Shown here in pieces: positions 1 through 64,000 of a stretch of DNA of 64,000 nt. The stretch is taken from positions 1 to 64,000 of the forward strand of contig NZ_JAHZTC010000010.1 of the NCBI RefSeq assembly GCF_019599265.1, given 5' to 3'. The first letter of the stretch is position 1. The number at the start of each line of letters is the position of its first letter. A program made the position numbers and the translations under genes. Source of the stretch: Pontibacter sp. HSC-14F20 (GTDB lineage: Bacteria > Bacteroidota > Bacteroidia > Cytophagales > Hymenobacteraceae). Below the pieces are notes generated by a model, which had not been told where the DNA came from, ran no database searches, and saw only the letters and a program-made list of their open reading frames with translations.

Positions 1-66
1 TTTGCTCACATAATGCTCCAGGTACTCTTTATCTGATTCACTCAATTTTATTTCTATCTTCTCCAT
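1..66 (-). CDS. N-terminal fragment of a protein, possibly an IS630-type transposase
   Basis: The first 22 codons of a minus-strand gene run off the left edge. The peptide begins MEKIEIKLSESDKEYLEHYV. A very strong Shine-Dalgarno (GGAGGA) lies 5 bases upstream of the ATG, which is unusual here because most genes in the window have none. The opening (a short beta strand, then LSESDxxYLE) resembles the helix-turn-helix start of IS630-family transposases in Bacteroidota, but 22 residues cannot decide this. Gene presence is likely; identity is a guess. Confidence 0.45.
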   Translation of the reverse strand, partial: MEKIEIKLSESDKEYLEHYVSK

Positions 67-309
67 GCTTCCTCCTGCTTTTAAGGAAGAAACGCAATCA
101 TTACCTACTAAGTTGACTGTGTACTAGGACTTCTGTAGTTAGAAAGGTATGCATTGTGCCGGTTGCAGGACAGGTATAAAAAATAAGTGCCAGCCGTTAA
201 TTTCCAGGTATAGAGCCCTGTATGTGGGCACATTTTGATGTATATTGTGAGGTTGGCAACCTGCTGCCGAATTGATTTCAGCACAATTGTTTAAGCATTA
301 TACCACTAT

Positions 310-2565
310 ATGACACACCTCCCCAATCTGGTCTTGGACCTCGGGTTGATACTTGGTGCAGCCGGCATCATGACGCTTGTCTTTAAGAAGCTGAAACAAC
401 CGTTGGTGCTGGGCTATATTATTGCAGGTTTGTTAGTCGGGCCGCATGTTAAGCTGTTCCCCACGATTGTGGATATAGAGAACATCAATGTGTGGGCAGA
501 GATTGGGGTGATCTTTCTGTTATTTACCTTGGGGCTGGAGTTCAGCTTTAAAAAACTCGTGAAAGTAGGCGGGGCCTCTTCCATCATGGCGGGTGTAGAG
601 GTTGTGGTTATGCTCCTGCTGGGTTACCTCACAGGCAAACTGCTCGGCTGGAGCACCATGGACAGCGTGTTCCTGGGTGGTATACTTTCCATCTCCTCCA
701 CCACTATCATCATCCGGGCCTTCGACGAGCTGGGCGTAAAGTCAAAGCGCTTTGCCGGGCTGGTGTTTGGGGTGCTGATTGTGGAAGACCTGGTGGCCAT
801 CCTGCTGATGGTGCTGCTTTCGACGCTGGCAGTAAGCCAGCAGTTTGCCGGTACCGAAATGCTGCAGGCCGTACTAAAACTCGCCTTTTTTCTGGCGGTG
901 TGGTTTCTGGCGGGCATCTTTCTTATACCTACACTGCTCCGGAGGGCAAGCAAACTGATGAACGATGAGACGCTTCTGATTGTCTCTATCGCGCTTTGCT
1001 TCCTGATGGTGATTCTGGCCGCGCAAGTGGGTTTCTCGCCGGCGCTGGGTGCCTTTATTATGGGTTCTATCCTGGCCGAAACCACCAAGGCCGAGAAGAT
1101 TGAGCACCTGGTGATGTCTGTAAAGGACCTGTTTGGCGCAATTTTCTTTGTATCGGTGGGCATCCTGATCAACCCGCAGATGATTGTTGAGTATGCCGGG
1201 CCCATTGCTTTGATTACGGTCGTGACGCTGGTAGGCAAGATGGTGAGCATCTCGGCTGGTGGCCTCATGGCGGGGCAGGGACTCAAAACATCCATTCAGT
1301 CAGGTATGAGCGTGTCGCAAATCGGTGAGTTTTCGTTCATCATTGCCACCCTCGGACTTACGCTTAAAGTAACCAGCGACTTTTTATACCCTGTGGCAGT
1401 GGCGGTTTCGGCAATCACGACCTTCACCACACCCTACATGATCAAAATGTCGGAGCCACTTTACAGGTCAGTAGAGCGACTGCTACCCGAAAAATGGAAA
1501 AAGTCGCTAGACGAATATAGCTCCGGCGCCCAGACCATCAGCACGGCCAGCGACTGGAAAATACTGCTGCGCTCCTATGTGCTCAACATGGGGGTGTCGT
1601 CGGTTGTGCTGGTGGCCACTGTGCTGCTGGCAGAGAACTACCTGTACCCATTCATGTCCGAAGAAGTGATGCCGGGCATTTGGGGAGGTATAGCCACGGT
1701 TACCATTACGCTGATCGCCATGTCGCCCTTCCTGTGGGCGATGGCTGTGTACCATCCGCAGAAAGAAGCGCAGGGCCGTATCTGGGCTAACCGCAATTAC
1801 CGCAGCCTGATTATTGTGCTGGAGTTTACGCGCGTAGGTATAGCCATTCTCTTTATCGGCTTCATGCTCAACCAGGTGCTGTCGGCGCAGGTGGCTCTTA
1901 TCATAAGTTTGTGTATTATTGTCCTGCTGGTGCTTTTGTCCAGGAGAATTCAGAACTTTTACAGCCGGATCGTAGCCCGGTTTATGTCGAACCTGAACGC
2001 CCGCGAGATCGCAGCTGCCAGCAGCATGACCCATACCTTGGTGCCTTGGGACGCACACCTGACCAGCTTTGAATTGGCGCCAAATGCTGTAGTAGTAGGC
2101 AAAAGCATGCTGGAGCTGCAGATACGCGAAAAATATGGTGTAAATGTGGCCGTTATAGAGCGGGAAGGTCGCACGATTATGGCTCCAACGCGCAACGAAC
2201 GTATATTTCCGGGCGATAAAATTTACATATTCGGCACAGACGAGCAGATCGCAGCTTTCAGAGATTTTATAAATGAGGAAGTTATACCTGAGCAAAATGA
2301 AACAACAAGGGAGGAGATCGGGCTGGAAATGCTGGTTTTGTCGTCGGACTCACTATTGCTTGGAAAAACCGTGCGGCAATCGGGTGTGCGTGAGAAAACC
2401 AAAGGCCTGATCGTAGGTATAGAAAAGCATGGAGAGCGTATACTCAACCCGGATACTGAACTGGTACTGGAGGAAGGCGACATTCTTTGGATTGTAGGAA
2501 GCCCGTGGCGTATAAAACAACTGGAGGCCGCCCGACAAAATTCAGTTAAAGTAAATAAGAAGTAA
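310..2565 (+). CDS. CPA2 family cation:proton antiporter with two C-terminal TrkA_C domains
   Basis: A 751-residue inner-membrane protein. Residues about 8-390 form the Na+/H+ exchanger fold with some 12 hydrophobic segments; the LFTLGLEF and QVGFSPALGAFIMGSILAE motifs are those of KefB/KefC-type transporters. A second membrane block spans about 420-550. Two cytosolic TrkA_C (RCK_C) modules follow at about 585-655 and 670-745, each with the VxGKxxxEL...GDxI pattern. There is no TrkA_N nucleotide-binding domain, so it is not a classical Kef protein. Family knowledge suggests exchange of K+ or Na+ for protons, gated by a ligand at the RCK_C domains. An MscS channel starts 48 bases downstream on the same strand, which suggests a joint role in ion and turgor balance. 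The exact ion is unknown. Confidence 0.9.
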   Translation: MTHLPNLVLDLGLILGAAGIMTLVFKKLKQPLVLGYIIAGLLVGPHVKLFPTIVDIENINVWAEIGVIFLLFTLGLEFSFKKLVKVGGASSIMAGVEVVVMLLLGYLTGKLLGWSTMDSVFLGGILSISSTTIIIRAFDELGVKSKRFAGLVFGVLIVEDLVAILLMVLLSTLAVSQQFAGTEMLQAVLKLAFFLAVWFLAGIFLIPTLLRRASKLMNDETLLIVSIALCFLMVILAAQVGFSPALGAFIMGSILAETTKAEKIEHLVMSVKDLFGAIFFVSVGILINPQMIVEYAGPIALITVVTLVGKMVSISAGGLMAGQGLKTSIQSGMSVSQIGEFSFIIATLGLTLKVTSDFLYPVAVAVSAITTFTTPYMIKMSEPLYRSVERLLPEKWKKSLDEYSSGAQTISTASDWKILLRSYVLNMGVSSVVLVATVLLAENYLYPFMSEEVMPGIWGGIATVTITLIAMSPFLWAMAVYHPQKEAQGRIWANRNYRSLIIVLEFTRVGIAILFIGFMLNQVLSAQVALIISLCIIVLLVLLSRRIQNFYSRIVARFMSNLNAREIAAASSMTHTLVPWDAHLTSFELAPNAVVVGKSMLELQIREKYGVNVAVIEREGRTIMAPTRNERIFPGDKIYIFGTDEQIAAFRDFINEEVIPEQNETTREEIGLEMLVLSSDSLLLGKTVRQSGVREKTKGLIVGIEKHGERILNPDTELVLEEGDILWIVGSPWRIKQLEAARQNSVKVNKK

Positions 2566-2613
2566 GCCCCGATTGTGAGTGCCACAATTTTCTGTTGATT
2601 AAAATAAAGCTGC

Positions 2614-3555
2614 ATGCAAAAAATTGAATACTGGATAGAAAGAAATTTTCATCTGTCGGCTCAGATACAGGAAAACATTGTAAAGTCGGTGGTGGCTTTG
2701 CTGGTGCTCTGGATTATCAGTCGGGTGCTGTTGCGGCTGGCCTCGCGGCAGCAAACGGACACACGCAAGCTATACCAGTGGAAGAAAACGACCAACTATG
2801 TGGTTACGGGGCTTGGAATTATCTTTCTGGCCAACATCTGGTTCGAAGGTTTCAAGTCCATCACTACGTTTCTGGGTATCTTCTCAGTCGGTCTGGTAGT
2901 GGTGCTCCGCGACCCTATTCTGAACATGATGGGCTGGGTGTTCCTGATCTGGAAGCGTCCTTTTAAAGTAGGCGACCGCATTAAGATAGGCCTCTATACC
3001 GGCGACGTGATCGATATTGCCTTCTTCCAGTTCACCATTAATGAGCTCGGTGAGTGGGTAGACTCCGAACAGGCGACAGGTCGTGTAGTGCACATTCCCA
3101 ACAGCCAGGTGTTCACGCAGGGGCAGATCAACTACAACTACGGTTTCCCATTTCTGTGGCACGAGCTGCAGGTGCGCATCACTTTTGAAAGCAACTGGCA
3201 AAAAGCCAAAGTTATTTTGCAGGAAATAGCCCTGCGACACTCCGAGCGGCTAAACGGAGAACAGGAACAGCGCGTGCGCATTGAGGCCCAGCAGCACCTG
3301 ATTTTTTACCGGAGCTTCGAGCCAAGAGTGTTTGCCAAAGTGAGAGAGAACGGCGTTCAGCTTACGGTGCGCTACCTCTGTAACCTCAACGGTCGTCGCG
3401 AAAGCGAAGCTAAGATTTGGGAAGATGTACTGACGGAGTTCCTAGCTTCTCCGGACATTCGTTTTGCTTACCCAACCACCCGCTTTTACAGCGCCGCCGA
3501 AGGCCAGGAGAGCGAAATGCAGCATATGGAGAGTGGCAGAAGAGGTATGGAGTAA
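2614..3555 (+). CDS. mechanosensitive ion channel, MscS family
   Basis: A 313-residue protein with membrane segments near residues 20-45, 65-85 and 88-110, followed by the MscS pore/beta-domain signature: VGLVVVLRDPILNMMGWVFL, then KRPFKVGDRIKIG with VVHIPNSQVF. This is a small-conductance mechanosensitive channel that relieves turgor on hypo-osmotic shock. The soluble C-terminus carries an alpha/beta vestibule domain. It lies 48 bases after the antiporter with no terminator between, so the two are probably co-transcribed. A strong hairpin terminator starts 2 bases after its stop codon. Confidence 0.9.
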   Translation: MQKIEYWIERNFHLSAQIQENIVKSVVALLVLWIISRVLLRLASRQQTDTRKLYQWKKTTNYVVTGLGIIFLANIWFEGFKSITTFLGIFSVGLVVVLRDPILNMMGWVFLIWKRPFKVGDRIKIGLYTGDVIDIAFFQFTINELGEWVDSEQATGRVVHIPNSQVFTQGQINYNYGFPFLWHELQVRITFESNWQKAKVILQEIALRHSERLNGEQEQRVRIEAQQHLIFYRSFEPRVFAKVRENGVQLTVRYLCNLNGRRESEAKIWEDVLTEFLASPDIRFAYPTTRFYSAAEGQESEMQHMESGRRGME

Positions 3556-3556
3556 A

Positions 3557-3594
3557 GCATGAAGGCCTGGGATCGCCCAGGCCTTCATGCTTTT
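3557..3594 (+). terminator. rho-independent terminator after the MscS gene
   Basis: Perfect 15-bp arms (3557-3571 and 3576-3590) around a 4-base loop, followed by TTTT. The AAA on the left side gives a partial U-tract for the convergent SRPBCC gene too. Confidence 0.9.
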
Positions 3595-3614
3595 ATGTAC
3601 TGTCATATCCGAGT

Positions 3615-4046
3615 TTATACCCGCTCACATTCCCACTTCAGTGCCTCGTTCATAAGCTCGAATCCTACTTTCGTTTTGTCAAGCGTACCACCCATCAGCG
3701 CTACCAAAAAGCCGCTGAATTTTTCGCCATGGCTAAACCGGGTTGTGCCGTTTCCTGCGTCAGTCAGCCGGAAGTAGTGCTCGCCGTCGAATATACCTTT
3801 AAAGAAAAGCTTGCCTTTCCAACGGAACTCTTTGTTCGCATCAAATGCCAGCACCTTTGGCTTAAATGTCATGCCGGTCCCATCCGGAGGCTGAATAGAA
3901 ACCTTCAATTGCTTCCCTAAACCTTTCTCGCCATTAATAGATTTAATGAAGGGGTTCCAGGTAGGGTAGCGCTCAAAATCGGTGAGGACGGTCCATACCT
4001 TTTCCGGACTCGCATTGATCAGAATCTCGGTTTCGATGTGTTGCAT
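3615..4046 (-). CDS. SRPBCC (START-like) domain protein
   Basis: A 143-residue cytosolic protein spanning one SRPBCC/polyketide-cyclase-like fold. It opens with IETEILINASPEKVWTVLTD, the typical first strand and first helix (ASPEKVWxxLTD), and has WNPFIKSI shortly after. The C-terminal long helix (SGFLVALMGGTLDKTKVGFE) matches the domain that closes a hydrophobic ligand cavity. The ligand is unknown; in this family it may be a lipid or hydrophobic metabolite. It stands between convergent and co-directional neighbours with no clear operon partner (53 bases to the symporter gene downstream). Confidence 0.85.
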   Translation of the reverse strand: MQHIETEILINASPEKVWTVLTDFERYPTWNPFIKSINGEKGLGKQLKVSIQPPDGTGMTFKPKVLAFDANKEFRWKGKLFFKGIFDGEHYFRLTDAGNGTTRFSHGEKFSGFLVALMGGTLDKTKVGFELMNEALKWECERV

Positions 4047-4098
4047 AACGTTAAAATAAGCTCTGTAAGGTGACGGTAAAAAGAGAAATGTCTTGGTG

Positions 4099-5487
4099 CT
4101 AAGCCTTCTGCCTTTCCGCTTTCTTAAACTCTTTCATCCGCTTAAAGTAATCGCGGGCGGCGGCCATTACCTTTGGTGATAGTAACAGTGCTGACACCAT
4201 GGTAGGGATTGCCATGATGGCGTACATGCCGTCTATGAGCGCGATAACAGCCGTGATAGTGGCAGTGGCACCGAACACGATGGTGACTACATAAAAGTAG
4301 TTGTAGAAGTGCTTGTACTTCGCGCCGAAGAGGTAGCTGAAGCACTTGGTGCCGTAGTAAGAGTAAGAAAAGAGTGAGGTAAAGGCGAAAATCAGGACGC
4401 AGACAACCAACACGTAGCTACCGAAGCCCGGCATTGCGTTGTTGAAAGCAGTGGCTGTCATGGTCACGCCGCTGGCATCGGTGGTCTGCCAGGTGCCTGT
4501 CACAATAATAGCGAGTCCTGTGAGCGTACACACCACAATAGTATCGATGAACGGCCCGAGCATGGCTACCAAACCCTCGCGGATGGGCTCGTCGGTTTTG
4601 GCGGCACCGTGCATCATGGAAGCTGTGCCTATACCTGCCTCGTTGGAGAAAGCCGCCCTGCGCGCACCCGCTATGATGATGGCACCTACTGCGCCGCCCA
4701 GCATAGTCTGCGCCGAGAAAGCATCTGTGAAAATAAGTGCGAAGGCAGCAGGTATAGCGTTATAGTTGGCGAACATGATGTATAAAACGGCCAGCATGTA
4801 AAGGATAACCATACTTGGCACCATCTTGCCTGCCACATGTCCGATGCGCTGTATACCTCCGAAAATCACCAGAGAAGTAATGAACACAAGGCCAAGCCCG
4901 ATGGTAAGGTTGGTATAGAACAGGTCGGCAGTGGTATAGCCGTGGGGCTCCAGCAGCACTTCACGGACCACCTGTGTGAGTTGGTTGGCCTGGAAGATAG
5001 GCAACGTGCCAAACAAACCTGCCACAGCAAAGAGCATAGCCAGCGGTTTCCATTTTTTGCCCAGTCCGGTTTCGATCACGTACATCGGGCCGCCCTCGAG
5101 GTGCCCTACGCTGTCGTGGCCGCGGTACATCACCGAGAGCGTACAGGTAAAGAACTTGGTCGCCATACCCACAAAGGCGCTCACCCACATCCAGAACAGC
5201 ACGCCCGGTCCGCCAATGGCAATGGCCACCGCTACGCCGCTGATGTTGCCCATACCTACTGTAGCTGCCAGCGTAGCCGAAAGCGCCTCGTAGTGGTTGA
5301 TATCGCCGGGGTCGTTGGGGTCGTCGTATTTACCGCGCAGCACGTTAATGGTGTGGCGCAGGTAACGAAAAGGCAAAAAGCCCGAGTAAAACATGAAATA
5401 ACAGCCGCCGCCCATCAGGAGTATCAACAAAGGCATACCCCACGCGGCGTCACTAAACGCGACAAATAATTCTTCTAATGTTTTCAA
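4099..5487 (-). CDS. alanine/glycine:cation symporter (AGCS family)
   Basis: A 462-residue polytopic inner-membrane protein. The AGCS signature is clear: NHYEALSATLAATVGMGNIS, GGPGVLFWMWVSAFVGMATKF and the GAKRAAFSNEAGxG-type motif (here GARRAAFSNEAGIGTASMMH). The family takes up alanine or glycine with Na+ (AlsT/DagA type). The start at 5487 places the protein just before the first hydrophobic segment. A TATCTTTG promoter box lies 30 bases upstream at 5517-5524. The SRPBCC gene follows 52 bases downstream with no terminator seen between, so some read-through is possible. Confidence 0.93.
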   Translation of the reverse strand: MKTLEELFVAFSDAAWGMPLLILLMGGGCYFMFYSGFLPFRYLRHTINVLRGKYDDPNDPGDINHYEALSATLAATVGMGNISGVAVAIAIGGPGVLFWMWVSAFVGMATKFFTCTLSVMYRGHDSVGHLEGGPMYVIETGLGKKWKPLAMLFAVAGLFGTLPIFQANQLTQVVREVLLEPHGYTTADLFYTNLTIGLGLVFITSLVIFGGIQRIGHVAGKMVPSMVILYMLAVLYIMFANYNAIPAAFALIFTDAFSAQTMLGGAVGAIIIAGARRAAFSNEAGIGTASMMHGAAKTDEPIREGLVAMLGPFIDTIVVCTLTGLAIIVTGTWQTTDASGVTMTATAFNNAMPGFGSYVLVVCVLIFAFTSLFSYSYYGTKCFSYLFGAKYKHFYNYFYVVTIVFGATATITAVIALIDGMYAIMAIPTMVSALLLSPKVMAAARDYFKRMKEFKKAERQKA

Positions 5488-5516
5488 TATAAACAGATTG
5501 CTGAAGTAGAAAGCTA

Positions 5517-5524
5517 CAAAGATA
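5517..5524 (-). promoter_or_regulatory. -7 promoter box (TATCTTTG) of the alanine symporter
   Basis: An exact match to the Bacteroidota TAnnTTTG -7 box on the minus strand, about 30 bases before the start codon. No TTTG -33 element at the expected spacing was found. Confidence 0.4.
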
Positions 5525-5859
5525 CATTCAGAATGGCAAAAAGCTCCGCTGTGCTAAAAGGGTTTTTGAAGGTATAGGTCCTGGTAATCCAACTTATTTA
5601 CTCCGCACAATAAGCATTGTTCGCCTTACCGTATGTCAAAATAAACCATTTCGCTACAAGCGTTTTATAAACTTTATGGCCGTCTTTTGTTGTACAGAGC
5701 TGTTTTCTTAATATGCTGAAGCAGGTTAAAAGGTATACAGCCCGGCAACCCAGCACCTGAAGATAGGGTAGAGTTCGTAGCACGGGAAGTGCAGCCATAA
5801 AATGGAATTAAAAGTGAAATCACGGTAAGACAAGCATTGGGAAAAGCCGGAGAAAGAAA
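5525..5859. other. intergenic region between divergent genes, no gene seen
   Basis: Separates the divergent symporter and AlkB-type genes. It holds two copies of the dispersed AGGTATA motif (near 5570 and 5727). Short minus-strand frames here have no recognisable protein features. No operator or structured RNA was recognised. Confidence 0.5.
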
Positions 5860-6453
5860 ATGATACAGGAGAGCGAAAACTTCACGCAACTCGATATGCC
5901 GAAGGCAGAGGTATACTATGCACCATACTTTTTTACGAAAGAAGAAAGCGACCTATACCTGCAGCAATTGTCGGATGAGGTGGCCTGGCAACAGGAGGAG
6001 ATCAAGATGTTTGGCAAGCAACTCCCGCTGCCACGGCTCACGGCTTGGTATGGCGACAAAGGCTATACCTACTCCGGACTCTACAACGCACCCCAGCCGT
6101 GGCTGCCTATGCTTTTGGAGCTAAAAGATCGTATAGAGGCTGCCTCCGGCGACAGGTATAACAGTGTGCTCCTTAATTATTACCGCCACGGGCAGGACTG
6201 CATGGGCTGGCATTCCGACGACGAGAAATCGCTTGGGCCAGGTATAGCCTCTGTCAGTTTTGGTGGAGAGCGGAGCTTTGCTTTCCGGCACCGCAAGCGA
6301 AAAGATTTGCCCACCGTGAAACTCACCTTGCAGCATGGTAGTCTGTTGTTAATGCAAGGCGCCACGCAACAAAACTGGCAGCACCAACTCCCCAAAACCA
6401 GCCGGCCTATCGCGCCGCGCCTCAACCTGACTTTCCGGAATATTGTGGGCTAA
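5860..6453 (+). CDS. AlkB-like Fe(II)/2-oxoglutarate-dependent dioxygenase
   Basis: A 197-residue cytosolic enzyme of the AlkB family, expected to repair alkylated bases by oxidative demethylation. The iron site is visible as H118-x-D120 in GWHSDDE with a distal histidine at about 175 (WQHQLP). The 2-oxoglutarate-binding arginines sit in RPIAPRLNLTFR (about 187 and 193). LNYYRHGQDCMGWHSDDE is the classic core, and PLPRLTAWYGD is the substrate-side loop of the ALKBH2/3-like subgroup. The ATG follows a weak purine-rich stretch (ccggagaaagaaa). The downstream gene kmo starts 77 bases later. Confidence 0.93.
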   Translation: MIQESENFTQLDMPKAEVYYAPYFFTKEESDLYLQQLSDEVAWQQEEIKMFGKQLPLPRLTAWYGDKGYTYSGLYNAPQPWLPMLLELKDRIEAASGDRYNSVLLNYYRHGQDCMGWHSDDEKSLGPGIASVSFGGERSFAFRHRKRKDLPTVKLTLQHGSLLLMQGATQQNWQHQLPKTSRPIAPRLNLTFRNIVG

Positions 6454-6530
6454 GGTATATTGCCGCCGAGTATTGCCTTTCCCGATTGGAAAACGTTTCT
6501 TTACAAACAGGAATTCTATACCCTTGCATT

Positions 6531-7916
6531 ATGGCCGAGAGAAAGAACATCACCATCATGGGAGCCGGACTGGTTGGTTCGCTGTTGTCGCTATACCTGG
6601 CCAAACGCGGCCACAAAGTAGACATATATGAGCGCCGCCCTGACATGCGCAAGACCCTGCTCGATGGTGGCCGCTCGATTAACCTCGCCTTAAGCGACCG
6701 TGGTTTCCGGACGCTCAGAGGGATAGGTATAGAAGAGGCAGTGCGCAAAGTGGCTATACCTATGCATGGCCGCATGATGCACGACGAACAAGGGAATCTT
6801 ACTTTCCAGCCTTACGGCAAAGAGGGACAGTCCATCTTCTCGGTATCGCGTGCAGGTTTAAATGCCGCCCTGATGGATTTATCGGAGCCGAACCCGGATA
6901 TCACCTACCATTTCAACCGCCAATTGCTCGACCTGGACCTGCATCGGAGCAAAGCCACGCTACGCAACCACGAAACAGGCGAGTTAGAAGAGTTGCAGAC
7001 CGAAATGCTTTTCGGGGCCGACGGCGCTTTCTCGATGGTGCGCAATGCCATGCAGAAAACCGAGCGCTACAATTACTCACAAAGCTACCTGGAGTATGGT
7101 TACAAAGAGCTGTCTATACCTGCTACGGCAGATGGTGGCTGGGCACTGGAGAAGAACGCCCTGCACATCTGGCCACGCGGCAACTACATGATGATCGCCC
7201 TGCCCAACATCGATGGCAGCTTTACCTGTACCCTGTTCTTCCCTTACGAAGGCGCACTTTCCTTTGAGAGCATCAAGACCGACGATGACCTACTCAACTT
7301 CTTTCTCCACACTTTTCCGGATGCTGTTCCGCTGATGCCTGACCTGGCCGAGGATTATTTCTCCAACCCGATTGGTACACTGGTAACGGTGAAGTGCTTT
7401 CCGTGGTCGTTTGAGGACAAAGCCCTGCTGATAGGCGACGCCTGCCACGCGGTAGTGCCCTTCTACGGGCAGGGGATGAACGCCGGCTTCGAGGATATTA
7501 CCGTGCTCGACCAGATGCTGGAAAACTTCGATGGCGATTGGGAAAGCCTGTTCAAGAAGTTTGAATGCAAACGCAAACCCGACGCCGACGCCATCGCTGA
7601 TCTGGCCGTGATGAACTTCATTGAGATGCGCGACAAAGTCGCCGACCCGCGCTTCCTGCTGCGAAAGAAAATTGAAGGCAAAATCAACCAGCAATACCCC
7701 GACAAGTGGATTCCGCTCTACTCCATGGTTACCTTCACCGACCTACCATATTCCTATGCCCTGGAAACAGGCCGGGAGCAGGACAAGATCATGAAAAAGG
7801 TGATGAAGCACATCAAAACCGTGGAAGACTACGACAAGCCGGAAGTGCAGAAGCTGTTGGAAAAGCAACTCGTGAAGAAAGAGAAGCTGAAGGGATACCA
7901 GGCGCAGAAGGTATAA
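6531..7916 (+). CDS. kmo: kynurenine 3-monooxygenase
   Basis: A 461-residue FAD-dependent hydroxylase converting L-kynurenine to 3-hydroxykynurenine with NADPH and O2, in the tryptophan catabolism / quinolinate branch. The dinucleotide fold is at the N-terminus (ITIMGAGLVGSLLSLYLAKR, then YERRPDMR). The family-specific GGRSINLALSDRG motif is present, and the second FAD motif is GDACHAVVPFYGQGMNAGFE. The start is the ATG at 6531 because the Rossmann strand follows directly; an upstream in-frame TTG at 6486 would add 15 residues of no known kind. No other kynurenine-pathway gene is nearby. The stop codon TAA is formed inside an AAGGTATAA copy of the dispersed motif. Confidence 0.94.
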   Translation: MAERKNITIMGAGLVGSLLSLYLAKRGHKVDIYERRPDMRKTLLDGGRSINLALSDRGFRTLRGIGIEEAVRKVAIPMHGRMMHDEQGNLTFQPYGKEGQSIFSVSRAGLNAALMDLSEPNPDITYHFNRQLLDLDLHRSKATLRNHETGELEELQTEMLFGADGAFSMVRNAMQKTERYNYSQSYLEYGYKELSIPATADGGWALEKNALHIWPRGNYMMIALPNIDGSFTCTLFFPYEGALSFESIKTDDDLLNFFLHTFPDAVPLMPDLAEDYFSNPIGTLVTVKCFPWSFEDKALLIGDACHAVVPFYGQGMNAGFEDITVLDQMLENFDGDWESLFKKFECKRKPDADAIADLAVMNFIEMRDKVADPRFLLRKKIEGKINQQYPDKWIPLYSMVTFTDLPYSYALETGREQDKIMKKVMKHIKTVEDYDKPEVQKLLEKQLVKKEKLKGYQAQKV

Positions 7917-7939
7917 GGAACCCCAACATATTAGAAAAG

Positions 7940-7979
7940 CAAAAGCGCTTGTTCCAACCGGGGTACAAGCGCTTTTGTT
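7940..7979 (+). terminator. terminator after kmo
   Basis: Thirteen-bp perfect arms (7940-7952 and 7965-7977) with a 12-base loop. The 3' arm ends in TTTTG, giving a short U-run. Confidence 0.75.
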
Positions 7980-8024
7980 GTTAATTCACTAATGTAAATT
8001 TGGTCGAGAACGCTTGCTTGCAGC

Positions 8025-9290
8025 CTAAAAATAGAACCCGAACAACAGCGATACCGACCTGGTATCTGAGTCAAGGGCGGTGTTGATTTTATTGACAGCG
8101 TTGTGCTTATGCAGGTCGAGGCCCAATTCGTAACGAGCCTCCAGTGACAGGCGGTGCTTGTTGATATGCAGGTATGAGCCGGCGCCTAGCATCAGCCCCT
8201 GCTGCATTTTGCTGAGGAACTCCGCATTGTCGCGATTTCTTTCTGTTGGCGTGCTACTTTGTGTGCTTCTGACATACTGGATATGCCTGAAGTCGCGCTT
8301 ATTGAAGAAATTGAGGAAACCACCGGCGTTCACGAAAGGCTGGAGGGTTTTTCCTGCGAAGTCGTAGCGTAGGGCCGTCGTAAGTTTTAAAGCAGAAAGC
8401 TCAATCTCAATCTCGTTATCATAGTAGGATTCAAACCATATATAGCTGGGGTCTGACCGATAACTGTTGCTAAAGTAACGACCTTCCACCAGTATAGAGG
8501 CACGCTCGTTGATGCGGGGTGAATTAAGTAGCAAGGCAAGGCCAAAAGTTGGGTGAGTATTGGTGTTGAATTCAGCATGTTCCAGAGGCAGGTACCTCTC
8601 ATCAGTAGCCGAGAAATTAAGAGAGGTATGGCTGAGGGCGCCTACAAAGCCTGGTCTGATGGCAAACCATTTCTTGGATACCTTAAAAATAATTTGTTCA
8701 TCGGCTCTGCCAACGCATTTATTGTACTCTCTTACCAGGTCCACCAGGTTTTTTTCGGCTAGTTTTACACGCTCAATCTTGTTGAACATCGCAAAGCAGT
8801 CCTGCAAAAGTGTGTTTAAAGTACGGACGTAGTGGTTTATATCTCTTTGAGCTGTCACACCATAAGTGTTAACATAGGTTTCCTTGGTGATATAAAGCTT
8901 GTGCAGTTTATCAGGATTATCATTCTTTTCGATAAAGAACGTATTTTTATAAACAAAAAGGCTGGCAGTTCCCCGAACCAGTTCCTGCATAAACACATAC
9001 TCCGCAGCCAGGGTATCAGCGTGATCCAGTGTGCGGGTGCGGTAGTTTCTGTCGCCCGGGAAACCATAGCCTGAGATCTCATTGGCAGTGTAAGAGGTCG
9101 TAATCGACTGGTTGTCTCTTTTGAAGCCTACTGTTTTGCCGAGCGCGTCGGTGCGGTAACTCACGTGGCCTTGCAGAGTATCGCCCTGCGGCATCACAAC
9201 ATAACCCGGCCTGTAATCGCTTTGTGCTGCCGCTGGTGCTGAAAGTAAGGCGCTGATGCACAGCATAATAAGTTTGTATAGGTTTTTCAT
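8025..9290 (-). CDS. secreted outer-membrane beta-barrel protein of unknown function
   Basis: 421 residues with a signal peptide (MKNLYKLIMLCISALLSAPA, cleavage after AAAQ). The N-terminal part, beginning YRPGYVVMPQGDTLQGHVSY, is a beta-rich domain seen in many Bacteroidota surface proteins that pair it with a C-terminal porin-like barrel. From about residue 205 (RPGFVGALSHTSLNF) the sequence alternates hydrophobic and polar residues and ends in a hydrophobic-aromatic strand (SVSLLFGFYF), typical of an outer-membrane barrel terminus. Residues 150-190 look helical. Function is unknown. It is transcribed alone, convergent with kmo. Confidence 0.75.
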   Translation of the reverse strand: MKNLYKLIMLCISALLSAPAAAQSDYRPGYVVMPQGDTLQGHVSYRTDALGKTVGFKRDNQSITTSYTANEISGYGFPGDRNYRTRTLDHADTLAAEYVFMQELVRGTASLFVYKNTFFIEKNDNPDKLHKLYITKETYVNTYGVTAQRDINHYVRTLNTLLQDCFAMFNKIERVKLAEKNLVDLVREYNKCVGRADEQIIFKVSKKWFAIRPGFVGALSHTSLNFSATDERYLPLEHAEFNTNTHPTFGLALLLNSPRINERASILVEGRYFSNSYRSDPSYIWFESYYDNEIEIELSALKLTTALRYDFAGKTLQPFVNAGGFLNFFNKRDFRHIQYVRSTQSSTPTERNRDNAEFLSKMQQGLMLGAGSYLHINKHRLSLEARYELGLDLHKHNAVNKINTALDSDTRSVSLLFGFYF

Positions 9291-9572
9291 AGGTACAGCT
9301 AGTTCCTAAAACAAGATTAGATAATAAAGATAGTAGGATATACCTATATAGGCTACCAGCCTCTCATAAAATATTATTGAAATCTCAACAAGGACGTCCT
9401 TTGTTATACAAATAGCCAATAATAGTCTATGGCAGGATATTTGGATACCCGGAGCGGGAGGCAACTCAAAAGCTTAAAACTATTTTTCTAAAATAATGTA
9501 TAGTTTGAGTGGTAATCGAGAGAACCTGCCTTTCTTTGGTCATCTTATTAAAAATTATTAACCCCGAATCTT

Positions 9573-10064
9573 ATGCATATTCTCCATAAACTGAAGGTCA
9601 CTGCTGTGGCAGGGCTTGTTGTCTGTTTGGTATCCGGCAGTGGTAGCGCTTTGGCGCAGCAGGCCACTCCTCAAAAAACACCGCAGCAAACGCAAACTAT
9701 TTCTGATCAGGACATCAAGCTTTTTGTAGATGCCAGCACACGTCTGATGGAGCTGCAGCAGGAAAGCGAAAAAGCTATGCTGGTGATTCTGGAAGAAGAG
9801 AAACTAAGTGTAGATAAGTTTAACGCCCTGGCGCAGGCGCACCAGCAGCAGAAACTGGCCGAAGCAGAAGGCACAACCGCCGAAAAAGCCGCTTTTAACA
9901 AGGCGATCGGTCGTATGATGGAAATGCAACCCGACATTGAGAAGAACATGCAGTCGGCCATCCAGAAAGACGGTATGACAGTGGAGCGCTACGAGCAGAT
10001 CATGCTGGCCTACCAACAGGATCCCGCCGTACAGGCTAAAATTCAGAAATTGATGGGTTTGTAA
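9573..10064 (+). CDS. DUF4168 domain secreted protein
   Basis: 163 residues: a signal peptide ending in ALAQQ at about residue 30, then a helical DUF4168 domain made of two related halves (DQDIKLFVDASTRLMELQQE and FNKAIGRMMEMQPDIEKNMQ). The second half carries the family's MTVERYEQIMLAYQQDPAVQ end motif. DUF4168 proteins are small periplasmic or envelope proteins of unknown function. The gene is monocistronic, with 282 bases of upstream DNA that hold no gene and a strong bidirectional terminator directly after. Confidence 0.85.
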   Translation: MHILHKLKVTAVAGLVVCLVSGSGSALAQQATPQKTPQQTQTISDQDIKLFVDASTRLMELQQESEKAMLVILEEEKLSVDKFNALAQAHQQQKLAEAEGTTAEKAAFNKAIGRMMEMQPDIEKNMQSAIQKDGMTVERYEQIMLAYQQDPAVQAKIQKLMGL

Positions 10065-10085
10065 ACGAAGCCCCCTTTATAAAGC

Positions 10086-10118
10086 AAAAAGCTTCGCCAG
10101 AATTGGCGAAGCTTTTTT
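10086..10118. terminator. bidirectional terminator between convergent genes
   Basis: Perfect 14-bp arms (10086-10099 and 10104-10117) around a 4-base loop. A-run on the left and T-run on the right allow it to serve both the DUF4168 gene and the minus-strand gene ending at 10126. Confidence 0.9.
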
Positions 10119-10125
10119 GTTGGAT

Positions 10126-11661
10126 TTAGTTTTGTGTGAACTCCAGTATCTTAAAGGTCTTGCTGCGCTTATCGAAGTAGCCGTAATGAAGCTTGTTGTT
10201 GCCGTAGCGGTACAAGGTTTTGTACTCCGGTGTCTGCTTCAGTTCTTCCTCGTAGGCCTCAATCTTATCCTGCACTGTGGCAGCTGTACTGTCGTCTTTC
10301 GCCACAACGGCTTTGTCGAGCGTCTCGCTGTCCAGCACAGCCCTGAAGTAGGTGCTAATGCCCGGCCCCACCGACTCACCTGCTTGGTTGTAGTAAGGGT
10401 CGTAGTAGTAGCGGTTGTACGGGAACATGCTGGAGCTATACGGCAGCGAGTAAGCAGGTACCCAGCGGCCCGGCATCAGGTATAGCCCACGGGAAGTCTG
10501 GATGTAGCGGTCGGGTGTGCGCACCAGTCGGGTCGGGTCGCCACCCGGATTTCGACGGCTTGGCGGCTGGTACGAACCGATGGTAAGCTGCAAGGTGCTG
10601 TCGTTGAAAGCATCCACTGTAATGGCAGGCTTTCCGTTAGATAAGTTGCGCATTACTTTTGAAGTCTTCTCAATCACGCTGTTTCCCGAAGAAAACAAGG
10701 CCCCTGCTCCCCGCTGGTGTACCGGCGTAGCTTTGATATCGATGTCCTGGTCGGCCGTATACCTGTACTCTTTGATCGGTTGCAGGCTGCTGAAGTCAAA
10801 AACGGTCAGCGTGAATTCGTCTTTCTCAAGCTGTACCCGGAACAGGGTATTGTCATGCAGGAAAGAGTTGAAATTTGCTTCGTTTTTAACAGCCAGCGAC
10901 GGCAGGGTGCGGTACTCGGTCTGTCCGCTTGGCCAGTCAATCGTCAGGATTTCGGTGGTCAGTTCGTTTTTCTTGCCACGGAGCGAAAAGCCGTCGAACA
11001 CCAGGTATAGCTTATCGCCGCGGGTATAGATTTTGCTGCGGTGCTGGCCGGCAAATACCGTACGCTCCAGATCCGGATGTACAAAGATGAGTTCCTGCTG
11101 GCGCTCGTTCCGGGTGCGGGTACGGGGCAGGTCGGCCATCTGGAACATCTTCTTCTCGTAATCGCTTTCGCCCAGCTCACGGTGCAGAATCAGGTTATCC
11201 CTTTTGTCGGTGTACATCATGTAAAAGTGAGATGCATCGGCAAAAGCTCCGACAAATGTTTCGTTTCTGTCGCGGCGTATGGGCACATCGGGCAGGCTTC
11301 GGAAAGCACCGCTATACCTGTTCACGGCAAAAGGACGCACAAATTCCTTATAGCCATCTACAAAGCGGCTGTAAAACACAAACTCAGTATCGGTTACGCG
11401 GGTGCCCAGCACCTGTGGCTGCTGGTTGTAACGGTAGGGGATCTCCTGTGTGGCAACGGTCTGGCCTTTGGCATCTACCAAATTGAAGTTCAGCTTGCCT
11501 CCCTGAAAGAAGTACAGGCAGACATTGCCATCACCATCCGCTACCGACACCAGATCTTCAGCCCGGCGCAAGGGTAGCTCCAGACTGGCGAACTCCTGCT
11601 GCGCATGCACATCGGGGGCCGCAAAACCGAGCAGGAGCAAGGCTAAAAATATATATCGCAT
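10126..11661 (-). CDS. secreted hypothetical protein, 511 aa
   Basis: A signal peptide (LALLLLGFAAPDVHAQQ) leads a 511-residue protein that I do not recognise. The body is beta-rich with repeated short strands and aspartate/glycine turns (VSVADGDGNVCLYFFQGGKL, FVFYSRFVDGYKEF, FYMMYTDKRDNLILH), so a beta-propeller-like fold is plausible but unproven. A tyrosine/proline-rich segment (SSMFPYNRYYYDPYYNQAGE) lies near residue 415, and the C-terminal 80 residues look helical then beta. It is probably periplasmic. There is no operon partner; asnS upstream has its own terminator. Confidence 0.7.
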   Translation of the reverse strand: MRYIFLALLLLGFAAPDVHAQQEFASLELPLRRAEDLVSVADGDGNVCLYFFQGGKLNFNLVDAKGQTVATQEIPYRYNQQPQVLGTRVTDTEFVFYSRFVDGYKEFVRPFAVNRYSGAFRSLPDVPIRRDRNETFVGAFADASHFYMMYTDKRDNLILHRELGESDYEKKMFQMADLPRTRTRNERQQELIFVHPDLERTVFAGQHRSKIYTRGDKLYLVFDGFSLRGKKNELTTEILTIDWPSGQTEYRTLPSLAVKNEANFNSFLHDNTLFRVQLEKDEFTLTVFDFSSLQPIKEYRYTADQDIDIKATPVHQRGAGALFSSGNSVIEKTSKVMRNLSNGKPAITVDAFNDSTLQLTIGSYQPPSRRNPGGDPTRLVRTPDRYIQTSRGLYLMPGRWVPAYSLPYSSSMFPYNRYYYDPYYNQAGESVGPGISTYFRAVLDSETLDKAVVAKDDSTAATVQDKIEAYEEELKQTPEYKTLYRYGNNKLHYGYFDKRSKTFKILEFTQN

Positions 11662-11718
11662 AAGTATAATTTATTAGGGATTTATCTTAGTTAAGATAGC
11701 AAATTTCTAGCCAAAAAT

Positions 11719-11747
11719 AAAGCCCGGCTAAGGTATAGCCGGGCTTT
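11719..11747 (-). terminator. terminator of asnS with the dispersed motif in its loop
   Basis: Twelve-bp arms (11719-11730 and 11736-11747) with a 5-base loop AGGTA. The U-tract on the minus strand comes from the A-rich stretch at 11713-11721. An AGGTATAG copy overlaps the loop and 3' arm. Confidence 0.85.
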
Positions 11748-11770
11748 TGTTGTATCAGGTATAGTTGCTG

Positions 11771-13210
<1,440 letters not shown>

Positions 13211-13425
13211 GTTATTTCTAGTAGCGTAATGTGTCTGAACAAATTATAAGTTAAGGTATAGTTTTCGGCCCACCTGGCAAGGTATAAAAAGATGCCCGGC
13301 CACCCCTAAATCAGCCACCCTAACCTGCTTAGGGAAAGTCCTGTAACAGGCAGACTGGCCATGGTTGGCGCCTTGGAGCAGTACCTTTTCCAATAATCCC
13401 TCAAAGTAACGATATTTTAACCTTT

Positions 13426-13458
13426 TTTGTAAATGCAAGTAAAATTATCCTAAATTTG
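13426..13458 (+). promoter_or_regulatory. Bacteroidota-type promoter of rpoN (TTTG-N21-TAAATTTG)
   Basis: TTTG at 13426-13429 and TAAATTTG at 13451-13458, spaced by 21 bases, match the known Bacteroidota consensus TTTG-N19-21-TAnnTTTG. Transcription would start near 13464, about 34 bases before the rpoN start codon. It is the best-formed promoter in the window. Confidence 0.65.
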
Positions 13459-13497
13459 GACGTGCACTGACAGGTGCCGGAATCTATTTTTCTTACT

Positions 13498-14943
13498 ATG
13501 CAGCGACTCGATTTAAGACAACTCTTATCCCAGAAGTTATCGCCGCAGCAGATACAATTTATCAAGCTGCTGCAGATACCTACTGTTGAGCTCGAAGCGC
13601 GCATAAAAGAGGAAATGGAGATAAACCCCGCCCTGGAAGAAGGCCGTGAAGAACCCGAAAGCGAGTACAGCGACTCAGAATCAGAGGACTATGACAGCGA
13701 TGATGACTTCGGCAAAGATGACGTGGACATCAACGACTACCTCAACGACGACGAAATAAGCGGCTACAAGATGCAGGGCGACCGCGGCGGCGATGAGGAA
13801 GACCGCGAAATGCCCATCGCCATGTCCACCTCGCTTACCGACAACCTGATGGACCAGCTCGGTTTCCTGGAGCTCGACGACAAGCAGTACACTATCGGGA
13901 TGCAGCTCATCGGCAGCATCGACAGCGACGGCTACATCCGCCGTGAGCTGAGTTCCATTGCAAACGATCTGGCCTTTTCGCAGAACGTGATGACCACCGA
14001 AGAGGAGATTGAGCAGGTACTGCACATGATCCAGACTTTCGACCCGGCAGGTATAGGTGCCCGCGATTTGCCGGAGTGCCTGCTGCTGCAATTGGAGCGC
14101 CGCGAGCAGGACGAAACCACTCATCTGGCTGAGCGCATCATCAGGGAAACGTTTGACGAATTCACCAAGAAACACTACCAAAAAATACAGAGCAAGTTTG
14201 GCGTAACGGAAGATGAGCTGAAAAAAGCCATCGACGTCATCATCAAACTCAATCCAAAACCGGGCGGAAGCGGGGCCGGCATGGCAAGGGTACAGTACAT
14301 TATACCTGACTTCATCCTGACCAACGAAAACGGACAGCTGCAGCTATCGCTCAACTCCCGCAACGCCCCGGACCTACGCATCAGCCGCTCCTACGCCGAC
14401 ATGTTTGATGCGTATGACAAGTCGGATAAGAAAGATAAGAAGCTGAAGGAAACGGTAACTTTTGTGAAGCAGAAGCTGGACGCAGCTAAGTGGTTTATCG
14501 ATGCCATTCGCCAGCGCCAAAACACGCTGCTGCGCACCATGGAGTCCATCATCAAGTACCAGCACGAGTTTTTCCTGGAGGGTGACGAAAGCAAGCTGCG
14601 GCCGATGATTCTGAAGGACATCGCCGAGGACATCGGCATGGACATCAGTACCGTGAGCCGTGTGGCCAACAGCAAAGCCGTGCAGACGGAGTTCGGCATT
14701 TACCCGCTCAAGTACTTCTTCTCCGAAGGTATAGCCACCGACTCAGGCGAGGATGCCAGCAGCCGCGAGGTAAAGCACATTCTGAAGGAAATCATCGATA
14801 AAGAAAGCAAGCGCAAGCCACTTTCAGATGAGAAGATCGAGAAGATGCTCAACGAGAAAGGCTACAACATCGCGCGCCGTACCGTAGCCAAGTATCGTGA
14901 ACAGCTCAATATACCTGTTGCGCGACTGCGGAAGGAACTTTAA
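13498..14943 (+). CDS. rpoN: RNA polymerase sigma-54 factor
   Basis: 481 residues from the ATG at 13498. Region I is the glutamine-rich RQLLSQKLSPQQIQFIKLLQ segment that contacts activators. A strongly acidic insert at about 45-100 (runs of Asp, Glu and Ser) is region II. The core-binding domain spans about 115-310, and the C-terminus holds the helix-turn-helix and the RpoN box ARRTVAKYRE. An in-frame GTG at 13474 would add 8 residues, but region I starts at the ATG and the predicted transcript start fits it. Sigma-54 needs AAA+ activators; none is encoded in this window. Confidence 0.96.
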   Translation: MQRLDLRQLLSQKLSPQQIQFIKLLQIPTVELEARIKEEMEINPALEEGREEPESEYSDSESEDYDSDDDFGKDDVDINDYLNDDEISGYKMQGDRGGDEEDREMPIAMSTSLTDNLMDQLGFLELDDKQYTIGMQLIGSIDSDGYIRRELSSIANDLAFSQNVMTTEEEIEQVLHMIQTFDPAGIGARDLPECLLLQLERREQDETTHLAERIIRETFDEFTKKHYQKIQSKFGVTEDELKKAIDVIIKLNPKPGGSGAGMARVQYIIPDFILTNENGQLQLSLNSRNAPDLRISRSYADMFDAYDKSDKKDKKLKETVTFVKQKLDAAKWFIDAIRQRQNTLLRTMESIIKYQHEFFLEGDESKLRPMILKDIAEDIGMDISTVSRVANSKAVQTEFGIYPLKYFFSEGIATDSGEDASSREVKHILKEIIDKESKRKPLSDEKIEKMLNEKGYNIARRTVAKYREQLNIPVARLRKEL

Positions 14944-14980
14944 ATGGCTGAATTGCTAAATGGTTAAATTGTTGTTTGGT

Positions 14981-15016
14981 GCATGTAAGGACAGGTAGCG
15001 ACCTGTCTCTACATGC
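14981..15016. repeat. REP-like palindrome
   Basis: An interrupted inverted repeat: outer arms GCATGTA/TACATGC and inner arms ACAGGT/ACCTGT around the 4-base centre AGCG. Similar GACAGGT..ACCTGTC palindromes are recalled from intergenic spaces of other Bacteroidota. It is flanked by low-complexity AT-rich direct repeats (14944-14975 and 15030-15062). It could also act as an mRNA 3' end after rpoN, but there is no T-run. Confidence 0.5.
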
Positions 15017-15068
15017 AGGCTCTTCTAAAAATCACTCAAACGCTAATTCACTCAATCACTAACTCCCC

Positions 15069-15689
15069 TTGAACCGCTCCCTCGCCCGATTTTTATCTGT
15101 TGCGTTTCACCCACTGCTGATGCCGACGTATCTGTTTGTCATCATCCTTTATTTTTTACCGGTTTCTTCTATTTCACTTCCGCTGCAAAGCCGCTGGATC
15201 GTGCTGAGCATGATCTTTTTTACCACGTTTGTGGTGCCCGGACTGGGAGCTTTTGCGATGTTCAAAACCGGTTTCATCGACTCCTACGAGATTGACCGGC
15301 GGGAGCAGCGTAGTAAGCCCCTTCTGTTTACCGCCCTTTGCTATGGCGTCACGACTTACCTGTTTTACACGGAGTCCGTGTTTGATCAGCTTTTCTATTT
15401 CGTGATGGGTGTAGTTACGGCTTCCGTTTTCGTAGCCTGGGTTGTTTCTTTTTTCTGGAAGATCAGTGCGCATGGCATCGGACTGGGAGGAGCGTTGGGC
15501 GTGCTTTTGCTTGTGAACAAATTAATGCCTGAATCAGGGTTGCTTATACCTATTGTGCTGATGATTCTGGTGTCGGGCGCCGTGTTGTCGGCAAGGCTGG
15601 CGCTGCATGCGCATACCCCGGCGCAGGCCTATACCGGTTTTCTGATTGGGCTTATGCTGGTACTTATGGCCGGGTTTGTGGCACTGTAG
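15069..15689 (+). CDS. PAP2-like membrane phosphatase family protein
   Basis: 206 residues with about six membrane segments. Two short motifs resemble the PAP2 phosphatase active site: KISAHG near residue 135 (in place of PSGH) and ARLALHAHTPAQAYTG near 176 (in place of SR-x5-H). Many Bacteroidota have this shortened, divergent PAP2 relative. If active it would remove phosphate from a lipid or isoprenoid substrate at the membrane. The start is a TTG at 15069; the first ATG at 15120 would cut off the first membrane helix, so TTG is preferred. The enoyl-CoA hydratase gene follows 64 bases later. Confidence 0.6.
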   Translation: MNRSLARFLSVAFHPLLMPTYLFVIILYFLPVSSISLPLQSRWIVLSMIFFTTFVVPGLGAFAMFKTGFIDSYEIDRREQRSKPLLFTALCYGVTTYLFYTESVFDQLFYFVMGVVTASVFVAWVVSFFWKISAHGIGLGGALGVLLLVNKLMPESGLLIPIVLMILVSGAVLSARLALHAHTPAQAYTGFLIGLMLVLMAGFVAL

Positions 15690-15753
15690 TCGTTTTGCTC
15701 TTCAGGGTGATTATCTATACCTTTGGTTATCTCTTCTAAAAACAAACGACAAC

Positions 15754-16536
15754 ATGAACTACGAGTGCTTACTATATAATGTGCAGGATGGCATCGCGAC
15801 CATCACGCTGAACAGACCCGATGTTTTCAATGCCTTTAACGACACGCAGAGCTACGAGCTGCAGGACGCCCTGAAGCAGGTGACCCGCGACGACAGCGTG
15901 CGGGTGATTATTTTGACGGGGGCCGGCAAAGCCTTCTGCTCTGGTCAGGATCTTAAAGCAATTGCCAGTGCCGACAAGCGTGATTTGTCTGAGTCGCTGG
16001 AGAAAAGGTATAACCCCATCATCCGGGCCATGCGCAACCTGCCCAAACCAATCATCTGCAAGCTAAATGGTGTGGCTGCCGGTGCCGGTTGCTCGCTGGC
16101 TCTCGCCTGCGACCTGGTAGTAGCCTCCTCTGCCGCCAGCATGATCGAGGTGTTCGTAAATGTGGGACTAGTACTCGATTCCGGTTCTTCTTTCTTTTTG
16201 CCGCGTGTGGTGGGTTCACTGAAAGCATTTGAACTGAGCACGCTGGGCTCGAAAGTGAGCGCCGAAGAAGCCTTGCAATTGGGCATGGTTAACCGGGTAG
16301 TAGCTCCTGAAGCGTTGGATGCGGCGGTAGCTGAACTGGCGGCGCGCTATGCCGTGGCTCCGACCAAGGCCATCGGGTTGATGAAAAAAATGCTGAACAA
16401 ATCGTTTAACTCTACGCTAGACGAAATGCTGGATTACGAAGCCCATTGTCAGAAAATAGCCGGAAACTCCGCTGATTATAAAGAAGGAGTGACGGCCTTC
16501 AATGAAAAGCGTAAACCACAGTTTAAAGGAGCTTAA
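15754..16536 (+). CDS. enoyl-CoA hydratase/isomerase family protein (PaaG-like)
   Basis: A 260-residue crotonase-fold enzyme. It opens with the typical strand GIATITLNRPDVFNAFNDT. The oxyanion-hole motif is GAGKAFCSGQDLKAI and the second is NGVAAGAGCSLALACDLVVA. The pattern of SGQDL with a downstream valine/leucine-aspartate (VGLVLDSGSSFFLPRVVG) matches the PaaG type, an isomerase in phenylacetate degradation, better than a FadB-type hydratase, but no other paa gene is in view. The ATG at 15754 is chosen over longer upstream frames because the fold starts there. Confidence 0.88.
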   Translation: MNYECLLYNVQDGIATITLNRPDVFNAFNDTQSYELQDALKQVTRDDSVRVIILTGAGKAFCSGQDLKAIASADKRDLSESLEKRYNPIIRAMRNLPKPIICKLNGVAAGAGCSLALACDLVVASSAASMIEVFVNVGLVLDSGSSFFLPRVVGSLKAFELSTLGSKVSAEEALQLGMVNRVVAPEALDAAVAELAARYAVAPTKAIGLMKKMLNKSFNSTLDEMLDYEAHCQKIAGNSADYKEGVTAFNEKRKPQFKGA

Positions 16537-16563
16537 ACCTTCTGTACCTGTATCTATACCTAC

Positions 16564-16592
16564 AAAGCCGGGCCATGTGTCCGGCTTTTTTT
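16564..16592 (+). terminator. terminator after the enoyl-CoA hydratase gene
   Basis: Eight-bp arms (16564-16571 and 16581-16588) with a 9-base loop, followed by a run of T to 16592. TATACCT copies sit on both sides. Confidence 0.8.
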
Positions 16593-16722
16593 ATACCTTA
16601 TGTTTAAGGCCGTTCACCCTTACTATCAGACCCTTCGCACTTAACTGGAATCATATTAGGCACCAGCTCGCTATAAGTAGTATCTTTATGGTAATTTTCC
16701 ATGATCAAAATATCTTTAAATT

Positions 16723-17448
16723 ATGAAAAACTATTTCCTACTCACTACAATCGCCCTTTTATGGGTTATGCTGTCAATACCTGCCCATACGCAAGCCCAG
16801 GACTGCAACAGCTATATGCTGCTAACAGAAAATGCCGAGTACGAGATACTCAGCTATAACCAGCGCAACAAACTCACAGGCCGGGTGCTCTACAAAGTAA
16901 CCGATGTGCGGAACGACGGGGACAAGTCGGAGGCGACGGTGCATACTCAGATGTATGACGAAAAAGGAAAGATGGCCAACGAAGGCAGCTACCAGGTTGG
17001 TTGCGAAAATGGCTCCATCTGGGTTGACATGCGCTCGCTCATGAATCCGGGTATGATGGAGGCTTACAAGAACATGGAGATCAAGATGGAGGGCGACCAC
17101 ATGGACTATCCGGCCTCCCTTAGTCCGGGGCAGCAGCTCAAAGACGGAAGCTTCACCATTAATGTGATCGACAAAGGCAGCGGCCAGAACATGAGCACGA
17201 TCACGATGCAGGTGACAGGGCGTACCGTGGGTCAGAAAGAAAGTCTGGAAGTACCGGCCGGTACCTACGAAGGCTACAAGATAAACCAGGATATGGAAGT
17301 ACAAACCCGCGCCATGGGGCTGAAGATGCCCGGCACCCGCATGCAAACGGTGGAGTGGTTTGTGCCTGGCACGGGCTGGGTTAAAACAGAAACTTACCGC
17401 AATGGCAAGTTAATGGCCTACAGTGTGCTCAACAAGATCAACAAGTAA
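16723..17448 (+). CDS. secreted hypothetical protein (TapB/DUF3108-like)
   Basis: 241 residues with a signal peptide ending at about residue 24 (HTQAQD). The body is a beta-sandwich-like protein: NAEYEILSYNQRNKLTGRVL near the N-terminus and PAGTYEGYKINQDMEVQTRA followed by VEWFVPGTGWVKTETYRNGK near the end. The pattern 'xVPAGTYxxxK...WFxPGxGxVKxExY' is that of DUF3108/TapB-type periplasmic proteins. Function is unknown. Its stop codon directly abuts the stop codon of the convergent gene, with no terminator between. Confidence 0.7.
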   Translation: MKNYFLLTTIALLWVMLSIPAHTQAQDCNSYMLLTENAEYEILSYNQRNKLTGRVLYKVTDVRNDGDKSEATVHTQMYDEKGKMANEGSYQVGCENGSIWVDMRSLMNPGMMEAYKNMEIKMEGDHMDYPASLSPGQQLKDGSFTINVIDKGSGQNMSTITMQVTGRTVGQKESLEVPAGTYEGYKINQDMEVQTRAMGLKMPGTRMQTVEWFVPGTGWVKTETYRNGKLMAYSVLNKINK

Positions 17449-18159
17449 TCAGAAAGAGTAACCGATCGAGAAGTTCAGCTGCGGCGAGGGGCCCACTGTT
17501 ATAACAGCCCCATCATCGGAGTGCACCACATGCCCGATGATGTTCTCCTTGATCAGATCTGCGCCGTTGGTGGCATTGGCAATTTTGACGCGTCCTCCGA
17601 TGCCGCCAGAGAGCTCCGTGGTAAAGTGGCGTCCCAGCTGAAACTGATAGCCCAAGTGGTAGCTCAGGTCCAGTGCGTTTTGGTAAAGCCGGCCCACATA
17701 CCGGAAGTCAGGATCGTTGGGTGGCAGGTCCGGCAGATCGAACACATTGCGCTCAAACACAATAAAACGGTAGCTGAACATAGGCCCGTGAAAGAAACCG
17801 AAAGGGGCGGGCTTCTTCTTAGAGGTATAGTATCGCTGACTCATCCGGATGCCTATACCCAGCACGTCTTTTGTATTTGTAGTCCAGCCATCGCCTTTCA
17901 TGTGCAGCTTGTAGAAATAGCTCAGCCCGAACTCATTGCTGACGCTGGGTGCACGCACCTTCTCGTACGATACAAACACCTCCCCATAATGCAGCGGATG
18001 CAGCTTGATCGTTTTGTCATGGTCGCGGTCTATGTTCATCATGATGGTGCGGTCTTCCCTTTCCTGTTCAGTTTCCTGCGCTTGGGCCACAAAGCAGATC
18101 AGAAAGCAACAAGTGAACAACAAAGCTGCGATGGTGTGCTTGGCAAAGAGTTGTTTCAT
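17449..18159 (-). CDS. secreted hypothetical protein, likely outer-membrane barrel
   Basis: 236 residues with a signal peptide (HTIAALLFTCCFLICFVAQA, then QETEQ). The mature part has alternating hydrophobic/aromatic strands and ends in LNFSIGYSF, a typical C-terminal beta-barrel strand with terminal Phe. The KLHPLHYGEVFVSYEKV segment near residue 55 is common to Bacteroidota small porin-like proteins. Function is unknown. The gene is monocistronic and abuts the preceding convergent gene tail to tail (17448/17449). Confidence 0.7.
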   Translation of the reverse strand: MKQLFAKHTIAALLFTCCFLICFVAQAQETEQEREDRTIMMNIDRDHDKTIKLHPLHYGEVFVSYEKVRAPSVSNEFGLSYFYKLHMKGDGWTTNTKDVLGIGIRMSQRYYTSKKKPAPFGFFHGPMFSYRFIVFERNVFDLPDLPPNDPDFRYVGRLYQNALDLSYHLGYQFQLGRHFTTELSGGIGGRVKIANATNGADLIKENIIGHVVHSDDGAVITVGPSPQLNFSIGYSF

Positions 18160-18396
18160 AAGGTATGGCGTAAGAAGGAGTTCTGGCTTATTTCAGGTAT
18201 ATCGTTTTATACATGAGATAGTTGTGACCGTTTTTTGACTGATTTTCTGTACGCACTTACGCTGGTCGGCGATGCCCTCAAAGTGCGAATTCTGGCGCTG
18301 GGCTTAATATTAGATGCCCATGATATAACTCCATCGCTTTAAGGGCGTATACCAATTTGTCTAAACTATATTTTAATATTAATGCGAGATAATACT

Positions 18397-18975
18397 ATGA
18401 AAAAAATTGCAACAACAGGATTAATGGCTTGTGTATTCCTATTCGGCACCATGTCTTGCGGCGGCTCTAACGACAGCGTGGAGCAGGCGCAAAATGCTAC
18501 AGAGCAGCGCTTTGAAGATACAGCCATGGAAGAAGAGCGCGACGACCAGGGTGAATTTATGACCAAGGCGGCCAGCAGCAGCATGATGGAGATTGAGGCC
18601 GGTAAGCTAGCGCAGGAGCGTGCCACAAACCCTCAGGTAAAGGAATTTGCCGCCATGATGGTGAAGGACCATACCGCTGCCAGCAAAGAACTTAGTGACT
18701 TGGCGATGAGCAAAAACATCACGCTGCCCGACAGCATGAGCAATGACCACATGGACCACATGCGTGATCTGCGCGAAAAGCAGGGAGCCGAATTTGACAA
18801 GGACTACATGGACAAAATGGTAAGCGCCCATGACAACGACATCAGCATGTTTGAAGATGTGGCAGAAGATAACAACTATAAAGACGCAGAAGTAAAAGCT
18901 TTTGCTGCCAAGACACTGCCTAAGTTGCGTGAGCATCATCAGCGTGCCCAGCAGATTAAGGACGCGCTGAAGTAA
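18397..18975 (+). CDS. DUF4142 lipoprotein, first of a tandem pair
   Basis: 192 residues. It begins MKKIATTGLMACVFLFGTMS followed by a lipidation cysteine (Cys-Gly-Gly), so it is a probable lipoprotein. The mature part is a four-helix, ferritin-like DUF4142 domain: EFMTKAASSSMMEIEAGKLA, then VKEFAAMMVKDHTAASKELS, and a C-terminal VKAFAAKTLPKLREHHQRAQ. The family contains a conserved H/D pattern (KDHT, HMDHM, AHDND) of unknown role. An in-frame ATG 15 bases upstream would put five extra residues before the signal; the second ATG is preferred. A paralogue follows 99 bases downstream. Confidence 0.85.
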   Translation: MKKIATTGLMACVFLFGTMSCGGSNDSVEQAQNATEQRFEDTAMEEERDDQGEFMTKAASSSMMEIEAGKLAQERATNPQVKEFAAMMVKDHTAASKELSDLAMSKNITLPDSMSNDHMDHMRDLREKQGAEFDKDYMDKMVSAHDNDISMFEDVAEDNNYKDAEVKAFAAKTLPKLREHHQRAQQIKDALK

Positions 18976-19074
18976 CAGGCGTTCGTGCAAAATACGGAGC
19001 AATTCCAAAAAACTAATTATCTTGAGCATCTGCAGCCACCACCGGTTGCAGATGTTTCGTTTTAGACCCATACA

Positions 19075-19644
19075 ATGATGCGAAGATTTTCCCTATACCT
19101 GGCTTGCGCCCTGCTGCTCGGCACAGCCAGCTGCGGACCCGGCGACAGCATAGAACAGGCGGCTGCCCAAAGTGTAGAGCAGTTTGAGGCTGTCGGTATG
19201 CAGGGCATGAAAAACGATGCCCTTTTCATAGCTGAGGCGACCAGCGCCAATATGCTGCAGGTGCAACTGAGTGACCTAGCGCTCGAGAATGCTGTGAGTC
19301 CTGAAGTGAAGGAAATGGCGCAGGAAATAGGGCAGGGCCACCGGCGCTTGATGGAAGACCTGCAAAGCACAGCCGTGCAGGGCGAGTTTGTGGTGCCCAC
19401 CGAATTGGGCAGTGCGCACCAGAAAGTGTACGACGAAGTGAGCAGCCACACAGGTATAGGCTTTGACCTGGCCTATATCAAGCGTATCCGCGAAGAGCAT
19501 GATCGTTTACTGAAACGCTACGAAGGTATGGCAGAAAATGCCCAGGTAATGGAGGTAAAGCAATTCGCCTCCAAGCAGCTCCCGCTCCTGCGTCAGCATT
19601 TGAAGCAAACGGAAGCACTAGAAGACAGACTAGGTAATATCTAA
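19075..19644 (+). CDS. DUF4142-related lipoprotein, second of a tandem pair
   Basis: 189 residues with a lipoprotein signal (LACALLLGTASC). It matches the preceding gene in order and spacing of motifs: GDSIEQAAAQSVEQFEAVGM against NDSVEQAQNATEQRFEDTAM, AEATSANMLQVQLSDLALEN against the KAASSSMMEIEAGKLAQ helix, and VKQFASKQLPLLRQHLKQTE against VKAFAAKTLPKLREHHQRAQ. It is clearly a diverged duplicate that has lost most of the histidines. Function is unknown. A bidirectional terminator follows. Confidence 0.8.
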   Translation: MMRRFSLYLACALLLGTASCGPGDSIEQAAAQSVEQFEAVGMQGMKNDALFIAEATSANMLQVQLSDLALENAVSPEVKEMAQEIGQGHRRLMEDLQSTAVQGEFVVPTELGSAHQKVYDEVSSHTGIGFDLAYIKRIREEHDRLLKRYEGMAENAQVMEVKQFASKQLPLLRQHLKQTEALEDRLGNI

Positions 19645-19647
19645 AAC

Positions 19648-19684
19648 AAAAATGCCGCTCCCATACCTGAGAGCGGCATTTTTG
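19648..19684. terminator. bidirectional terminator with CATACCTGA in the loop
   Basis: Thirteen-bp perfect arms (19648-19660 and 19671-19683) with a 10-base loop CCATACCTGA, a near-copy of the dispersed motif. It serves the DUF4142 pair and, on the other strand, uvrA. Confidence 0.9.
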
Positions 19685-19701
19685 ATAGGTTGTTATACCT
19701 G

Positions 19702-22596
<2,895 letters not shown>

Positions 22597-22620
22597 TCAG
22601 GAATGCTTGATTTTAAATAG

Positions 22621-22628
22621 CAAAGGTA
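22621..22628 (-). promoter_or_regulatory. -7 promoter box (TACCTTTG) of uvrA
   Basis: An exact TAnnTTTG match on the minus strand, 25 bases before the uvrA start codon. No convincing -33 element was found. Confidence 0.45.
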
Positions 22629-22727
22629 CAAAAATATCAGCGCCTCCGTACCCGAAGATGCCAACCCTTCTTAACAGCAATCAACGCTAAATGGTTTAGC
22701 TTTTCGCCATTATCCTTAGCCTGTACC

Positions 22728-23114
22728 TCAATCTGCGTTCCCGTAGCGTGAGGACTGCTTTTCGTACAGTTCTTCGTGATGCTGGCTGGTGGGTTCGTAG
22801 TCTTGCCGGTGGCGCTTGATCAGCTGCTGTCTGTTCAGGTAACGCACGAAACTGTATACCGCCAGCAATACGCCAATCGGCAGCAGGGTCAGGCCAATCA
22901 GCTCCATGTACACAAGCTGCGAAAATTTGATAGCGGCAAAACCACCGGCAATAAGCGCAATGGCGGTCCGGAAGTAGGCCATCAGCGTGCGCTCGTTGGC
23001 GAAGATGGTGCGTTGTATCGCCATCTCGTCACGTATCTCCGAATTCCTCTTCTCCAGCTTCTGGATCTTCTTCTTCAGCTTTTTGATTTCGTCTTGCTCC
23101 GGCGCCTGCATCAA
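22728..23114 (-). CDS. DUF202 membrane protein, second of a tandem pair
   Basis: 128 residues. An N-terminal coiled-coil region (KKLKKKIQKLEKRNSEIRDE, residues about 9-30) precedes the DUF202/YidH motif FANERTLMAYFRTAIALIAG, then two membrane segments with a short RYLNR loop and a polar tail. The family is inner-membrane and of unknown function; related SPX-associated forms occur in eukaryotic vacuolar transporter chaperones. It is about 60% alike by eye to the gene just upstream, so the two are tandem duplicates in one transcription unit (82 bases apart). Confidence 0.85.
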   Translation of the reverse strand: MMQAPEQDEIKKLKKKIQKLEKRNSEIRDEMAIQRTIFANERTLMAYFRTAIALIAGGFAAIKFSQLVYMELIGLTLLPIGVLLAVYSFVRYLNRQQLIKRHRQDYEPTSQHHEELYEKQSSRYGNAD

Positions 23115-23196
23115 CTCTGTTTTTTGAGAAATATACGAAACAAATACGACGGAGTGCAGACCTATTACCTGCCGAGCTACTAGCCAGCTACCTTAA

Positions 23197-23592
23197 CTAA
23201 GTGGATGTGCTCTTGCCGTTCTCGCCGGGCTGGGGCAGTTCATTGTGCGCCCGCTCGTGCTCGTGGCTGGTGGGGCAGTAGCTCTGGTGGTGCCCCTCAA
23301 TAACGCGCTGCTTGTGCCTATACCTGACAAAACTGTAAATGCCCAATATGATGCCTATAGGAATCAGGATGACACCGATGACATCCAGGTATAGGTCATC
23401 GGAAAGTTTGACGGCTGCAAAACCGCCTACAGATATCGTCATGGCCGTGCGCAAGTAGGCCATCAGCGTACGCTCATTGGCAAAGATGGTGCGCTCGGCC
23501 GCCATGTGATCGCGTATTTCGGTGTTTTTCTGCTCCTGCACTTTGAGCTTCTTCTTGAGCTTCTTTATCAACTCTTTGTCGGCTTCTGACAT
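23197..23592 (-). CDS. DUF202 membrane protein, first of a tandem pair
   Basis: 131 residues from the ATG at 23592. It has the same architecture as the gene at 22728: charged coiled coil (IKKLKKKLKVQEQKNTEIRD), the FANERTLMAYLRTAMTISVG motif, two membrane helices, an arginine-rich loop and a histidine-rich tail (EGHHQSYCPTSHEHERAHNE). The start inside the longer frame is chosen because it lines up with its paralogue; the extra 21 upstream residues have no counterpart. Function is unknown. Confidence 0.82.
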   Translation of the reverse strand: MSEADKELIKKLKKKLKVQEQKNTEIRDHMAAERTIFANERTLMAYLRTAMTISVGGFAAVKLSDDLYLDVIGVILIPIGIILGIYSFVRYRHKQRVIEGHHQSYCPTSHEHERAHNELPQPGENGKSTST

Positions 23593-23776
23593 AAGTTTAG
23601 TTCTCCTGCTATTATGTACGTTTCTATTGGACTTAGGTAATAAGCAAACCCGCAAAGGTTTTGAGCGGAGCCGAGTTCAAAATTTTCAAATTCAGTGTTA
23701 AAACTATATATTGCTAAGGTGCAAAGTTTCTCCTTTTTATACCTGCTGCGCACATACGCCAACCGCACCTCTTTTT

Positions 23777-26455
23777 ATGAGAAGACATTATTTCTTGCTT
23801 GCCATCCTCATGCTGCTGGCAGGCTATACCTGGGCGCAGGACACCGGGCAGCTGCGCATCACCGCCAGTTACCAGGGGCAGTCCTTAGAAGCAGTGCTGC
23901 ATGACTTGCAGCAGAAGCACAAGCTGCGGTTATTTTATCAGCCGGAATGGGTAGAAGGAGTACAAATTTCCCAGACCTTTAACCAGGAACCACTCTCCAA
24001 TGCTTTGCAAAAGCTTCTGGATAAAGCCCGCCTTTCTTTTGTGCTCTATGATGATCGCACTGTGGTGCTGGTGCCTCAATCTGCGGCCTCCCTCTTTCGC
24101 ACAGACACGGTGCCATCTGGGGAAGCTGCTGCAGGCCAGGCCGCTGAGCGCATCGTGACCCTGAGCGGGCAGGTACGCAATGCCAAAACAGGCGAGCCCT
24201 TCATAGGAGCCACTGTGCTGCTCGTGGAGACTGGGAAAGGTACCGTTGCCGACGAGCAGGGTAGGTATACCTTGTCGGCGCCGGCCGGTAACTATACCTT
24301 GCGGGTGCGGGCCATCGGTATGGTGGAGGACCAGCGGCGGGTGAGCCTGCAGCAAAGCCGCACCATGCATGTCGAGCTGTTTGAAGTAAGTAACCAATTG
24401 CGGGAAGTGGAGGTGTCCGCCAAAGCGCCTGACCATAATGTGGAAAGCCTCGAGATGGGGGTGGCCCGCCTGAATATACAGGAGGTACGTAAGATGCCTA
24501 ACTTTTTGGGAGAGGTGGATGTACTGCGCAGCATCATTTCATTGCCGGGCGTGACCACTGTTGGCGAGGGCGCCAGTGGCTTCAACGTGCGCGGCGGCAG
24601 CATCGACCAGAACCTAGTTCTGCAGGACCAAGCGCCGCTTTTCAGTGCCTCCCACCTGTTCGGTTTCTTCTCGGTTTTCAACCCTGATATGGTGCAGGAT
24701 GTCACTTTGTACCGTGGTGGTATACCTGCCAGGTATGGCGGGCGCATCTCGTCGGTGCTGGACGTGGAGCTGAAAGAAGGCAACAAAAAGGCTCCTATTC
24801 TGAGTGGAGGTATCGGTTTGCTGGCCAGCCGCCTGATGGTAGAAGCGCCGCTGCTGAAAGACAAAGCTTCTTTTGTGCTCGGAGCTCGTGGTGCCTACCC
24901 CGGGCTGGTGCTGCGCTACGTGCCGGATAAGTCCGTGCGCAACAGCGACGGTTATTTCTATGACTTCAACGCTAAGGTCGACTATACTATCAGCCCCAAA
25001 GACCAGTTGATGATGTCCGGCTACCTGAGCCGCGACGGCTTTCGGTTTGGAGCCGATACCACCTATACCTGGGGCACTGCCACCGGCACCGCCCGCTGGA
25101 ACCATACCTTCAACGACAAACTGCTGTCAAGCGTAACCGGCGTCATTGGTGATTATGACTATGGCGTGGAGGCCGAAACAGAACCCTACAGCTATACCCT
25201 CGCTTCGGAGATCAAATACAAGCAGATCAGGGCAGACCTTAATTATGAGCCCTCCGTGCGGCATAAGGTGGGCTTGGGTGCCTCGTCCTCCTGGTATGAA
25301 TTTAATCCCGGCACGCTTACACCGGGTTCGGAGCTGTCGAGTTTGCTGCCGGTCAACATGCCGCGGGAGCGTTCCGTTGAAGCTGCGCTATACCTGGACC
25401 ATGAGTACACGCTCAGCCCTAAGGTATCGGTTAGCTACGGCCTGCGCTACTCCTCATACTTTAACCTGGGGCCAGGCGATGTATACGTGTACGATCCGGA
25501 GTCGCCACGCAGGGAGGCAACGATCATCGATACGCTGAGCTACAGCAATGGCGGCGTGATACAGCAGTATAGTAATTTTGAGCCGCGTGCTTCACTTAAA
25601 ATAAGCCTGGGGGAGAATAGCTCTGTGAAGCTGGGCTACAACCGCATGGCGCAGTACATTCACCTGATCTCCAATACAACAGCTGCCTCTCCGGTGGATA
25701 TCTGGAAAACCAGCAACCCGAACCTGCGTCCGCAGATCGGCGATCAGGTGGCGCTGGGCTTTTTCAAAAACCTGCAGGACAATACCATTGAGCTCTCAGC
25801 GGAGGCCTATTACAAGAAACTGCACGACCTGGTAGAGTACAAAGACGGCGCCCGGCTGCTGCTCAACAGCACCCTTGATGCCGACCTGCTGCCAGGGGAA
25901 GGTAAAGCTTACGGGTTAGAGCTGATGATGCGCCGCAAAGGCAAAAAACTGACGGGCTGGGCAAGCTATACCTACTCCAGGTCGCAGCGTCGCGTGAACG
26001 GTCCTACTCCCGAAGAACGCATTAACAACGGCAACTTTTTCCCGGCCAATTTCGACAAGCCGCATGACCTTACCCTGGTCGTGAATCAGCAGCTGACCAG
26101 GCTCATCAGCATGTCAGCGAACTTCACTTACAGCACCGGCAGGCCTATTACATATCCGGAGTCGGTTGGTTACATCGATGGGCTGCTGATGGTGAACTAC
26201 AGCGACCGCAACCAGCACCGCATACCTGATTACCACCGCCTGGACCTAGCCTTTGTGATTGACGGTACCAACAAGCGGAACGCAAACTGGGTGAGCAGCT
26301 GGGCCTTCTCGGTGTATAATGTTTACGGGCGGAAGAATCCTTACTCGGTGTTCTTCAAGCCAGCTTACGGCGGCACTATTCCGCAGGCTTATCGATTGTC
26401 GGTAATAGGTTCAGCGGTGCCGGCAATTACTTACAATTTCAAGATCACGAGATGA
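23777..26455 (+). CDS. TonB-dependent outer-membrane receptor with STN and carboxypeptidase-like domains
   Basis: 892 residues from the ATG at 23777, which starts a clear signal peptide (FLLAILMLLAGYTWAQ). An STN domain (about 30-100, LEAVLHDLQQKHKLRLFYQP) is followed by a CarboxypepD_reg-like beta-sandwich (about 130-215, PFIGATVLLVETGKGTVADE). The TonB plug is at about 230-340 (VDVLRSIISLPGVTTVGEGA, FNVRGGSIDQNLVLQD), then a 22-strand barrel. STN in Bacteroidota receptors may signal to an anti-sigma factor, but none is adjacent. It heads a three-gene cassette: the DUF4249 gene starts 71 bases after its stop. The substrate is unknown. Confidence 0.93.
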   Translation: MRRHYFLLAILMLLAGYTWAQDTGQLRITASYQGQSLEAVLHDLQQKHKLRLFYQPEWVEGVQISQTFNQEPLSNALQKLLDKARLSFVLYDDRTVVLVPQSAASLFRTDTVPSGEAAAGQAAERIVTLSGQVRNAKTGEPFIGATVLLVETGKGTVADEQGRYTLSAPAGNYTLRVRAIGMVEDQRRVSLQQSRTMHVELFEVSNQLREVEVSAKAPDHNVESLEMGVARLNIQEVRKMPNFLGEVDVLRSIISLPGVTTVGEGASGFNVRGGSIDQNLVLQDQAPLFSASHLFGFFSVFNPDMVQDVTLYRGGIPARYGGRISSVLDVELKEGNKKAPILSGGIGLLASRLMVEAPLLKDKASFVLGARGAYPGLVLRYVPDKSVRNSDGYFYDFNAKVDYTISPKDQLMMSGYLSRDGFRFGADTTYTWGTATGTARWNHTFNDKLLSSVTGVIGDYDYGVEAETEPYSYTLASEIKYKQIRADLNYEPSVRHKVGLGASSSWYEFNPGTLTPGSELSSLLPVNMPRERSVEAALYLDHEYTLSPKVSVSYGLRYSSYFNLGPGDVYVYDPESPRREATIIDTLSYSNGGVIQQYSNFEPRASLKISLGENSSVKLGYNRMAQYIHLISNTTAASPVDIWKTSNPNLRPQIGDQVALGFFKNLQDNTIELSAEAYYKKLHDLVEYKDGARLLLNSTLDADLLPGEGKAYGLELMMRRKGKKLTGWASYTYSRSQRRVNGPTPEERINNGNFFPANFDKPHDLTLVVNQQLTRLISMSANFTYSTGRPITYPESVGYIDGLLMVNYSDRNQHRIPDYHRLDLAFVIDGTNKRNANWVSSWAFSVYNVYGRKNPYSVFFKPAYGGTIPQAYRLSVIGSAVPAITYNFKITR

Positions 26456-26526
26456 GCACAGGGTTATGGAAAGGACAGGCCTGGCGCAGCGTCCTGATTT
26501 TACACAGAAATGAAAGTCACCTGAAA

Positions 26527-27594
26527 ATGCAGTTAGCAACTAAATATTGTCAGATCCGGGTGTGGGCCACATTGCTGATCCTCGTCCTACTGCAGGCTTG
26601 CGTGGAGCCTTTTGAGCTCCAGACAGGTGCCGAGCAGAAGTCGCTGGTGGTGAGTGGGATGATCACAGACCAGAATAACCCGGAACTAAACAAAGTAACC
26701 CTCACCTGGACCGCCCCTTTCGATAGTGAGAACCAGCAGGTAGTGGTAGAGCGCCTGCATAATGCCACCGTCACGGTGCAGGACAACCTCGGCAACAGCA
26801 TGCCTTTGTATGAAGAAGGCAGAACCGGCGTGTATACCCTCAGTGCGGATGACTACCAGGTAGAGCAGGGCAAGAGCTATACCTTGCACATCACGTTGCC
26901 CGACGGCCGGGAGTATACCTCACGTCCGGAACTATTGCGCCCGGTGCCTGCCATGCAGGGTATAAGCTATGAGTATAAGCAATTCGTAGACGTGGTGCGC
27001 AACTCAGCGGGTATGCTGATCGAGCGCAAGTCGGTGGGTTTTGAGGTGAAGGCGCAGGTACAGGATCCGTCAGAGCGAGGCAACTACTACCGTTGGGACA
27101 CAGAGGGTGTGTTCGAGTTTTATTCCGATGTAGGCGATGCGCCCTTGCCTGCAAGGTGCTGGTCCAATAGGGGGAGCATCAACACCAAAGTGGTAACAAA
27201 CGACGACAGGCTGGTAAATGGCCGTTATTTTGAGCAGCCGGTGGTGGTCGTGCCAGCCGACATCCCAACCAAATACCGCATTAAGATCAGGCAATTCTCA
27301 CTGACCGGCGAAGCCTATGAATTCTGGCGCCTGTTCAATGAGCAGCAGTCCAGCGTGGGCAGTATTTTCGACCCGCCTCCGGCACGCATCAACGGTAACA
27401 TGTACAGCATCACCAATCCTGAAGAGTGGGTGGTTGGGTATTTTACTGCTTCTTCTATGGTAGAAGATTTTATTGTGATTCATCGGCAGCTGTACGCGCC
27501 ATTTCCAGGATTGCCTTACGAGCCGCCCATGGGAGACTGTCGCTTCACTCTTCTATACCCTAATGTAACTGACCAGCGGCCAATCGGCTTTTGA
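26527..27594 (+). CDS. DUF4249 surface lipoprotein partner of the TonB receptor
   Basis: 355 residues from the ATG at 26527, where a textbook lipoprotein signal begins (VWATLLILVLLQAC, lipobox LLQAC at about 22-25). An in-frame ATG at 26452 overlaps the receptor's stop codon (ATGA) and would add 25 hydrophilic residues before the signal; translational coupling through it cannot be ruled out. The DUF4249 body starts EPFELQTGAEQKSLVVSGMI and carries the usual VQDNLGNSMPLYEEGRTGVY and YTLHITLPDGREYTS strands. DUF4249 lipoproteins regularly sit next to TonB receptors and are thought to act as surface substrate-binding partners. Confidence 0.88.
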   Translation: MQLATKYCQIRVWATLLILVLLQACVEPFELQTGAEQKSLVVSGMITDQNNPELNKVTLTWTAPFDSENQQVVVERLHNATVTVQDNLGNSMPLYEEGRTGVYTLSADDYQVEQGKSYTLHITLPDGREYTSRPELLRPVPAMQGISYEYKQFVDVVRNSAGMLIERKSVGFEVKAQVQDPSERGNYYRWDTEGVFEFYSDVGDAPLPARCWSNRGSINTKVVTNDDRLVNGRYFEQPVVVVPADIPTKYRIKIRQFSLTGEAYEFWRLFNEQQSSVGSIFDPPPARINGNMYSITNPEEWVVGYFTASSMVEDFIVIHRQLYAPFPGLPYEPPMGDCRFTLLYPNVTDQRPIGF

Positions 27595-27605
27595 TAAATT
27601 ATTGG

Positions 27606-29702
27606 ATGATGATCAAACCCGGAATAATAAATAGCAGGAAACTGCGGGTCGTGTGCTGGTTGCTGGTAGCTCCCATGCTTAGCTTGCCGGTATTTGCGCA
27701 GCAGGAGCAGGTTGCCAAAGTAGCCGCCGCCCAGGTACAGCTGCAGCTCTCCGATGAGCAGGTTCAGCTGGTGCACAATCAGCCTTGGTACATGGCAGGT
27801 GAGCGACTCTGGTACAGTGCCGCTGTGCGCAAAAACTCCACTGCTCCCGCGAGCCGGGTGCTTTATGTAGAGCTGCTGGACGCGAAAGGCACTGCCCTAA
27901 TCAGCCAGCGACTTGTTATCGAAGACGGAAAAGCGCAGGGAGATTTTCTGTTGCCTAAAGATATGCCCTCGGGCAGCTATACGCTGCAGGCTGCCACTAA
28001 CTGGATGAGGAACTTCAGTGCGCAGCAACACTGGCAACAGCAGCTCACCATTGTAAACCCAAACGAAGTCAGGGCGCTGCAGGCACAGCCGGCAAAGACT
28101 AAACCACTACAAGTGCGCTTCCAACCGGAGTCTGGCAGATGGCCGGCAGGGGTACCTACCCAAATAGTAGCAACCGTGACCAACGCTGCAGGTATAGGTA
28201 TAGCCGCTCAAGGTATAGTAACTGATACGGCCGGGCAAACCATCACCACCTTCAAAAGCGACGAAACAGGTATAGCAACTTTCAGCCTGACGGCCACAGA
28301 AGAGCAGGATCTGGTCGCGAAGCTGCAGGCAGAAGGCTATGCACCGCAACAGGTGAGTCTTCCGAAACCAAAGCAGCAAGGTATAGCGCTATCAGTCGGA
28401 AAAGTAAGCACCGCAGGTATACAGGTAAACGTGCAAAGCCAACCGGGGACGGGGCATGTGCTGGTGGCAGCATCGGGAGGAACTGTGTACTTCTCGCAGC
28501 ATATTACCGGAACTGGGCAGTTCACGGTGCCATGGCTTAATGCCGCGCAACCCGGATCTCGCCTGCTGCTGCTCAACACGGGCGGTCTGGTAGAAGCAGA
28601 GCAGCAGGTTCGTCTACCTCATTCAACAGGTATAGAAGTGCAAACAGACAGCAAGCAGTATGGCACCCGCCAGCAAGTCACTGTTACCGTAACGGGGCTG
28701 CCGCACTCTGTTTGGCTTGCAGCCTCTGTAGCGGAGCGCCTTGCAGCACTTCAGCAGCCTGCTGGTTTTGTCATTGCAAACAACACAGAACTAGGATATG
28801 AAGTGGACCGGGAGCTTTGGGATGCCATTGCAAAAAATGAAACAGAAGCCCGGTATGGCCGTGAGTCTTTGGTCGAGCCGATGCGGCAGGAAGGTATAAA
28901 GGCACCTTTTCAGCAGGATATTTTCGCCAGGAAAACAGACACAGCCTTTGTGCAGGCACTGCCACCACATGTAATAAGCGCTGCGCAAAAACACTATACC
29001 CGCAGCAACATCCATAACATTTATGGTTTGACAGAACCGCATGCCACTGCCCCGCTGCCACGTTTGCCAGCCGACCGGGTGTTTAAGCTGGACGAGTACG
29101 TTGCTTTTCAGGATGTAGAGGAGGCTATACGGGAGGCAACTACCAACCTGCGTATGCTCAAAAAGAAGGGCAAACAAACCGTGCGGCTGCTTTATGTAGC
29201 TCCCGGAACCAAGCGCATGATGAAAGAGGAGCCGCTATACCTGCTGGACGGTGTCATGCTGGAAAATATGGACGAGATCATGGCACTCGACCTGAACGAT
29301 ATCGCCTCTATTGAGATTGCGTGGTCAGAGGAGAAACTGTACGCCGGCAACCTGGGACGTCTGGTCGACAATGGTATGTTTGCCATCTACACCAAAAGTG
29401 GTGAGGCCCGTGAACGACTCAAAGAAAAGGGTATGCCCGTACTGTATGAACAGTACAACCTGCCCCGGAACTTCGTAGTGCCAACTGCTATTTCCGGCGA
29501 TGCCGCACAGGCCCAGCTTCCAGACTTCCGCCAACAATTGTTCTGGCAGCCATACCTGCAGGCCGGAGCCGACGGCAGTGCTACGTTCACGTTCTATACC
29601 TCCGACGAAACCGGCGTATTTGAGATACAGGTACAGGGGCAAACTGCAGAGGGTATACCTGTAAGCGGAAGCTCATCATTTGAAGTAAAGCTGCTAAACT
29701 AG
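27606..29702 (+). CDS. secreted macroglobulin-like (MG2-type) protein, third gene of the TonB cassette
   Basis: 698 residues with a signal peptide ending at VFAQQ (about residue 33). Residues 50-145 are an MG2-like beta-sandwich (YMAGERLWYSAAVRKNSTAP, LLPKDMPSGSYTLQAATNWM), as in alpha-2-macroglobulins, but no thioester motif is visible and the protein is far shorter than a true macroglobulin. A segment near 535-600 (LYLLDGVMLENMDEIMALDL, then DIASIEIAWSEEKLYAGNLG) resembles a TonB-plug-like module, and the C-terminus is another beta domain. The start is probably the ATG at 27606; a TTG at 27591 overlaps the DUF4249 stop. Seven AGGTATA motif copies lie within 28190-28634, all but one overlap read as Gly-Ile. 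Confidence 0.75.
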   Translation: MMIKPGIINSRKLRVVCWLLVAPMLSLPVFAQQEQVAKVAAAQVQLQLSDEQVQLVHNQPWYMAGERLWYSAAVRKNSTAPASRVLYVELLDAKGTALISQRLVIEDGKAQGDFLLPKDMPSGSYTLQAATNWMRNFSAQQHWQQQLTIVNPNEVRALQAQPAKTKPLQVRFQPESGRWPAGVPTQIVATVTNAAGIGIAAQGIVTDTAGQTITTFKSDETGIATFSLTATEEQDLVAKLQAEGYAPQQVSLPKPKQQGIALSVGKVSTAGIQVNVQSQPGTGHVLVAASGGTVYFSQHITGTGQFTVPWLNAAQPGSRLLLLNTGGLVEAEQQVRLPHSTGIEVQTDSKQYGTRQQVTVTVTGLPHSVWLAASVAERLAALQQPAGFVIANNTELGYEVDRELWDAIAKNETEARYGRESLVEPMRQEGIKAPFQQDIFARKTDTAFVQALPPHVISAAQKHYTRSNIHNIYGLTEPHATAPLPRLPADRVFKLDEYVAFQDVEEAIREATTNLRMLKKKGKQTVRLLYVAPGTKRMMKEEPLYLLDGVMLENMDEIMALDLNDIASIEIAWSEEKLYAGNLGRLVDNGMFAIYTKSGEARERLKEKGMPVLYEQYNLPRNFVVPTAISGDAAQAQLPDFRQQLFWQPYLQAGADGSATFTFYTSDETGVFEIQVQGQTAEGIPVSGSSSFEVKLLN
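28190..28634 (+). repeat. dense cluster of the dispersed AGGTATA motif inside a gene
   Basis: AGGTATA starts at 28190, 28196, 28211, 28268, 28379, 28415 and 28628. All are on the same strand and frame, so each gives Gly-Ile with the rare codon ATA. By chance fewer than 0.06 copies would be expected in 445 bases counting both strands. Confidence 0.85.
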
Positions 29703-29811
29703 AAGACAGCATAAGACTAAACTTTAACCTATACCCTGTTCCCCGTAAAGACACGCTACTATCAAATGCTGAAAGAGTGTCATCTATTGAAAGACGATAT
29801 AGACTTTCATA

Positions 29812-29849
29812 AAAAAACGCCCCTCTGTTCTGCAGCGGGGCGTTTTTTG
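29812..29849. terminator. bidirectional terminator between the TonB cassette and the LOG gene
   Basis: Twelve-bp arms (29812-29823 and 29837-29848), A-run on the left and T-run on the right. It lies between convergent genes. Confidence 0.9.
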
Positions 29850-29865
29850 TGGAACTTCTTTTCTC

Positions 29866-30798
29866 TTAGAAGTTCGGAGACAGCAGGTATTTGCTGTAGA
29901 ACTCGTCGATTACTTTTACCGCCTCAGTCGCATCGTCAACGATGTGGATCAGGTCCATGTCTTCCCGGCTGATGTTGCTTTCTGTGTTCAGCATCACGTC
30001 CTCAACCCATTTAAACAGACCTCCCCAGAATTCGCGCCCTACCAGCACAATCGGGAATGCGCCGATCTTCTTAGTTTGGATCAGCGTGATCGCCTCAAAC
30101 AGCTCGTCGAGCGTACCAAAACCACCCGGCATGACGATAAAGCCCTGTGCATACTTCACGAACATCACTTTGCGCACAAAGAAATAGTCGAAGTTGATGA
30201 GCTTGTCAGAGTCGATGTAAATGTTGTTGAACTGCTCGAATGGCAAGTGGATGTTCAAACCTACCGATTTGCCGCCCTCTGAGTGTGCGCCTTTGTTCCC
30301 GGCTTCCATAATGCCTGGTCCGCCGCCCGTGATAACGCCATACCCGTGGCGCACCAGCTTAGCGGCAATTTCCTCGGCCATAACGTAGTACTTGTGCGTG
30401 TTCTTGGTACGGGCCGAACCAAAAATAGAAACGCAGGGACCGATCTTGGCCAGTTTCTCGAAGCCTTCCACAAACTCCGACATCACCTTAAAGATCTGCC
30501 AGGAGTCGGCAATTTTGATCTCGTTCCAGTCTTTGTCTACAAAGGCTTTTCTGATTTTGATGTCCTCTTCTGAAGCAGGAGGGGCCTGCACGTGTCCGGA
30601 CTCGCGCAGATCAGTAATGGTTTTTGCTTTATTCTCGTTAACATCCGGGTTTAGGATCGTTTGTCCGCTACCGGTGTTGTGTGACTCATCATTGAGTTTC
30701 GTTTTGCTTGTTTTTCTAAGCTTTGTCATAAATCTTTCTTCGTCTTCTTCAGGAGGCAGGCCTCCTGCGGCGCACTCAAACAGAGGCGCCTTCTTCAT
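29866..30798 (-). CDS. LOG family (TIGR00730) nucleoside-monophosphate phosphoribohydrolase
   Basis: 310 residues. The Rossmann-like LOG/lysine-decarboxylase-like fold starts near residue 120 (GPCVSIFGSARTKNTHKYYV) and carries both family motifs: GVITGGGPGIMEAGNKGA and the PGGFGTLDELFE active-site motif. LOG enzymes release the free base from nucleoside 5'-monophosphates, known as cytokinin-activating enzymes in plants. The first 110 residues are hydrophilic and probably disordered, longer than the usual family member. Cytosolic. Monocistronic, with its terminator on the convergent side. Confidence 0.88.
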   Translation of the reverse strand: MKKAPLFECAAGGLPPEEDEERFMTKLRKTSKTKLNDESHNTGSGQTILNPDVNENKAKTITDLRESGHVQAPPASEEDIKIRKAFVDKDWNEIKIADSWQIFKVMSEFVEGFEKLAKIGPCVSIFGSARTKNTHKYYVMAEEIAAKLVRHGYGVITGGGPGIMEAGNKGAHSEGGKSVGLNIHLPFEQFNNIYIDSDKLINFDYFFVRKVMFVKYAQGFIVMPGGFGTLDELFEAITLIQTKKIGAFPIVLVGREFWGGLFKWVEDVMLNTESNISREDMDLIHIVDDATEAVKVIDEFYSKYLLSPNF

Positions 30799-30870
30799 TT
30801 AATAAATAATTTTAAGGGCTTGTGCCTGCAGCGTGGAGGTTAAACTTTGCAGCCACGGTTGTGTCTTTTC

Positions 30871-32118
30871 CTACTTGGAGCGTATCGCAATTACCGGGTC
30901 CAGGTTTGAAGCGAGCACCGCCGGTATTATACCTGACAGCATACCTATGACCGCCGATACGCCCAGGCCCAGTATAATGTTGCTTGCCGAGAGCGATATT
31001 TTCATCATGTCCTGCGGTATAAGCGTGAGCAGGAATACCAGCAAGATACCAATGCCACCGCCAATAATGCTCAAAAATACAGACTCGAACAAGAACTGGA
31101 AAAGGATGAAATAGTTTTTGGCACCCAGTGATTTTTGAATACCGATGATATTAGTTCTTTCTTTAACAGACACAAACATAATGTTGGCAATGCCGAAACC
31201 GCCTACCAGTATAGCAAAGCCACCGATCATCCAGCCAGCCATACCAATTACCTCAAATAAGCCTGTTATGGCTTGTGTAGCCATTTCGGGCCGGTTAATG
31301 GCGAAGCTGTCCTCGTCGCGTGGTTTCAGGCCCCGGATGTTGCGCATCATGCCGCGCACCTCGTATTCCAGTTCCTGTAGCCCCACGTCATCGTCACGCC
31401 CCTTTACAGCAATGGTCGAGCCGATGCCGTTGGGGCCGGTCGCATACATCTTGCTGAACGTGCCGTAAGGTATAATCCCCATCTGGTCGAAGTTAGGCAT
31501 GCCAAACATGCTTTCGCCCTGCTTCTCCATTACGCCGATGACCGTAAACTTATGTCCGCTCACCCTGAGTTCCTGCCCTATAGCTGACTGGCCCGGGTAT
31601 AGCGTACTGGCCACTTCATCGCCTATGATCATTACATTCCGGGCTGCGTCCACCTCCATCGGCACAAAGTAGCGTCCTTCCGCCACCGGAATCTCTGTTA
31701 CTTTGTTGTAGTCGTAGGTTACGCCCATCAGGCCGGCGTCTCTGTAATTGTTGTTGCGGTGCTTGAACAGGCTGCGCCCTCTGTTGGCAAAAATAGCCAC
31801 GCCGGCATCGTTGGTCAGGTTGCGGTCCAGTAGCCGGTATTCGTGGGTGTTAGGCTGCGGACGTTTAAAATACTTCCACCAAGGGTATTCACCTCCAAAA
31901 CTCCAGGGCCACTTCTCCACATACAGCACCTTGTCACCAATGAAACTCATGCTGTCGCGTACGTTACGCTCAAGCGAATCGACCAGCGTGAATACCGATA
32001 TGATGGCGAAAATGCCTATCGTGACGCCCAGCAGGGAGAGGATCGTTCGGAGCAGGTTGGCGCGTAAAGCCTGCCATGCAAAGCGGAAACTTTCAGCTAT
32101 TAGGCGGAGGTAGATCAT
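30871..32118 (-). CDS. MacB/FtsX-type ABC transporter permease
   Basis: 415 residues: an N-terminal membrane helix (about 20-45, RTILSLLGVTIGIFAIISVF), a periplasmic MacB core domain (about 45-280), and three C-terminal helices with the FtsX pattern (GGFGIANIMFVSVKERTNII GIQKSLGAK region, about 300-330). Such permeases pair with a MacB/LolD-like ATPase for mechanotransmission or lipoprotein/peptide export. No such ATPase is adjacent, so its partner must be encoded elsewhere. The start is the ATG at 32118. Monocistronic. Confidence 0.9.
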   Translation of the reverse strand: MIYLRLIAESFRFAWQALRANLLRTILSLLGVTIGIFAIISVFTLVDSLERNVRDSMSFIGDKVLYVEKWPWSFGGEYPWWKYFKRPQPNTHEYRLLDRNLTNDAGVAIFANRGRSLFKHRNNNYRDAGLMGVTYDYNKVTEIPVAEGRYFVPMEVDAARNVMIIGDEVASTLYPGQSAIGQELRVSGHKFTVIGVMEKQGESMFGMPNFDQMGIIPYGTFSKMYATGPNGIGSTIAVKGRDDDVGLQELEYEVRGMMRNIRGLKPRDEDSFAINRPEMATQAITGLFEVIGMAGWMIGGFAILVGGFGIANIMFVSVKERTNIIGIQKSLGAKNYFILFQFLFESVFLSIIGGGIGILLVFLLTLIPQDMMKISLSASNIILGLGVSAVIGMLSGIIPAVLASNLDPVIAIRSK

Positions 32119-32176
32119 AGTTTGGCGTATAGCAAAGTAATTTTCTTAAAAGTAAGAATATTTCGGGCAAACTAAG

Positions 32177-32184
32177 TAAATTTG
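32177..32184 (+). promoter_or_regulatory. -7 promoter box (TAAATTTG) upstream of queA
   Basis: An exact TAnnTTTG match 117 bases before queA. No TTTG at the right distance upstream. The implied leader of about 110 bases holds no recognised riboswitch. Confidence 0.4.
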
Positions 32185-32300
32185 CGGTTTGATTTTTTAA
32201 TTGTATCATGGGTAAGCTATCCTGAAATTTCAGGAAACCGGCATATTGCCAGATACACGCCGTTCTAAATCAGCACGATTTATACCGTAATATAAAAAGT

Positions 32301-33347
32301 ATGAAGTTATCAGAATTTAAGTTTGAGCTACCTGAAAGCCTGCTAGCAACGCATCCATCCTCAAACCGCGACGAATCGCGTATGATGGTCGTGCACCGCG
32401 ACTCGGGCAAAATCGAGCATCGCATTTTCAAAGACATCCTGGAGTACTTTGACGAAGGCGATGTGATGGTAGTAAATGATACCAAAGTTTTTCCGGCCCG
32501 CCTCTATGGCAACAAAGAAAAAACCGGTGCCAAAATCGAAGTGTTCCTGCTGCGTGAACTTAACAAGGATATCCACTTGTGGGATGTGCTGGTAGACCCG
32601 GCCCGTAAGATCCGCGTTGGCAACAAACTCTACTTCGGCGACAGCGACCTGGTAGCAGAAGTAATTGACAACACGACTTCCCGTGGCCGCACGATCAAAT
32701 TTTTGTTTGATGGTCCGGATGAAGAGTTTTATAAGACCATCAACGAGCTGGGCGAAACGCCGCTTCCAAAGTACATCAAGCGCGAAGCTGAGCCGGAAGA
32801 CAAAGAGCGCTACCAGACGGTATACGCCAAAAACGTAGGTGCCGTAGCCGCTCCAACCGCCGGCCTGCACTTTACGAAAGAAGTTCTCAAACGCCTTGAA
32901 ATCAAAGGGGTAGATGTAACGCCGCTTACCCTGCACGTTGGCCTAGGCACTTTCCGTCCAGTGGATGTAGAAGACCTCACCAAGCACAAGATGGACTCTG
33001 AGAACTTCATGGTGCCAAACGAAACAGCTGAGATGGTAAACAAAGCGCTGGACAATAAGAAGCGTGTATGTGCCATCGGTACAACTACCATGCGTGCGCT
33101 CGAGTCTTCTGTATCGGCAAGCAATCGCCTGAAGCCAAACGAGGGCTGGACGGACCGTTTCATCTTCCCTCCGTATGACTTCAAGATCGCAAACGCACTG
33201 GTTACAAACTTCCACATGCCGGAGAGCACCCTACTGATGATGACAGCTGCTTTTGGTGGTTACGAATTGGTAATGAAAGCCTATGAAGAGGCCGTAAAAG
33301 AGAAATACCGTTTCTTCAGCTACGGCGACGTAATGCTGATCCTGTAA
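32301..33347 (+). CDS. queA: S-adenosylmethionine:tRNA ribosyltransferase-isomerase
   Basis: 348 residues. QueA transfers the ribosyl part of SAM onto preQ1 in tRNA to give epoxyqueuosine. Family motifs are plain: [20 protein letters not shown] at the start, [20 protein letters not shown], then [12 protein letters not shown] and [11 protein letters not shown] near residues 195-220, and [17 protein letters not shown] near the end. Full length. It stands alone with its own terminator; no tgt or queG nearby. Confidence 0.96.
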
Positions 33348-33366
33348 AAGCAGGTATAAGATTTAG

Positions 33367-33399
33367 AAAAGCCCTGACCCTGCAAAGTCGGGGCTTTTT
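33367..33399 (+). terminator. terminator of queA
   Basis: Twelve-bp arms (33367-33378 and 33387-33398, one T-G wobble) with an 8-base loop and T-run. An AGGTATA copy lies just upstream at 33352. Confidence 0.85.
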
Positions 33400-33441
33400 G
33401 TTTTATTTGCAGCTTCATGTACTGCTAGCCAGCCTGAATGT

Positions 33442-34074
33442 ATGACCGGTCCAGATCCAAATAATACGTTTCCACTTCCGCATCACCACCACCTGGTCTT
33501 TCTGAAGAACATCATCCGGAGCCCTAACATCGAGGTAGGCGACTATACCTATTATCATGATATGGATGATCCGCACAACTTCGAAAAGAATGTGCTTTAC
33601 CATTTCGACTTCATAGGTGACAAACTTCGCATCGGGAAGTTCTGTGCCATTGCCTCTGGTGTGAAATTCATCATGAATGGGGGCAATCATGAAACCAGGT
33701 CCGCCTCTACATACCCTTTTGAGATTTTTGCAAACGGGTGGGAGCAGATGGATGATGGAGCAGACAAGTATCCCTATAAAGGAGACACCGTGGTGGGGAA
33801 CGATGTCTGGATCGGTTATGAAGCGGTGATCATGCCTGGCGTAAAGATCGGAAACGGTGCCATCGTGGCGACCAAGGCTGTGGTAACCAAAGATGTGCCT
33901 GATTACGCGATTGTGGCAGGAAACCCGGCGCAGGTGGTGAAGATGCGTTTCTCAGAAAGTGAAATAGCACAGCTACTTCAAATCGCTTGGTGGGACTGGA
34001 GTAAAGAAAAAATCACCCGCAACTTATCGTTCATCAATTCAGCAGATGTGTACCGGCTGGCTGATTGCCAGTAG
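33442..34074 (+). CDS. Vat/CatB-type xenobiotic O-acetyltransferase
   Basis: 210 residues of left-handed beta-helix type. It closely follows the layout of Vat streptogramin A acetyltransferases: GPDPNNTFPLP near the start, VLYHFDFIGDKLRIGKFCAI, the active-site loop IMNGGNHETRSASTYPFEIF with the catalytic histidine kept, then KGDTVVGNDVWIGYEAVIMP and hexapeptide repeats up to AGNPAQVVKMRF. Family knowledge: these acetylate streptogramin A or, in CatB relatives, chloramphenicol. Whether this copy confers resistance is not known; many environmental Bacteroidota carry such genes. A possible operon with ispD, 30 bases downstream. Confidence 0.85.
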   Translation: MTGPDPNNTFPLPHHHHLVFLKNIIRSPNIEVGDYTYYHDMDDPHNFEKNVLYHFDFIGDKLRIGKFCAIASGVKFIMNGGNHETRSASTYPFEIFANGWEQMDDGADKYPYKGDTVVGNDVWIGYEAVIMPGVKIGNGAIVATKAVVTKDVPDYAIVAGNPAQVVKMRFSESEIAQLLQIAWWDWSKEKITRNLSFINSADVYRLADCQ

Positions 34075-34104
34075 CACAGACTGTCTTAACATAACACTTC
34101 TCAC

Positions 34105-34797
34105 ATGGACAAGACCTTGCAACAATACGCCATTATTGTGGCCGGTGGCACGGGTAGCCGCATGCAACACACTATGCCCAAGCAATTCATTGAACTTGCT
34201 GGCAAGCCTATCCTGATGCACACCATTGAGCGGTTCTATAACTACAACCCCGGTATACGGATTGTAGTCGTGCTGCCGGAGGACCAGTTGCAGGTATGGC
34301 GAAACCTGTGTAAGCAACATAAGTTTCCTGTGTTTCATATGGCGGTGCCGGGAGGAAAGACCCGCTTCGGATCTGTAAAGAATGGCCTGGCAACCATACA
34401 TGGCGAAGCGCTGGTAGCTGTGCACGATGGCGTGCGGCCGTTTGTAAATACAGGTATAATCAAAGCAGCCTTTGAGCAGGCTGCTGAATCGGGTGCTGCG
34501 GTTGTGGCTGTGTCGCCCAAAGACTCTATCCGGGAGCTCACCGAAGGTGGAAGTCAGGCGGTGCCGCGCAACAGGTATAAACTTGTGCAAACTCCCCAGT
34601 GCTTCAGGGCCGGTTTACTGCAAACCGCTTACGAACAGCCCGAGCAGGAGCATTTCACCGACGATGCTTCGGTGGTAGAGCAGCTGGGCGCAGGTATAGC
34701 GTTGGTGGAAGGCAGTTACAGTAACATCAAGATCACTACACCGGAAGACTTATTATTAGCCGAAGTGCTAGTGAGGCAGTTTGAGTCGGTATCTTAA
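34105..34797 (+). CDS. ispD: 2-C-methyl-D-erythritol 4-phosphate cytidylyltransferase
   Basis: 230 residues. Third step of the non-mevalonate isoprenoid pathway: CTP plus MEP to CDP-methylerythritol. The nucleotide-binding loop is IIVAGGTGSRMQHTMPKQFI. The VAVHDGVRPFV and VQTPQCFRAGLLQTAYEQ motifs are typical, followed by FTDDASVVEQLG and NIKITTPEDLLLAE. Full length. The last four bases overlap, tail to tail, the last four of the convergent ABC ATPase gene (shared TTAA giving TAA on both strands). Confidence 0.95.
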   Translation: MDKTLQQYAIIVAGGTGSRMQHTMPKQFIELAGKPILMHTIERFYNYNPGIRIVVVLPEDQLQVWRNLCKQHKFPVFHMAVPGGKTRFGSVKNGLATIHGEALVAVHDGVRPFVNTGIIKAAFEQAAESGAAVVAVSPKDSIRELTEGGSQAVPRNRYKLVQTPQCFRAGLLQTAYEQPEQEHFTDDASVVEQLGAGIALVEGSYSNIKITTPEDLLLAEVLVRQFESVS

Positions 34798-35528
34798 CGA
34801 ACAATGCGCTGTGCCTCCAGATAGTTCTGGTTCTGCTGCACAGTTTCAGGGGAAAGCCGCTCAAGTATAGGGTCGGGCTTCGAAAGGTTGAGGAGATAGC
34901 CTTGCATAGGTTGCAGGTTGTATAGGTCATGTGTTATGCAGAACACCGTTTTGCCTTTTTGCTGTACCCACTGCTGCAAAAGTTGAAAAACCTGCTTCTT
35001 ATAGTAAACGTCCAACTGCTGGGTAGGCTCGTCCAGCAACACCACATCGGCATCCTGTAGCATCAGTTGTGCCAGCCATACCATTTGCTGCTCACCGCCT
35101 GAAAGTGTTGTGAAATCCTGCTCCTGCAGGTGCGTCAGTTCTAATTGCGCTAAGGTGGCGCGAGCCTGGGTATAATCCTGGGCTGTATAATTCTCAAAAA
35201 AACCTTTCTTCCGGAAAAGCCCCATCACCACGAGGTCAAGCACGCTGATCGAGAAAGAGACGATGTTTTTTTGGGGGAGGTAGGAGAGGAGGCCGGATGC
35301 TGCGGCATCTTTGGCGTTGCCCAAGTCTTGTCCACGTAGCAGGAGCTGACCCTGGTAAGGGATTTTTTGCTGAAAAGCCCGGAAGAGGGTTGTTTTACCC
35401 GCCCCATTATGGCCCACAATAGCCACAAATGCCTGCGCAGGCACAGAAAAAGAAAGGTTGCGGATCAGAGTTCGATGCTCATAACCCGCAACCAGATTTT
35501 TTACTTCAACGATCAAAGCTTCGCTCAA
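34794..35528 (-). CDS. ABC transporter ATP-binding protein (FecE-like, orphan)
   Basis: 244 residues, a single ABC ATPase. Walker A is [10 protein letters not shown] (about 38-47), the Q-loop SYLPQKN, signature LSGGEQQMVWLAQLML, Walker B DVVLLDEPTQQLDV and the switch histidine CITHDL. The insert and spacing resemble iron-siderophore/haem/cobalamin importers (FecE/BtuD group). No permease or binding protein is adjacent, so its partner is elsewhere. The start is the ATG at 35528. Confidence 0.9.
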   Translation of the reverse strand: MSEALIVEVKNLVAGYEHRTLIRNLSFSVPAQAFVAIVGHNGAGKTTLFRAFQQKIPYQGQLLLRGQDLGNAKDAAASGLLSYLPQKNIVSFSISVLDLVVMGLFRKKGFFENYTAQDYTQARATLAQLELTHLQEQDFTTLSGGEQQMVWLAQLMLQDADVVLLDEPTQQLDVYYKKQVFQLLQQWVQQKGKTVFCITHDLYNLQPMQGYLLNLSKPDPILERLSPETVQQNQNYLEAQRIVR

Positions 35529-35589
35529 TTAGAAATTCAAAATTAGAAATGATGTTAGCTGTACTCTAGTCAGTTTCTAATTTCTAATT
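35527..35589. repeat. AT-rich inverted repeat between the ABC ATPase and DUF2795 genes
   Basis: Two copies of AATTAGAAAT (35527-35549) face two copies of TTTCTAATT (35574-35589). The structure could fold in RNA, but it has no GC core, so it is more likely a low-complexity remnant than a terminator. Confidence 0.45.
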
Positions 35590-35607
35590 CATAATTGTTA
35601 ATTAGCC

Positions 35608-35829
35608 TTAGTACTCGTCTTCGTTGAACATGAAGTCTTCCTTGGTAGGGTAGTCAGGCCAGATTTCCTCGATGTTCTCGTAAGGCTGTCCGTCGTCTTC
35701 AAGTGCTTGCAGGTTTTCTACCACTTCCATAGGGGCGCCCGAGCGGATAGAATAATCGATCAGCTCGTCCTTTGTGGCTGGCCAGGGTGCGTCCTCCAGG
35801 TATGATGCTAATTCCAGTGTCCAATACAT
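35608..35829 (-). CDS. DUF2795 protein
   Basis: 73 residues, acidic: MYWTLELASYLEDAPWPATK, then DELIDYSIRSGAPMEVVENL and an acidic tail with EEIWPDYPTKEDFMF. This near-invariant small protein is widespread in Cytophagales; function unknown. A good promoter box (TACTTTTG) lies 44 bases upstream and, unusually for this genome, an AAGGAG Shine-Dalgarno at 35838-35843. Confidence 0.9.
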   Translation of the reverse strand: MYWTLELASYLEDAPWPATKDELIDYSIRSGAPMEVVENLQALEDDGQPYENIEEIWPDYPTKEDFMFNEDEY

Positions 35830-35872
35830 AGTATGTGTCTCCTTAACTTAATGGCTTTTAAAAAATAGTTCG

Positions 35873-35880
35873 CAAAAGTA
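35873..35880 (-). promoter_or_regulatory. -7 promoter box (TACTTTTG) of the DUF2795 gene
   Basis: An exact TAnnTTTG match on the minus strand, with TTTT in place of TTTG 19 bases further upstream. The flanking 35881-35960 is very AT-rich. Confidence 0.5.
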
Positions 35881-36040
35881 TGAATTAATTCACAAACTAA
35901 AATTTTTTTAAAATATTTATTGCTTTTTGTGATTGTTTTTACCAAAACAACGCAAATACACAGTAAATGTTCATTTTGAGTCAAGTTTTTTCGGACTCCA
36001 ATCTTTTACTGCAATCTACCTTGATTGGGTTGTAGGTAAA

Positions 36041-36075
36041 TATAAAAAGCGCCTGCCGCATTAGCAACAGGCGCT
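36041..36075 (-). terminator. terminator of the DUF349 gene
   Basis: Eight-bp GC-rich arms (36048-36055 and 36068-36075), with an A-run at 36044-36048 that becomes the U-tract on the minus strand. 33 bases past the stop codon. Confidence 0.8.
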
Positions 36076-36107
36076 CCACTAAAAGATATAGTTAAATCTT
36101 AATTTTT

Positions 36108-37421
36108 CTATTTATTGATCGTGCTCAGCTGCTCCTGGAACATTTCGATCAGGGCTTGCTTGGTTGTGATCTTGCGATTGAAATTACGGATCTTGCCCAA
36201 AAGCATGTTGCGGAATGAATCGTTGCTTGGTGCTTCGCTCAATTTCCCCAGGTTCGTCTCCAGCACTTCCAGCTCCTGACGATCAGACTTGATGAAATCG
36301 CGCAGGGCGTTGATGCGGGCATTCAGTCCTTCCTCATGGCCATACGTTTCGTTGGCGTTCTGCTGGCGCTTGCGGATGTAGTGCTCCAGGCTGCTCATTT
36401 CGAACACACGGTCACAAGCCTTGATAAAGCGCTCCCAGATCGCATCTGAAACATCAGGTCGTACGGGGCCTACTTTTTTCCACTCTGCCTGTAGTTCTTT
36501 CGCGCGCTTCACGGCGTCGTTCAGACTGTTTTGCTGAAGCAGCTGCTCGGCCTGGCTTACCAGTTCCTGCTTACGCTCCAGGTTGGTTTCGTAGTATTTC
36601 TCTTTTGAGTCGGTCTTCTCGTTGGTGATCTTCACTTTGAGACGCTCAAAGAAGTGGTTATGTGCTTTTCTGAACTCAGTCCATAGCTTATTGGTCGTAG
36701 CACGTGGCAACGACCCGCCTATCTGCTTCCACTGCGTCTGCAGGTCCTTCAGTTTGGCTGTTGTGGCTTCCCACTCCTCGGAGTTTTGCAACGCTACCGA
36801 CCTCGCGATCAGGTCTCTATACCTGTCGTATGTGCGGTTCTGCATTTGCTTCTTATCGTTGAAAAAGGATTTTTTGCGTTCAAAGAAAGCTTCCAATGCT
36901 GTTTTAAAGCGCTCCTCTATCTCCTCGGTAAGATCTTTCTCCACAGGGCCGGTCTTAATCCAGGTGGCGCGGAGGTCTTTCATCTTATCAGAAGTTTCTT
37001 TCCACTCTACGCTATCCTGCAGCGCTTCAGCCTCATTTATAAGCCCGATCTTGATGCTCAGGTTCTTCTCGCGGTTCTGCTTGATGGTCTCGTTGATGTC
37101 CTCCTCGGCTTTGCTCAGCATATGGTAAACAGCCTCAAAGTCACCTAAAGCATCGTAGTTACCTACCTGGTCCTTCATGTGCAGCACCTTCATCAGGAAA
37201 GAGCCTTTGTTTTCGGAAGTTGCAATGCGCTCAAGCAGGGCGTTTACCTTATCGCTAAACATGAGAAAGCGCCTGGCAAAATAAACCAGCGAGTCTTCTT
37301 CTGATTCTTTTACCTCACCCACCTTTCTGTCGGGATAAGTCATAAAAGCTTTCAGCCATACTTGTTGGTCCTGAATAAAGCCGTACTTTTTGGCTTCTTC
37401 CAATAGGTCGTTGTTTTCCAT
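36108..37421 (-). CDS. DUF349 repeat protein
   Basis: 437 residues, almost wholly helical, rich in Lys, Glu and Gln. It contains several DUF349 repeats of about 70 residues, each with the W-x(4)-D-x-L-x(4)-W-K pattern: EWKETSDKMKDLRATWIKTG, EWEATTAKLKDLQTQWKQIG and VKRAKELQAEWKKVGPVRPD, each followed by an LWxxFRxAxxxFFxR-type helix. The domain is found across bacteria and is of unknown function; a nucleic-acid or ribosome link has been proposed. Cytosolic, monocistronic with its own terminator. Confidence 0.9.
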   Translation of the reverse strand: MENNDLLEEAKKYGFIQDQQVWLKAFMTYPDRKVGEVKESEEDSLVYFARRFLMFSDKVNALLERIATSENKGSFLMKVLHMKDQVGNYDALGDFEAVYHMLSKAEEDINETIKQNREKNLSIKIGLINEAEALQDSVEWKETSDKMKDLRATWIKTGPVEKDLTEEIEERFKTALEAFFERKKSFFNDKKQMQNRTYDRYRDLIARSVALQNSEEWEATTAKLKDLQTQWKQIGGSLPRATTNKLWTEFRKAHNHFFERLKVKITNEKTDSKEKYYETNLERKQELVSQAEQLLQQNSLNDAVKRAKELQAEWKKVGPVRPDVSDAIWERFIKACDRVFEMSSLEHYIRKRQQNANETYGHEEGLNARINALRDFIKSDRQELEVLETNLGKLSEAPSNDSFRNMLLGKIRNFNRKITTKQALIEMFQEQLSTINK

Positions 37422-37787
37422 TTAAGGATCGGGTTAGATTCGGAACATAAAAGGGCAAAGGGTCCAGAATTTAGACTAACCTTAGCATACGCAAGTCAGG
37501 TTGTAGCGTTGACAGCCTGCGGTTTAGTCGCAGAAGTCCTCCAATAAAAACCTGACTTGGTGCTACGATAAGTCTTTGCGGACTGCTCCCATACAGTTTT
37601 TCTACAAGTTTAGTGATTTCAAAGCACTTTTGTGAACCATAAACACATGAATTTTTACGATATTTGTATTTGTCGGTACAAAAAATAGCCTGATTGTGCA
37701 TATTTGTCGGGTCGGGCGCTGTAAACACTGTTCTTATTTAAATTTAATTTGTTGTCTGCGGGCAGCACTAATCTGATATACAGTAAA
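37422..37787. other. intergenic region with an 11-bp inverted repeat, leader of ettA
   Basis: Separates the divergent DUF349 and ettA genes. CAAGTCAGGTT (37492-37502) faces AACCTGACTTG (37549-37559), a perfect 11-bp inverted repeat with a 46-base interval. Further short complementary pieces (GCAG..GTCC and GGACTGC) lie at 37530-37590. A TTAATTTG box, one mismatch from TAnnTTTG, is about 30 bases before the ettA start. No convincing gene. Confidence 0.4.
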
Positions 37788-39458
37788 ATGAGCAACGAAA
37801 CCATTATTTTCTCTATGGCCGGGGTCAGCAAGATCTACCCCCCACAGAAGCAAGTACTTAAAAATATCTATCTCTCATTTTTCTACGGCGCCAAAATAGG
37901 CGTGTTGGGCCTTAACGGTTCCGGTAAGTCGAGCCTGCTCAAGATCATTGCCGGTGTGGACAAAGAGATTCGTGGCGAAGTAGTTTGGTCGCCGGGCTAC
38001 AGTGTAGGCTATCTGGAGCAGGAGCCGCAACTGGACCCGACCAAAACGGTGCGCGAAGTGGTGGAAGAAGGTGTGAGCGAAGTGGTTGGCTTGTTGAAGG
38101 AGTTCGACGAGATCAACATGAAGTTCGCCGAGGAGATGACCGATGATGAGATGAACAAACTCATCGAGCGGCAAGGTATCGTGCAGGAAAAACTGGATCA
38201 CCACAACGCTTGGGAACTGGACAACCGCCTGGAGCGCGCCATGGATGCCCTGCGCACACCGCCGGAAGATGCTCTGATCGGCAACTTGTCGGGTGGTGAG
38301 AAGCGCCGCGTGGCCCTGTGCCGCCTGCTGCTGCAGGAACCAGACGTACTGTTGCTGGATGAACCTACCAACCACCTCGACGCTGAGTCTGTGGACTGGT
38401 TGGAGCAGCACTTGCAGCACTACAAGGGCACTGTAATCGCTGTAACTCACGACCGTTACTTCCTCGACAATGTGGCTGGCTGGATTCTGGAACTGGATCG
38501 TGGCGAAGGTATACCTTGGAAAGGTAACTACAGCAGCTGGCTGGAGCAGAAAGCTGCTCGTTTGGCAAAAGAAGAGAAAACAGAAAGCAAGCGTCAGAAA
38601 ACCCTGCAGCGTGAGTTGGAGTGGGTGCGTATGGCGCCGAAAGCCCGTCATGCCAAGTCAAAGGCGCGTATCAGTCAGTACGATAAGCTGGCCAGCGAAG
38701 AGGCCTCTAAGAAGGAAGAAAAACTGGAGCTCTTTATACCTGATGGGCCACGCCTGGGCGCGCAGGTGATTGAGGCGCATAACATCAGCAAAGCCTATGG
38801 CGATAAGTTGTTGTTCGAGAACCTGAACTTTTCCCTGCCACAAGGTGGCATTGTGGGCATCATTGGTCCGAACGGTGCTGGTAAAACTACTTTGTTTAAG
38901 CTGATAACCGGTCAGGAAAAGCCCGATGCAGGTGATTTTACGGTTGGTTCAACGGTAGAGATATCTTACGTTGACCAGGAGCATACCAATCTGGACCCAA
39001 GCAAATCGGTGTTTGAAGTGATCTCAGGAGGTACGGAGCATATGATGATGGCCGGACGGCAGGTAAACTCCCGTGCTTATGTGAGCAAGTTTAACTTCTC
39101 AGGCGGCGATCAGGAAAAGAAAGTAGAGAAGCTGTCGGGTGGTGAGCGCAACCGCGTGCACCTGGCCATGACGCTGAAAGAAGGCGGTAACCTGCTGCTG
39201 CTAGACGAACCGACCAACGACCTGGATGTAAACGCCATTCGTGCACTGGAAGACGCGCTGGAGAACTTTGCCGGTTGTGCCGTAATTATCTCGCACGACC
39301 GCTGGTTCCTCGACCGTATTTGTACACACATTCTGGCTTTTGAAGGCGACTCGCAGGTATACTGGTTTGAGGGTAACTACACAGATTATGAAGAGAATAA
39401 GAAGAAGCGTTTAGGTGATGTAGAGCCGAAACGTATACGCTATAAGAAGCTGGTATAG
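37788..39458 (+). CDS. ettA: energy-dependent translational throttle protein (ABC-F)
   Basis: 556 residues; two ABC ATPase domains and no membrane part. Walker A motifs are [12 protein letters not shown] and [12 protein letters not shown]. Signatures are [17 protein letters not shown] and [17 protein letters not shown]; each is followed by an LLLDEPTN Walker B. The linker between domains holds the charged P-site tRNA interaction motif. Opening residues ([20 protein letters not shown]) and C-terminal [15 protein letters not shown] match EttA, which binds the ribosome E site and gates early elongation by ADP/ATP ratio. The ATG at 37788 is chosen by family length. The stop codon TAG lies in a GGTATAG motif. 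Confidence 0.95.
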
Positions 39459-39497
39459 ATTGCACCATTGTGTGCTAAGAACCGAAATTCCTTTTTG

Positions 39498-39541
39498 CAA
39501 AATCCCCTGGCAACTAATTGTTTGTCAGGGGATTTTGCTTT
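39498..39541 (+). terminator. terminator of ettA
   Basis: Twelve-bp arms (39498-39509 and 39526-39537), extended by CAA/TTG pairs inside, then a T-rich tail. Confidence 0.85.
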
Positions 39542-39873
39542 TCCAGTCCTTATACAAAGTGAGATTCTCTCATTTTGTATAGGCTAGCAGCAAAATTTAA
39601 AAAAATATACAATTATAATTATTTGAATAATACACTGTGTATTGTATGTTATTGATTATTAGAGAATTGCAATATAACAAGGTGGGTAATGGGTTAATCG
39701 CCTGTGTATCGTTATAATAAATATGATTTACATGAAATTATTTGCATATAATAATTATTTTATATTTACTTGCATCGTCTTCTGTAATAAATATGAATAT
39801 ATTTAAATGGAAGTTAATTTTTTTATGCTTGAAATAACAAAGTCTAACCTAAACCTTAAAATGTTCTATTGTC
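39542..39873. other. AT-rich intergenic region upstream of a small membrane protein gene
   Basis: About 330 bases of very AT-rich DNA, standing out from the near 50% GC background. It contains TATATTTA boxes (near TAnnTTTG) at about 39760 and 39797. No gene of its own was found. It is probably the regulatory region of the small gene at 39874. Confidence 0.45.
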
Positions 39874-39975
39874 ATGAAAAAATTTACTCTAAATGATTCT
39901 CTAGCTAATGTAATTGTTGCTGCTTATTTCGTGCTTGGCGGAGCAATAAGTAGTTTGCTAGTAGCAGTAGCATAA
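39874..39975 (+). CDS. small membrane peptide, 33 aa (pair member 1)
   Basis: A 33-residue frame beginning MKKFTLNDSLANVIVAAYF and continuing VLGGAISSLLVAVA. It has a charged N-terminus and one membrane helix. Support for a real gene: it resembles the 32-residue frame at 40279 in order and position of residues (MKK, aspartate, LA/ALA, V-I, A-x-YF, S at 27, VA at the end), and each frame is followed directly by a strong terminator. Family unknown to me. No Shine-Dalgarno, which is normal here. Confidence 0.7.
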   Translation: MKKFTLNDSLANVIVAAYFVLGGAISSLLVAVA

Positions 39976-40278
39976 TTTAGCTTACCAATATAAGTTATGA
40001 ATAAGGGCGATGCTACCAAGCATCGCCCTTATTGTTTAGGCAGCTATTTATTCTCCAAAAGCATCCTGTAGAAGAATGGTTACGTTAGAACATGAAGAGG
40101 GCTAGAGGTTCGGTAATCGCCTGTCATTAAAGTACGTATCAATATCTCTATATTAATATATATAAAATAACATCTTTTTTGTAAATAGTACAACATTTGC
40201 ACACCTACTCCGTAAATAAAAGCAACCGACAGCCAAAGGTATTTTAAATTATTTCTAACGTTTAAAAGGTTGTCACTC
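39976..40278. other. intergenic region between the two small peptide genes
   Basis: Contains the terminator at 40000-40033, then about 240 bases of AT-rich DNA with a short ATATATATAA-like run near 40160. No gene supported. A minus-strand frame at 40080-40280 has no recognisable features. Confidence 0.45.
40000..40033 (+). terminator. terminator after the first small peptide gene
   Basis: Perfect 15-bp arms (40000-40014 and 40019-40033) with a 4-base loop, 24 bases past the stop codon. Confidence 0.85.
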
Positions 40279-40377
40279 ATGAAAAAACTCTACTTTGATG
40301 AAGATGCGCTGGCATACATTGTAATAGCAGGCTATTTTGCAGTTGCGAGCATAGTTTCTGTAATCGTAGCTTACTAA
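40279..40377 (+). CDS. small membrane peptide, 32 aa (pair member 2)
   Basis: A 32-residue frame starting MKKLYFDEDALAYIVIAGYF followed by AVASIVSVIVAY. One membrane helix after a short charged head. It lines up with the peptide at 39874 over its whole length. It sits between the terminator of that gene and its own terminator at 40392, so it is a self-contained transcription unit. Function and family unknown. Confidence 0.7.
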   Translation: MKKLYFDEDALAYIVIAGYFAVASIVSVIVAY

Positions 40378-40391
40378 GAGCTGCATCTTAA

Positions 40392-40438
40392 AAAAACAGC
40401 GGGGCCATACCTGAATCAGGTATGGCCCCGCTGTTTTT
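40392..40438. terminator. bidirectional terminator built from two motif copies
   Basis: Perfect 21-bp arms (40392-40412 and 40418-40438) around a 5-base loop. The inner part of the stem is CCATACCT facing AGGTATGG, so an inverted pair of the dispersed motif core forms the top of the hairpin. It serves the small peptide gene and the serine hydrolase gene on the other strand. Confidence 0.92.
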
Positions 40439-40453
40439 AAGTCAAGAGTCCGC

Positions 40454-42022
40454 TTATTTAACTTTTTTAAATTCCAGCTCACTGAAGTGAAAATCAGGGT
40501 TATTGGAATCAAGTCGCATTTCGGCAATTTTTCCATCAGGCCCAACAATGAAGCGCACTTTAGTAGGTGTGAGCAAGGCAAAGTTGTTTTTCCACTCGAG
40601 GTCGAAGATGTCGTGCTGCCAGTGCGTGAGCTTGCCACCCAAGGCTGGAGCTGGAGCCAAATCTAATACCAGTTGCTTGTTCTGCACTGTGATGGTGGCG
40701 TCGCCATAAAGCGGGCTGTTGTACGTACCGGCATAGGCCTCCAGATCCATAGTTGGCTTGCTTTTGCGCGGTTTCTCTTTGGGGGCTTTGGCAGCCGCTT
40801 CTTCCTGCGCTTTGCGTGCTTTGGCTATGTTGTCGAGCGAGAACTGGCTCCAGTCGCGACCGTTTTGTACTCCGAAGAACTGGTCTAAGGTATAGTTGGC
40901 CAACGGCGACATGATGCTGCTCATGCTGTTGGTCAGGATCACAATGCCGAGGTTTTCTTCGGGTACCAGTACGGTGCGGCTGTTCATCCCTTCGTGGCCA
41001 CCGCCGTGCGCCAGTATTTTGCGTCCTTCGTAGTCGTTCATCATCCAACCCAGGCCAGCGGCCGAAAAGTGCGTAGAAGGCACATTAGCCTCGGATTGTT
41101 TTGAAACAGGCATGGCATTTTGGGCAGTCCACATCATGCGGCTGGCGTCCTCACTGAAAATATTCTTGCTCTTGTAGGTACCACGGTTGAGTTGCAGTCT
41201 CATCCACTGGGCTTGCTGGTTCACGCTGGTGAATATGCCTGCTGCCGGGTTCCAGTTGTCCCATGCTGTGAAAGTAGTCGGGTATGGTTTGTGCTTTTCG
41301 TCGGAGCCGTGCGGAGAGGCGATGTTGTCTTTACCAGCCAGTTCGTTCACGGAGGTATAAGAGCGGTTCATGCCCAGCGGGCCGAAAAAGCGCTGTTTGA
41401 TAAAGTCTTCCCACTTCTGGCCTGACACAGCCTCAATCACTTCGCCGGCGGCGATAAACATCAGGTTGGAGTAACCATACCCGTCGCGGAAGCTGTAGGC
41501 GGGCCGCAGGTGACGGGCGCGCTCCAGAATTTCGCGGCGGCTGTAGGTGGTGTTGTACCAGAGCAAATCGCCGCTGAAGGTACGGAAACCGGCCCGGTGA
41601 CTAAGCAGGTCTTTAATGTTGAGTTCCTGTGTTACGTACGGGTCGTATAGCTGCAGCCAGGGCAGGTGCTTCGTTACCTTGTCATTCCAGTTGAGTTTGC
41701 CTTCGTCCACGAGTATGCCGAGGGCTGCAGCGGTATAGGCTTTGGAGTTGGAGGCGATGCCGAACACGGTGTTGGCGTCTACCTGTCCGCCTGCCTTGAG
41801 GTCGCGCACGCCGTAGCCTTTGGCGAAAATAACGGAGTCGTTCCGCACGATAGCAATCGCCATGCCGGGCACATCCCAGTCTTTCAGGGCTTTCTGGTAG
41901 TAAGCGTCGAGCTTTTGCAGGGTAGCGGCTGTGTTTTGCTGGGCCGAGGCCTGCAGGCTAACGATGGTTGCTAAAGTAAAGAACAGCGCAATGCGCTTGA
42001 AGAAGGTATAGGTATAGCTCAT
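40454..42022 (-). CDS. serine hydrolase of the beta-lactamase/class C family
   Basis: 522 residues with a signal peptide (ALFFTLATIVSLQASAQQ). The penicillin-binding-protein-like fold has the catalytic S-x-x-K in GIASNSKAYTAAALG (about residue 90), Y-x-N as YSN in GYGYSNLMFIAAGEVIEAVS, and HGGG in KILAHGGGHEGMNSRTVLVP in place of KTG. The C-terminal 110 residues form a DUF3471-like lipocalin-type domain (MDLEAYAGTYNSPLYGDATI). Such proteins are mostly esterases or D-amino-acid peptidases rather than antibiotic hydrolases. Periplasmic. Confidence 0.9.
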   Translation of the reverse strand: MSYTYTFFKRIALFFTLATIVSLQASAQQNTAATLQKLDAYYQKALKDWDVPGMAIAIVRNDSVIFAKGYGVRDLKAGGQVDANTVFGIASNSKAYTAAALGILVDEGKLNWNDKVTKHLPWLQLYDPYVTQELNIKDLLSHRAGFRTFSGDLLWYNTTYSRREILERARHLRPAYSFRDGYGYSNLMFIAAGEVIEAVSGQKWEDFIKQRFFGPLGMNRSYTSVNELAGKDNIASPHGSDEKHKPYPTTFTAWDNWNPAAGIFTSVNQQAQWMRLQLNRGTYKSKNIFSEDASRMMWTAQNAMPVSKQSEANVPSTHFSAAGLGWMMNDYEGRKILAHGGGHEGMNSRTVLVPEENLGIVILTNSMSSIMSPLANYTLDQFFGVQNGRDWSQFSLDNIAKARKAQEEAAAKAPKEKPRKSKPTMDLEAYAGTYNSPLYGDATITVQNKQLVLDLAPAPALGGKLTHWQHDIFDLEWKNNFALLTPTKVRFIVGPDGKIAEMRLDSNNPDFHFSELEFKKVK

Positions 42023-42142
42023 GGGTGAGTTAATATTTACAAAGGCAAGTTATGTAATTTCATGTCCTTTGCATAATGCCGCTTGCTCGTTGTTGTATAG
42101 ACGCCAGTAAAGATTTTTTGCTTTTGCGAGTTACCGTAGGGA

Positions 42143-43142
42143 CTACTCTTTTCGGCCTGAAATCCACGTGTTTCGGTGCAGGTGCGTTTCGCCTTCTTCG
42201 CGCGGCAGGTGCGGCCCTTGTTTGTATTCTTTTAGCTCCATGCGCAATCGTTCCTGTTCTTCAACCGAGAGGATAGAAGCCAGTTGGCGCAGGTCAGGCT
42301 GACCCAAGAAACCAGTAGCTGGCCACGTTGTGAATAGCAAGGCGCATCTGCCGCTCCACCTGCCCGTTGAGCCTTCGGTGGTAAGCCTTTGAAAATTCCC
42401 TGGAGTATACCCGAGTAGTCAGGTTGCCGCGCACTTCATAGCTGTACTTCTTTTCTTCATCAAATTCGAGCGTCAGTTCCCGCTCAAATCCAAGCACCGA
42501 GTCGAGGGCCAAATGAGCGCTGGGGATGATGTCCCAGGCCCTGAGCTGCGGCTGCTCTATGTATTGCGCCTGCCCTACAAAGAAGTCTTAATTGTCGGAG
42601 AGCATTTCGGGAAGGCGACTTTCCCAGAAAGCGTGGATGCCGCGCTGGTCCGTCAGCTGCCCGTTGTAGTTGCGCGTAGTGTGAAGCGGCACGCTGGCAT
42701 CGGCAATGTAGTGGCCTATGTCGGCAGAAAGGCGAAGAATCTGGTCGAGGTTGCGGTCTTTGAAGGCTTGCGTGAGCTGGAACTTCATGCGGTTGATGTG
42801 CCACGGCATGATACCATGCGCCATCAGCGTGTCTTTGCCGTATCGTTCCATAGCCTGTTGCCAGAAACGGGGCATTTTATAGAGCGCACTGTCGCCGTAC
42901 ACATTCAGGTCGATGTAGTGGCGGGGTGCTTCACCTGCCACGGCATATCGGCAGCGGTCGGGATTCACGGCGTTTTCGGTGATGTAGCGGATATGCTTTT
43001 TGTAGAAGCCCACCATCTCGGGAGGCAAGATATAGACGGCCAGCCGGTTGATGCGCTGGTGCGCAAAAAAGCCCCAGCTATACCCGGTGAGCGGCAGCAG
43101 GAATGAGAGAAGCAACAGTACAGCGATGTGTCGGAAAGCCAT
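42143..43142 (-). pseudogene. broken zinc-dependent phospholipase C / S1-P1-like gene
   Basis: A formerly about 330-residue secreted protein. The N-terminal part from the ATG at 43142 has a signal peptide (HIAVLLLLSFLLPLTGYSWG) and the W-G-x-x-A-H-x-x-I start with histidines and aspartates (PRHYIDLN, ADIGHYIADASVPLHTT) that bind zinc in this family. An in-frame TAA at 42588-42590 stands where LSDN-Tyr-DFFVGQAQYIE is expected; the frame stays open beyond it. A second lesion is one extra base in the AAA run at 42309-42311, after which the protein continues in another frame (FLGQPDLRQLASILSVEEQE) to a stop at 42143. Two independent lesions suggest real decay rather than one sequencing error. Confidence 0.85.
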
Positions 43143-43289
43143 ACCTACGGTGTACGGATAATCGGGGAATTTGTATATTAGACGCCACATGGCTAGCCAG
43201 ATCGCTGTTCGTTCCTGCCAGGCAGCAATCCTATACCTGTGCAGCCTTATTCATCAGTACCTGCATGAAACCGAATTTACCCATCTCTT

Positions 43290-43808
43290 ATGAAGCATTA
43301 TATTAAGCTTGCCATTCTCTTCTGTTTGCTTACCACGCAGGTATAGGGCCAGGATTGTGAGATCAGGAACCCGGCTTTTGAGGGAGCAGGTATAGGGGCA
43401 TTGCCTACGCCGGCGTTATCGACGAACTGGAACGGCATGGCAAGCTGCAGGGTATAGGTCGGCGGCACATCGGCAGGGACCATTACGGCCATGATGGTAT
43501 CATTGGGCTATACCTCCGAAGAAATAGCGGACTCAACAGGGAGAAAGCAACTTATACCCAACAAAGGTACCATAGGTATAAGGGTAGACTCGGATTTACA
43601 GATTGAGGAAGATGCCATTACGAGAGAACTGGTGCCCACCGACATCCGGAATCTGAACGATTATATAGCGGCCCTCTAGACCTTGGTTATCGAGAACCTG
43701 AATCGGAATGAATTAACCGAAGCGGACTGGGCCAGGACTATTTCTGTTTCATCAGTCGGTATCAGCCCCCGCATCAGGAAGATGTTAAAAGAGGAAAAAA
43801 CAGCCTAA
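43290..43808 (+). pseudogene. degenerate patatin-like phospholipase gene
   Basis: A 173-codon relic in one broad frame with three stops (TAG at 43344, 43455 and 43677) and two local frameshifts. Fragments are clear: a signal peptide (KLAILFCLLTTQV, then QDCE), the glycine loop EGAG, a +1-frame piece GIAYAGVIDELERHGKLQG, the lipase motif GGTSAG in VGGTSAGTITAMMVSLGYTS, and a C-terminal tail TLVIENLNRNELTEADWART. Intact relatives are over 300 residues, so about half the centre is missing. Two stops fall in GGTATAG motif copies (43341 and 43452 regions). Confidence 0.85.
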
Positions 43809-43897
43809 TTCAGCGTGGCAGGGAGTATACCGCAAACTACCTGCTGCGTACATGCAGTATCCACTACTGAAGTAGCCATTACCCCTATACCTTCGAT

Positions 43898-44320
43898 ATG
43901 AAAAACAACGATAGCCTGACCCGATTTCTGGATGCCCAAACGGATAGCTATGAACAAGCGCTTTCCGAGATAAAAAGTGGCCGCAAGCGCAGTCACTGGA
44001 TGTGGTTTATCTTCCCGCAGGTGCAAGGCCTGGGGTATAGCGAAACCGCCCAATTCTACGCTATCAAAGATCTGGAAGAGGCCCGGCTATACCTGCAGCA
44101 CCCCGTGCTGGGGCCTCGCCTGGTTGAGATTTCTAAAGCTATGCTGGCGCTGGAGGGTAAAACTGCCAATCAGATTTTAGGAAACCCCGACGACCTGAAG
44201 CTGCGCTCCAGCATGACCTTGTTTGCGGCTGTGCCCAATGCTGACCCAGTATTTAAAAATGTGCTGGATAAATATTATAAGGGCGAAGCGGATGAGAAGA
44301 CCCGGCAACTACTGCGATAA
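43898..44320 (+). CDS. DUF1810 protein
   Basis: 140 residues, cytosolic, mostly helical. The family opening LTRFLDAQTDSYEQALSEIK is followed by the invariant SHWMWFIFPQVQGLGYSETA and LEEARLYLQHPVLGPRLVEI. DUF1810 proteins (calpastatin-like in old annotations) are widespread in bacteria with no known function. Standalone gene next to two pseudogenes; intact itself. Confidence 0.9.
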   Translation: MKNNDSLTRFLDAQTDSYEQALSEIKSGRKRSHWMWFIFPQVQGLGYSETAQFYAIKDLEEARLYLQHPVLGPRLVEISKAMLALEGKTANQILGNPDDLKLRSSMTLFAAVPNADPVFKNVLDKYYKGEADEKTRQLLR

Positions 44321-44500
44321 AACCAGTTTCTGTCTCAGTCAACTTATGTAATTCCAAAGTGGGTTTCATCACGACAACTATCGCTATACCTTCTCTGTTC
44401 TATTTTTATAAGGTATAGTTTGATAATTTTCTTGGCTACAGGTATAATTTGCTGACCAGTAATACAGTTAAAGTATAGTAAACTCACTATGCTTTAAAAA

Positions 44501-45583
44501 TGCAGCTAAGATTCTGGAAGAAAAAAACTACCGAAAAGCCAGTCAGGAAGAGTGCCCTGCGCGAATGGGGCAACGCATTGATGTTTGACCGTCGTCGTAT
44601 CCACTTTTTTTCGGTGGGCAACGTTTGAGGCCTATGCCATACCTACGTCTTCTATGGAGAAGTCGATGCTGGTGGGCGACCGCTTGTTTGTGAGCAAGCT
44701 GCATTATGGCCCGCGTACGCCTATTACGCCGCTGCAAGTGCCGCTCACGCACCAGACCATTTGGGGCACCGACATACCTGCCTATTCTGATGCGTTGCAG
44801 CTGGAATCGCTTCGCTTGCCTGGCTTTTCCGAAATCAAACGCAACGACCCGGTGGTGTTTAACCTTCCGGTGGAGGAGGAGCACCCCGTGGACCAGCGCA
44901 CGCATTACGTGAAGCGCTGCGTAGGGATAGCCGGCGACACGCTCGAGATTCGTGACAGACAACTATACCTAAACGGTCAGCCACTCGATAATCCGGAGAA
45001 GATGCAGTATGCTTACTTTGTGGCCACCGAAAAAGTGCTGCAACCTAAGTTCTTGCGGGACCGCGATATCACCGACTTATACCCTGTGCCGGGCGGTTAC
45101 ATTCTGCACACGATTCCCATCAAGGCTAAGGCGCTGGCTTCGCTCGATTTTATCAGGCAGGTGGAGTTGCAGCAAATGCAAACCGGTGAGGCAGAACCGG
45201 GTATCTTTGGCAACCACGGCTGGAATCGTGATAACTACGGCCCGCTCTACATCCCGAAACAAGGCGCTACGGTAGCAATTAACTCACAGACACTGCCGCT
45301 TTACGAGAAGATCATCTTAGGCTACGAGCAAAACGAGAATACCGAAGTGCGCGACGGCAAACTATACCTGAACGGGCAGGAAGCGAAGAGCTATACTTTC
45401 CGGCAGAACTACTACTTCATGATGGGCGACAACCGCCACAACTCCCTCGACTCCCGCTACTGGGGTTTTGTGCCGGAAGACCACATCGTAGGCAAACCCA
45501 TTTTCACCTGGTTCTCGGTGGACGAGGAGGCTGAAATATTCGAAAAAGTGCGTTGGGGCAGGTTGTTCAGCTGGATAGAGTAA
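44501..45583 (+). CDS. lepB: signal peptidase I with an apparent one-base frameshift near the start
   Basis: Expected 361 residues. The ATG at 44501 opens KKKTTEKPVRKSALREWGNA, the usual charged head, but then meets TGA after 42 codons. One extra base at about 44587-44590 (GACC for GCC) explains it: reading on in the other frame gives VVVSTFFRWATFEAYAIPTS, the membrane helix running into the catalytic serine motif (PTSSMEKSMLVGD). The rest is intact: the general-base lysine in HYVKRCVGIAGDT and the GDNRHNSLDSRYWGFVP box near the C-terminus. A TTG at 44585 could start a version lacking the cytosolic head. Either a sequencing error or a recent mutation. The enzyme would cleave signal peptides at the outer face of the inner membrane. 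Confidence 0.8.
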
Positions 45584-45701
45584 ATGGTGCAAACAAAAAC
45601 ATAGGATATAGTAAATATGGTATGGATGTTGCTTGTTAGAATATTGTCTTTCAGGAGTATATCTTTAACCAATGTCTACTAACCGTCTTACTTAAACGCC
45701 T

Positions 45702-46568
45702 ATGAAATCTAAAGTACTACTCGGTCTGGGCTTATGCCTGAGCATTTTTTTAACTGGTTGCAAGGATGATGACGTGGGTCCCGCCAATTTGCAGGTAAAA
45801 ATATCAAGCAACAGCCAGACTCTGGTGGAAGGGGGAGATGTTGTTGAAGTAACTGTGGAGATGGATAGAACTTACAAAGAACTTAAATATCTATACCTGG
45901 ATGGGGCTGCAATGTTTATGAACAGGGAGATCCGTCATGATGACGGGTGGATTACTGCAGAAGTGGATGGCAAGCAACGAAATTTGACGCGCATACCCAT
46001 ACCTGCTGGGGAAAGAACAAGAACTATACAACTGCGGGTGGATAAAGATGAGGTATACCAAGGTAATAGCGCGTTCGAAATAAAAGTCTACAGCTATGAA
46101 AACGGGGTAGTGATGCCCAAAGCCGGCCTGTCCATTGATTACCAGGATATAACGCCGAAGCCAGTTTTCGGTTTGTTCAAAAAAAATGAAAGAGATGTAA
46201 CACAAACAGTCAATATAGCGCATCTTGACAATCAGGGTCGTTTCTATCTCACTGTAATGGCAGACAGAGCTTTTACACATCCTCAGAAAGTCACGCTTGC
46301 CTTTTCGGGAACTGCAGCAGAGGGTGTGCATTATGATAAAGAAGAGCAACTGGTTGTTAATTCAAGAGGCTCGTTTCAAGGTAATAGCTACGAGGTGCTG
46401 CGCATTAATAAAACAAGTAGTTTCGACCCTGAGAAAATAATACACATCAAACTTACTGCAGCTGAAGACGGGACAATTGCAGACGGAGAGGAGTACATAT
46501 GGCCAAATCCATACGGAGGAGAACCTTTCAACATGGTAAACACCTATACATTAACCATAACGGAATAG
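45702..46568 (+). CDS. surface lipoprotein with Calx-beta-like repeats
   Basis: 288 residues. Lipoprotein signal LCLSIFLTGC followed by Lys-Asp-Asp-Asp: acidic residues right after the cysteine are the known Bacteroidota signal for export to the cell surface. Two beta-sandwich units follow (about 30-135 and 150-285) with VEGGDVVEVTVEMDR and GEDxEI-like turns of the Calx-beta/DUF4843 kind. Codon use is more AT- and AGA-rich than its neighbours, which could reflect transfer. Function unknown. Confidence 0.7.
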   Translation: MKSKVLLGLGLCLSIFLTGCKDDDVGPANLQVKISSNSQTLVEGGDVVEVTVEMDRTYKELKYLYLDGAAMFMNREIRHDDGWITAEVDGKQRNLTRIPIPAGERTRTIQLRVDKDEVYQGNSAFEIKVYSYENGVVMPKAGLSIDYQDITPKPVFGLFKKNERDVTQTVNIAHLDNQGRFYLTVMADRAFTHPQKVTLAFSGTAAEGVHYDKEEQLVVNSRGSFQGNSYEVLRINKTSSFDPEKIIHIKLTAAEDGTIADGEEYIWPNPYGGEPFNMVNTYTLTITE

Positions 46569-46594
46569 CTTGAAGTATAGCATTACACAAAAGA

Positions 46595-46629
46595 AAAGCG
46601 CCTGCCTCGTTTCTGGGGCAGGCGCTTTC
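46595..46629. terminator. bidirectional terminator between the lipoprotein gene and def
   Basis: Twelve-bp GC-rich arms (46595-46606 and 46617-46628) with a 10-base loop, A-run left and T-rich right, between convergent genes. Confidence 0.85.
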
Positions 46630-46646
46630 TTATGCTAAGGTATAGC

Positions 46647-47207
46647 CTAACGCTTCACTGGGAACTTCATGCGGTAGTCGGCGTCCACTTCACCTTTTGA
46701 TATTTTGGTGAGTTTGTTCTTGATCAGGCGTTTCTTTAGGCCCGAGATATGGTCAGTGAACAGGATGCCCTCGATGTGGTCGTATTCATGCTGAATCACG
46801 CGGGCTGTCATGCCGTCGTAGGTGTCGGTGTGCTCGTTCCAATCCTGGTCGAAGTAGCGGATAACGATGCGCTCCGGGCGGTATACCACTTCGCGCACAC
46901 CCGGTATGCTCAGGCAGCCTTCTTCAAAGCCCCACTCTTCGCCATCCTCTTCAATTATTTCCGCGTTGATGAACGCCTTCTTCACGCCTTTACCTTCGTC
47001 GCCTTCGTCCATCATCGGCTCCGAGTCGATCACAAACAAACGGATGCTTTTGCTGATCTGAGGAGCAGCCAGACCCACGCCATGTGCATGGTACATGGTG
47101 GTATACATGTCTTCGATAAGCTCGTTCAGACCTTCGTAGTTTTTGGGGATATCCTGCGCCGGCTCCTTCAGCACCGGGTCGCCATAGGCGGTAATTGGGT
47201 AAATCAT
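46647..47207 (-). CDS. def: peptide deformylase
   Basis: 186 residues. Removes the formyl group from N-terminal Met of new proteins. All three metal-site motifs are present: GVGLAAPQI (about 46), EGCLSIPG with the metal-binding cysteine (about 112) and QHEYDHIEG (HExxH, about 155). The insertion EPMMDEGDEGKGVKKAF is acidic and typical of Bacteroidota type. Its start overlaps the stop of ruvX by 4 bases, so the two are translationally coupled. Confidence 0.96.
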   Translation of the reverse strand: MIYPITAYGDPVLKEPAQDIPKNYEGLNELIEDMYTTMYHAHGVGLAAPQISKSIRLFVIDSEPMMDEGDEGKGVKKAFINAEIIEEDGEEWGFEEGCLSIPGVREVVYRPERIVIRYFDQDWNEHTDTYDGMTARVIQHEYDHIEGILFTDHISGLKKRLIKNKLTKISKGEVDADYRMKFPVKR

Positions 47208-47620
47208 ATTGCTCTGCTTTCTAAATACGACTGTAAAATAATGGCGGCACTCACGCGGTCTACCGTACCTTTGTCCTGACGGTCCTTCTTCTTGAGCCCG
47301 CCGGCCAGCATTGCTTTCTGGGCCATGCTGGAGGTAAAGCGCTCGTCTACGGTATGCACCGGTATACCCGGAAACTCCTTTTGGAGCTTACGCACAAAAC
47401 CGATAACATGTGGCGTTGCATCGGTTGCCTCACCGGTCAGGCGGCGGGGCATACCTACTACAATAGCCTCCACGGGCTCGCGTTGGGTATAGGCTTTCAG
47501 GTATGCGAGTACGTCTTTGGCGTGTATGGTTTCGAGTGGCGAAGCGATGATCTGGAGCGCGTCTGTCGCAGCCAGTCCCACCCGCTTATTGCCATAATCT
47601 ATACCTAAAATTCTCGCCAT
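47204..47620 (-). CDS. ruvX: putative pre-16S rRNA nuclease / Holliday junction resolvase-like YqgF
   Basis: 138 residues of RNase H fold: ILGIDYGNKRVGLAATDALQ with the first catalytic aspartate at the N-terminus, VGMPRRLTGEATDATPHVIG in the middle, and VDERFTSSMAQKAMLAGG with the second acidic residue. YqgF matures the 5' end of 16S rRNA in E. coli. It is the first gene of a two-gene operon with def. Confidence 0.94.
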   Translation of the reverse strand: MARILGIDYGNKRVGLAATDALQIIASPLETIHAKDVLAYLKAYTQREPVEAIVVGMPRRLTGEATDATPHVIGFVRKLQKEFPGIPVHTVDERFTSSMAQKAMLAGGLKKKDRQDKGTVDRVSAAIILQSYLESRAI

Positions 47621-48301
47621 TATACCTGATTTTTGCCTTTGCTGCCTGTTACTTGGTGGCTCGCGCTTAAAAATACAAAGTTAAGGGATTTAATCGGGAA
47701 TTGTAGTTGTCAGGCCTTTCCTTCTCTGAATCAGGATTTAAAAAATAATAGAATTCTCGTGCACGATTAACATCCCCCTTCAAAGAGGAACTTCTGCTAC
47801 TACCAATTCTCCAGGTATAGCATCGTAGCAAATACCACTGGCAGGTATAGCAAGATTAACTTGCACGCTGACAATGAAACAGATCACTTTGTCAGGTGCG
47901 CCTTTACGACACTCCACTGTTGGGAGTGAAGGGGTCCCCCTGTCAAGAGCGTTCAGCGAGTGGGGGTAGGGGCCCTCGATTTTTTTGTCAAGACAAAAAG
48001 TAGGGCCCGCCCGGCCAGGGCGAGCTACAAAGCAATACAGGTTGCTATACCTGCAATAGCAGGGCCCGCTATACCTCCAACAGCCGCCACTACGCAGCTA
48101 TATTAAAACCCTACTACAGCATTTTTTTATACTAAAATGGAATAAAACCCGACCAAAGCTTTGTTCAAAGAATAACAAGCTATACAGCATGAAGGTATAC
48201 CTATAAAGAAGCCTTGCATAGAGAAGCGTGAATATTTATCTCCATAAAGCTGCACAAAAGCGCCCGCTTAGCTTTATATTTAACCGTTTTTAGAGATCGA
48301 G
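47621..48301. other. 680-bp gene-free region rich in the dispersed motif
   Basis: Divergent space between ruvX and the S41 protease gene. No frame has protein character. It holds six full copies of AGGTATA/TATACCT, plus one overlapping on the opposite strand: starts at 47621, 47813, 47843, 48046, 48070, and a perfect palindrome AGGTATACCT at 48193-48202. A GC-rich stretch (47930-48030, with several GGGCCC) may be a decayed gene or repeat. Confidence 0.6.
47676..47683 (-). promoter_or_regulatory. -7 promoter box (TAACTTTG) of ruvX-def
   Basis: An exact TAnnTTTG match on the minus strand, 56 bases before the ruvX start. No -33 element seen. Confidence 0.4.
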
Positions 48302-49987
48302 ATGAGCGAAGAAACCAAATACAACCCGCAGGAGGAGCCGGAAGCGACAGAGCAGAGCAAACCCCGCAACACGCCTTTTCAGGTACGACTGCCCCTGTAC
48401 ATCGCCGCGGCCCTGATCGTGGGGGTGCTGATCGGTGCCAATACATTTTCCCCTTCTGATAACAACCCGCAAAGCACGGCCAAGGCTTATCTGAAGTTCC
48501 GTGATGTGCTCAGCTACATCGATCGCGACTACGTGGACACCGTGGACACTGAGAAACTTGCCGACCACGCCATCACTAAAATGCTCGAGAAGCTCGATCC
48601 GCATACTTCCTACATTCCGGCCGCCGACCTGGCTATGGCCCGCTCATATCTGGAAGGCGATTTTGAAGGCATTGGTGTAGAGTTCAATATTTTCAAGGAT
48701 ACGATTTATGTGATCACGCCTCTGAGTGGCGGTCCGTCAGAGGCGGCAGGTATACAGGCTGGCGATAAGATTGTCTCGGTGGATGGCGAAAATGTGGCCG
48801 GCACCGGTATTACCAACGAGGGAGTGTTTAAACGCCTACGCGGACCAAAAGGCACTGACGTAAAAATACAGGTACTCCGCAAAGCCAGCAAAAAACCATT
48901 CGACTTTACCATCACCCGCAACAAAATCCCGACCGTGTCGGTGGATGTGAGCTACATGGTGAACAACAACACCGGTTATATCAAAGTGAGCCGCTTCGCT
49001 TCCAATACCTTCGACGAGTTTAAAGTGGCACTTTCTGGTCTGAAGAAGAAAGGTATGCAACAGCTGATCCTGGATCTGCGCGGCAACCCCGGCGGTTACA
49101 TGGATCACGCTACCCGCATGGCTGATGAGTTCATTGCCGGAGATAAGCTGATCGTGTATACCGACGGCAAAGGCTCCCGCTACGACTCCAAATCTTTTGC
49201 CCGCACCAAAGGTGATTTCGAAAATAACCCGGTCATCGTGCTGCTGGATGAGGGTAGTGCCTCCGCTTCTGAGATTGTGGCCGGCGCCCTGCAGGACAAC
49301 GACCGCGCTCTGATCGTGGGCCGTCGCTCGTTCGGCAAAGGACTGGTGCAAATGCCGATTCCGCTCAACGATGGCTCAGAGCTGCGTCTCACCATCTCGC
49401 GTTACTATACCCCAAGCGGGCGCTCTATCCAGAAACCTTATGTGGCAGGCACCGAGGATTACCAGAAAGACATGCTGAACCGTTTCGAGAACGGCGAGTA
49501 CTTCCATCCGGACAGTAGCTTGTTTGTGGATTCGCTTAAGTATAAGACAAGTAAAGGCCGTGTGGTGTACGGCGGCGGCGGTATTATGCCGGATGTGTTT
49601 GTGGCGCGCGATACCACCGAGATCTCAGACTTTCTGGGGCAGCTGTATAGCAAGAACGTGATACGCGAGTACGCCCTGGCCTACTACAACGATAACCGCA
49701 GAGACCTGGAGAAGATGCAAATGGACAAGTATATCAAGTCTTTCAACGTATCAGACAAGATGATGAAAGACCTGCTCAGGTTAGCGTCACAATCGGAAGT
49801 AACCTATGATGATTTGCAATTTAAGCGGTCGGAATCCTTATTGCGCAACAATGTAAAAGCTTTTATTGGTCGCAGCGTATACGGCAATCCGGGCTTCTTC
49901 CCGATTCTGCACGAAAAAGACGAGGAGTTTCAGGAAGCTTTGCGTCAGTTTGGTAAGGCGCAGCGTCTGGCCAAAGGTGGCGTATAA
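48302..49987 (+). CDS. S41 family C-terminal processing peptidase
   Basis: 561 residues with one N-terminal membrane anchor (about 28-48, RLPLYIAAALIVGVLIGANT), then a periplasmic part: helical lead, PDZ domain (about 120-205, VITPLSGGPSEAAGIQAGDK), and the tail-specific protease core. Catalytic serine in DEGSASASEIVAGALQDNDR and lysine in GRRSFGKGLVQ. The C-terminal 150 residues are helical. CtpA-like enzymes trim envelope proteins by their C-terminal sequence. Monocistronic. Confidence 0.94.
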   Translation: MSEETKYNPQEEPEATEQSKPRNTPFQVRLPLYIAAALIVGVLIGANTFSPSDNNPQSTAKAYLKFRDVLSYIDRDYVDTVDTEKLADHAITKMLEKLDPHTSYIPAADLAMARSYLEGDFEGIGVEFNIFKDTIYVITPLSGGPSEAAGIQAGDKIVSVDGENVAGTGITNEGVFKRLRGPKGTDVKIQVLRKASKKPFDFTITRNKIPTVSVDVSYMVNNNTGYIKVSRFASNTFDEFKVALSGLKKKGMQQLILDLRGNPGGYMDHATRMADEFIAGDKLIVYTDGKGSRYDSKSFARTKGDFENNPVIVLLDEGSASASEIVAGALQDNDRALIVGRRSFGKGLVQMPIPLNDGSELRLTISRYYTPSGRSIQKPYVAGTEDYQKDMLNRFENGEYFHPDSSLFVDSLKYKTSKGRVVYGGGGIMPDVFVARDTTEISDFLGQLYSKNVIREYALAYYNDNRRDLEKMQMDKYIKSFNVSDKMMKDLLRLASQSEVTYDDLQFKRSESLLRNNVKAFIGRSVYGNPGFFPILHEKDEEFQEALRQFGKAQRLAKGGV

Positions 49988-49999
49988 CAAACCAAAATT

Positions 50000-50007
50000 T
50001 ATATTTG
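50000..50007 (+). promoter_or_regulatory. -7 promoter box (TATATTTG) of hmgA
   Basis: An exact TAnnTTTG match 57 bases before the hmgA start codon, in the gap after the S41 protease gene. No -33 element seen. Confidence 0.4.
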
Positions 50008-50063
50008 TATAAGGAAGAGCGCCTGGTAGGGTAGCTTTTGAAAACCATAACCAAAGAAAAGGA

Positions 50064-51263
50064 ATGGCTTACTATCACAAATTGGGCACTTTCCCGCAGA
50101 AGCGCCACACGCAGTTCCGGCAGGAAGACGGTAGTCTGTACGCCGAGCAGCTCGTAGGTACGCTGGGCTTTAGCGGTCTGTCGTCGTTGCTATACCACAA
50201 GAATCCGCCGACGCGCATCACCCGCATCGGGGAGCCTATACCTTACGCACCCAAAATTGCCGAAGGTATAAAACTGGCGCCGCATCACCTCAAAACACTC
50301 GACCAGACCATTACCGGCACCGACTACCTGAATGCCCGCAAGACCATGATGCTCAACAGCGATGTGGCCCTCAGCATTTGCAATCCGTCGGAGCTGAAAA
50401 TGGATTACTACTACAAAAATGGGCAGGCTGACGAGGTGGTGTTTGTACACGAAGGCAGCGGGGTGTTGCTGTCGCAGATGGGCAAGCTGGAGTTCCGGGA
50501 AGGCGATTACATCGTGATTCCGCGTACGATCATCCACCAGTTTCACTTCAACGACGGTCCGGTACGTTTGCTGATTACCGAGTCATTCAGCCCGATTGAA
50601 ACCCCACGCCGTTACCGCAACCATTTCGGGCAACTGTTGGAGCACTCGCCGTTTTGTGAGCGAGACATTCGGGCTCCCCATGAGTTGGTTGAGTATACAG
50701 AGGGTGGCGAGCATTTGGTGCAGATCAAGAAAGACGGCATGCTGCACCAGTACTATTACGACTTCAGTCCGTTTGACGTGGTCGGTTGGGATGGCTATTT
50801 CTATCCGTACGCGCTTTCTATCTATGATTTTGAGCCCATAACCGGCCGCATCCACCAACCACCTCCCGTGCACCAGACCTTTGAGGCGCACAACTTTGTG
50901 ATCTGCTCTTTTGTGCCGCGTCTGTTCGACTATCACCCACAGGCTATACCTGCACCCTACAATCACTCCAATGTAGACTCCGACGAGGTGCTCTACTACG
51001 TGGCCGGCGATTTTATGTCGCGCAAAGGTGTGGACAGGGCTTCGTTTACGGTGCACCCGGGCGGTATACCGCATGGTCCGCACCCGGGCACGGTAGAGGC
51101 GAGCATCGGCAAGAAAGAAACGCACGAGTACGCCGTGATGATCGACACCTTCAAGCCGCTATACCTGACTGAGGAGGCAGTGGGCCTGATGGACAAGAAT
51201 TACCCGATGAGCTGGCTAGAGTATGGTTCGGATACCGCCCGCGCCGCCGACATGTTCGACTAA
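50064..51263 (+). CDS. hmgA: homogentisate 1,2-dioxygenase
   Basis: 399 residues. Opens the homogentisate ring to maleylacetoacetate in tyrosine/phenylalanine breakdown. The iron ligands are expected in the PYNHSNVDSDEVLYYVAG segment (His and Glu) and the HPGGIPHGPHPG segment (His). The cupin N-terminal part has HEGSGVLLSQMGKLEFREGD. Slightly shorter than the 430-450-residue proteobacterial enzyme, as usual for Bacteroidota. No maleylacetoacetate isomerase or fumarylacetoacetase is adjacent. Terminator directly after. Confidence 0.94.
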   Translation: MAYYHKLGTFPQKRHTQFRQEDGSLYAEQLVGTLGFSGLSSLLYHKNPPTRITRIGEPIPYAPKIAEGIKLAPHHLKTLDQTITGTDYLNARKTMMLNSDVALSICNPSELKMDYYYKNGQADEVVFVHEGSGVLLSQMGKLEFREGDYIVIPRTIIHQFHFNDGPVRLLITESFSPIETPRRYRNHFGQLLEHSPFCERDIRAPHELVEYTEGGEHLVQIKKDGMLHQYYYDFSPFDVVGWDGYFYPYALSIYDFEPITGRIHQPPPVHQTFEAHNFVICSFVPRLFDYHPQAIPAPYNHSNVDSDEVLYYVAGDFMSRKGVDRASFTVHPGGIPHGPHPGTVEASIGKKETHEYAVMIDTFKPLYLTEEAVGLMDKNYPMSWLEYGSDTARAADMFD

Positions 51264-51315
51264 GCACGTTACTCTCAATCATTTTACTTAATTTTGCACG
51301 CTGTGCAGGCATTTA

Positions 51316-51349
51316 GGAAGGGCAGCCCGCAAGGCTGCTCTCCTTTTTT
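51316..51349 (+). terminator. terminator of hmgA
   Basis: A GC-rich stem (GCAGCC/GGCTGC at 51322-51327 and 51333-51338, extended with weaker pairs outside) with a 5-base loop CGCAA, then a six-T run. Confidence 0.75.
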
Positions 51350-51406
51350 GTTCTAGATTAGCACAGCCAGACATTTTTTAAAAGTGAGGGTAAACTCCAA
51401 TCAAAC

Positions 51407-51802
51407 ATGCAGACTTTATCCATGAGAATTTCAGAAAGCAATAAACTCGAGAAAATCATCATCGTTGGCGACCGTGTACTGATCAAGCCGAAAAGCTCGC
51501 GGGAGCAGACCAAGAGCGGGCTATACCTGCCGCCCGGCGTGCAGGAAAAAGAAAAAGTACAGGAAGGCTACGTGATGAGGGTTGGCCCCGGTTATCCGAT
51601 GCCTGCCGACTATGGCTTTGACGAAGAGATGCTCCCCGACGAGGAACAGGAGCAGGTGCGCTACCTGCCGCTACAGATAAAAGAGGGCGATCTGGCTATC
51701 TATCTGCAGCGCGACGCCATCGAAATCAACTACCTCAGTGAAAAATACTTTATTGTGCCGCAGTCGGCTGTGCTGATGCTGGTGCGCGAAGAAGACCTGT
51801 AA
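51407..51802 (+). CDS. GroES-like co-chaperone family protein
   Basis: 131 residues (126 if it starts at the ATG at 51422). GroES-type beta-barrel core: KIIIVGDRVLIKPKSSREQT, SGLYLPPGVQEKEKVQEGYV, then a long insert (YPMPADYGFDEEMLPDEEQE) and LQIKEGDLAIYLQRDAIEIN. True GroES is about 95 residues with a GGIxLP mobile loop; here the loop is KSGLYLPP and the insert is extra, so it is a diverged paralogue. It is not next to groEL. Role unknown. Confidence 0.85.
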   Translation: MQTLSMRISESNKLEKIIIVGDRVLIKPKSSREQTKSGLYLPPGVQEKEKVQEGYVMRVGPGYPMPADYGFDEEMLPDEEQEQVRYLPLQIKEGDLAIYLQRDAIEINYLSEKYFIVPQSAVLMLVREEDL

Positions 51803-51824
51803 GCAATAGGTTTTGAGGAGGTTT

Positions 51825-51867
51825 CAAGGCGCCATACCTGACAGACAGGTATGGCGCCTTGCTTTTT
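51825..51867 (+). terminator. terminator built from two motif copies
   Basis: Perfect 16-bp arms (51825-51840 and 51846-51861) around a 5-base loop, then a T-run. The inner stem is CATACCTG facing CAGGTATG, an inverted pair of the dispersed motif core. Confidence 0.9.
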
Positions 51868-51965
51868 GGTAGATAAAACCAGCCAGTTCACCTGCTCATT
51901 ACTGCCGTTAGCCCAAATGCAATCGGGCAGAAGCAACTATGGCAATCAATCTTCCATCTATTCAA

Positions 51966-51973
51966 TATATTTG
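51966..51973 (+). promoter_or_regulatory. -7 promoter box (TATATTTG) of the DUF5916 gene
   Basis: An exact TAnnTTTG match 31 bases before the chosen start codon at 52004. No -33 match. It also argues against longer upstream starts. Confidence 0.4.
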
Positions 51974-52003
51974 TCAATTCGTACATTTTTGCTGCCATCT
52001 TTT

Positions 52004-54538
52004 ATGAATCAATTTTTACCTAAACCTGCCTGGGGACTGGGTGTTATTTTTGTCTGGATTTTGACGCTGCAGCAGGTATGGGCGCAGGAAAAGAAGGCAG
52101 CGCCAGCTATTGCGCCGCCCAAGCAATTGCAGGCCATGCGCATCAACGAGCCCATTAAGGTGGACGGTGTGTTGGAGGAGGCCATCTGGCAGCAAGCAGA
52201 AATAGCCACCGACTTTATACAGAACCGGCCAAACCCCGGTCCGAAAGAGGTGCATCCTACGCAGGTGCGCATCCTCTACGACGATGACTTCTTATATGTG
52301 GGCGCTATTATGCACGATGTGTCGCAGGACAGCATTTTCAGGCAGCTGGGCAAGCGCGATGACCTCGGTAACACCGACTTCTTTGGGGTGTTCTTCGATA
52401 CCTATAACGACCAGATCAACGGTTTCGGCTTTTTTGTGACACCCGCCGGTGTGCAGCTTGATGCCCGCTATTCCTCTAATGGCGAGGACTTTACCTGGAA
52501 CGCTGTGTGGGAGAGCAGCACGCGCCTTCAGGGAAATGCCTGGGTGGCAGAAATGCGCATACCTTACTCGGCTATCCGATTCAGCAACAAGCCGGAGCAA
52601 CTTTGGGGGCTCAACTTTATGCGCAACCGGCAGTCCACGCGCAAGGGTTACTTCTGGAACCACGTGGATCCGGCTAACAGCGGCTTTGCGAACCAGTGGG
52701 GCAAGCTCACCGGCATCAAAAACGTGGAGGCACCGCTACGCCTTTCGCTCACGCCCTATGTGTCGGGGTATGTGGAGAAGTACCCGGTGCGCAACGGCGA
52801 CGGCACCACCAGGTATGAGAACAACTTCAACTTCAGCGGCGGCATGGACGTGAAATACGGCATCAGCGACGCTTTCACGCTCGACATGACGCTTATACCT
52901 GACTTCAGCCAGGTGCAGTCCGACAATCAGGTGCTCAACCTCTCGCCTTTTGAGGTGCAGTTCAACGAGAACCGGCCTTTTTTTATGGAGGGGACCGAGC
53001 TTTTTAACAAGGGTGATTTTCTGTACTCACGCCGGATCGGCGGCAGGCCCATCAACTCGCTGGACGCGGATGAGGAGCAGGAGTTGGGCAACACCATCAT
53101 TGAGAACCCGCGCGAGACCAAGATGCTGAACGGCACCAAGATTTCGGGTCGCACGCAGTCGGGCCTGGGCATTGGCCTATTCAACGCCGTGGTGGGGCAG
53201 CAGTTTGCCACGCTGGAGGACAGCGAGGGCAACCGTTTCAGGAAAGAGACACAGCCGCTCACTAACTACAACATACTGGTGCTGGATCAATCGCTCAAAA
53301 ACAACTCTTACGTAACGCTGGTAAACACCAACGTAATGCGCGCAGGCAGCACCTACGACGCCAACCTGACAGGCGCTTTGTTCCAGATCTCCAGCAAAGG
53401 AAACAAATATGCTGTGAGTGGCAAGGCTGCCCTGAGCCAGAAATACTACACCGGCGATACGCAACTGGGCCACATGTACAGTATTGGGGCGGGCAAGGTG
53501 AGCGGGAATTTTCAGTACAGCTATACCCATTCCATGAAGTCCGATACCTACGACCCCAACGATATGGGCATCAATTTCATCCGGAACACTATCGACGAAG
53601 ACCTGAACCTGCGGTATAACTTTTACCAGCCGTTCTGGAAGCTGCTCAACATGAACACCCAGCTGGGGGCTCAGTACAGCCGCCGCTACAAGCCCGGCGA
53701 CTTCCAAAACCTGGTGATCTACGGGCGGGTGAGCGGCACGTTCCGCAACTTCATGAGCATGGGCATCTACTCGAACCTGGAGCCGGTGAAGACCTACGAC
53801 TTCTTTGAGCCGCGGGTGGAGGGGCGCTACTATACCTACCCAACTAACTACAGCATTGGCACCTGGGTCTCGTCGGACTACCGCAAGCGCCTGGCCCTGG
53901 ATGTGGAGCTCGACTATCGTACCTTCGACGAGCACAAGCGCCAGCGGCTCACTTACGTAGTTGCCCCACGTTTCCGGGTGAACGACAAGCTGATGTTCAT
54001 TTACAGGTATAGCCGCAACAACAGCCGCGATGACATGGGCTACGCCAAGCATTTTTCACGCGACACCGAGCGCGGACAGGAGCACGACATCATCTTTGGC
54101 CTGCGCGACGTGCATACGGTTGACAATACACTTACAAGTTCATACATCTTCAACAACCGGATGTCGCTGTCGTTGCGGGCGCGGCACTACTGGTCCAAGG
54201 CCGAGTATAACCGCTTTTTCACGCTCGACGACAAAGGCGAGTTGCTGGCCAATAATTACCCGCACGGTGGCTACTTTCCGGATGGCGAGCTGCCGAATCA
54301 CAACATCAACTACAACGCCTTCAACATCGACATGATGTACTCGTGGTGGTTTGCGCCGGGCAGCGAGATCAGTATTATGTGGAAGAACGCCATCCTGGAG
54401 AGCCAGGAAGACATCATCCCGCATTACCACGAAAACTTCACCCGCACTATTACCGGTCCGCAGACCAACAGTCTATCGATACGCGTGCTTTACTTCATCG
54501 ATTACCAGGTATTGAAAAAGCAGTTCTCAAAATCTTAA
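52004..54538 (+). CDS. DUF5916 outer-membrane protein with a family 9 carbohydrate-binding domain
   Basis: 844 residues from the ATG at 52004, which starts a signal peptide (GVIFVWILTLQQVWAQ). Residues about 45-215 are a CBM9-like beta-sandwich (INEPIKVDGVLEEAIWQQAE, VRILYDDDFLYVGAIMHD). The rest is DUF5916: a short linker with TLIPDFSQVQSDNQVLNLSP and FEVQFNENRPFFMEGTELF, then a large barrel with alternating strands and an aromatic C-terminal strand. Very common in Bacteroidota; substrate and role unknown. A hairpin follows. Confidence 0.9.
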   Translation: MNQFLPKPAWGLGVIFVWILTLQQVWAQEKKAAPAIAPPKQLQAMRINEPIKVDGVLEEAIWQQAEIATDFIQNRPNPGPKEVHPTQVRILYDDDFLYVGAIMHDVSQDSIFRQLGKRDDLGNTDFFGVFFDTYNDQINGFGFFVTPAGVQLDARYSSNGEDFTWNAVWESSTRLQGNAWVAEMRIPYSAIRFSNKPEQLWGLNFMRNRQSTRKGYFWNHVDPANSGFANQWGKLTGIKNVEAPLRLSLTPYVSGYVEKYPVRNGDGTTRYENNFNFSGGMDVKYGISDAFTLDMTLIPDFSQVQSDNQVLNLSPFEVQFNENRPFFMEGTELFNKGDFLYSRRIGGRPINSLDADEEQELGNTIIENPRETKMLNGTKISGRTQSGLGIGLFNAVVGQQFATLEDSEGNRFRKETQPLTNYNILVLDQSLKNNSYVTLVNTNVMRAGSTYDANLTGALFQISSKGNKYAVSGKAALSQKYYTGDTQLGHMYSIGAGKVSGNFQYSYTHSMKSDTYDPNDMGINFIRNTIDEDLNLRYNFYQPFWKLLNMNTQLGAQYSRRYKPGDFQNLVIYGRVSGTFRNFMSMGIYSNLEPVKTYDFFEPRVEGRYYTYPTNYSIGTWVSSDYRKRLALDVELDYRTFDEHKRQRLTYVVAPRFRVNDKLMFIYRYSRNNSRDDMGYAKHFSRDTERGQEHDIIFGLRDVHTVDNTLTSSYIFNNRMSLSLRARHYWSKAEYNRFFTLDDKGELLANNYPHGGYFPDGELPNHNINYNAFNIDMMYSWWFAPGSEISIMWKNAILESQEDIIPHYHENFTRTITGPQTNSLSIRVLYFIDYQVLKKQFSKS

Positions 54539-54548
54539 GTTTGTAATA

Positions 54549-54599
54549 CCCCAAAGAGAAGGCCCGGAGCTGCAGCAGCTTCGGGCCTTCTCTTTGGGG
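54549..54599. terminator. large perfect hairpin between convergent genes
   Basis: Arms of 24 bases (54549-54572 and 54576-54599) with a 3-base loop and only a central mismatch or two. There is no T-run after it, but the stem is flanked by AAAGAG/CTCTTT that could act on both strands. It serves DUF5916 and the minus-strand lipoprotein gene. Confidence 0.7.
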
Positions 54600-54614
54600 T
54601 ATAGCCAGTGTAAC

Positions 54615-55232
54615 TTAATTAATCGGCTGGGTCAGATCAAAATCAGCTTGAAAGCGAAGTTGGTTGTCGCGCTTGAGAATGTAGCTGAAGGTTTTACCAT
54701 CCGGGCTCAGCACAACGTTCCACTCGTTTGTAGAGGCGGCAGGTATAAGCTGGGCGGTAAAGGCATCAGCCGGGAAGCGCATGGTACTCGCATCGTTTGT
54801 GTCCATAGCAATGCCGCCGTACATGGTTACTTCGTCAGGGGTGCCGTCTTCGTGGCGGTGGTCATGCTTTAGCTGCAGGCCTTCTTCCATTTGAGTAAAC
54901 ACCCACGTTCTGGATTTGTCCTCGCCGACATAGAAGGGGATACGGATAATCTGGTCAGAGCATTCGCGCACGTGCATGGTCAGTTCTTTCCCTGCAAACG
55001 GGTCTTTGCCATCGGCCGGGAACACGGCCACGCCCCTGAAGCTCTTGCCGCACAACTTGCTCAACTCGGTAAAAAACGCCTGCTGGGTAGCTGTTGCTGG
55101 CGAGGTTCGCTGCTGCTCTTCGGGCACCTGCTCAAGTTCCTCGGTTTGTGAGGTGGTATTGCTGGCCTGTGGCTGTTGGGCGCAGGAGGCGAACATAAAT
55201 GCTATACCTGCAGCGAGTAATAGTTTCTTCAT
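54615..55232 (-). CDS. hypothetical lipoprotein, 205 aa
   Basis: Lipoprotein signal (LLLAAGIAFMFASC at about 4-17), then a Ser/Thr/Gln/Glu-rich linker of about 35 residues and a beta-rich domain that starts FFTELSKLCGKSFRGVAVFP. A histidine-rich stretch QLKHDHRHEDGTPDEVTMYG near 120 is the most conserved-looking part, and MRFPADAFTAQLIPAASTNE follows. I know similar single-copy lipoproteins in Bacteroidota but no function. Monocistronic. Confidence 0.7.
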   Translation of the reverse strand: MKKLLLAAGIAFMFASCAQQPQASNTTSQTEELEQVPEEQQRTSPATATQQAFFTELSKLCGKSFRGVAVFPADGKDPFAGKELTMHVRECSDQIIRIPFYVGEDKSRTWVFTQMEEGLQLKHDHRHEDGTPDEVTMYGGIAMDTNDASTMRFPADAFTAQLIPAASTNEWNVVLSPDGKTFSYILKRDNQLRFQADFDLTQPIN

Positions 55233-55418
55233 AGTCTATGTCTTATTGTTTGTTCCGCTGAAGATAGGCATTACAGGTGGTTCAGCAAAATAAGGGCAGC
55301 CCGGCAGTGGCAGGCATAGGAGTTGACTAAGACCTTATACCTGTGGATGATGCGAAAGCCAGGTCATAAAAAAAGCCCCGACTCAATGGCCAGGGTTCTT
55401 CCTACTGCTTGTTACTTA

Positions 55419-58400
55419 CTAACGCTGCAGAACTAATTTTTGGGTATAGGCCTCGTCTCCGAATTTCACGCGCAGCAGATAAATGCCTGAGTTTTTAGCT
55501 GAAAGATCAATGTCTGCTTCGTAGAAACCGTTAAAGCCAGTCACCTTGCGGGTATAGATCAGATTGCCCAGCATGTCCGTCACATTCAGGAAGAGGTCCT
55601 CTTGTTGTTCCGTCTCAAACTGAACTTTAAACACCCCGTTACTTGGGTTGGGTGAGGCTACCAGTTCCTTTTTAAGAGCACGCCCATTAGCCTGATAAGC
55701 AAAGGTATAGACCTGCGACCGAGAAGAAACGCAGCCCTGCCACTGTGCCTGCACGGTATAGTCGCCACTTTCGGTTGGGGTATAGGTTTGTCCGGTTGCG
55801 CCAGGTATAGGCTGGCTGTTCAGGTACCATTGGTTGCCATCCGCCACGCTCGATTGCAGGCTCAGGTCCTGGCGTGTTATGAGCGGCGTCGGAATAGGAG
55901 AGCCATTCTCTACCGGAACTGCTACCCTTGGGCTGGCGCAGCCGAGCGCCCGCACTTTCAGGTCGTAGAAGTAATAGTAATAGCTTAGCGAACCTGGACT
56001 GGCCGTGTTTCCGGTGATGGTAAACACATTGCTTACGCCAAAGGGGTAGCCTGTTACACCCGCATTGTTCCGGTAAATGGTCGCTCCATCTTTGTGGTCG
56101 TAGCTGATGGCAATGTTGTAGGTATCAGCCTCGGGTAACTCCAGCCCTAAATAGTACACCGCACCCTGATCGTTCGGGTCATCTTCCTGTACACCCGGGG
56201 CAGGGGTGGTGCGGGTAGCTTCCATAGTAATTGTCCGGCTTGAAACAGGGGAGCCGTTGCTGTTGTAGGCCGTAAAGGTGATCTTGCCGGAGTTGCCGAT
56301 GTACAGGCGGGCGCTTTCCAGCAGCATCGGAGCCTGCGTTTCTACAATAACATCTGGCGTGAACTGGTTATAGCCACCACCTGTCGCAAGCTTCTTTGTT
56401 GCCGGGCCAATGGTAGCCGAGAAATCATTGAGGGAGGCATAGATGGTGCCGTTAGCACTGCTCCTGGCAATGCTGGTTGCGTTACCTGCCGCTATGGGCG
56501 TGCCTCCGCTTGCCATGTTGTACCAGAACACGGTGCCGTCGCCTGTGCCGGTCAGGGTATAGCTGGGCTGATCTCCGCAGCGCGTGGCCACAGCCTGTGG
56601 GGCAGCTGTATTACCGCCTACTCCATAGTTCCTGCGTAGCGTGTTATTCTCAGGTACGGCATCACCAGCAGTGCCTGCCGAGGCAACCAGTTCATAAGTT
56701 ACCCCTGCTTCCGTCTGAAAATCAGCAGTAAGTAAGATCTCGTCAGAATTGAAAGATTTTAAAGTATTGGTATAGACTGTTGTCAGGGTGGCTACTTTGG
56801 AACCGCTGCGGTATACCTCTAGGGTGACGGGTATAGCCTTCTGATCGCGCAGCCCGTTGTTGCGAAGTGTAACGATGAACTGTTGAGTTGTACCCGCACA
56901 AAGTGAAGCCCCAACCGGTGTTACCTGATGCAGTACGATATCCGAAGAGGGCCTTGCCACCTGCACAATGTAGTCCTGTGTTTCGCCGCGGGTATAGATG
57001 CCACAGGGGCTTATACCTGCCGGGTCAGATGTTTCGACCAGGACAACGCGCAGGCGGGTGATGTAGCCCGGTTGCAGGAACGAAGGGGCGGAAATGCTGG
57101 CATTAAACATACCTACGCCGCTAATCACACCCGAAACAGCTGCTTCTTCTCCTTCATCTTCAAAGCTGCCATTGCCGTTCCAGTCCACGTATACCTTGGC
57201 TGCCTTGCTGGCGTTGGTGCCACAGGTACCCAGCTCAAACGATACCATTTTGGTCTGACCCGGTTCAAACGTCAACAGCATTTCTTCTTGCAGGCGGTAG
57301 GTAGCGCAGCCATCAAAAGGAGTAGTGATGCCGTCGAATGTGATTTTGCTGATGCGTGAACCAACCTCCCAAGCAGGGGCACTTGCACAGTAGGCGGTGC
57401 CGCCCACGCCGCTCACTAATAAAGAATAATCCTGAGGTCCCTTCTGTAGCGTGCGTTTATGCGATACGGTAATGGTATAGGTCTCGCCAGGCATAGGCTT
57501 AGGTATAAACACCTGCTCTACGTTGTCCACCAGGTTATCGCCGCGGGTTGCAGGCTGCTCTGGTTTGTTCGGGTCCAGTACCCAGGGCAAAATCGTAGTA
57601 CCACGGTGGGTGATGCGCACATCCAGGTCGTTGATCAGGCGCGGGCTGCGGTTGTTCAGGGCGCTTGCCGTCGGGTGGACGGCTCCTTCCGGATCGGTCC
57701 AGGAAATGGTGGCCACCAGCGGGCCCGCACCGGATGCTACTACCTCGAAAGTATAGGTTTTGCCTTGCGCCATCTGGCGCTCCTGTATGAGGTGCGTACC
57801 CTGTGTGTTGCTGATCATGGTAGCAGCGCGACTGGCGTTCAAGAGTCCCCAGCCATGCATGTAGTCCGGACCTGGGGCATCGCCGGCCTCGTCAGCGGTG
57901 TGGGTGGCCAGACCCTTGAGTGTGGCGGCGCGCATAAACTGCCCTTTGTTCAGGTTGGCATAGTGCTCCTGCAGGAGTAGCAGCGAACCCGATATGTTGG
58001 GAGAAGCCATGGAAGTGCCGCTCAATGCCTTATAGGATTTATCACTGACACTGGTCGTGGAAAGTATGTTTTCTCCACCGCCTACCAGATCAGGTTTGAT
58101 GCGGCCATCATCGGTAGGGCCAAAGCTACTGAAACCGGAGACCTTTACATCAGAAGGCTGGTTATAGCCGCCCGGTATGTTGCTCACCGCGCCTACTGTC
58201 AGTATGTTTTTGGCGGAGCCGTAAGTGGCGATGCCATCATAGCTGTCGTTGCTGCTGATGTTATCCGGGCGCTTTGCCACCAGCGTAAAGTTACCGTTGG
58301 AGTTGCGCTGCATGTAGGGTTTGCCCACTTCGGGGCCTGGTTCCTGCCGGTTGTTCCCGCCCGACTTCACAATCAGAAAATAAGGGGCGTTGTAGGCAAT

Positions 58401-59180
58401 GCGGTCCCAGCTAACAGAGGTCTCGTCGTAGAAACCGAACTTGTAGTCTTCGGTTTCGCTTATCTGTGTGGAGCCCCACCACTCCCAGTACGGATCTTCG
58501 TCAGTGCCTTTGCGCTCACTGTTATAGCGCCAGCCGGCTATGGTGCCATACGAGTGGTTTGAGACCAGCATGTTGCCTTGTGCAGCTTCGGCCATCTCGG
58601 AGGTGTTGTTGTTAAAGTCATAGGCATAGAGTTTCTGCACGCCATAGGCCATCCCTTTCGCCTTAGCGCTCAGACCGCTGGCAATGAGGGTGCCTGCCAC
58701 GTGGGTAGCATGCTCATTTAGCTTAGTGACTTTGTCTTTCTGCTCTACGCGGCCGCGCATCTCCACATGCGATTCACGCACCATACCACCGTCCCAGATG
58801 CCCATTTTGTTGGTTACGCTGTTGCCTGCACCGCTGAGATTGAGGCCTAGTTTGCCGCCTTCCCAAAGCTGGTCCGTGCGGGTGGTGCTGGCGGCGGAGC
58901 TGTTGTAGGTGATGTAGTAAACCGGCATACCCAGCTTGTCGAGGTGTTGCAGCGAGATGTGGGTACCGTCCGGGTAAGTCTTTTCTATTTCCCAGCCGTT
59001 TTGCCTGGCAAGCGCAATGGCCTCGGCACGTTTTACCCGGTAATTCTTGTCTTCAGCTGCCGCAATGCGGCCCAGTTCCTTCACATTTGCGCGCACAGGC
59101 AACGTACCGAGCTGCTGCGCGAAGCTAACAGTAGTTGTTACAAGTGCCGCCGCCATCAGCCAAAGGCTCAATCCTCTCAT
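55419..59180 (-). CDS. secreted subtilisin-like (S8) protease with T9SS sorting domain
   Basis: 1253 residues. From the ATG at 59180 a signal peptide (SLWLMAAALVTTTVSFAQQ) leads a propeptide and an S8 domain at about 130-460. The triad is visible: Asp in KMGIWDGGMVRESH, His in NEHATHVAGTLIASG, Ser in ALSGTSMASPNISGSLLL. A jelly-roll P-like domain follows, then a GEVED domain (VYVDWNGNGSFEDEGEEA to GETQDYIVQV), a CARDB/Ig-like repeat, more beta domains, and the T9SS type A C-terminal tail (ASPNPSNGVFKVQFETEQQE to AYTQKLVLQR). It is exported through the outer membrane by type IX secretion and anchored or released after tail cleavage. An upstream ATG at 59213 would add 11 residues. Confidence 0.92.
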   Translation of the reverse strand: MRGLSLWLMAAALVTTTVSFAQQLGTLPVRANVKELGRIAAAEDKNYRVKRAEAIALARQNGWEIEKTYPDGTHISLQHLDKLGMPVYYITYNSSAASTTRTDQLWEGGKLGLNLSGAGNSVTNKMGIWDGGMVRESHVEMRGRVEQKDKVTKLNEHATHVAGTLIASGLSAKAKGMAYGVQKLYAYDFNNNTSEMAEAAQGNMLVSNHSYGTIAGWRYNSERKGTDEDPYWEWWGSTQISETEDYKFGFYDETSVSWDRIAYNAPYFLIVKSGGNNRQEPGPEVGKPYMQRNSNGNFTLVAKRPDNISSNDSYDGIATYGSAKNILTVGAVSNIPGGYNQPSDVKVSGFSSFGPTDDGRIKPDLVGGGENILSTTSVSDKSYKALSGTSMASPNISGSLLLLQEHYANLNKGQFMRAATLKGLATHTADEAGDAPGPDYMHGWGLLNASRAATMISNTQGTHLIQERQMAQGKTYTFEVVASGAGPLVATISWTDPEGAVHPTASALNNRSPRLINDLDVRITHRGTTILPWVLDPNKPEQPATRGDNLVDNVEQVFIPKPMPGETYTITVSHKRTLQKGPQDYSLLVSGVGGTAYCASAPAWEVGSRISKITFDGITTPFDGCATYRLQEEMLLTFEPGQTKMVSFELGTCGTNASKAAKVYVDWNGNGSFEDEGEEAAVSGVISGVGMFNASISAPSFLQPGYITRLRVVLVETSDPAGISPCGIYTRGETQDYIVQVARPSSDIVLHQVTPVGASLCAGTTQQFIVTLRNNGLRDQKAIPVTLEVYRSGSKVATLTTVYTNTLKSFNSDEILLTADFQTEAGVTYELVASAGTAGDAVPENNTLRRNYGVGGNTAAPQAVATRCGDQPSYTLTGTGDGTVFWYNMASGGTPIAAGNATSIARSSANGTIYASLNDFSATIGPATKKLATGGGYNQFTPDVIVETQAPMLLESARLYIGNSGKITFTAYNSNGSPVSSRTITMEATRTTPAPGVQEDDPNDQGAVYYLGLELPEADTYNIAISYDHKDGATIYRNNAGVTGYPFGVSNVFTITGNTASPGSLSYYYYFYDLKVRALGCASPRVAVPVENGSPIPTPLITRQDLSLQSSVADGNQWYLNSQPIPGATGQTYTPTESGDYTVQAQWQGCVSSRSQVYTFAYQANGRALKKELVASPNPSNGVFKVQFETEQQEDLFLNVTDMLGNLIYTRKVTGFNGFYEADIDLSAKNSGIYLLRVKFGDEAYTQKLVLQR

Positions 59181-59320
59181 AAAGTAGTTTAGGTAGAAGT
59201 TTAGAACCACCAATATAACTAAAAGTGCCCGAACCCCAAACTGGTTCAGAATGAATACGATAAATGGCTAGACATTGACCCGGTAGCTGTCTATACCTGA
59301 TTAATATCAGGCCATTTGCA

Positions 59321-59356
59321 AAAAAAAAGCGCCCTGCACTTTTAGTACAGGGCGCT
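59321..59356 (-). terminator. terminator of hemB
   Basis: Nine-bp arms (59328-59336 and 59348-59356) with an A-run at 59321-59328 that gives the U-tract on the minus strand. 25 bases past the hemB stop. Confidence 0.85.
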
Positions 59357-59380
59357 CTCAATTTCAGAAGGCATTTCCGG

Positions 59381-60355
59381 TTATTTTCGGAGGTAGTTTG
59401 CAAAATCCTTGGCAAAATAGGACAGGATGATGTCGGCACCAGCACGCTTGATGCTCAGCAGACTCTCCAGCATGGCCTTTTCACCGTCGATCCAACCTTT
59501 GAGTTCCGCAGCTTTTACCATGGCATACTCCCCGCTCACGTTGTAGGCGGCGATGGGCAGGTGCGAGTTGTCACGCAGCAGTTTGATAATGTCCAGGTAT
59601 GCCAAAGCAGGTTTCACCATCAGGTAATCGGCTCCTTCTTCGGTATCCAGGGCAGCTTCGATCAGGGCCTCGCGACTGTTGGCGGGGTTCATCTGGTAAG
59701 TTTTCTTGTCGCCCATTTTCGGGGCAGAATCCAGAGCGTCGCGGAACGGACCGTAGAAAGCACTCGCATACTTGGCAGTATAGCTCATGATGCCTACTTT
59801 GTGGAAGTCGTTCTCATCGAGTACGCGACGGATGTGCCCAACGCGTCCATCCATCATATCCGAAGGACCTACAATGTCGGCGCCGGCCTGCGCTTGTGTG
59901 AGCGCCATGTTGCCCAGTACTTCCAGCGTTTCGTCGTTTACAATTTCACCGTTTATCACAATGCCGTCGTGGCCGTCGGAGCTATAAGGGTCCATGGCGA
60001 CGTCCGTCATCAGCACCACATCCGGGAAGTTTTTCTTGATTTCGCGGATAGCTCTCGGGAATAAGCCGTCGGGGTTCGCGCTCTCTCTGGCGTACTTGTC
60101 TTTCAGGTTTTCGGGGATGCTCGGGAAAGGGGCGAAGGCTTTGATGCCCAGGTCCACGCAGGAGGCTACCTCGTCGAGCAGGGTGTCCACTGAATAGCGG
60201 TTAATGCCTGGCATGGAGCCTACTTCCACCTTCTGGTTCTGGCCCTCGATGATAAAAAGTGGGAAAATGAAGTCGTTTAGTTCCAGAGCGGTTTCCTGCA
60301 CCATGCTGCGGATGACTTCGTTATAGCGGTTTCTTCTTGGTCTTTTCGTGATCAT
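59381..60355 (-). CDS. hemB: porphobilinogen synthase (delta-aminolevulinic acid dehydratase)
   Basis: 324 residues. Condenses two 5-aminolevulinates to porphobilinogen in haem synthesis. The family start RRNRYNEVIRSMVQETALEL, the substrate lysines in SYTAKYASAFYGPFRDA and YLMVKPALAYLD, and IVGPSDMMDGRVG are all present. The metal-site segment reads DVAMDPYSSDGHDG: Asp replaces the zinc cysteines (DVCLCxYxxHGHCG), so it is the Mg/K-dependent subtype. A TACCTTTG promoter box is 43 bases upstream. Confidence 0.96.
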   Translation of the reverse strand: MITKRPRRNRYNEVIRSMVQETALELNDFIFPLFIIEGQNQKVEVGSMPGINRYSVDTLLDEVASCVDLGIKAFAPFPSIPENLKDKYARESANPDGLFPRAIREIKKNFPDVVLMTDVAMDPYSSDGHDGIVINGEIVNDETLEVLGNMALTQAQAGADIVGPSDMMDGRVGHIRRVLDENDFHKVGIMSYTAKYASAFYGPFRDALDSAPKMGDKKTYQMNPANSREALIEAALDTEEGADYLMVKPALAYLDIIKLLRDNSHLPIAAYNVSGEYAMVKAAELKGWIDGEKAMLESLLSIKRAGADIILSYFAKDFANYLRK

Positions 60356-60397
60356 AATATAGCGTTTGCTCTAAAATGTTTCAACATAAGTATACTG

Positions 60398-60405
60398 CAA
60401 AGGTA
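60398..60405 (-). promoter_or_regulatory. -7 promoter box (TACCTTTG) of hemB
   Basis: An exact TAnnTTTG match on the minus strand, in the 116-base gap between hemB and the small gene before it. Confidence 0.45.
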
Positions 60406-60471
60406 CGGCTTATGCGGGGCAAAGCGAAGTTATACCTTATATTTTGGCAGGCGCTATACCTGGAATCTCGT

Positions 60472-60642
60472 TTACTCCTGCTGGGTTTCAGAAATAGCTT
60501 CCGGTGCGGTGTTGTCAGATTTTGTATGCTGCTTGTGCGCCACGTAAGCGCCGATACCAAGCCCGACCAAAAAGCCGGCAAAAGCAAAAGCGATGATCCA
60601 TTTTCTTAAGCGAAGAGAGAGGGAATAGGTGTTGGGTTTCAT
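60472..60642 (-). CDS. small membrane protein, 56 aa
   Basis: A 56-residue frame: basic head NTYSLSLRLRKW, one membrane helix IIAFAFAGFLVGLGIGAYVA, then a polar tail HKQHTKSDNTAPEAISETQQ. Glycine-rich helix with GxxxG spacing suggests packing against another helix. It is the last gene of a minus-strand group that begins with the DUF2007 gene. Family unknown to me. Confidence 0.6.
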   Translation of the reverse strand: MKPNTYSLSLRLRKWIIAFAFAGFLVGLGIGAYVAHKQHTKSDNTAPEAISETQQE

Positions 60643-60688
60643 TGATGGAGTTTTGCAGTTGGGAATCGTTCAAAGAAGTCGCGCTGTA

Positions 60689-60814
60689 TTAAGTTGTAAT
60701 ATAATAAATTGCCTCACCCATGCTTTTGCCGAAACTGTAAATAGCAAAAGCCGAAGCGGCAAGTAAGATTGCTTTGATGGTTATCGGTGTCAGGTATAGG
60801 TTCCCTTTTTTCAT
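60689..60814 (-). CDS. small membrane protein, 41 aa (paralogue of its upstream neighbour)
   Basis: A 41-residue frame: MKKGNLYLTP head, helix ITIKAILLAASAFAIYSF, then GKSMGEAIYYITT. Its end lines up with that of the gene at 60821 (GKSMGEAIYYIT against GSSIGELIFNLT). It starts only 6 bases after that gene's stop codon, so both are likely translated from one message. Function unknown. Confidence 0.65.
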   Translation of the reverse strand: MKKGNLYLTPITIKAILLAASAFAIYSFGKSMGEAIYYITT

Positions 60815-60820
60815 AACGGA

Positions 60821-60934
60821 TTAGCGTGTTAAGTTAAAAATAAGTTCGCCAATACTGCTTCCGACCTGTTCTCCTGCTATGAAAACTATAATAAGCGCTA
60901 TTATGATTGTAACTATTCTAACTGATTTTTTCAT
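60821..60934 (-). CDS. small membrane protein, 37 aa (paralogue of its downstream neighbour)
   Basis: A 37-residue frame: MKKSVR head, helix IVTIIIALIIVFIAG, then EQVGSSIGELIFNLTR. It starts 12 bases after the stop of the DUF2007 gene and ends 6 bases before the next small frame, which supports an operon of real genes. The shared G-x-S-I/M-G-E motif is the best conserved part. Function unknown. Confidence 0.65.
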   Translation of the reverse strand: MKKSVRIVTIIIALIIVFIAGEQVGSSIGELIFNLTR

Positions 60935-60946
60935 AAGTCAGATATG

Positions 60947-61204
60947 CTAGTCTTCGTTGTCAAAAGCGGCGTCATTAAAACCTTCCAGGAGTCTTTTGGC
61001 TTCCTCTTCATCCTGCCCGGAAATAATCAGTTTCACTGGATTGAAGCCGCCCGAAGCAACCTGCCAGGGTGCAATGCTGCCCATGTGCTCGTTTTGCATG
61101 AACACGTAAATGCTGTGGTTCTCAAGCATATTTTTGATGACGGCCGCCCGGTGGAAGTCGCCGGAGAAGATAACGATGGGTTTGGTTTGATCTGAAGGAG
61201 TCAT
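60947..61204 (-). CDS. DUF2007 putative signal-transducing protein
   Basis: 85 residues from the ATG at 61204: KPIVIFSGDFHRAAVIKNML, ENHSIYVFMQNEHMGSIAPW, then VKLIISGQDEEEAKRLLEGF. DUF2007 is a small ferredoxin-like fold, related to P-II-like domains, with unknown role. Longer frames upstream add residues with no family match. It heads a tight minus-strand group with the small membrane proteins at 60821, 60689 and perhaps 60472. Confidence 0.85.
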   Translation of the reverse strand: MTPSDQTKPIVIFSGDFHRAAVIKNMLENHSIYVFMQNEHMGSIAPWQVASGGFNPVKLIISGQDEEEAKRLLEGFNDAAFDNED

Positions 61205-61271
61205 GTTTTCAAAGCTGTTGCTTTCTAAAGCTAGTGAATTACAATCAGACTTACATGGCCGATGCAGAAAA

Positions 61272-61300
61272 AAAGGCGAAGCCGCTACAGCCTCGCCTTT
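61272..61300 (-). terminator. terminator of rocD
   Basis: Eight-bp arms (61272-61279 and 61293-61300) with an A-run at 61268-61274 giving the minus-strand U-tract. Confidence 0.75.
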
Positions 61301-61323
61301 CATGCGTTTCAGGTATACCTGAC

Positions 61324-62565
61324 TTAGAATTTCATGATCACCTTTTCGATGATATCGCAACACTCGTGCAGTTGCTCCTCGGTCATCACAAGCGGCGGTG
61401 CGAAACGGATTATGTCGCCGTGCGTTGGTTTGGCCAACAGGCCATTCTCCTTCAGTTCTACGCACACATCCCAGGCAGTGCGGCCGTCAGCTGCCGGCTG
61501 AATCACAATAGCATTGAGCAATCCGCGGCCACGTACCAGTGTTACCACTTCGGGGCGTTTTACCATCAGTTGGTTCATGCGGTCCCGGAAGATCTCCCCC
61601 ATTTTATAAGCATTCTCTACCAGGTTCTCATCTTTTATCACCTCCAAAGCAGCAATAGCCACAGCGGCAGCCATCGGGTTGCCACCAAAAGTAGAACCGT
61701 GTTCACCCGGCTGGATGCACAGCATAATATCGTCGTCGGCCAGAACACAAGACACCGGCAGCACACCACCCGAAAGTGCTTTGCCCAGTATCAGAATGTC
61801 GGCTTTCACGTCGTCGTAGTACGTAGCCAGTAGCTTACCCGTGCGGGCTATACCTGTCTGAATCTCATCGGCCATCAGTAGCACATTATACTCTTTGCAA
61901 AGCGCATGCGCCTTGGATAAGTAGCCGTCCTGCGGCACTACCACACCCGCTTCGCCCTGAATCGGCTCCACCAGGAAACCGCACACATTCGGGTTTTCTT
62001 TCAGGGCTGTTTCCAGTGCTTCCAGATCATTGTAAGGAATTACTTTAAAGCCCGGCATGTACGGACCAAAGCCTTTGGTAGAGTCCGGGTCGGTAGAAAA
62101 AGAGATGATGCCCGTAGTGCGGCCATGGAAGTTGCGCTCTACCACAATGATCTCGGCGTTATGCGAGGCGATGCCCTTTTTCAGATAACCCCACTTGCGG
62201 GCCAGTTTGATAGCGGTCTCTACGGCCTCGGCACCCGAGTTCATGTAAAGCGCCTTGTCGTAGCCAAACAGCTCGCAGATGTACTTCTCGGCTATACCTA
62301 ACTTGTCGTTGTAAAAGGCGCGGGAAGTAAGTGTGAGCTGTTTTGCCTGTTCGATCAGGGCGTTGATGATGTGCGGGTGGCAGTGTCCCTGGTTCACGGC
62401 GCTGTAGGCCGACAGGAAATCATAATAGCGTTTGCCTTCCACGTCCCACAGGTATACGCCTTCGCCTTTATTGAGTACCACCGGCAGTGGATGGTAGTTG
62501 TGGGCGCCGTATTTTTCTTCGGTTTCGATGGCCTGTTGGCTGGAAGTAATGGATAGCGTGCTCAT
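61324..62565 (-). CDS. rocD: ornithine--oxo-acid transaminase
   Basis: 413 residues, PLP-dependent class III aminotransferase. Converts ornithine and 2-oxoglutarate to glutamate semialdehyde and glutamate in arginine/proline exchange. The family start [20 protein letters not shown], the [20 protein letters not shown] loop, [16 protein letters not shown] with the PLP-binding Asp, and [14 protein letters not shown] with the Schiff-base lysine separate it from argD. Full length. No arginase or proline gene adjacent. Confidence 0.95.
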
Positions 62566-62716
62566 AGTTGATGTGTTAAAAAAGCTGTTTTCTGAAACTC
62601 GGGACAGGGCTGCGCCACAGGCTGCAACTCCGAACCTATATCTACAGGGTTTCTGATGATTTGTTGTAAATATAGCGATAAACAGCCTGAATTATACCTT
62701 TGCCCGGAAACTAGGC

Positions 62717-63031
62717 CTACGCGCGCCTTGTTTGCCCTTTCAGGCATTGTCTGAACACAGTGTAGAAGCCCTCGGGATCATACTCAGCGTAAATGTTGGT
62801 CATGATGCCGAACTGGTTGTCATCGGTGCGGAAGCCGTATACCTCCTCTTCGCCATTCTGCGCAGAAGGCGAAGGCACGACATGCCGCTCGATCAAGGTA
62901 AGTTGGGCAGGGGAGATGGACTTGCTCAGTTCAGAGCAGTATACCTGCCGGTGCTGTATGCTGAAGGTATTCACGAAGCCGCGGGAGCGCATGACGGATA
63001 CGGCCTCACTCAAATTGTTGAAATGGGACAT
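62717..63031 (-). CDS. hypothetical protein, 104 aa
   Basis: 104 residues beginning MSHFNNLSEAVSVMRSRGFV; later DDNQFGIMTNIYAEYDPEGF and a basic end. The 'LSEAxxxxRxRGF' start with a C-terminal acidic beta strand resembles a small Bacteroidota family sometimes mislabelled phosphoribosylpyrophosphate synthetase, but the match is weak. No known function. Single gene. Confidence 0.65.
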   Translation of the reverse strand: MSHFNNLSEAVSVMRSRGFVNTFSIQHRQVYCSELSKSISPAQLTLIERHVVPSPSAQNGEEEVYGFRTDDNQFGIMTNIYAEYDPEGFYTVFRQCLKGQTRRA

Positions 63032-63176
63032 AGTTTATATGGTTTAGGTATTGAATGCGCGGCAAGGAACAATATCTTGGTTAACGGGTATTGTGAGGAA
63101 GGTATAGAGAGAAGCACAGTTATTTGGTGAGCGTCCTGATTTTGCCGATATTTGGCGTTCAAAAAGAAGTATAGCC

Positions 63177-63350
63177 GTGAGCGATCTGAAAGAAGGAGAG
63201 GATTTTTACTTTGAGCGGGGACTGATGGTGCTGACGGCCAAGTACCTGCTCAAGCGTGGCTACTGTTGCTGCAACGCCTGCCGCAACTGCCCTTATGGCT
63301 TCACTAAAAAGAAGAAAGAAGCCGGAGAGAAAGGTTCGGACAAGGTATAG
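63177..63350 (+). CDS. DUF5522 small cysteine-rich protein
   Basis: 57 residues from a GTG start: GEDFYFERGLMVLTAKYLLK, then RGYCCCNACRNCPYGFTKKK. The RGYCC-x(2)-C-R-x-C-PY block is the DUF5522 hallmark, probably a metal site. Role unknown. The stop codon TAG is the end of an AGGTATAG motif copy. It lies 134 bases before rpmB. Confidence 0.8.
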   Translation: MSDLKEGEDFYFERGLMVLTAKYLLKRGYCCCNACRNCPYGFTKKKKEAGEKGSDKV

Positions 63351-63416
63351 GCGATGCAGTTTAAAGGCCTTTGTAGCTGTTTTAGAGCATGTTTTGCTAA
63401 AATTATCTGCTATGCC

Positions 63417-63448
63417 TTTGACATTGTGTTTCTTTTTATAGATATTTG
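63417..63448 (+). promoter_or_regulatory. probable promoter of rpmB (TTTG-N20-GATATTTG)
   Basis: TTTG at 63417-63420, then 20 bases, then GATATTTG at 63441-63448, one mismatch from TAnnTTTG. Transcription would begin near 63455, about 30 bases before the start codon. Confidence 0.5.
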
Positions 63449-63483
63449 CACCCCTATTGAAATAATTTAGAAGAAAATACAAG

Positions 63484-63723
63484 ATGGCACGAGTTTGCGA
63501 TTTAACCGGAAAGAGAGTACAAGTAGGAAATAACGTTTCTCACGCTAACAATAAGACAAAGCGTAAGTTCTATCCGAACCTTCAGAAGAAGCGTTTCTAC
63601 ATCCCTGAGGAAGATGCTTGGGTAACCCTTAAAGTTTCTACTTCAGCATTGAGAACAATCAACAAAAACGGTATTTCTGCCGTTCTGAAGAAAGCAGTAG
63701 AGCAAGGCTTCATTATGTACTAA
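63484..63723 (+). CDS. rpmB: 50S ribosomal protein L28
   Basis: 79 residues: [20 protein letters not shown], then [20 protein letters not shown] and [20 protein letters not shown]. Normal length. In many Bacteroidota rpmB is followed by rpmG and a DUF4295 gene; here it is followed at once by a peptidase gene whose ATG overlaps its TAA stop by one base. Confidence 0.96.
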
Positions 63724-64000
63724 TGGCAGCCTTCCGGCTGTGCGTACTGTTATGCTGGCTGTCCTTTACGGCAGTAGCGCAACCGCACGCAGGCTCAGGA
63801 AAGCCATCTGATACTTTAGATAAAGAGTTTCATCGGCAACGGAGAGAGGTCCTGCGGCAACAGCTGCCCCCTCGCTCCGTTGCCGTTCTTTTTGCCAGTC
63901 CCGTGCGCAACCGCGCCAACGACGTGGACTACTACTACCATCCCGACCCTGACTTCTACTACCTGACCGGCTATACCGAGCCGAGTGCGGTGCTGCTGCT
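63723..64000 (+). CDS. N-terminal part of a secreted Xaa-Pro aminopeptidase
   Basis: The first 92 codons, cut by the right edge. A signal peptide (LCVLLCWLSFTAVAQ) is followed by the aminopeptidase P N-terminal domain: FHRQRREVLRQQLPPRSVAV, then LFASPVRNRANDVDYYYHPD and FYYLTGYTEPSAVLLL. The 'NDVDYxYHPDxDFYYLTGYxEP' stretch is characteristic. The metal-binding pita-bread domain lies outside the window. Start ATG overlaps the rpmB stop (TAATG), so expression may be coupled. Confidence 0.88.
   Translation, partial: MAAFRLCVLLCWLSFTAVAQPHAGSGKPSDTLDKEFHRQRREVLRQQLPPRSVAVLFASPVRNRANDVDYYYHPDPDFYYLTGYTEPSAVLL

What the first reader, a model, noticed from the sequence alone, without database searches (positions are those of the whole stretch)
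1..64000. Genome-scale over-represented motif AGGTATA/TATACCT (best form CAGGTATAG), on both strands and in several frames
By eye I count about 24 exact copies of AGGTATA or its complement in the first 8 kb, where about 1 is expected at even base composition, and density looks the same throughout. Copies lie in both orientations inside genes on the same strand, in several reading frames (Gly-Ile, Ile-Pro, Leu-Tyr-Leu, Tyr-Thr), and in intergenic DNA. Because ATA and CTA are rare codons in this GC range, selection or drive must be acting on DNA, not protein. The pattern resembles neisserial/Pasteurellaceae uptake sequences or cyanobacterial HIP1. I know of no described function for this motif; lack of strand bias argues against a KOPS-type signal.
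Basis: partly seen in the sequence, partly recalled or inferred. Interest (0 to 1): 0.9.

Follow-up and report, generated by a model that had tools for sequence, protein, structure and literature searches.

The report
Genome-wide self-label motif with dialects
Bacteria of the genus Pontibacter carry thousands of copies of a short DNA word spread over their chromosomes, and related species use different spellings of it, which looks like a DNA self-recognition system of a kind known from two other bacterial families, but here in bacteria that seem to lack the pili those families use.

Summary
AGGTATA occurs 151 times in the window (4.8 expected). Genome-wide it occurs 9,303 times against 344 for the reversed word; CAGGTATAG 2,518 against 20. 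The genome is a Pontibacter. Copies lie in all six frames and between genes; two relatives show no strand bias against GC skew; synonymous codons inside copies are held constant.

The new part is dialects. Of 50 genomes, 12 use AGGTATA, 19 AAGTATA, 4 AACTATA, 4 both of the last two; 11 reach the threshold with none. AGGTATA users form one clade. Three plasmids carry about a quarter of the genome density.

A sequence-specific reader probably maintains this. My best guess, unproven, is an uptake-sequence-like system for natural transformation without type IV pili. comEC, dprA and a comEA-like gene are intact in 47, 48 and 49 of 50 genomes; comEC and dprA have decayed together in two, one being the window's own. 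Against it: a clade that lost the motif keeps those genes, and no receptor was found. A chromosome-maintenance motif and a Chi-like site remain open.

The parts
1..64000. Dispersed array of 151 copies of AGGTATA (71 +, 80 -); every coordinate is in the table. 46 are the full 9-mer CAGGTATAG (coordinates)
205..213 (+). CAGGTATAG, example of the best form, intergenic
28190..28217 (+). three head-to-tail AGGTATA copies inside a gene (28190, 28196, 28211)
24263..24272 (.). AGGTATACCT, two copies overlapping as a perfect palindrome (one of four such in the window)
38507..38516 (.). AGGTATACCT palindromic overlap, in a gene
48193..48202 (.). AGGTATACCT palindromic overlap, intergenic
61311..61320 (.). 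AGGTATACCT palindromic overlap, intergenic
11731..11763 (+). head-to-tail intergenic pair, 26 bp apart
13254..13286 (+). head-to-tail intergenic pair, 26 bp apart
47813..47849 (+). head-to-tail intergenic pair, 30 bp apart
60431..60461 (-). head-to-tail intergenic pair, 24 bp apart
19702..22596 (-). uvrA, the marker gene used for the genus tree and for orthologous stretches

Best explanation
The motif is a chromosome-wide self label read by a sequence-specific DNA-binding protein of Pontibacter, most likely at the step of DNA uptake in natural transformation. Shown here: enrichment, dialects, strand symmetry in two relatives, conservation beyond the amino-acid sequence, scarcity on three plasmids, and an intact comEC, dprA and comEA-like gene in most genomes. 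No receptor was identified and no uptake was measured.
For: Thousands of copies of a non-palindromic 7-9-mer. Three dialects, AGGTATA, AAGTATA and AACTATA, each one base from the next, all ending in TATA. AGGTATA users are monophyletic, support 1.0, on a uvrA tree. Four genomes hold two dialects at once, e.g. G061 with 7,552 AAGTATA and 8,118 AACTATA; a Neisseriaceae genome with two uptake-sequence dialects in near-equal numbers is described (dialect section of PMC3630211). No bias against GC skew: 79/84 and 232/233. Plasmids: 88 AAGTATA in 294 kb against about 354 at genome density (the sums are mine). Motif sites lost less often than control anagrams, 94 of 543 against 617 of 1,806 (controls not matched for codon). 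Synonymous codons kept 147 of 164 against 110.9 expected. Presence/absence comparison: 36 clean gains, 15 clean losses, 66 unclear. comEC found in 150 of 150 family genomes, with a full-length open frame in 47 of 50 of the genus; dprA intact in 48 of 50, comEA-like in 49 of 50. comEC and dprA are both broken in exactly G000 and G021, and the comEA-like gene too in G021, so these genes appear to work as one pathway.
Against: The type IV pilus/type II secretion ATPase was not found: 50 of 50 genomes have only short weak matches (about 40-65 of 370 positions, three just over the cut-off), and the one of these three that I read is a helicase-type AAA protein. The uptake-sequence receptors known or proposed are pilins (recalled, and listing of PMC12616744). 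The clade G007, G058, G002 has low motif density but intact competence genes. G000 and G021 have broken competence genes yet keep the motif; in the uvrA region G021 shows no relaxed conservation (13 of 25 shared sites kept; G006, G040, G008, G043 keep 7 of 21, 9 of 20, 12 of 20, 12 of 20). I judge both losses recent from the few disabling changes (inference). Copies 13-60 bp apart prefer the same orientation (36:16 and 78:37), which uptake does not predict. A stricter gain test showed no excess of gains: 8 of 430 one-off sites against 792 of 46,863 for controls. DUF5689, a family of the Riemerella transformation system, is patchy (22 of 50) and absent from G000.
Confidence: 0.42

Rival explanations
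1. A HIP1-like chromosome-maintenance motif: a nucleoid, mismatch-repair or methylation-linked protein uses the sites in place, and each site gives a small benefit or is kept by biased repair. Dialects follow changes in that protein.
For: HIP1 in cyanobacteria has alternate forms in some genomes, and its one-base variants concentrate at the ends (PMC4390886 abstract and first part of section 3.4); here one-base variants of AGGTATA are enriched at positions 1, 2 (C only), 3 and 7 and not at the TAT core. The motif persists in two genomes with broken competence genes and is low in a clade whose competence genes are intact.
Against: The motif is not palindromic. Three plasmids are poor in it, whereas a repair process acting on all DNA in the cell should mark old plasmids too. 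At AGGTATA sites the genomes of other dialects carry words that differ at several positions and by several kinds of base change, which fits no single lesion or methylated base. No methyltransferase was looked for here.
Confidence: 0.3
2. A Chi-like site that halts the AddAB nuclease and directs recombination, with the dialect set by AddB.
For: An AddB-like nuclease of about 970-1,020 aa is present in 50 of 50 genomes. The motif is directional and clusters head-to-tail within 60 bp in most sets tested. It is chromosomal rather than plasmid-borne.
Against: No bias against GC skew, my proxy for the leading strand (232/233 and 79/84). AddB is equally present in the 11 genomes below threshold for the three dialects. 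Only 6 of 520 variable AddB columns are specific to the AGGTATA clade, against 7 of 571 in ComEC and 0 of 230 in UvrA (up to 20 genomes).
Confidence: 0.14
3. A mutational or modification-driven by-product (very-short-patch repair, context-dependent mutation) without function.
For: Enrichment is genome-wide and present between genes at twice the genic density. The strict gain test showed no excess gain rate.
Against: Synonymous-codon conservation at existing copies and half the loss rate of control words. Varied base changes between related words and the motif. Scarcity on plasmids.
Confidence: 0.08
4. Chance, codon usage or an assembly artefact.
For: None.
Against: 151 against 4.8 expected; present in 12 assemblies with reversed-word controls far lower; all six frames.
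Confidence: 0.005

Closest known systems
DNA uptake sequences (DUS) of Neisseriaceae and their dialects
   Same: Thousands of copies, dialects by small base changes around a fixed core, dialects follow phylogeny, one genome described with two dialects in near-equal numbers, some related genomes with none (PMC3630211 abstract and dialect section).
   Different: Shorter and AT-rich, with a TATA end instead of a CTG core; phylum Bacteroidota; type IV pilus ATPase not found, so no ComP-type receptor is expected; uptake not shown; short-range clustering is head-to-tail, while inverted repeats are reported for intergenic uptake sequences (PMC2346458).
Uptake signal sequence (USS) of Pasteurellaceae
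   Same: Non-palindromic word of about nine bases in genes and between them, about one copy per 1-2 kb, no general orientation bias (length and density recalled; orientation from PMC2346458).
   Different: Same points as for DUS; unrelated sequence.
HIP1 and alternate HIPs of cyanobacteria
   Same: Iterated genome-wide, with alternates in some genomes (PMC4390886 abstract).
   Different: HIPs are GC-rich palindromes associated with methyltransferases; this is a non-palindromic word, and no methyltransferase was tested.
Chi sites
   Same: Short, directional, chromosome-enriched, species-specific (recalled).
   Different: No bias against GC skew; about 27-fold over the reversed word, more than I recall for Chi.
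Natural transformation of Riemerella (Bacteroidota)
   Same: Bacteroidota competence needing ComEC, DprA and a helix-hairpin-helix protein plus unfamiliar parts (PMC8459023 abstract and two sections); R. columbina prefers its own DNA (passages of PMC7965970).
   Different: The top repeats shown in those passages are A-rich words, 9-mers at about 0.5-0.6 per kb; DUF5689, one of the Riemerella parts, is patchy in Pontibacter.

Membership tests
DNA uptake sequence (DUS/USS) | strong genome-wide over-representation of a short non-palindromic word | tested here: met
DNA uptake sequence (DUS/USS) | no replication-strand bias | tested here: met
   79/84 in G021, 232/233 in G054, against GC skew as proxy; these two genomes only, eight stretches of 20 kb each
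DNA uptake sequence (DUS/USS) | lineage dialects sharing an invariant core | tested here: met
   39 of 50 genomes carry at least one of three dialects at 0.75 per kb or more
DNA uptake sequence (DUS/USS) | scarce on mobile elements | tested here: met
   one whole plasmid, 120 of 204 kb and 100 of 116 kb of two others, 88 copies against about 354; phages and islands not tested
DNA uptake sequence (DUS/USS) | intact competence genes comEC, dprA, comEA | tested here: met
   comEC intact in 47 of 50, dprA 48 of 50, comEA-like 49 of 50; but presence of these genes does not track the motif, and the window's own genome has broken comEC and dprA
DNA uptake sequence (DUS/USS) | type IV pilus and pilin receptor (ComP or equivalent) | tested here: not met
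   only short weak PF00437 matches in 50 genomes, 3 just over the cut-off; one of these is a helicase-type AAA protein. Pilins themselves were not searched
DNA uptake sequence (DUS/USS) | the motif raises uptake or transformation | not testable with these tools
   needs an experiment
HIP1 / HIP | palindromic word | tested here: not met
   AGGTATA and CAGGTATAG are not palindromes; the palindromic AGGTATACCT is 4 sites in the window
HIP1 / HIP | cognate methyltransferase | not tested
   no methylation data; no methyltransferase search was made
Chi | leading-strand bias | tested here: not met
   by GC skew, two genomes
Chi | AddAB or RecBCD present | tested here: met
   AddB-like PDDEXK_1 protein in 50 of 50; AddA not searched
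KOPS | strand bias pointing to the terminus | tested here: not met
   by GC skew, two genomes

The most novel reading that the evidence does not exclude
Pontibacter evolved, independently of Neisseriaceae and Pasteurellaceae, a DNA self-recognition system for transformation with at least three and perhaps five dialects, read by a surface protein that is not a type IV pilin; to my knowledge it would be the first uptake-sequence system outside the Proteobacteria and the first without type IV pili.
Probability: 0.4. Interest if true: 0.93.

Novelty: new variant of a known kind. Interest (0 to 1): 0.82.

Why it matters
If it is an uptake sequence, it gives a third, independent case in a phylum whose uptake machinery is largely unknown, and the dialect series of 50 genomes with mixed intermediates lets one watch how a genome is rewritten when a DNA reader changes its specificity. 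Print: searches returned no paper; none of the papers shown in the listings of searches (only the top rows of some, e.g. 15 of 1,637) describes it by title or abstract start. That library lacks most subscription journals and all bioRxiv preprints.

Tried and rejected
AddB or ComEC residues that track the dialect: 6 and 7 clade-specific columns, nothing pointed; an AddB C-terminal block specific to the AACTATA group is one event on one branch and was not pursued. Motif decay in competence-broken G021: its AAGTATA count is lower than that of five AAGTATA relatives (5,476 against 8,482-10,082 in G004, G006, G008, G040, G043), and eight random stretches lacked intergenic enrichment (1.26 against 0.97 per kb). 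But G019, G001 and G011 have similar or lower densities with intact genes, G021 groups with G040 and the low genomes G007, G058, G002 (support 0.776), its uvrA stretch looked normal (4.79 against 1.26 per kb) and site retention was normal, so I dropped this as support. A mismatch-repair (Vsr-like) origin was disfavoured because related words differ from the motif by varied changes; no Vsr gene was searched. Terminator hairpins were disfavoured: apart from the 3-bp palindromic overlap, close pairs are mostly head-to-tail. Rfam and tRNA scans of the window gave nothing. Pooled strand counts over the uvrA region were 288:324 (AGGTATA set, with the window), 430:295 (AAGTATA) and 171:142 (AACTATA); most are orthologous copies of one locus and not independent, so I rest. 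Of the 40 loci fetched all entered the k-mer count; fewer entered the gene alignments, where synteny allowed.
Full report
What is there. The preferred form is CAGGTATAG: 52% of copies have C before and 58% have G after, and T after is avoided (3%). In the whole genome (4.64 Mb) there are 2,518 CAGGTATAG against 20 for the reversed word and 9,303 AGGTATA against 344, one per 500 bases. UvrA of the window is 98% identical to that of Pontibacter ramchanderi, so the organism is a Pontibacter.

Where the copies lie. With 47 predicted genes, 111 copies lie in genes (2.06 per kb) and 40 between them (3.92 per kb), before, after and between genes in any arrangement. Inside genes all three phases are used in both orientations. 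In the window, counts in 500- to 4,000-base bins have variance 1.0-1.3 times the mean, close to Poisson; AACTATA in G054 is over-dispersed, 1.8-2.7 times. In two single-contig relatives the motif shows no preference for the G-rich strand: 79 against 84 (G021) and 232 against 233 (G054), each from eight 20-kb stretches. This speaks against a KOPS-type signal and a Chi site; GC skew is only a proxy for the replication strand.

Dialects. Stretches of 20 kb around uvrA from 40 genomes of the genus showed that other species have other top words: AAGTATA in most, AACTATA in one group, and mixtures. Whole-genome counts in 50 genomes confirm it. Taking 0.75 copies per kb as the threshold, 12 genomes are AGGTATA, 19 AAGTATA, 4 AACTATA, 4 AAGTATA plus AACTATA, and 11 reach it with none of the three. 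Of those 11, G057 shows TATATAG (87 against 13.7 in 100 kb) and G059 GGTATGG (51 against 11.5) and GGGTATA (36 against 7.6) in 60 kb; G007 is intermediate at 0.59 per kb. One of the 50, G056, has a contig of the length of Botryobacter ruber's. On a uvrA tree (one gene, several weak nodes) the AGGTATA genomes are one clade with support 1.0; AAGTATA is spread over much of the rest and looks older than the other two; AACTATA arose inside an AAGTATA group, and the four two-dialect genomes (G046, G048, G061, G063) lie in that same group. The clade G007, G058, G002 lies inside AAGTATA users with low counts and looks like a loss; G023 may be another, on weak nodes; several early branches (G041, G055, G056, G024, G047) may never have had the motif.

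Conservation. In orthologous genes AGGTATA sites of the window's genome are identical in 50-73% of cases in nine relatives, while any 7-mer is identical in 18-38%. The comparison that removes amino-acid constraint: among codons lying wholly inside a copy and coding the same amino acid in the relative, 147 of 164 are the same codon in G016, where 110.9 are expected from the same codons elsewhere; 409 of 490 against 277.7 in G039, G062 and G045; 264 of 328 against 166.6 in G009 and G014; 129 of 169 against 75.0 in G003 and G015. Four decoy words gave 11 of 11 (expected 11.0), 7 of 7 (4.5), 3 of 7 (3.4) and 38 of 53 (31.5). Loss on terminal branches is 94 of 543 against 617 of 1,806 for 189 control anagrams, which are not codon-matched. 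Gains are less clear: under a strict ancestral filter, 8 gains from 430 one-off sites equal the control rate (792 of 46,863), plus 7 gains from more distant words; that filter disfavours gains, because it asks for identical non-motif words in relatives. Under a presence/absence rule there are 36 clean gains, 15 clean losses and 66 unclear cases. Between dialects most sites are at new places: of 3,090 comparisons of AGGTATA sites with AAGTATA genomes, 234 have AAGTATA and 266 have AGGTATA (comparisons are not independent).

Specificity. With the motif masked, one-base variants of AGGTATA are enriched at position 1 (2.3- and 3.4-fold for C and G), position 2 (2.1-fold for C), position 3 (2.9-fold for C) and position 7 (3.0-fold for G), but not at positions 4-6, where they lie between 0.34- and 1.35-fold. 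In the other dialects position 7 to G is 5.2- and 3.9-fold, positions 1-3 reach 2.3- and 3.7-fold, and positions 4-6 reach at most 1.5- and 1.75-fold. A fixed TAT core with changeable flanks is what one expects of a binding protein. This step is inference.

Plasmids. Contigs of three complete genomes are plasmids of P. kalidii, P. actiniarum and P. akesuensis. The whole first one, 120 of 204 kb of the second and 100 of 116 kb of the third hold 88 AAGTATA in 294 kb (20, 45 and 23), against about 354 at the density of their genomes and about 42 by base composition (354 and 42 are sums that I made from its figures).

Candidate machinery. The type IV pilus/type II secretion ATPase family PF00437 gives only short weak matches in 50 of 50 genomes, three of them just over the cut-off; the one of the three that I read is a helicase-type AAA protein. 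Pilins themselves were not searched. comEC is found in all 150 family genomes searched. In the window's genome comEC is broken by frame changes and stops and lacks an internal part, with a DDE transposase beside it, and dprA is broken too; its comEA-like gene is intact. In G021 comEC, dprA and the comEA-like gene are all broken. G017 has one frame break in comEC only. dprA is broken in no other of the 50 genomes. This joint decay suggests that these genes form one pathway, natural transformation, kept in the remaining genomes. It does not show that the motif serves it: the motif persists in both genomes with broken genes, and the G002, G007, G058 clade is motif-poor with the genes intact. From the few disabling changes per gene I judge the losses too recent for visible motif decay (inference), and the direct test in G021 was negative.

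Odd feature. Copies 13-60 bp apart prefer the same orientation: 36:16 in a set of AGGTATA stretches, 78:37 in G054 (control words 13:19), 47:27 in orthologous AACTATA stretches and 113:52 in orthologous AAGTATA stretches; G021 shows no such excess (3:6). At 201-500 bp the ratio is near 1 in the AGGTATA and G054 sets (129:128, 284:265) but not in the orthologous AAGTATA set (263:176), where the copies of one locus are counted many times. For AGGTATA the control words are few and also lean (15:7). I cannot explain it; cooperative or directional reading is possible.

Verdict. By pattern this is closest to the DUS dialects of Neisseriaceae, including a genome with two dialects and relatives with none. 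It fails one defining feature, the type IV pilus, as far as tested, and uptake is untested, so I do not file it as a DUS. I think that it works like one (0.42), ahead of a HIP1-like maintenance motif (0.30) and a Chi-like site (0.14). Papers: PMC3630211 abstract and one section; PMC4390886 abstract and the first part of one section; PMC8459023 abstract and two sections; PMC7965970 passages; PMC2346458 abstract and about the first 10,000 characters; others only as search listings.

Noticed in passing
L014, L251 (G066), L252 (G075): Other Hymenobacteraceae have their own iterated words: ACCTAGG, with a palindromic CCTAGG core, in Solirubrum puertoriconensis (L014) and in G066 and G075, two genomes of one other family genus (24-35 copies in 20-23 kb against 2.5-4.5 expected).
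   Followed up: partly
L006, L010, L013: Hymenobacter loci with further over-represented words: GGGGTAG, GGGGGGC and GGCTAGC; most other Hymenobacter stretches showed no word as strong.
   Followed up: partly
L261 6945-10005; L307: In the window's own genome comEC and dprA are broken, with a DDE transposase next to comEC.
   Followed up: yes
L300, L308, L309 (G021): comEC, dprA and the comEA-like gene are all broken in one single-contig genome.
   Followed up: yes
L289 (G017): comEC has a single frame break near residue 546 while dprA and the comEA-like gene are intact; may be recent or a sequencing error.
   Followed up: no
G000:C54:158071-161480 and G044:C13:33024-36438: A second pair of adjacent PDDEXK_1 proteins (1,106 and 958 aa in G000, 1,136 and 959 aa in G044), AddAB-like by size, in two of 50 genomes.
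   Followed up: no
AddB of G054, G017, G042, shared in part by G046 and G061: A dense block of group-specific residues in the C-terminal third of AddB in the AACTATA group.
   Followed up: no
window 1-64000: CTAG-containing words are strongly depleted, e.g. CCTAG 13 against 104.8 expected.
   Followed up: no
L183-L186, L150 (G057); L149, L191, L192 (G059): Possible further dialects TATATAG and GGTATGG/GGGTATA; not counted genome-wide.
   Followed up: partly
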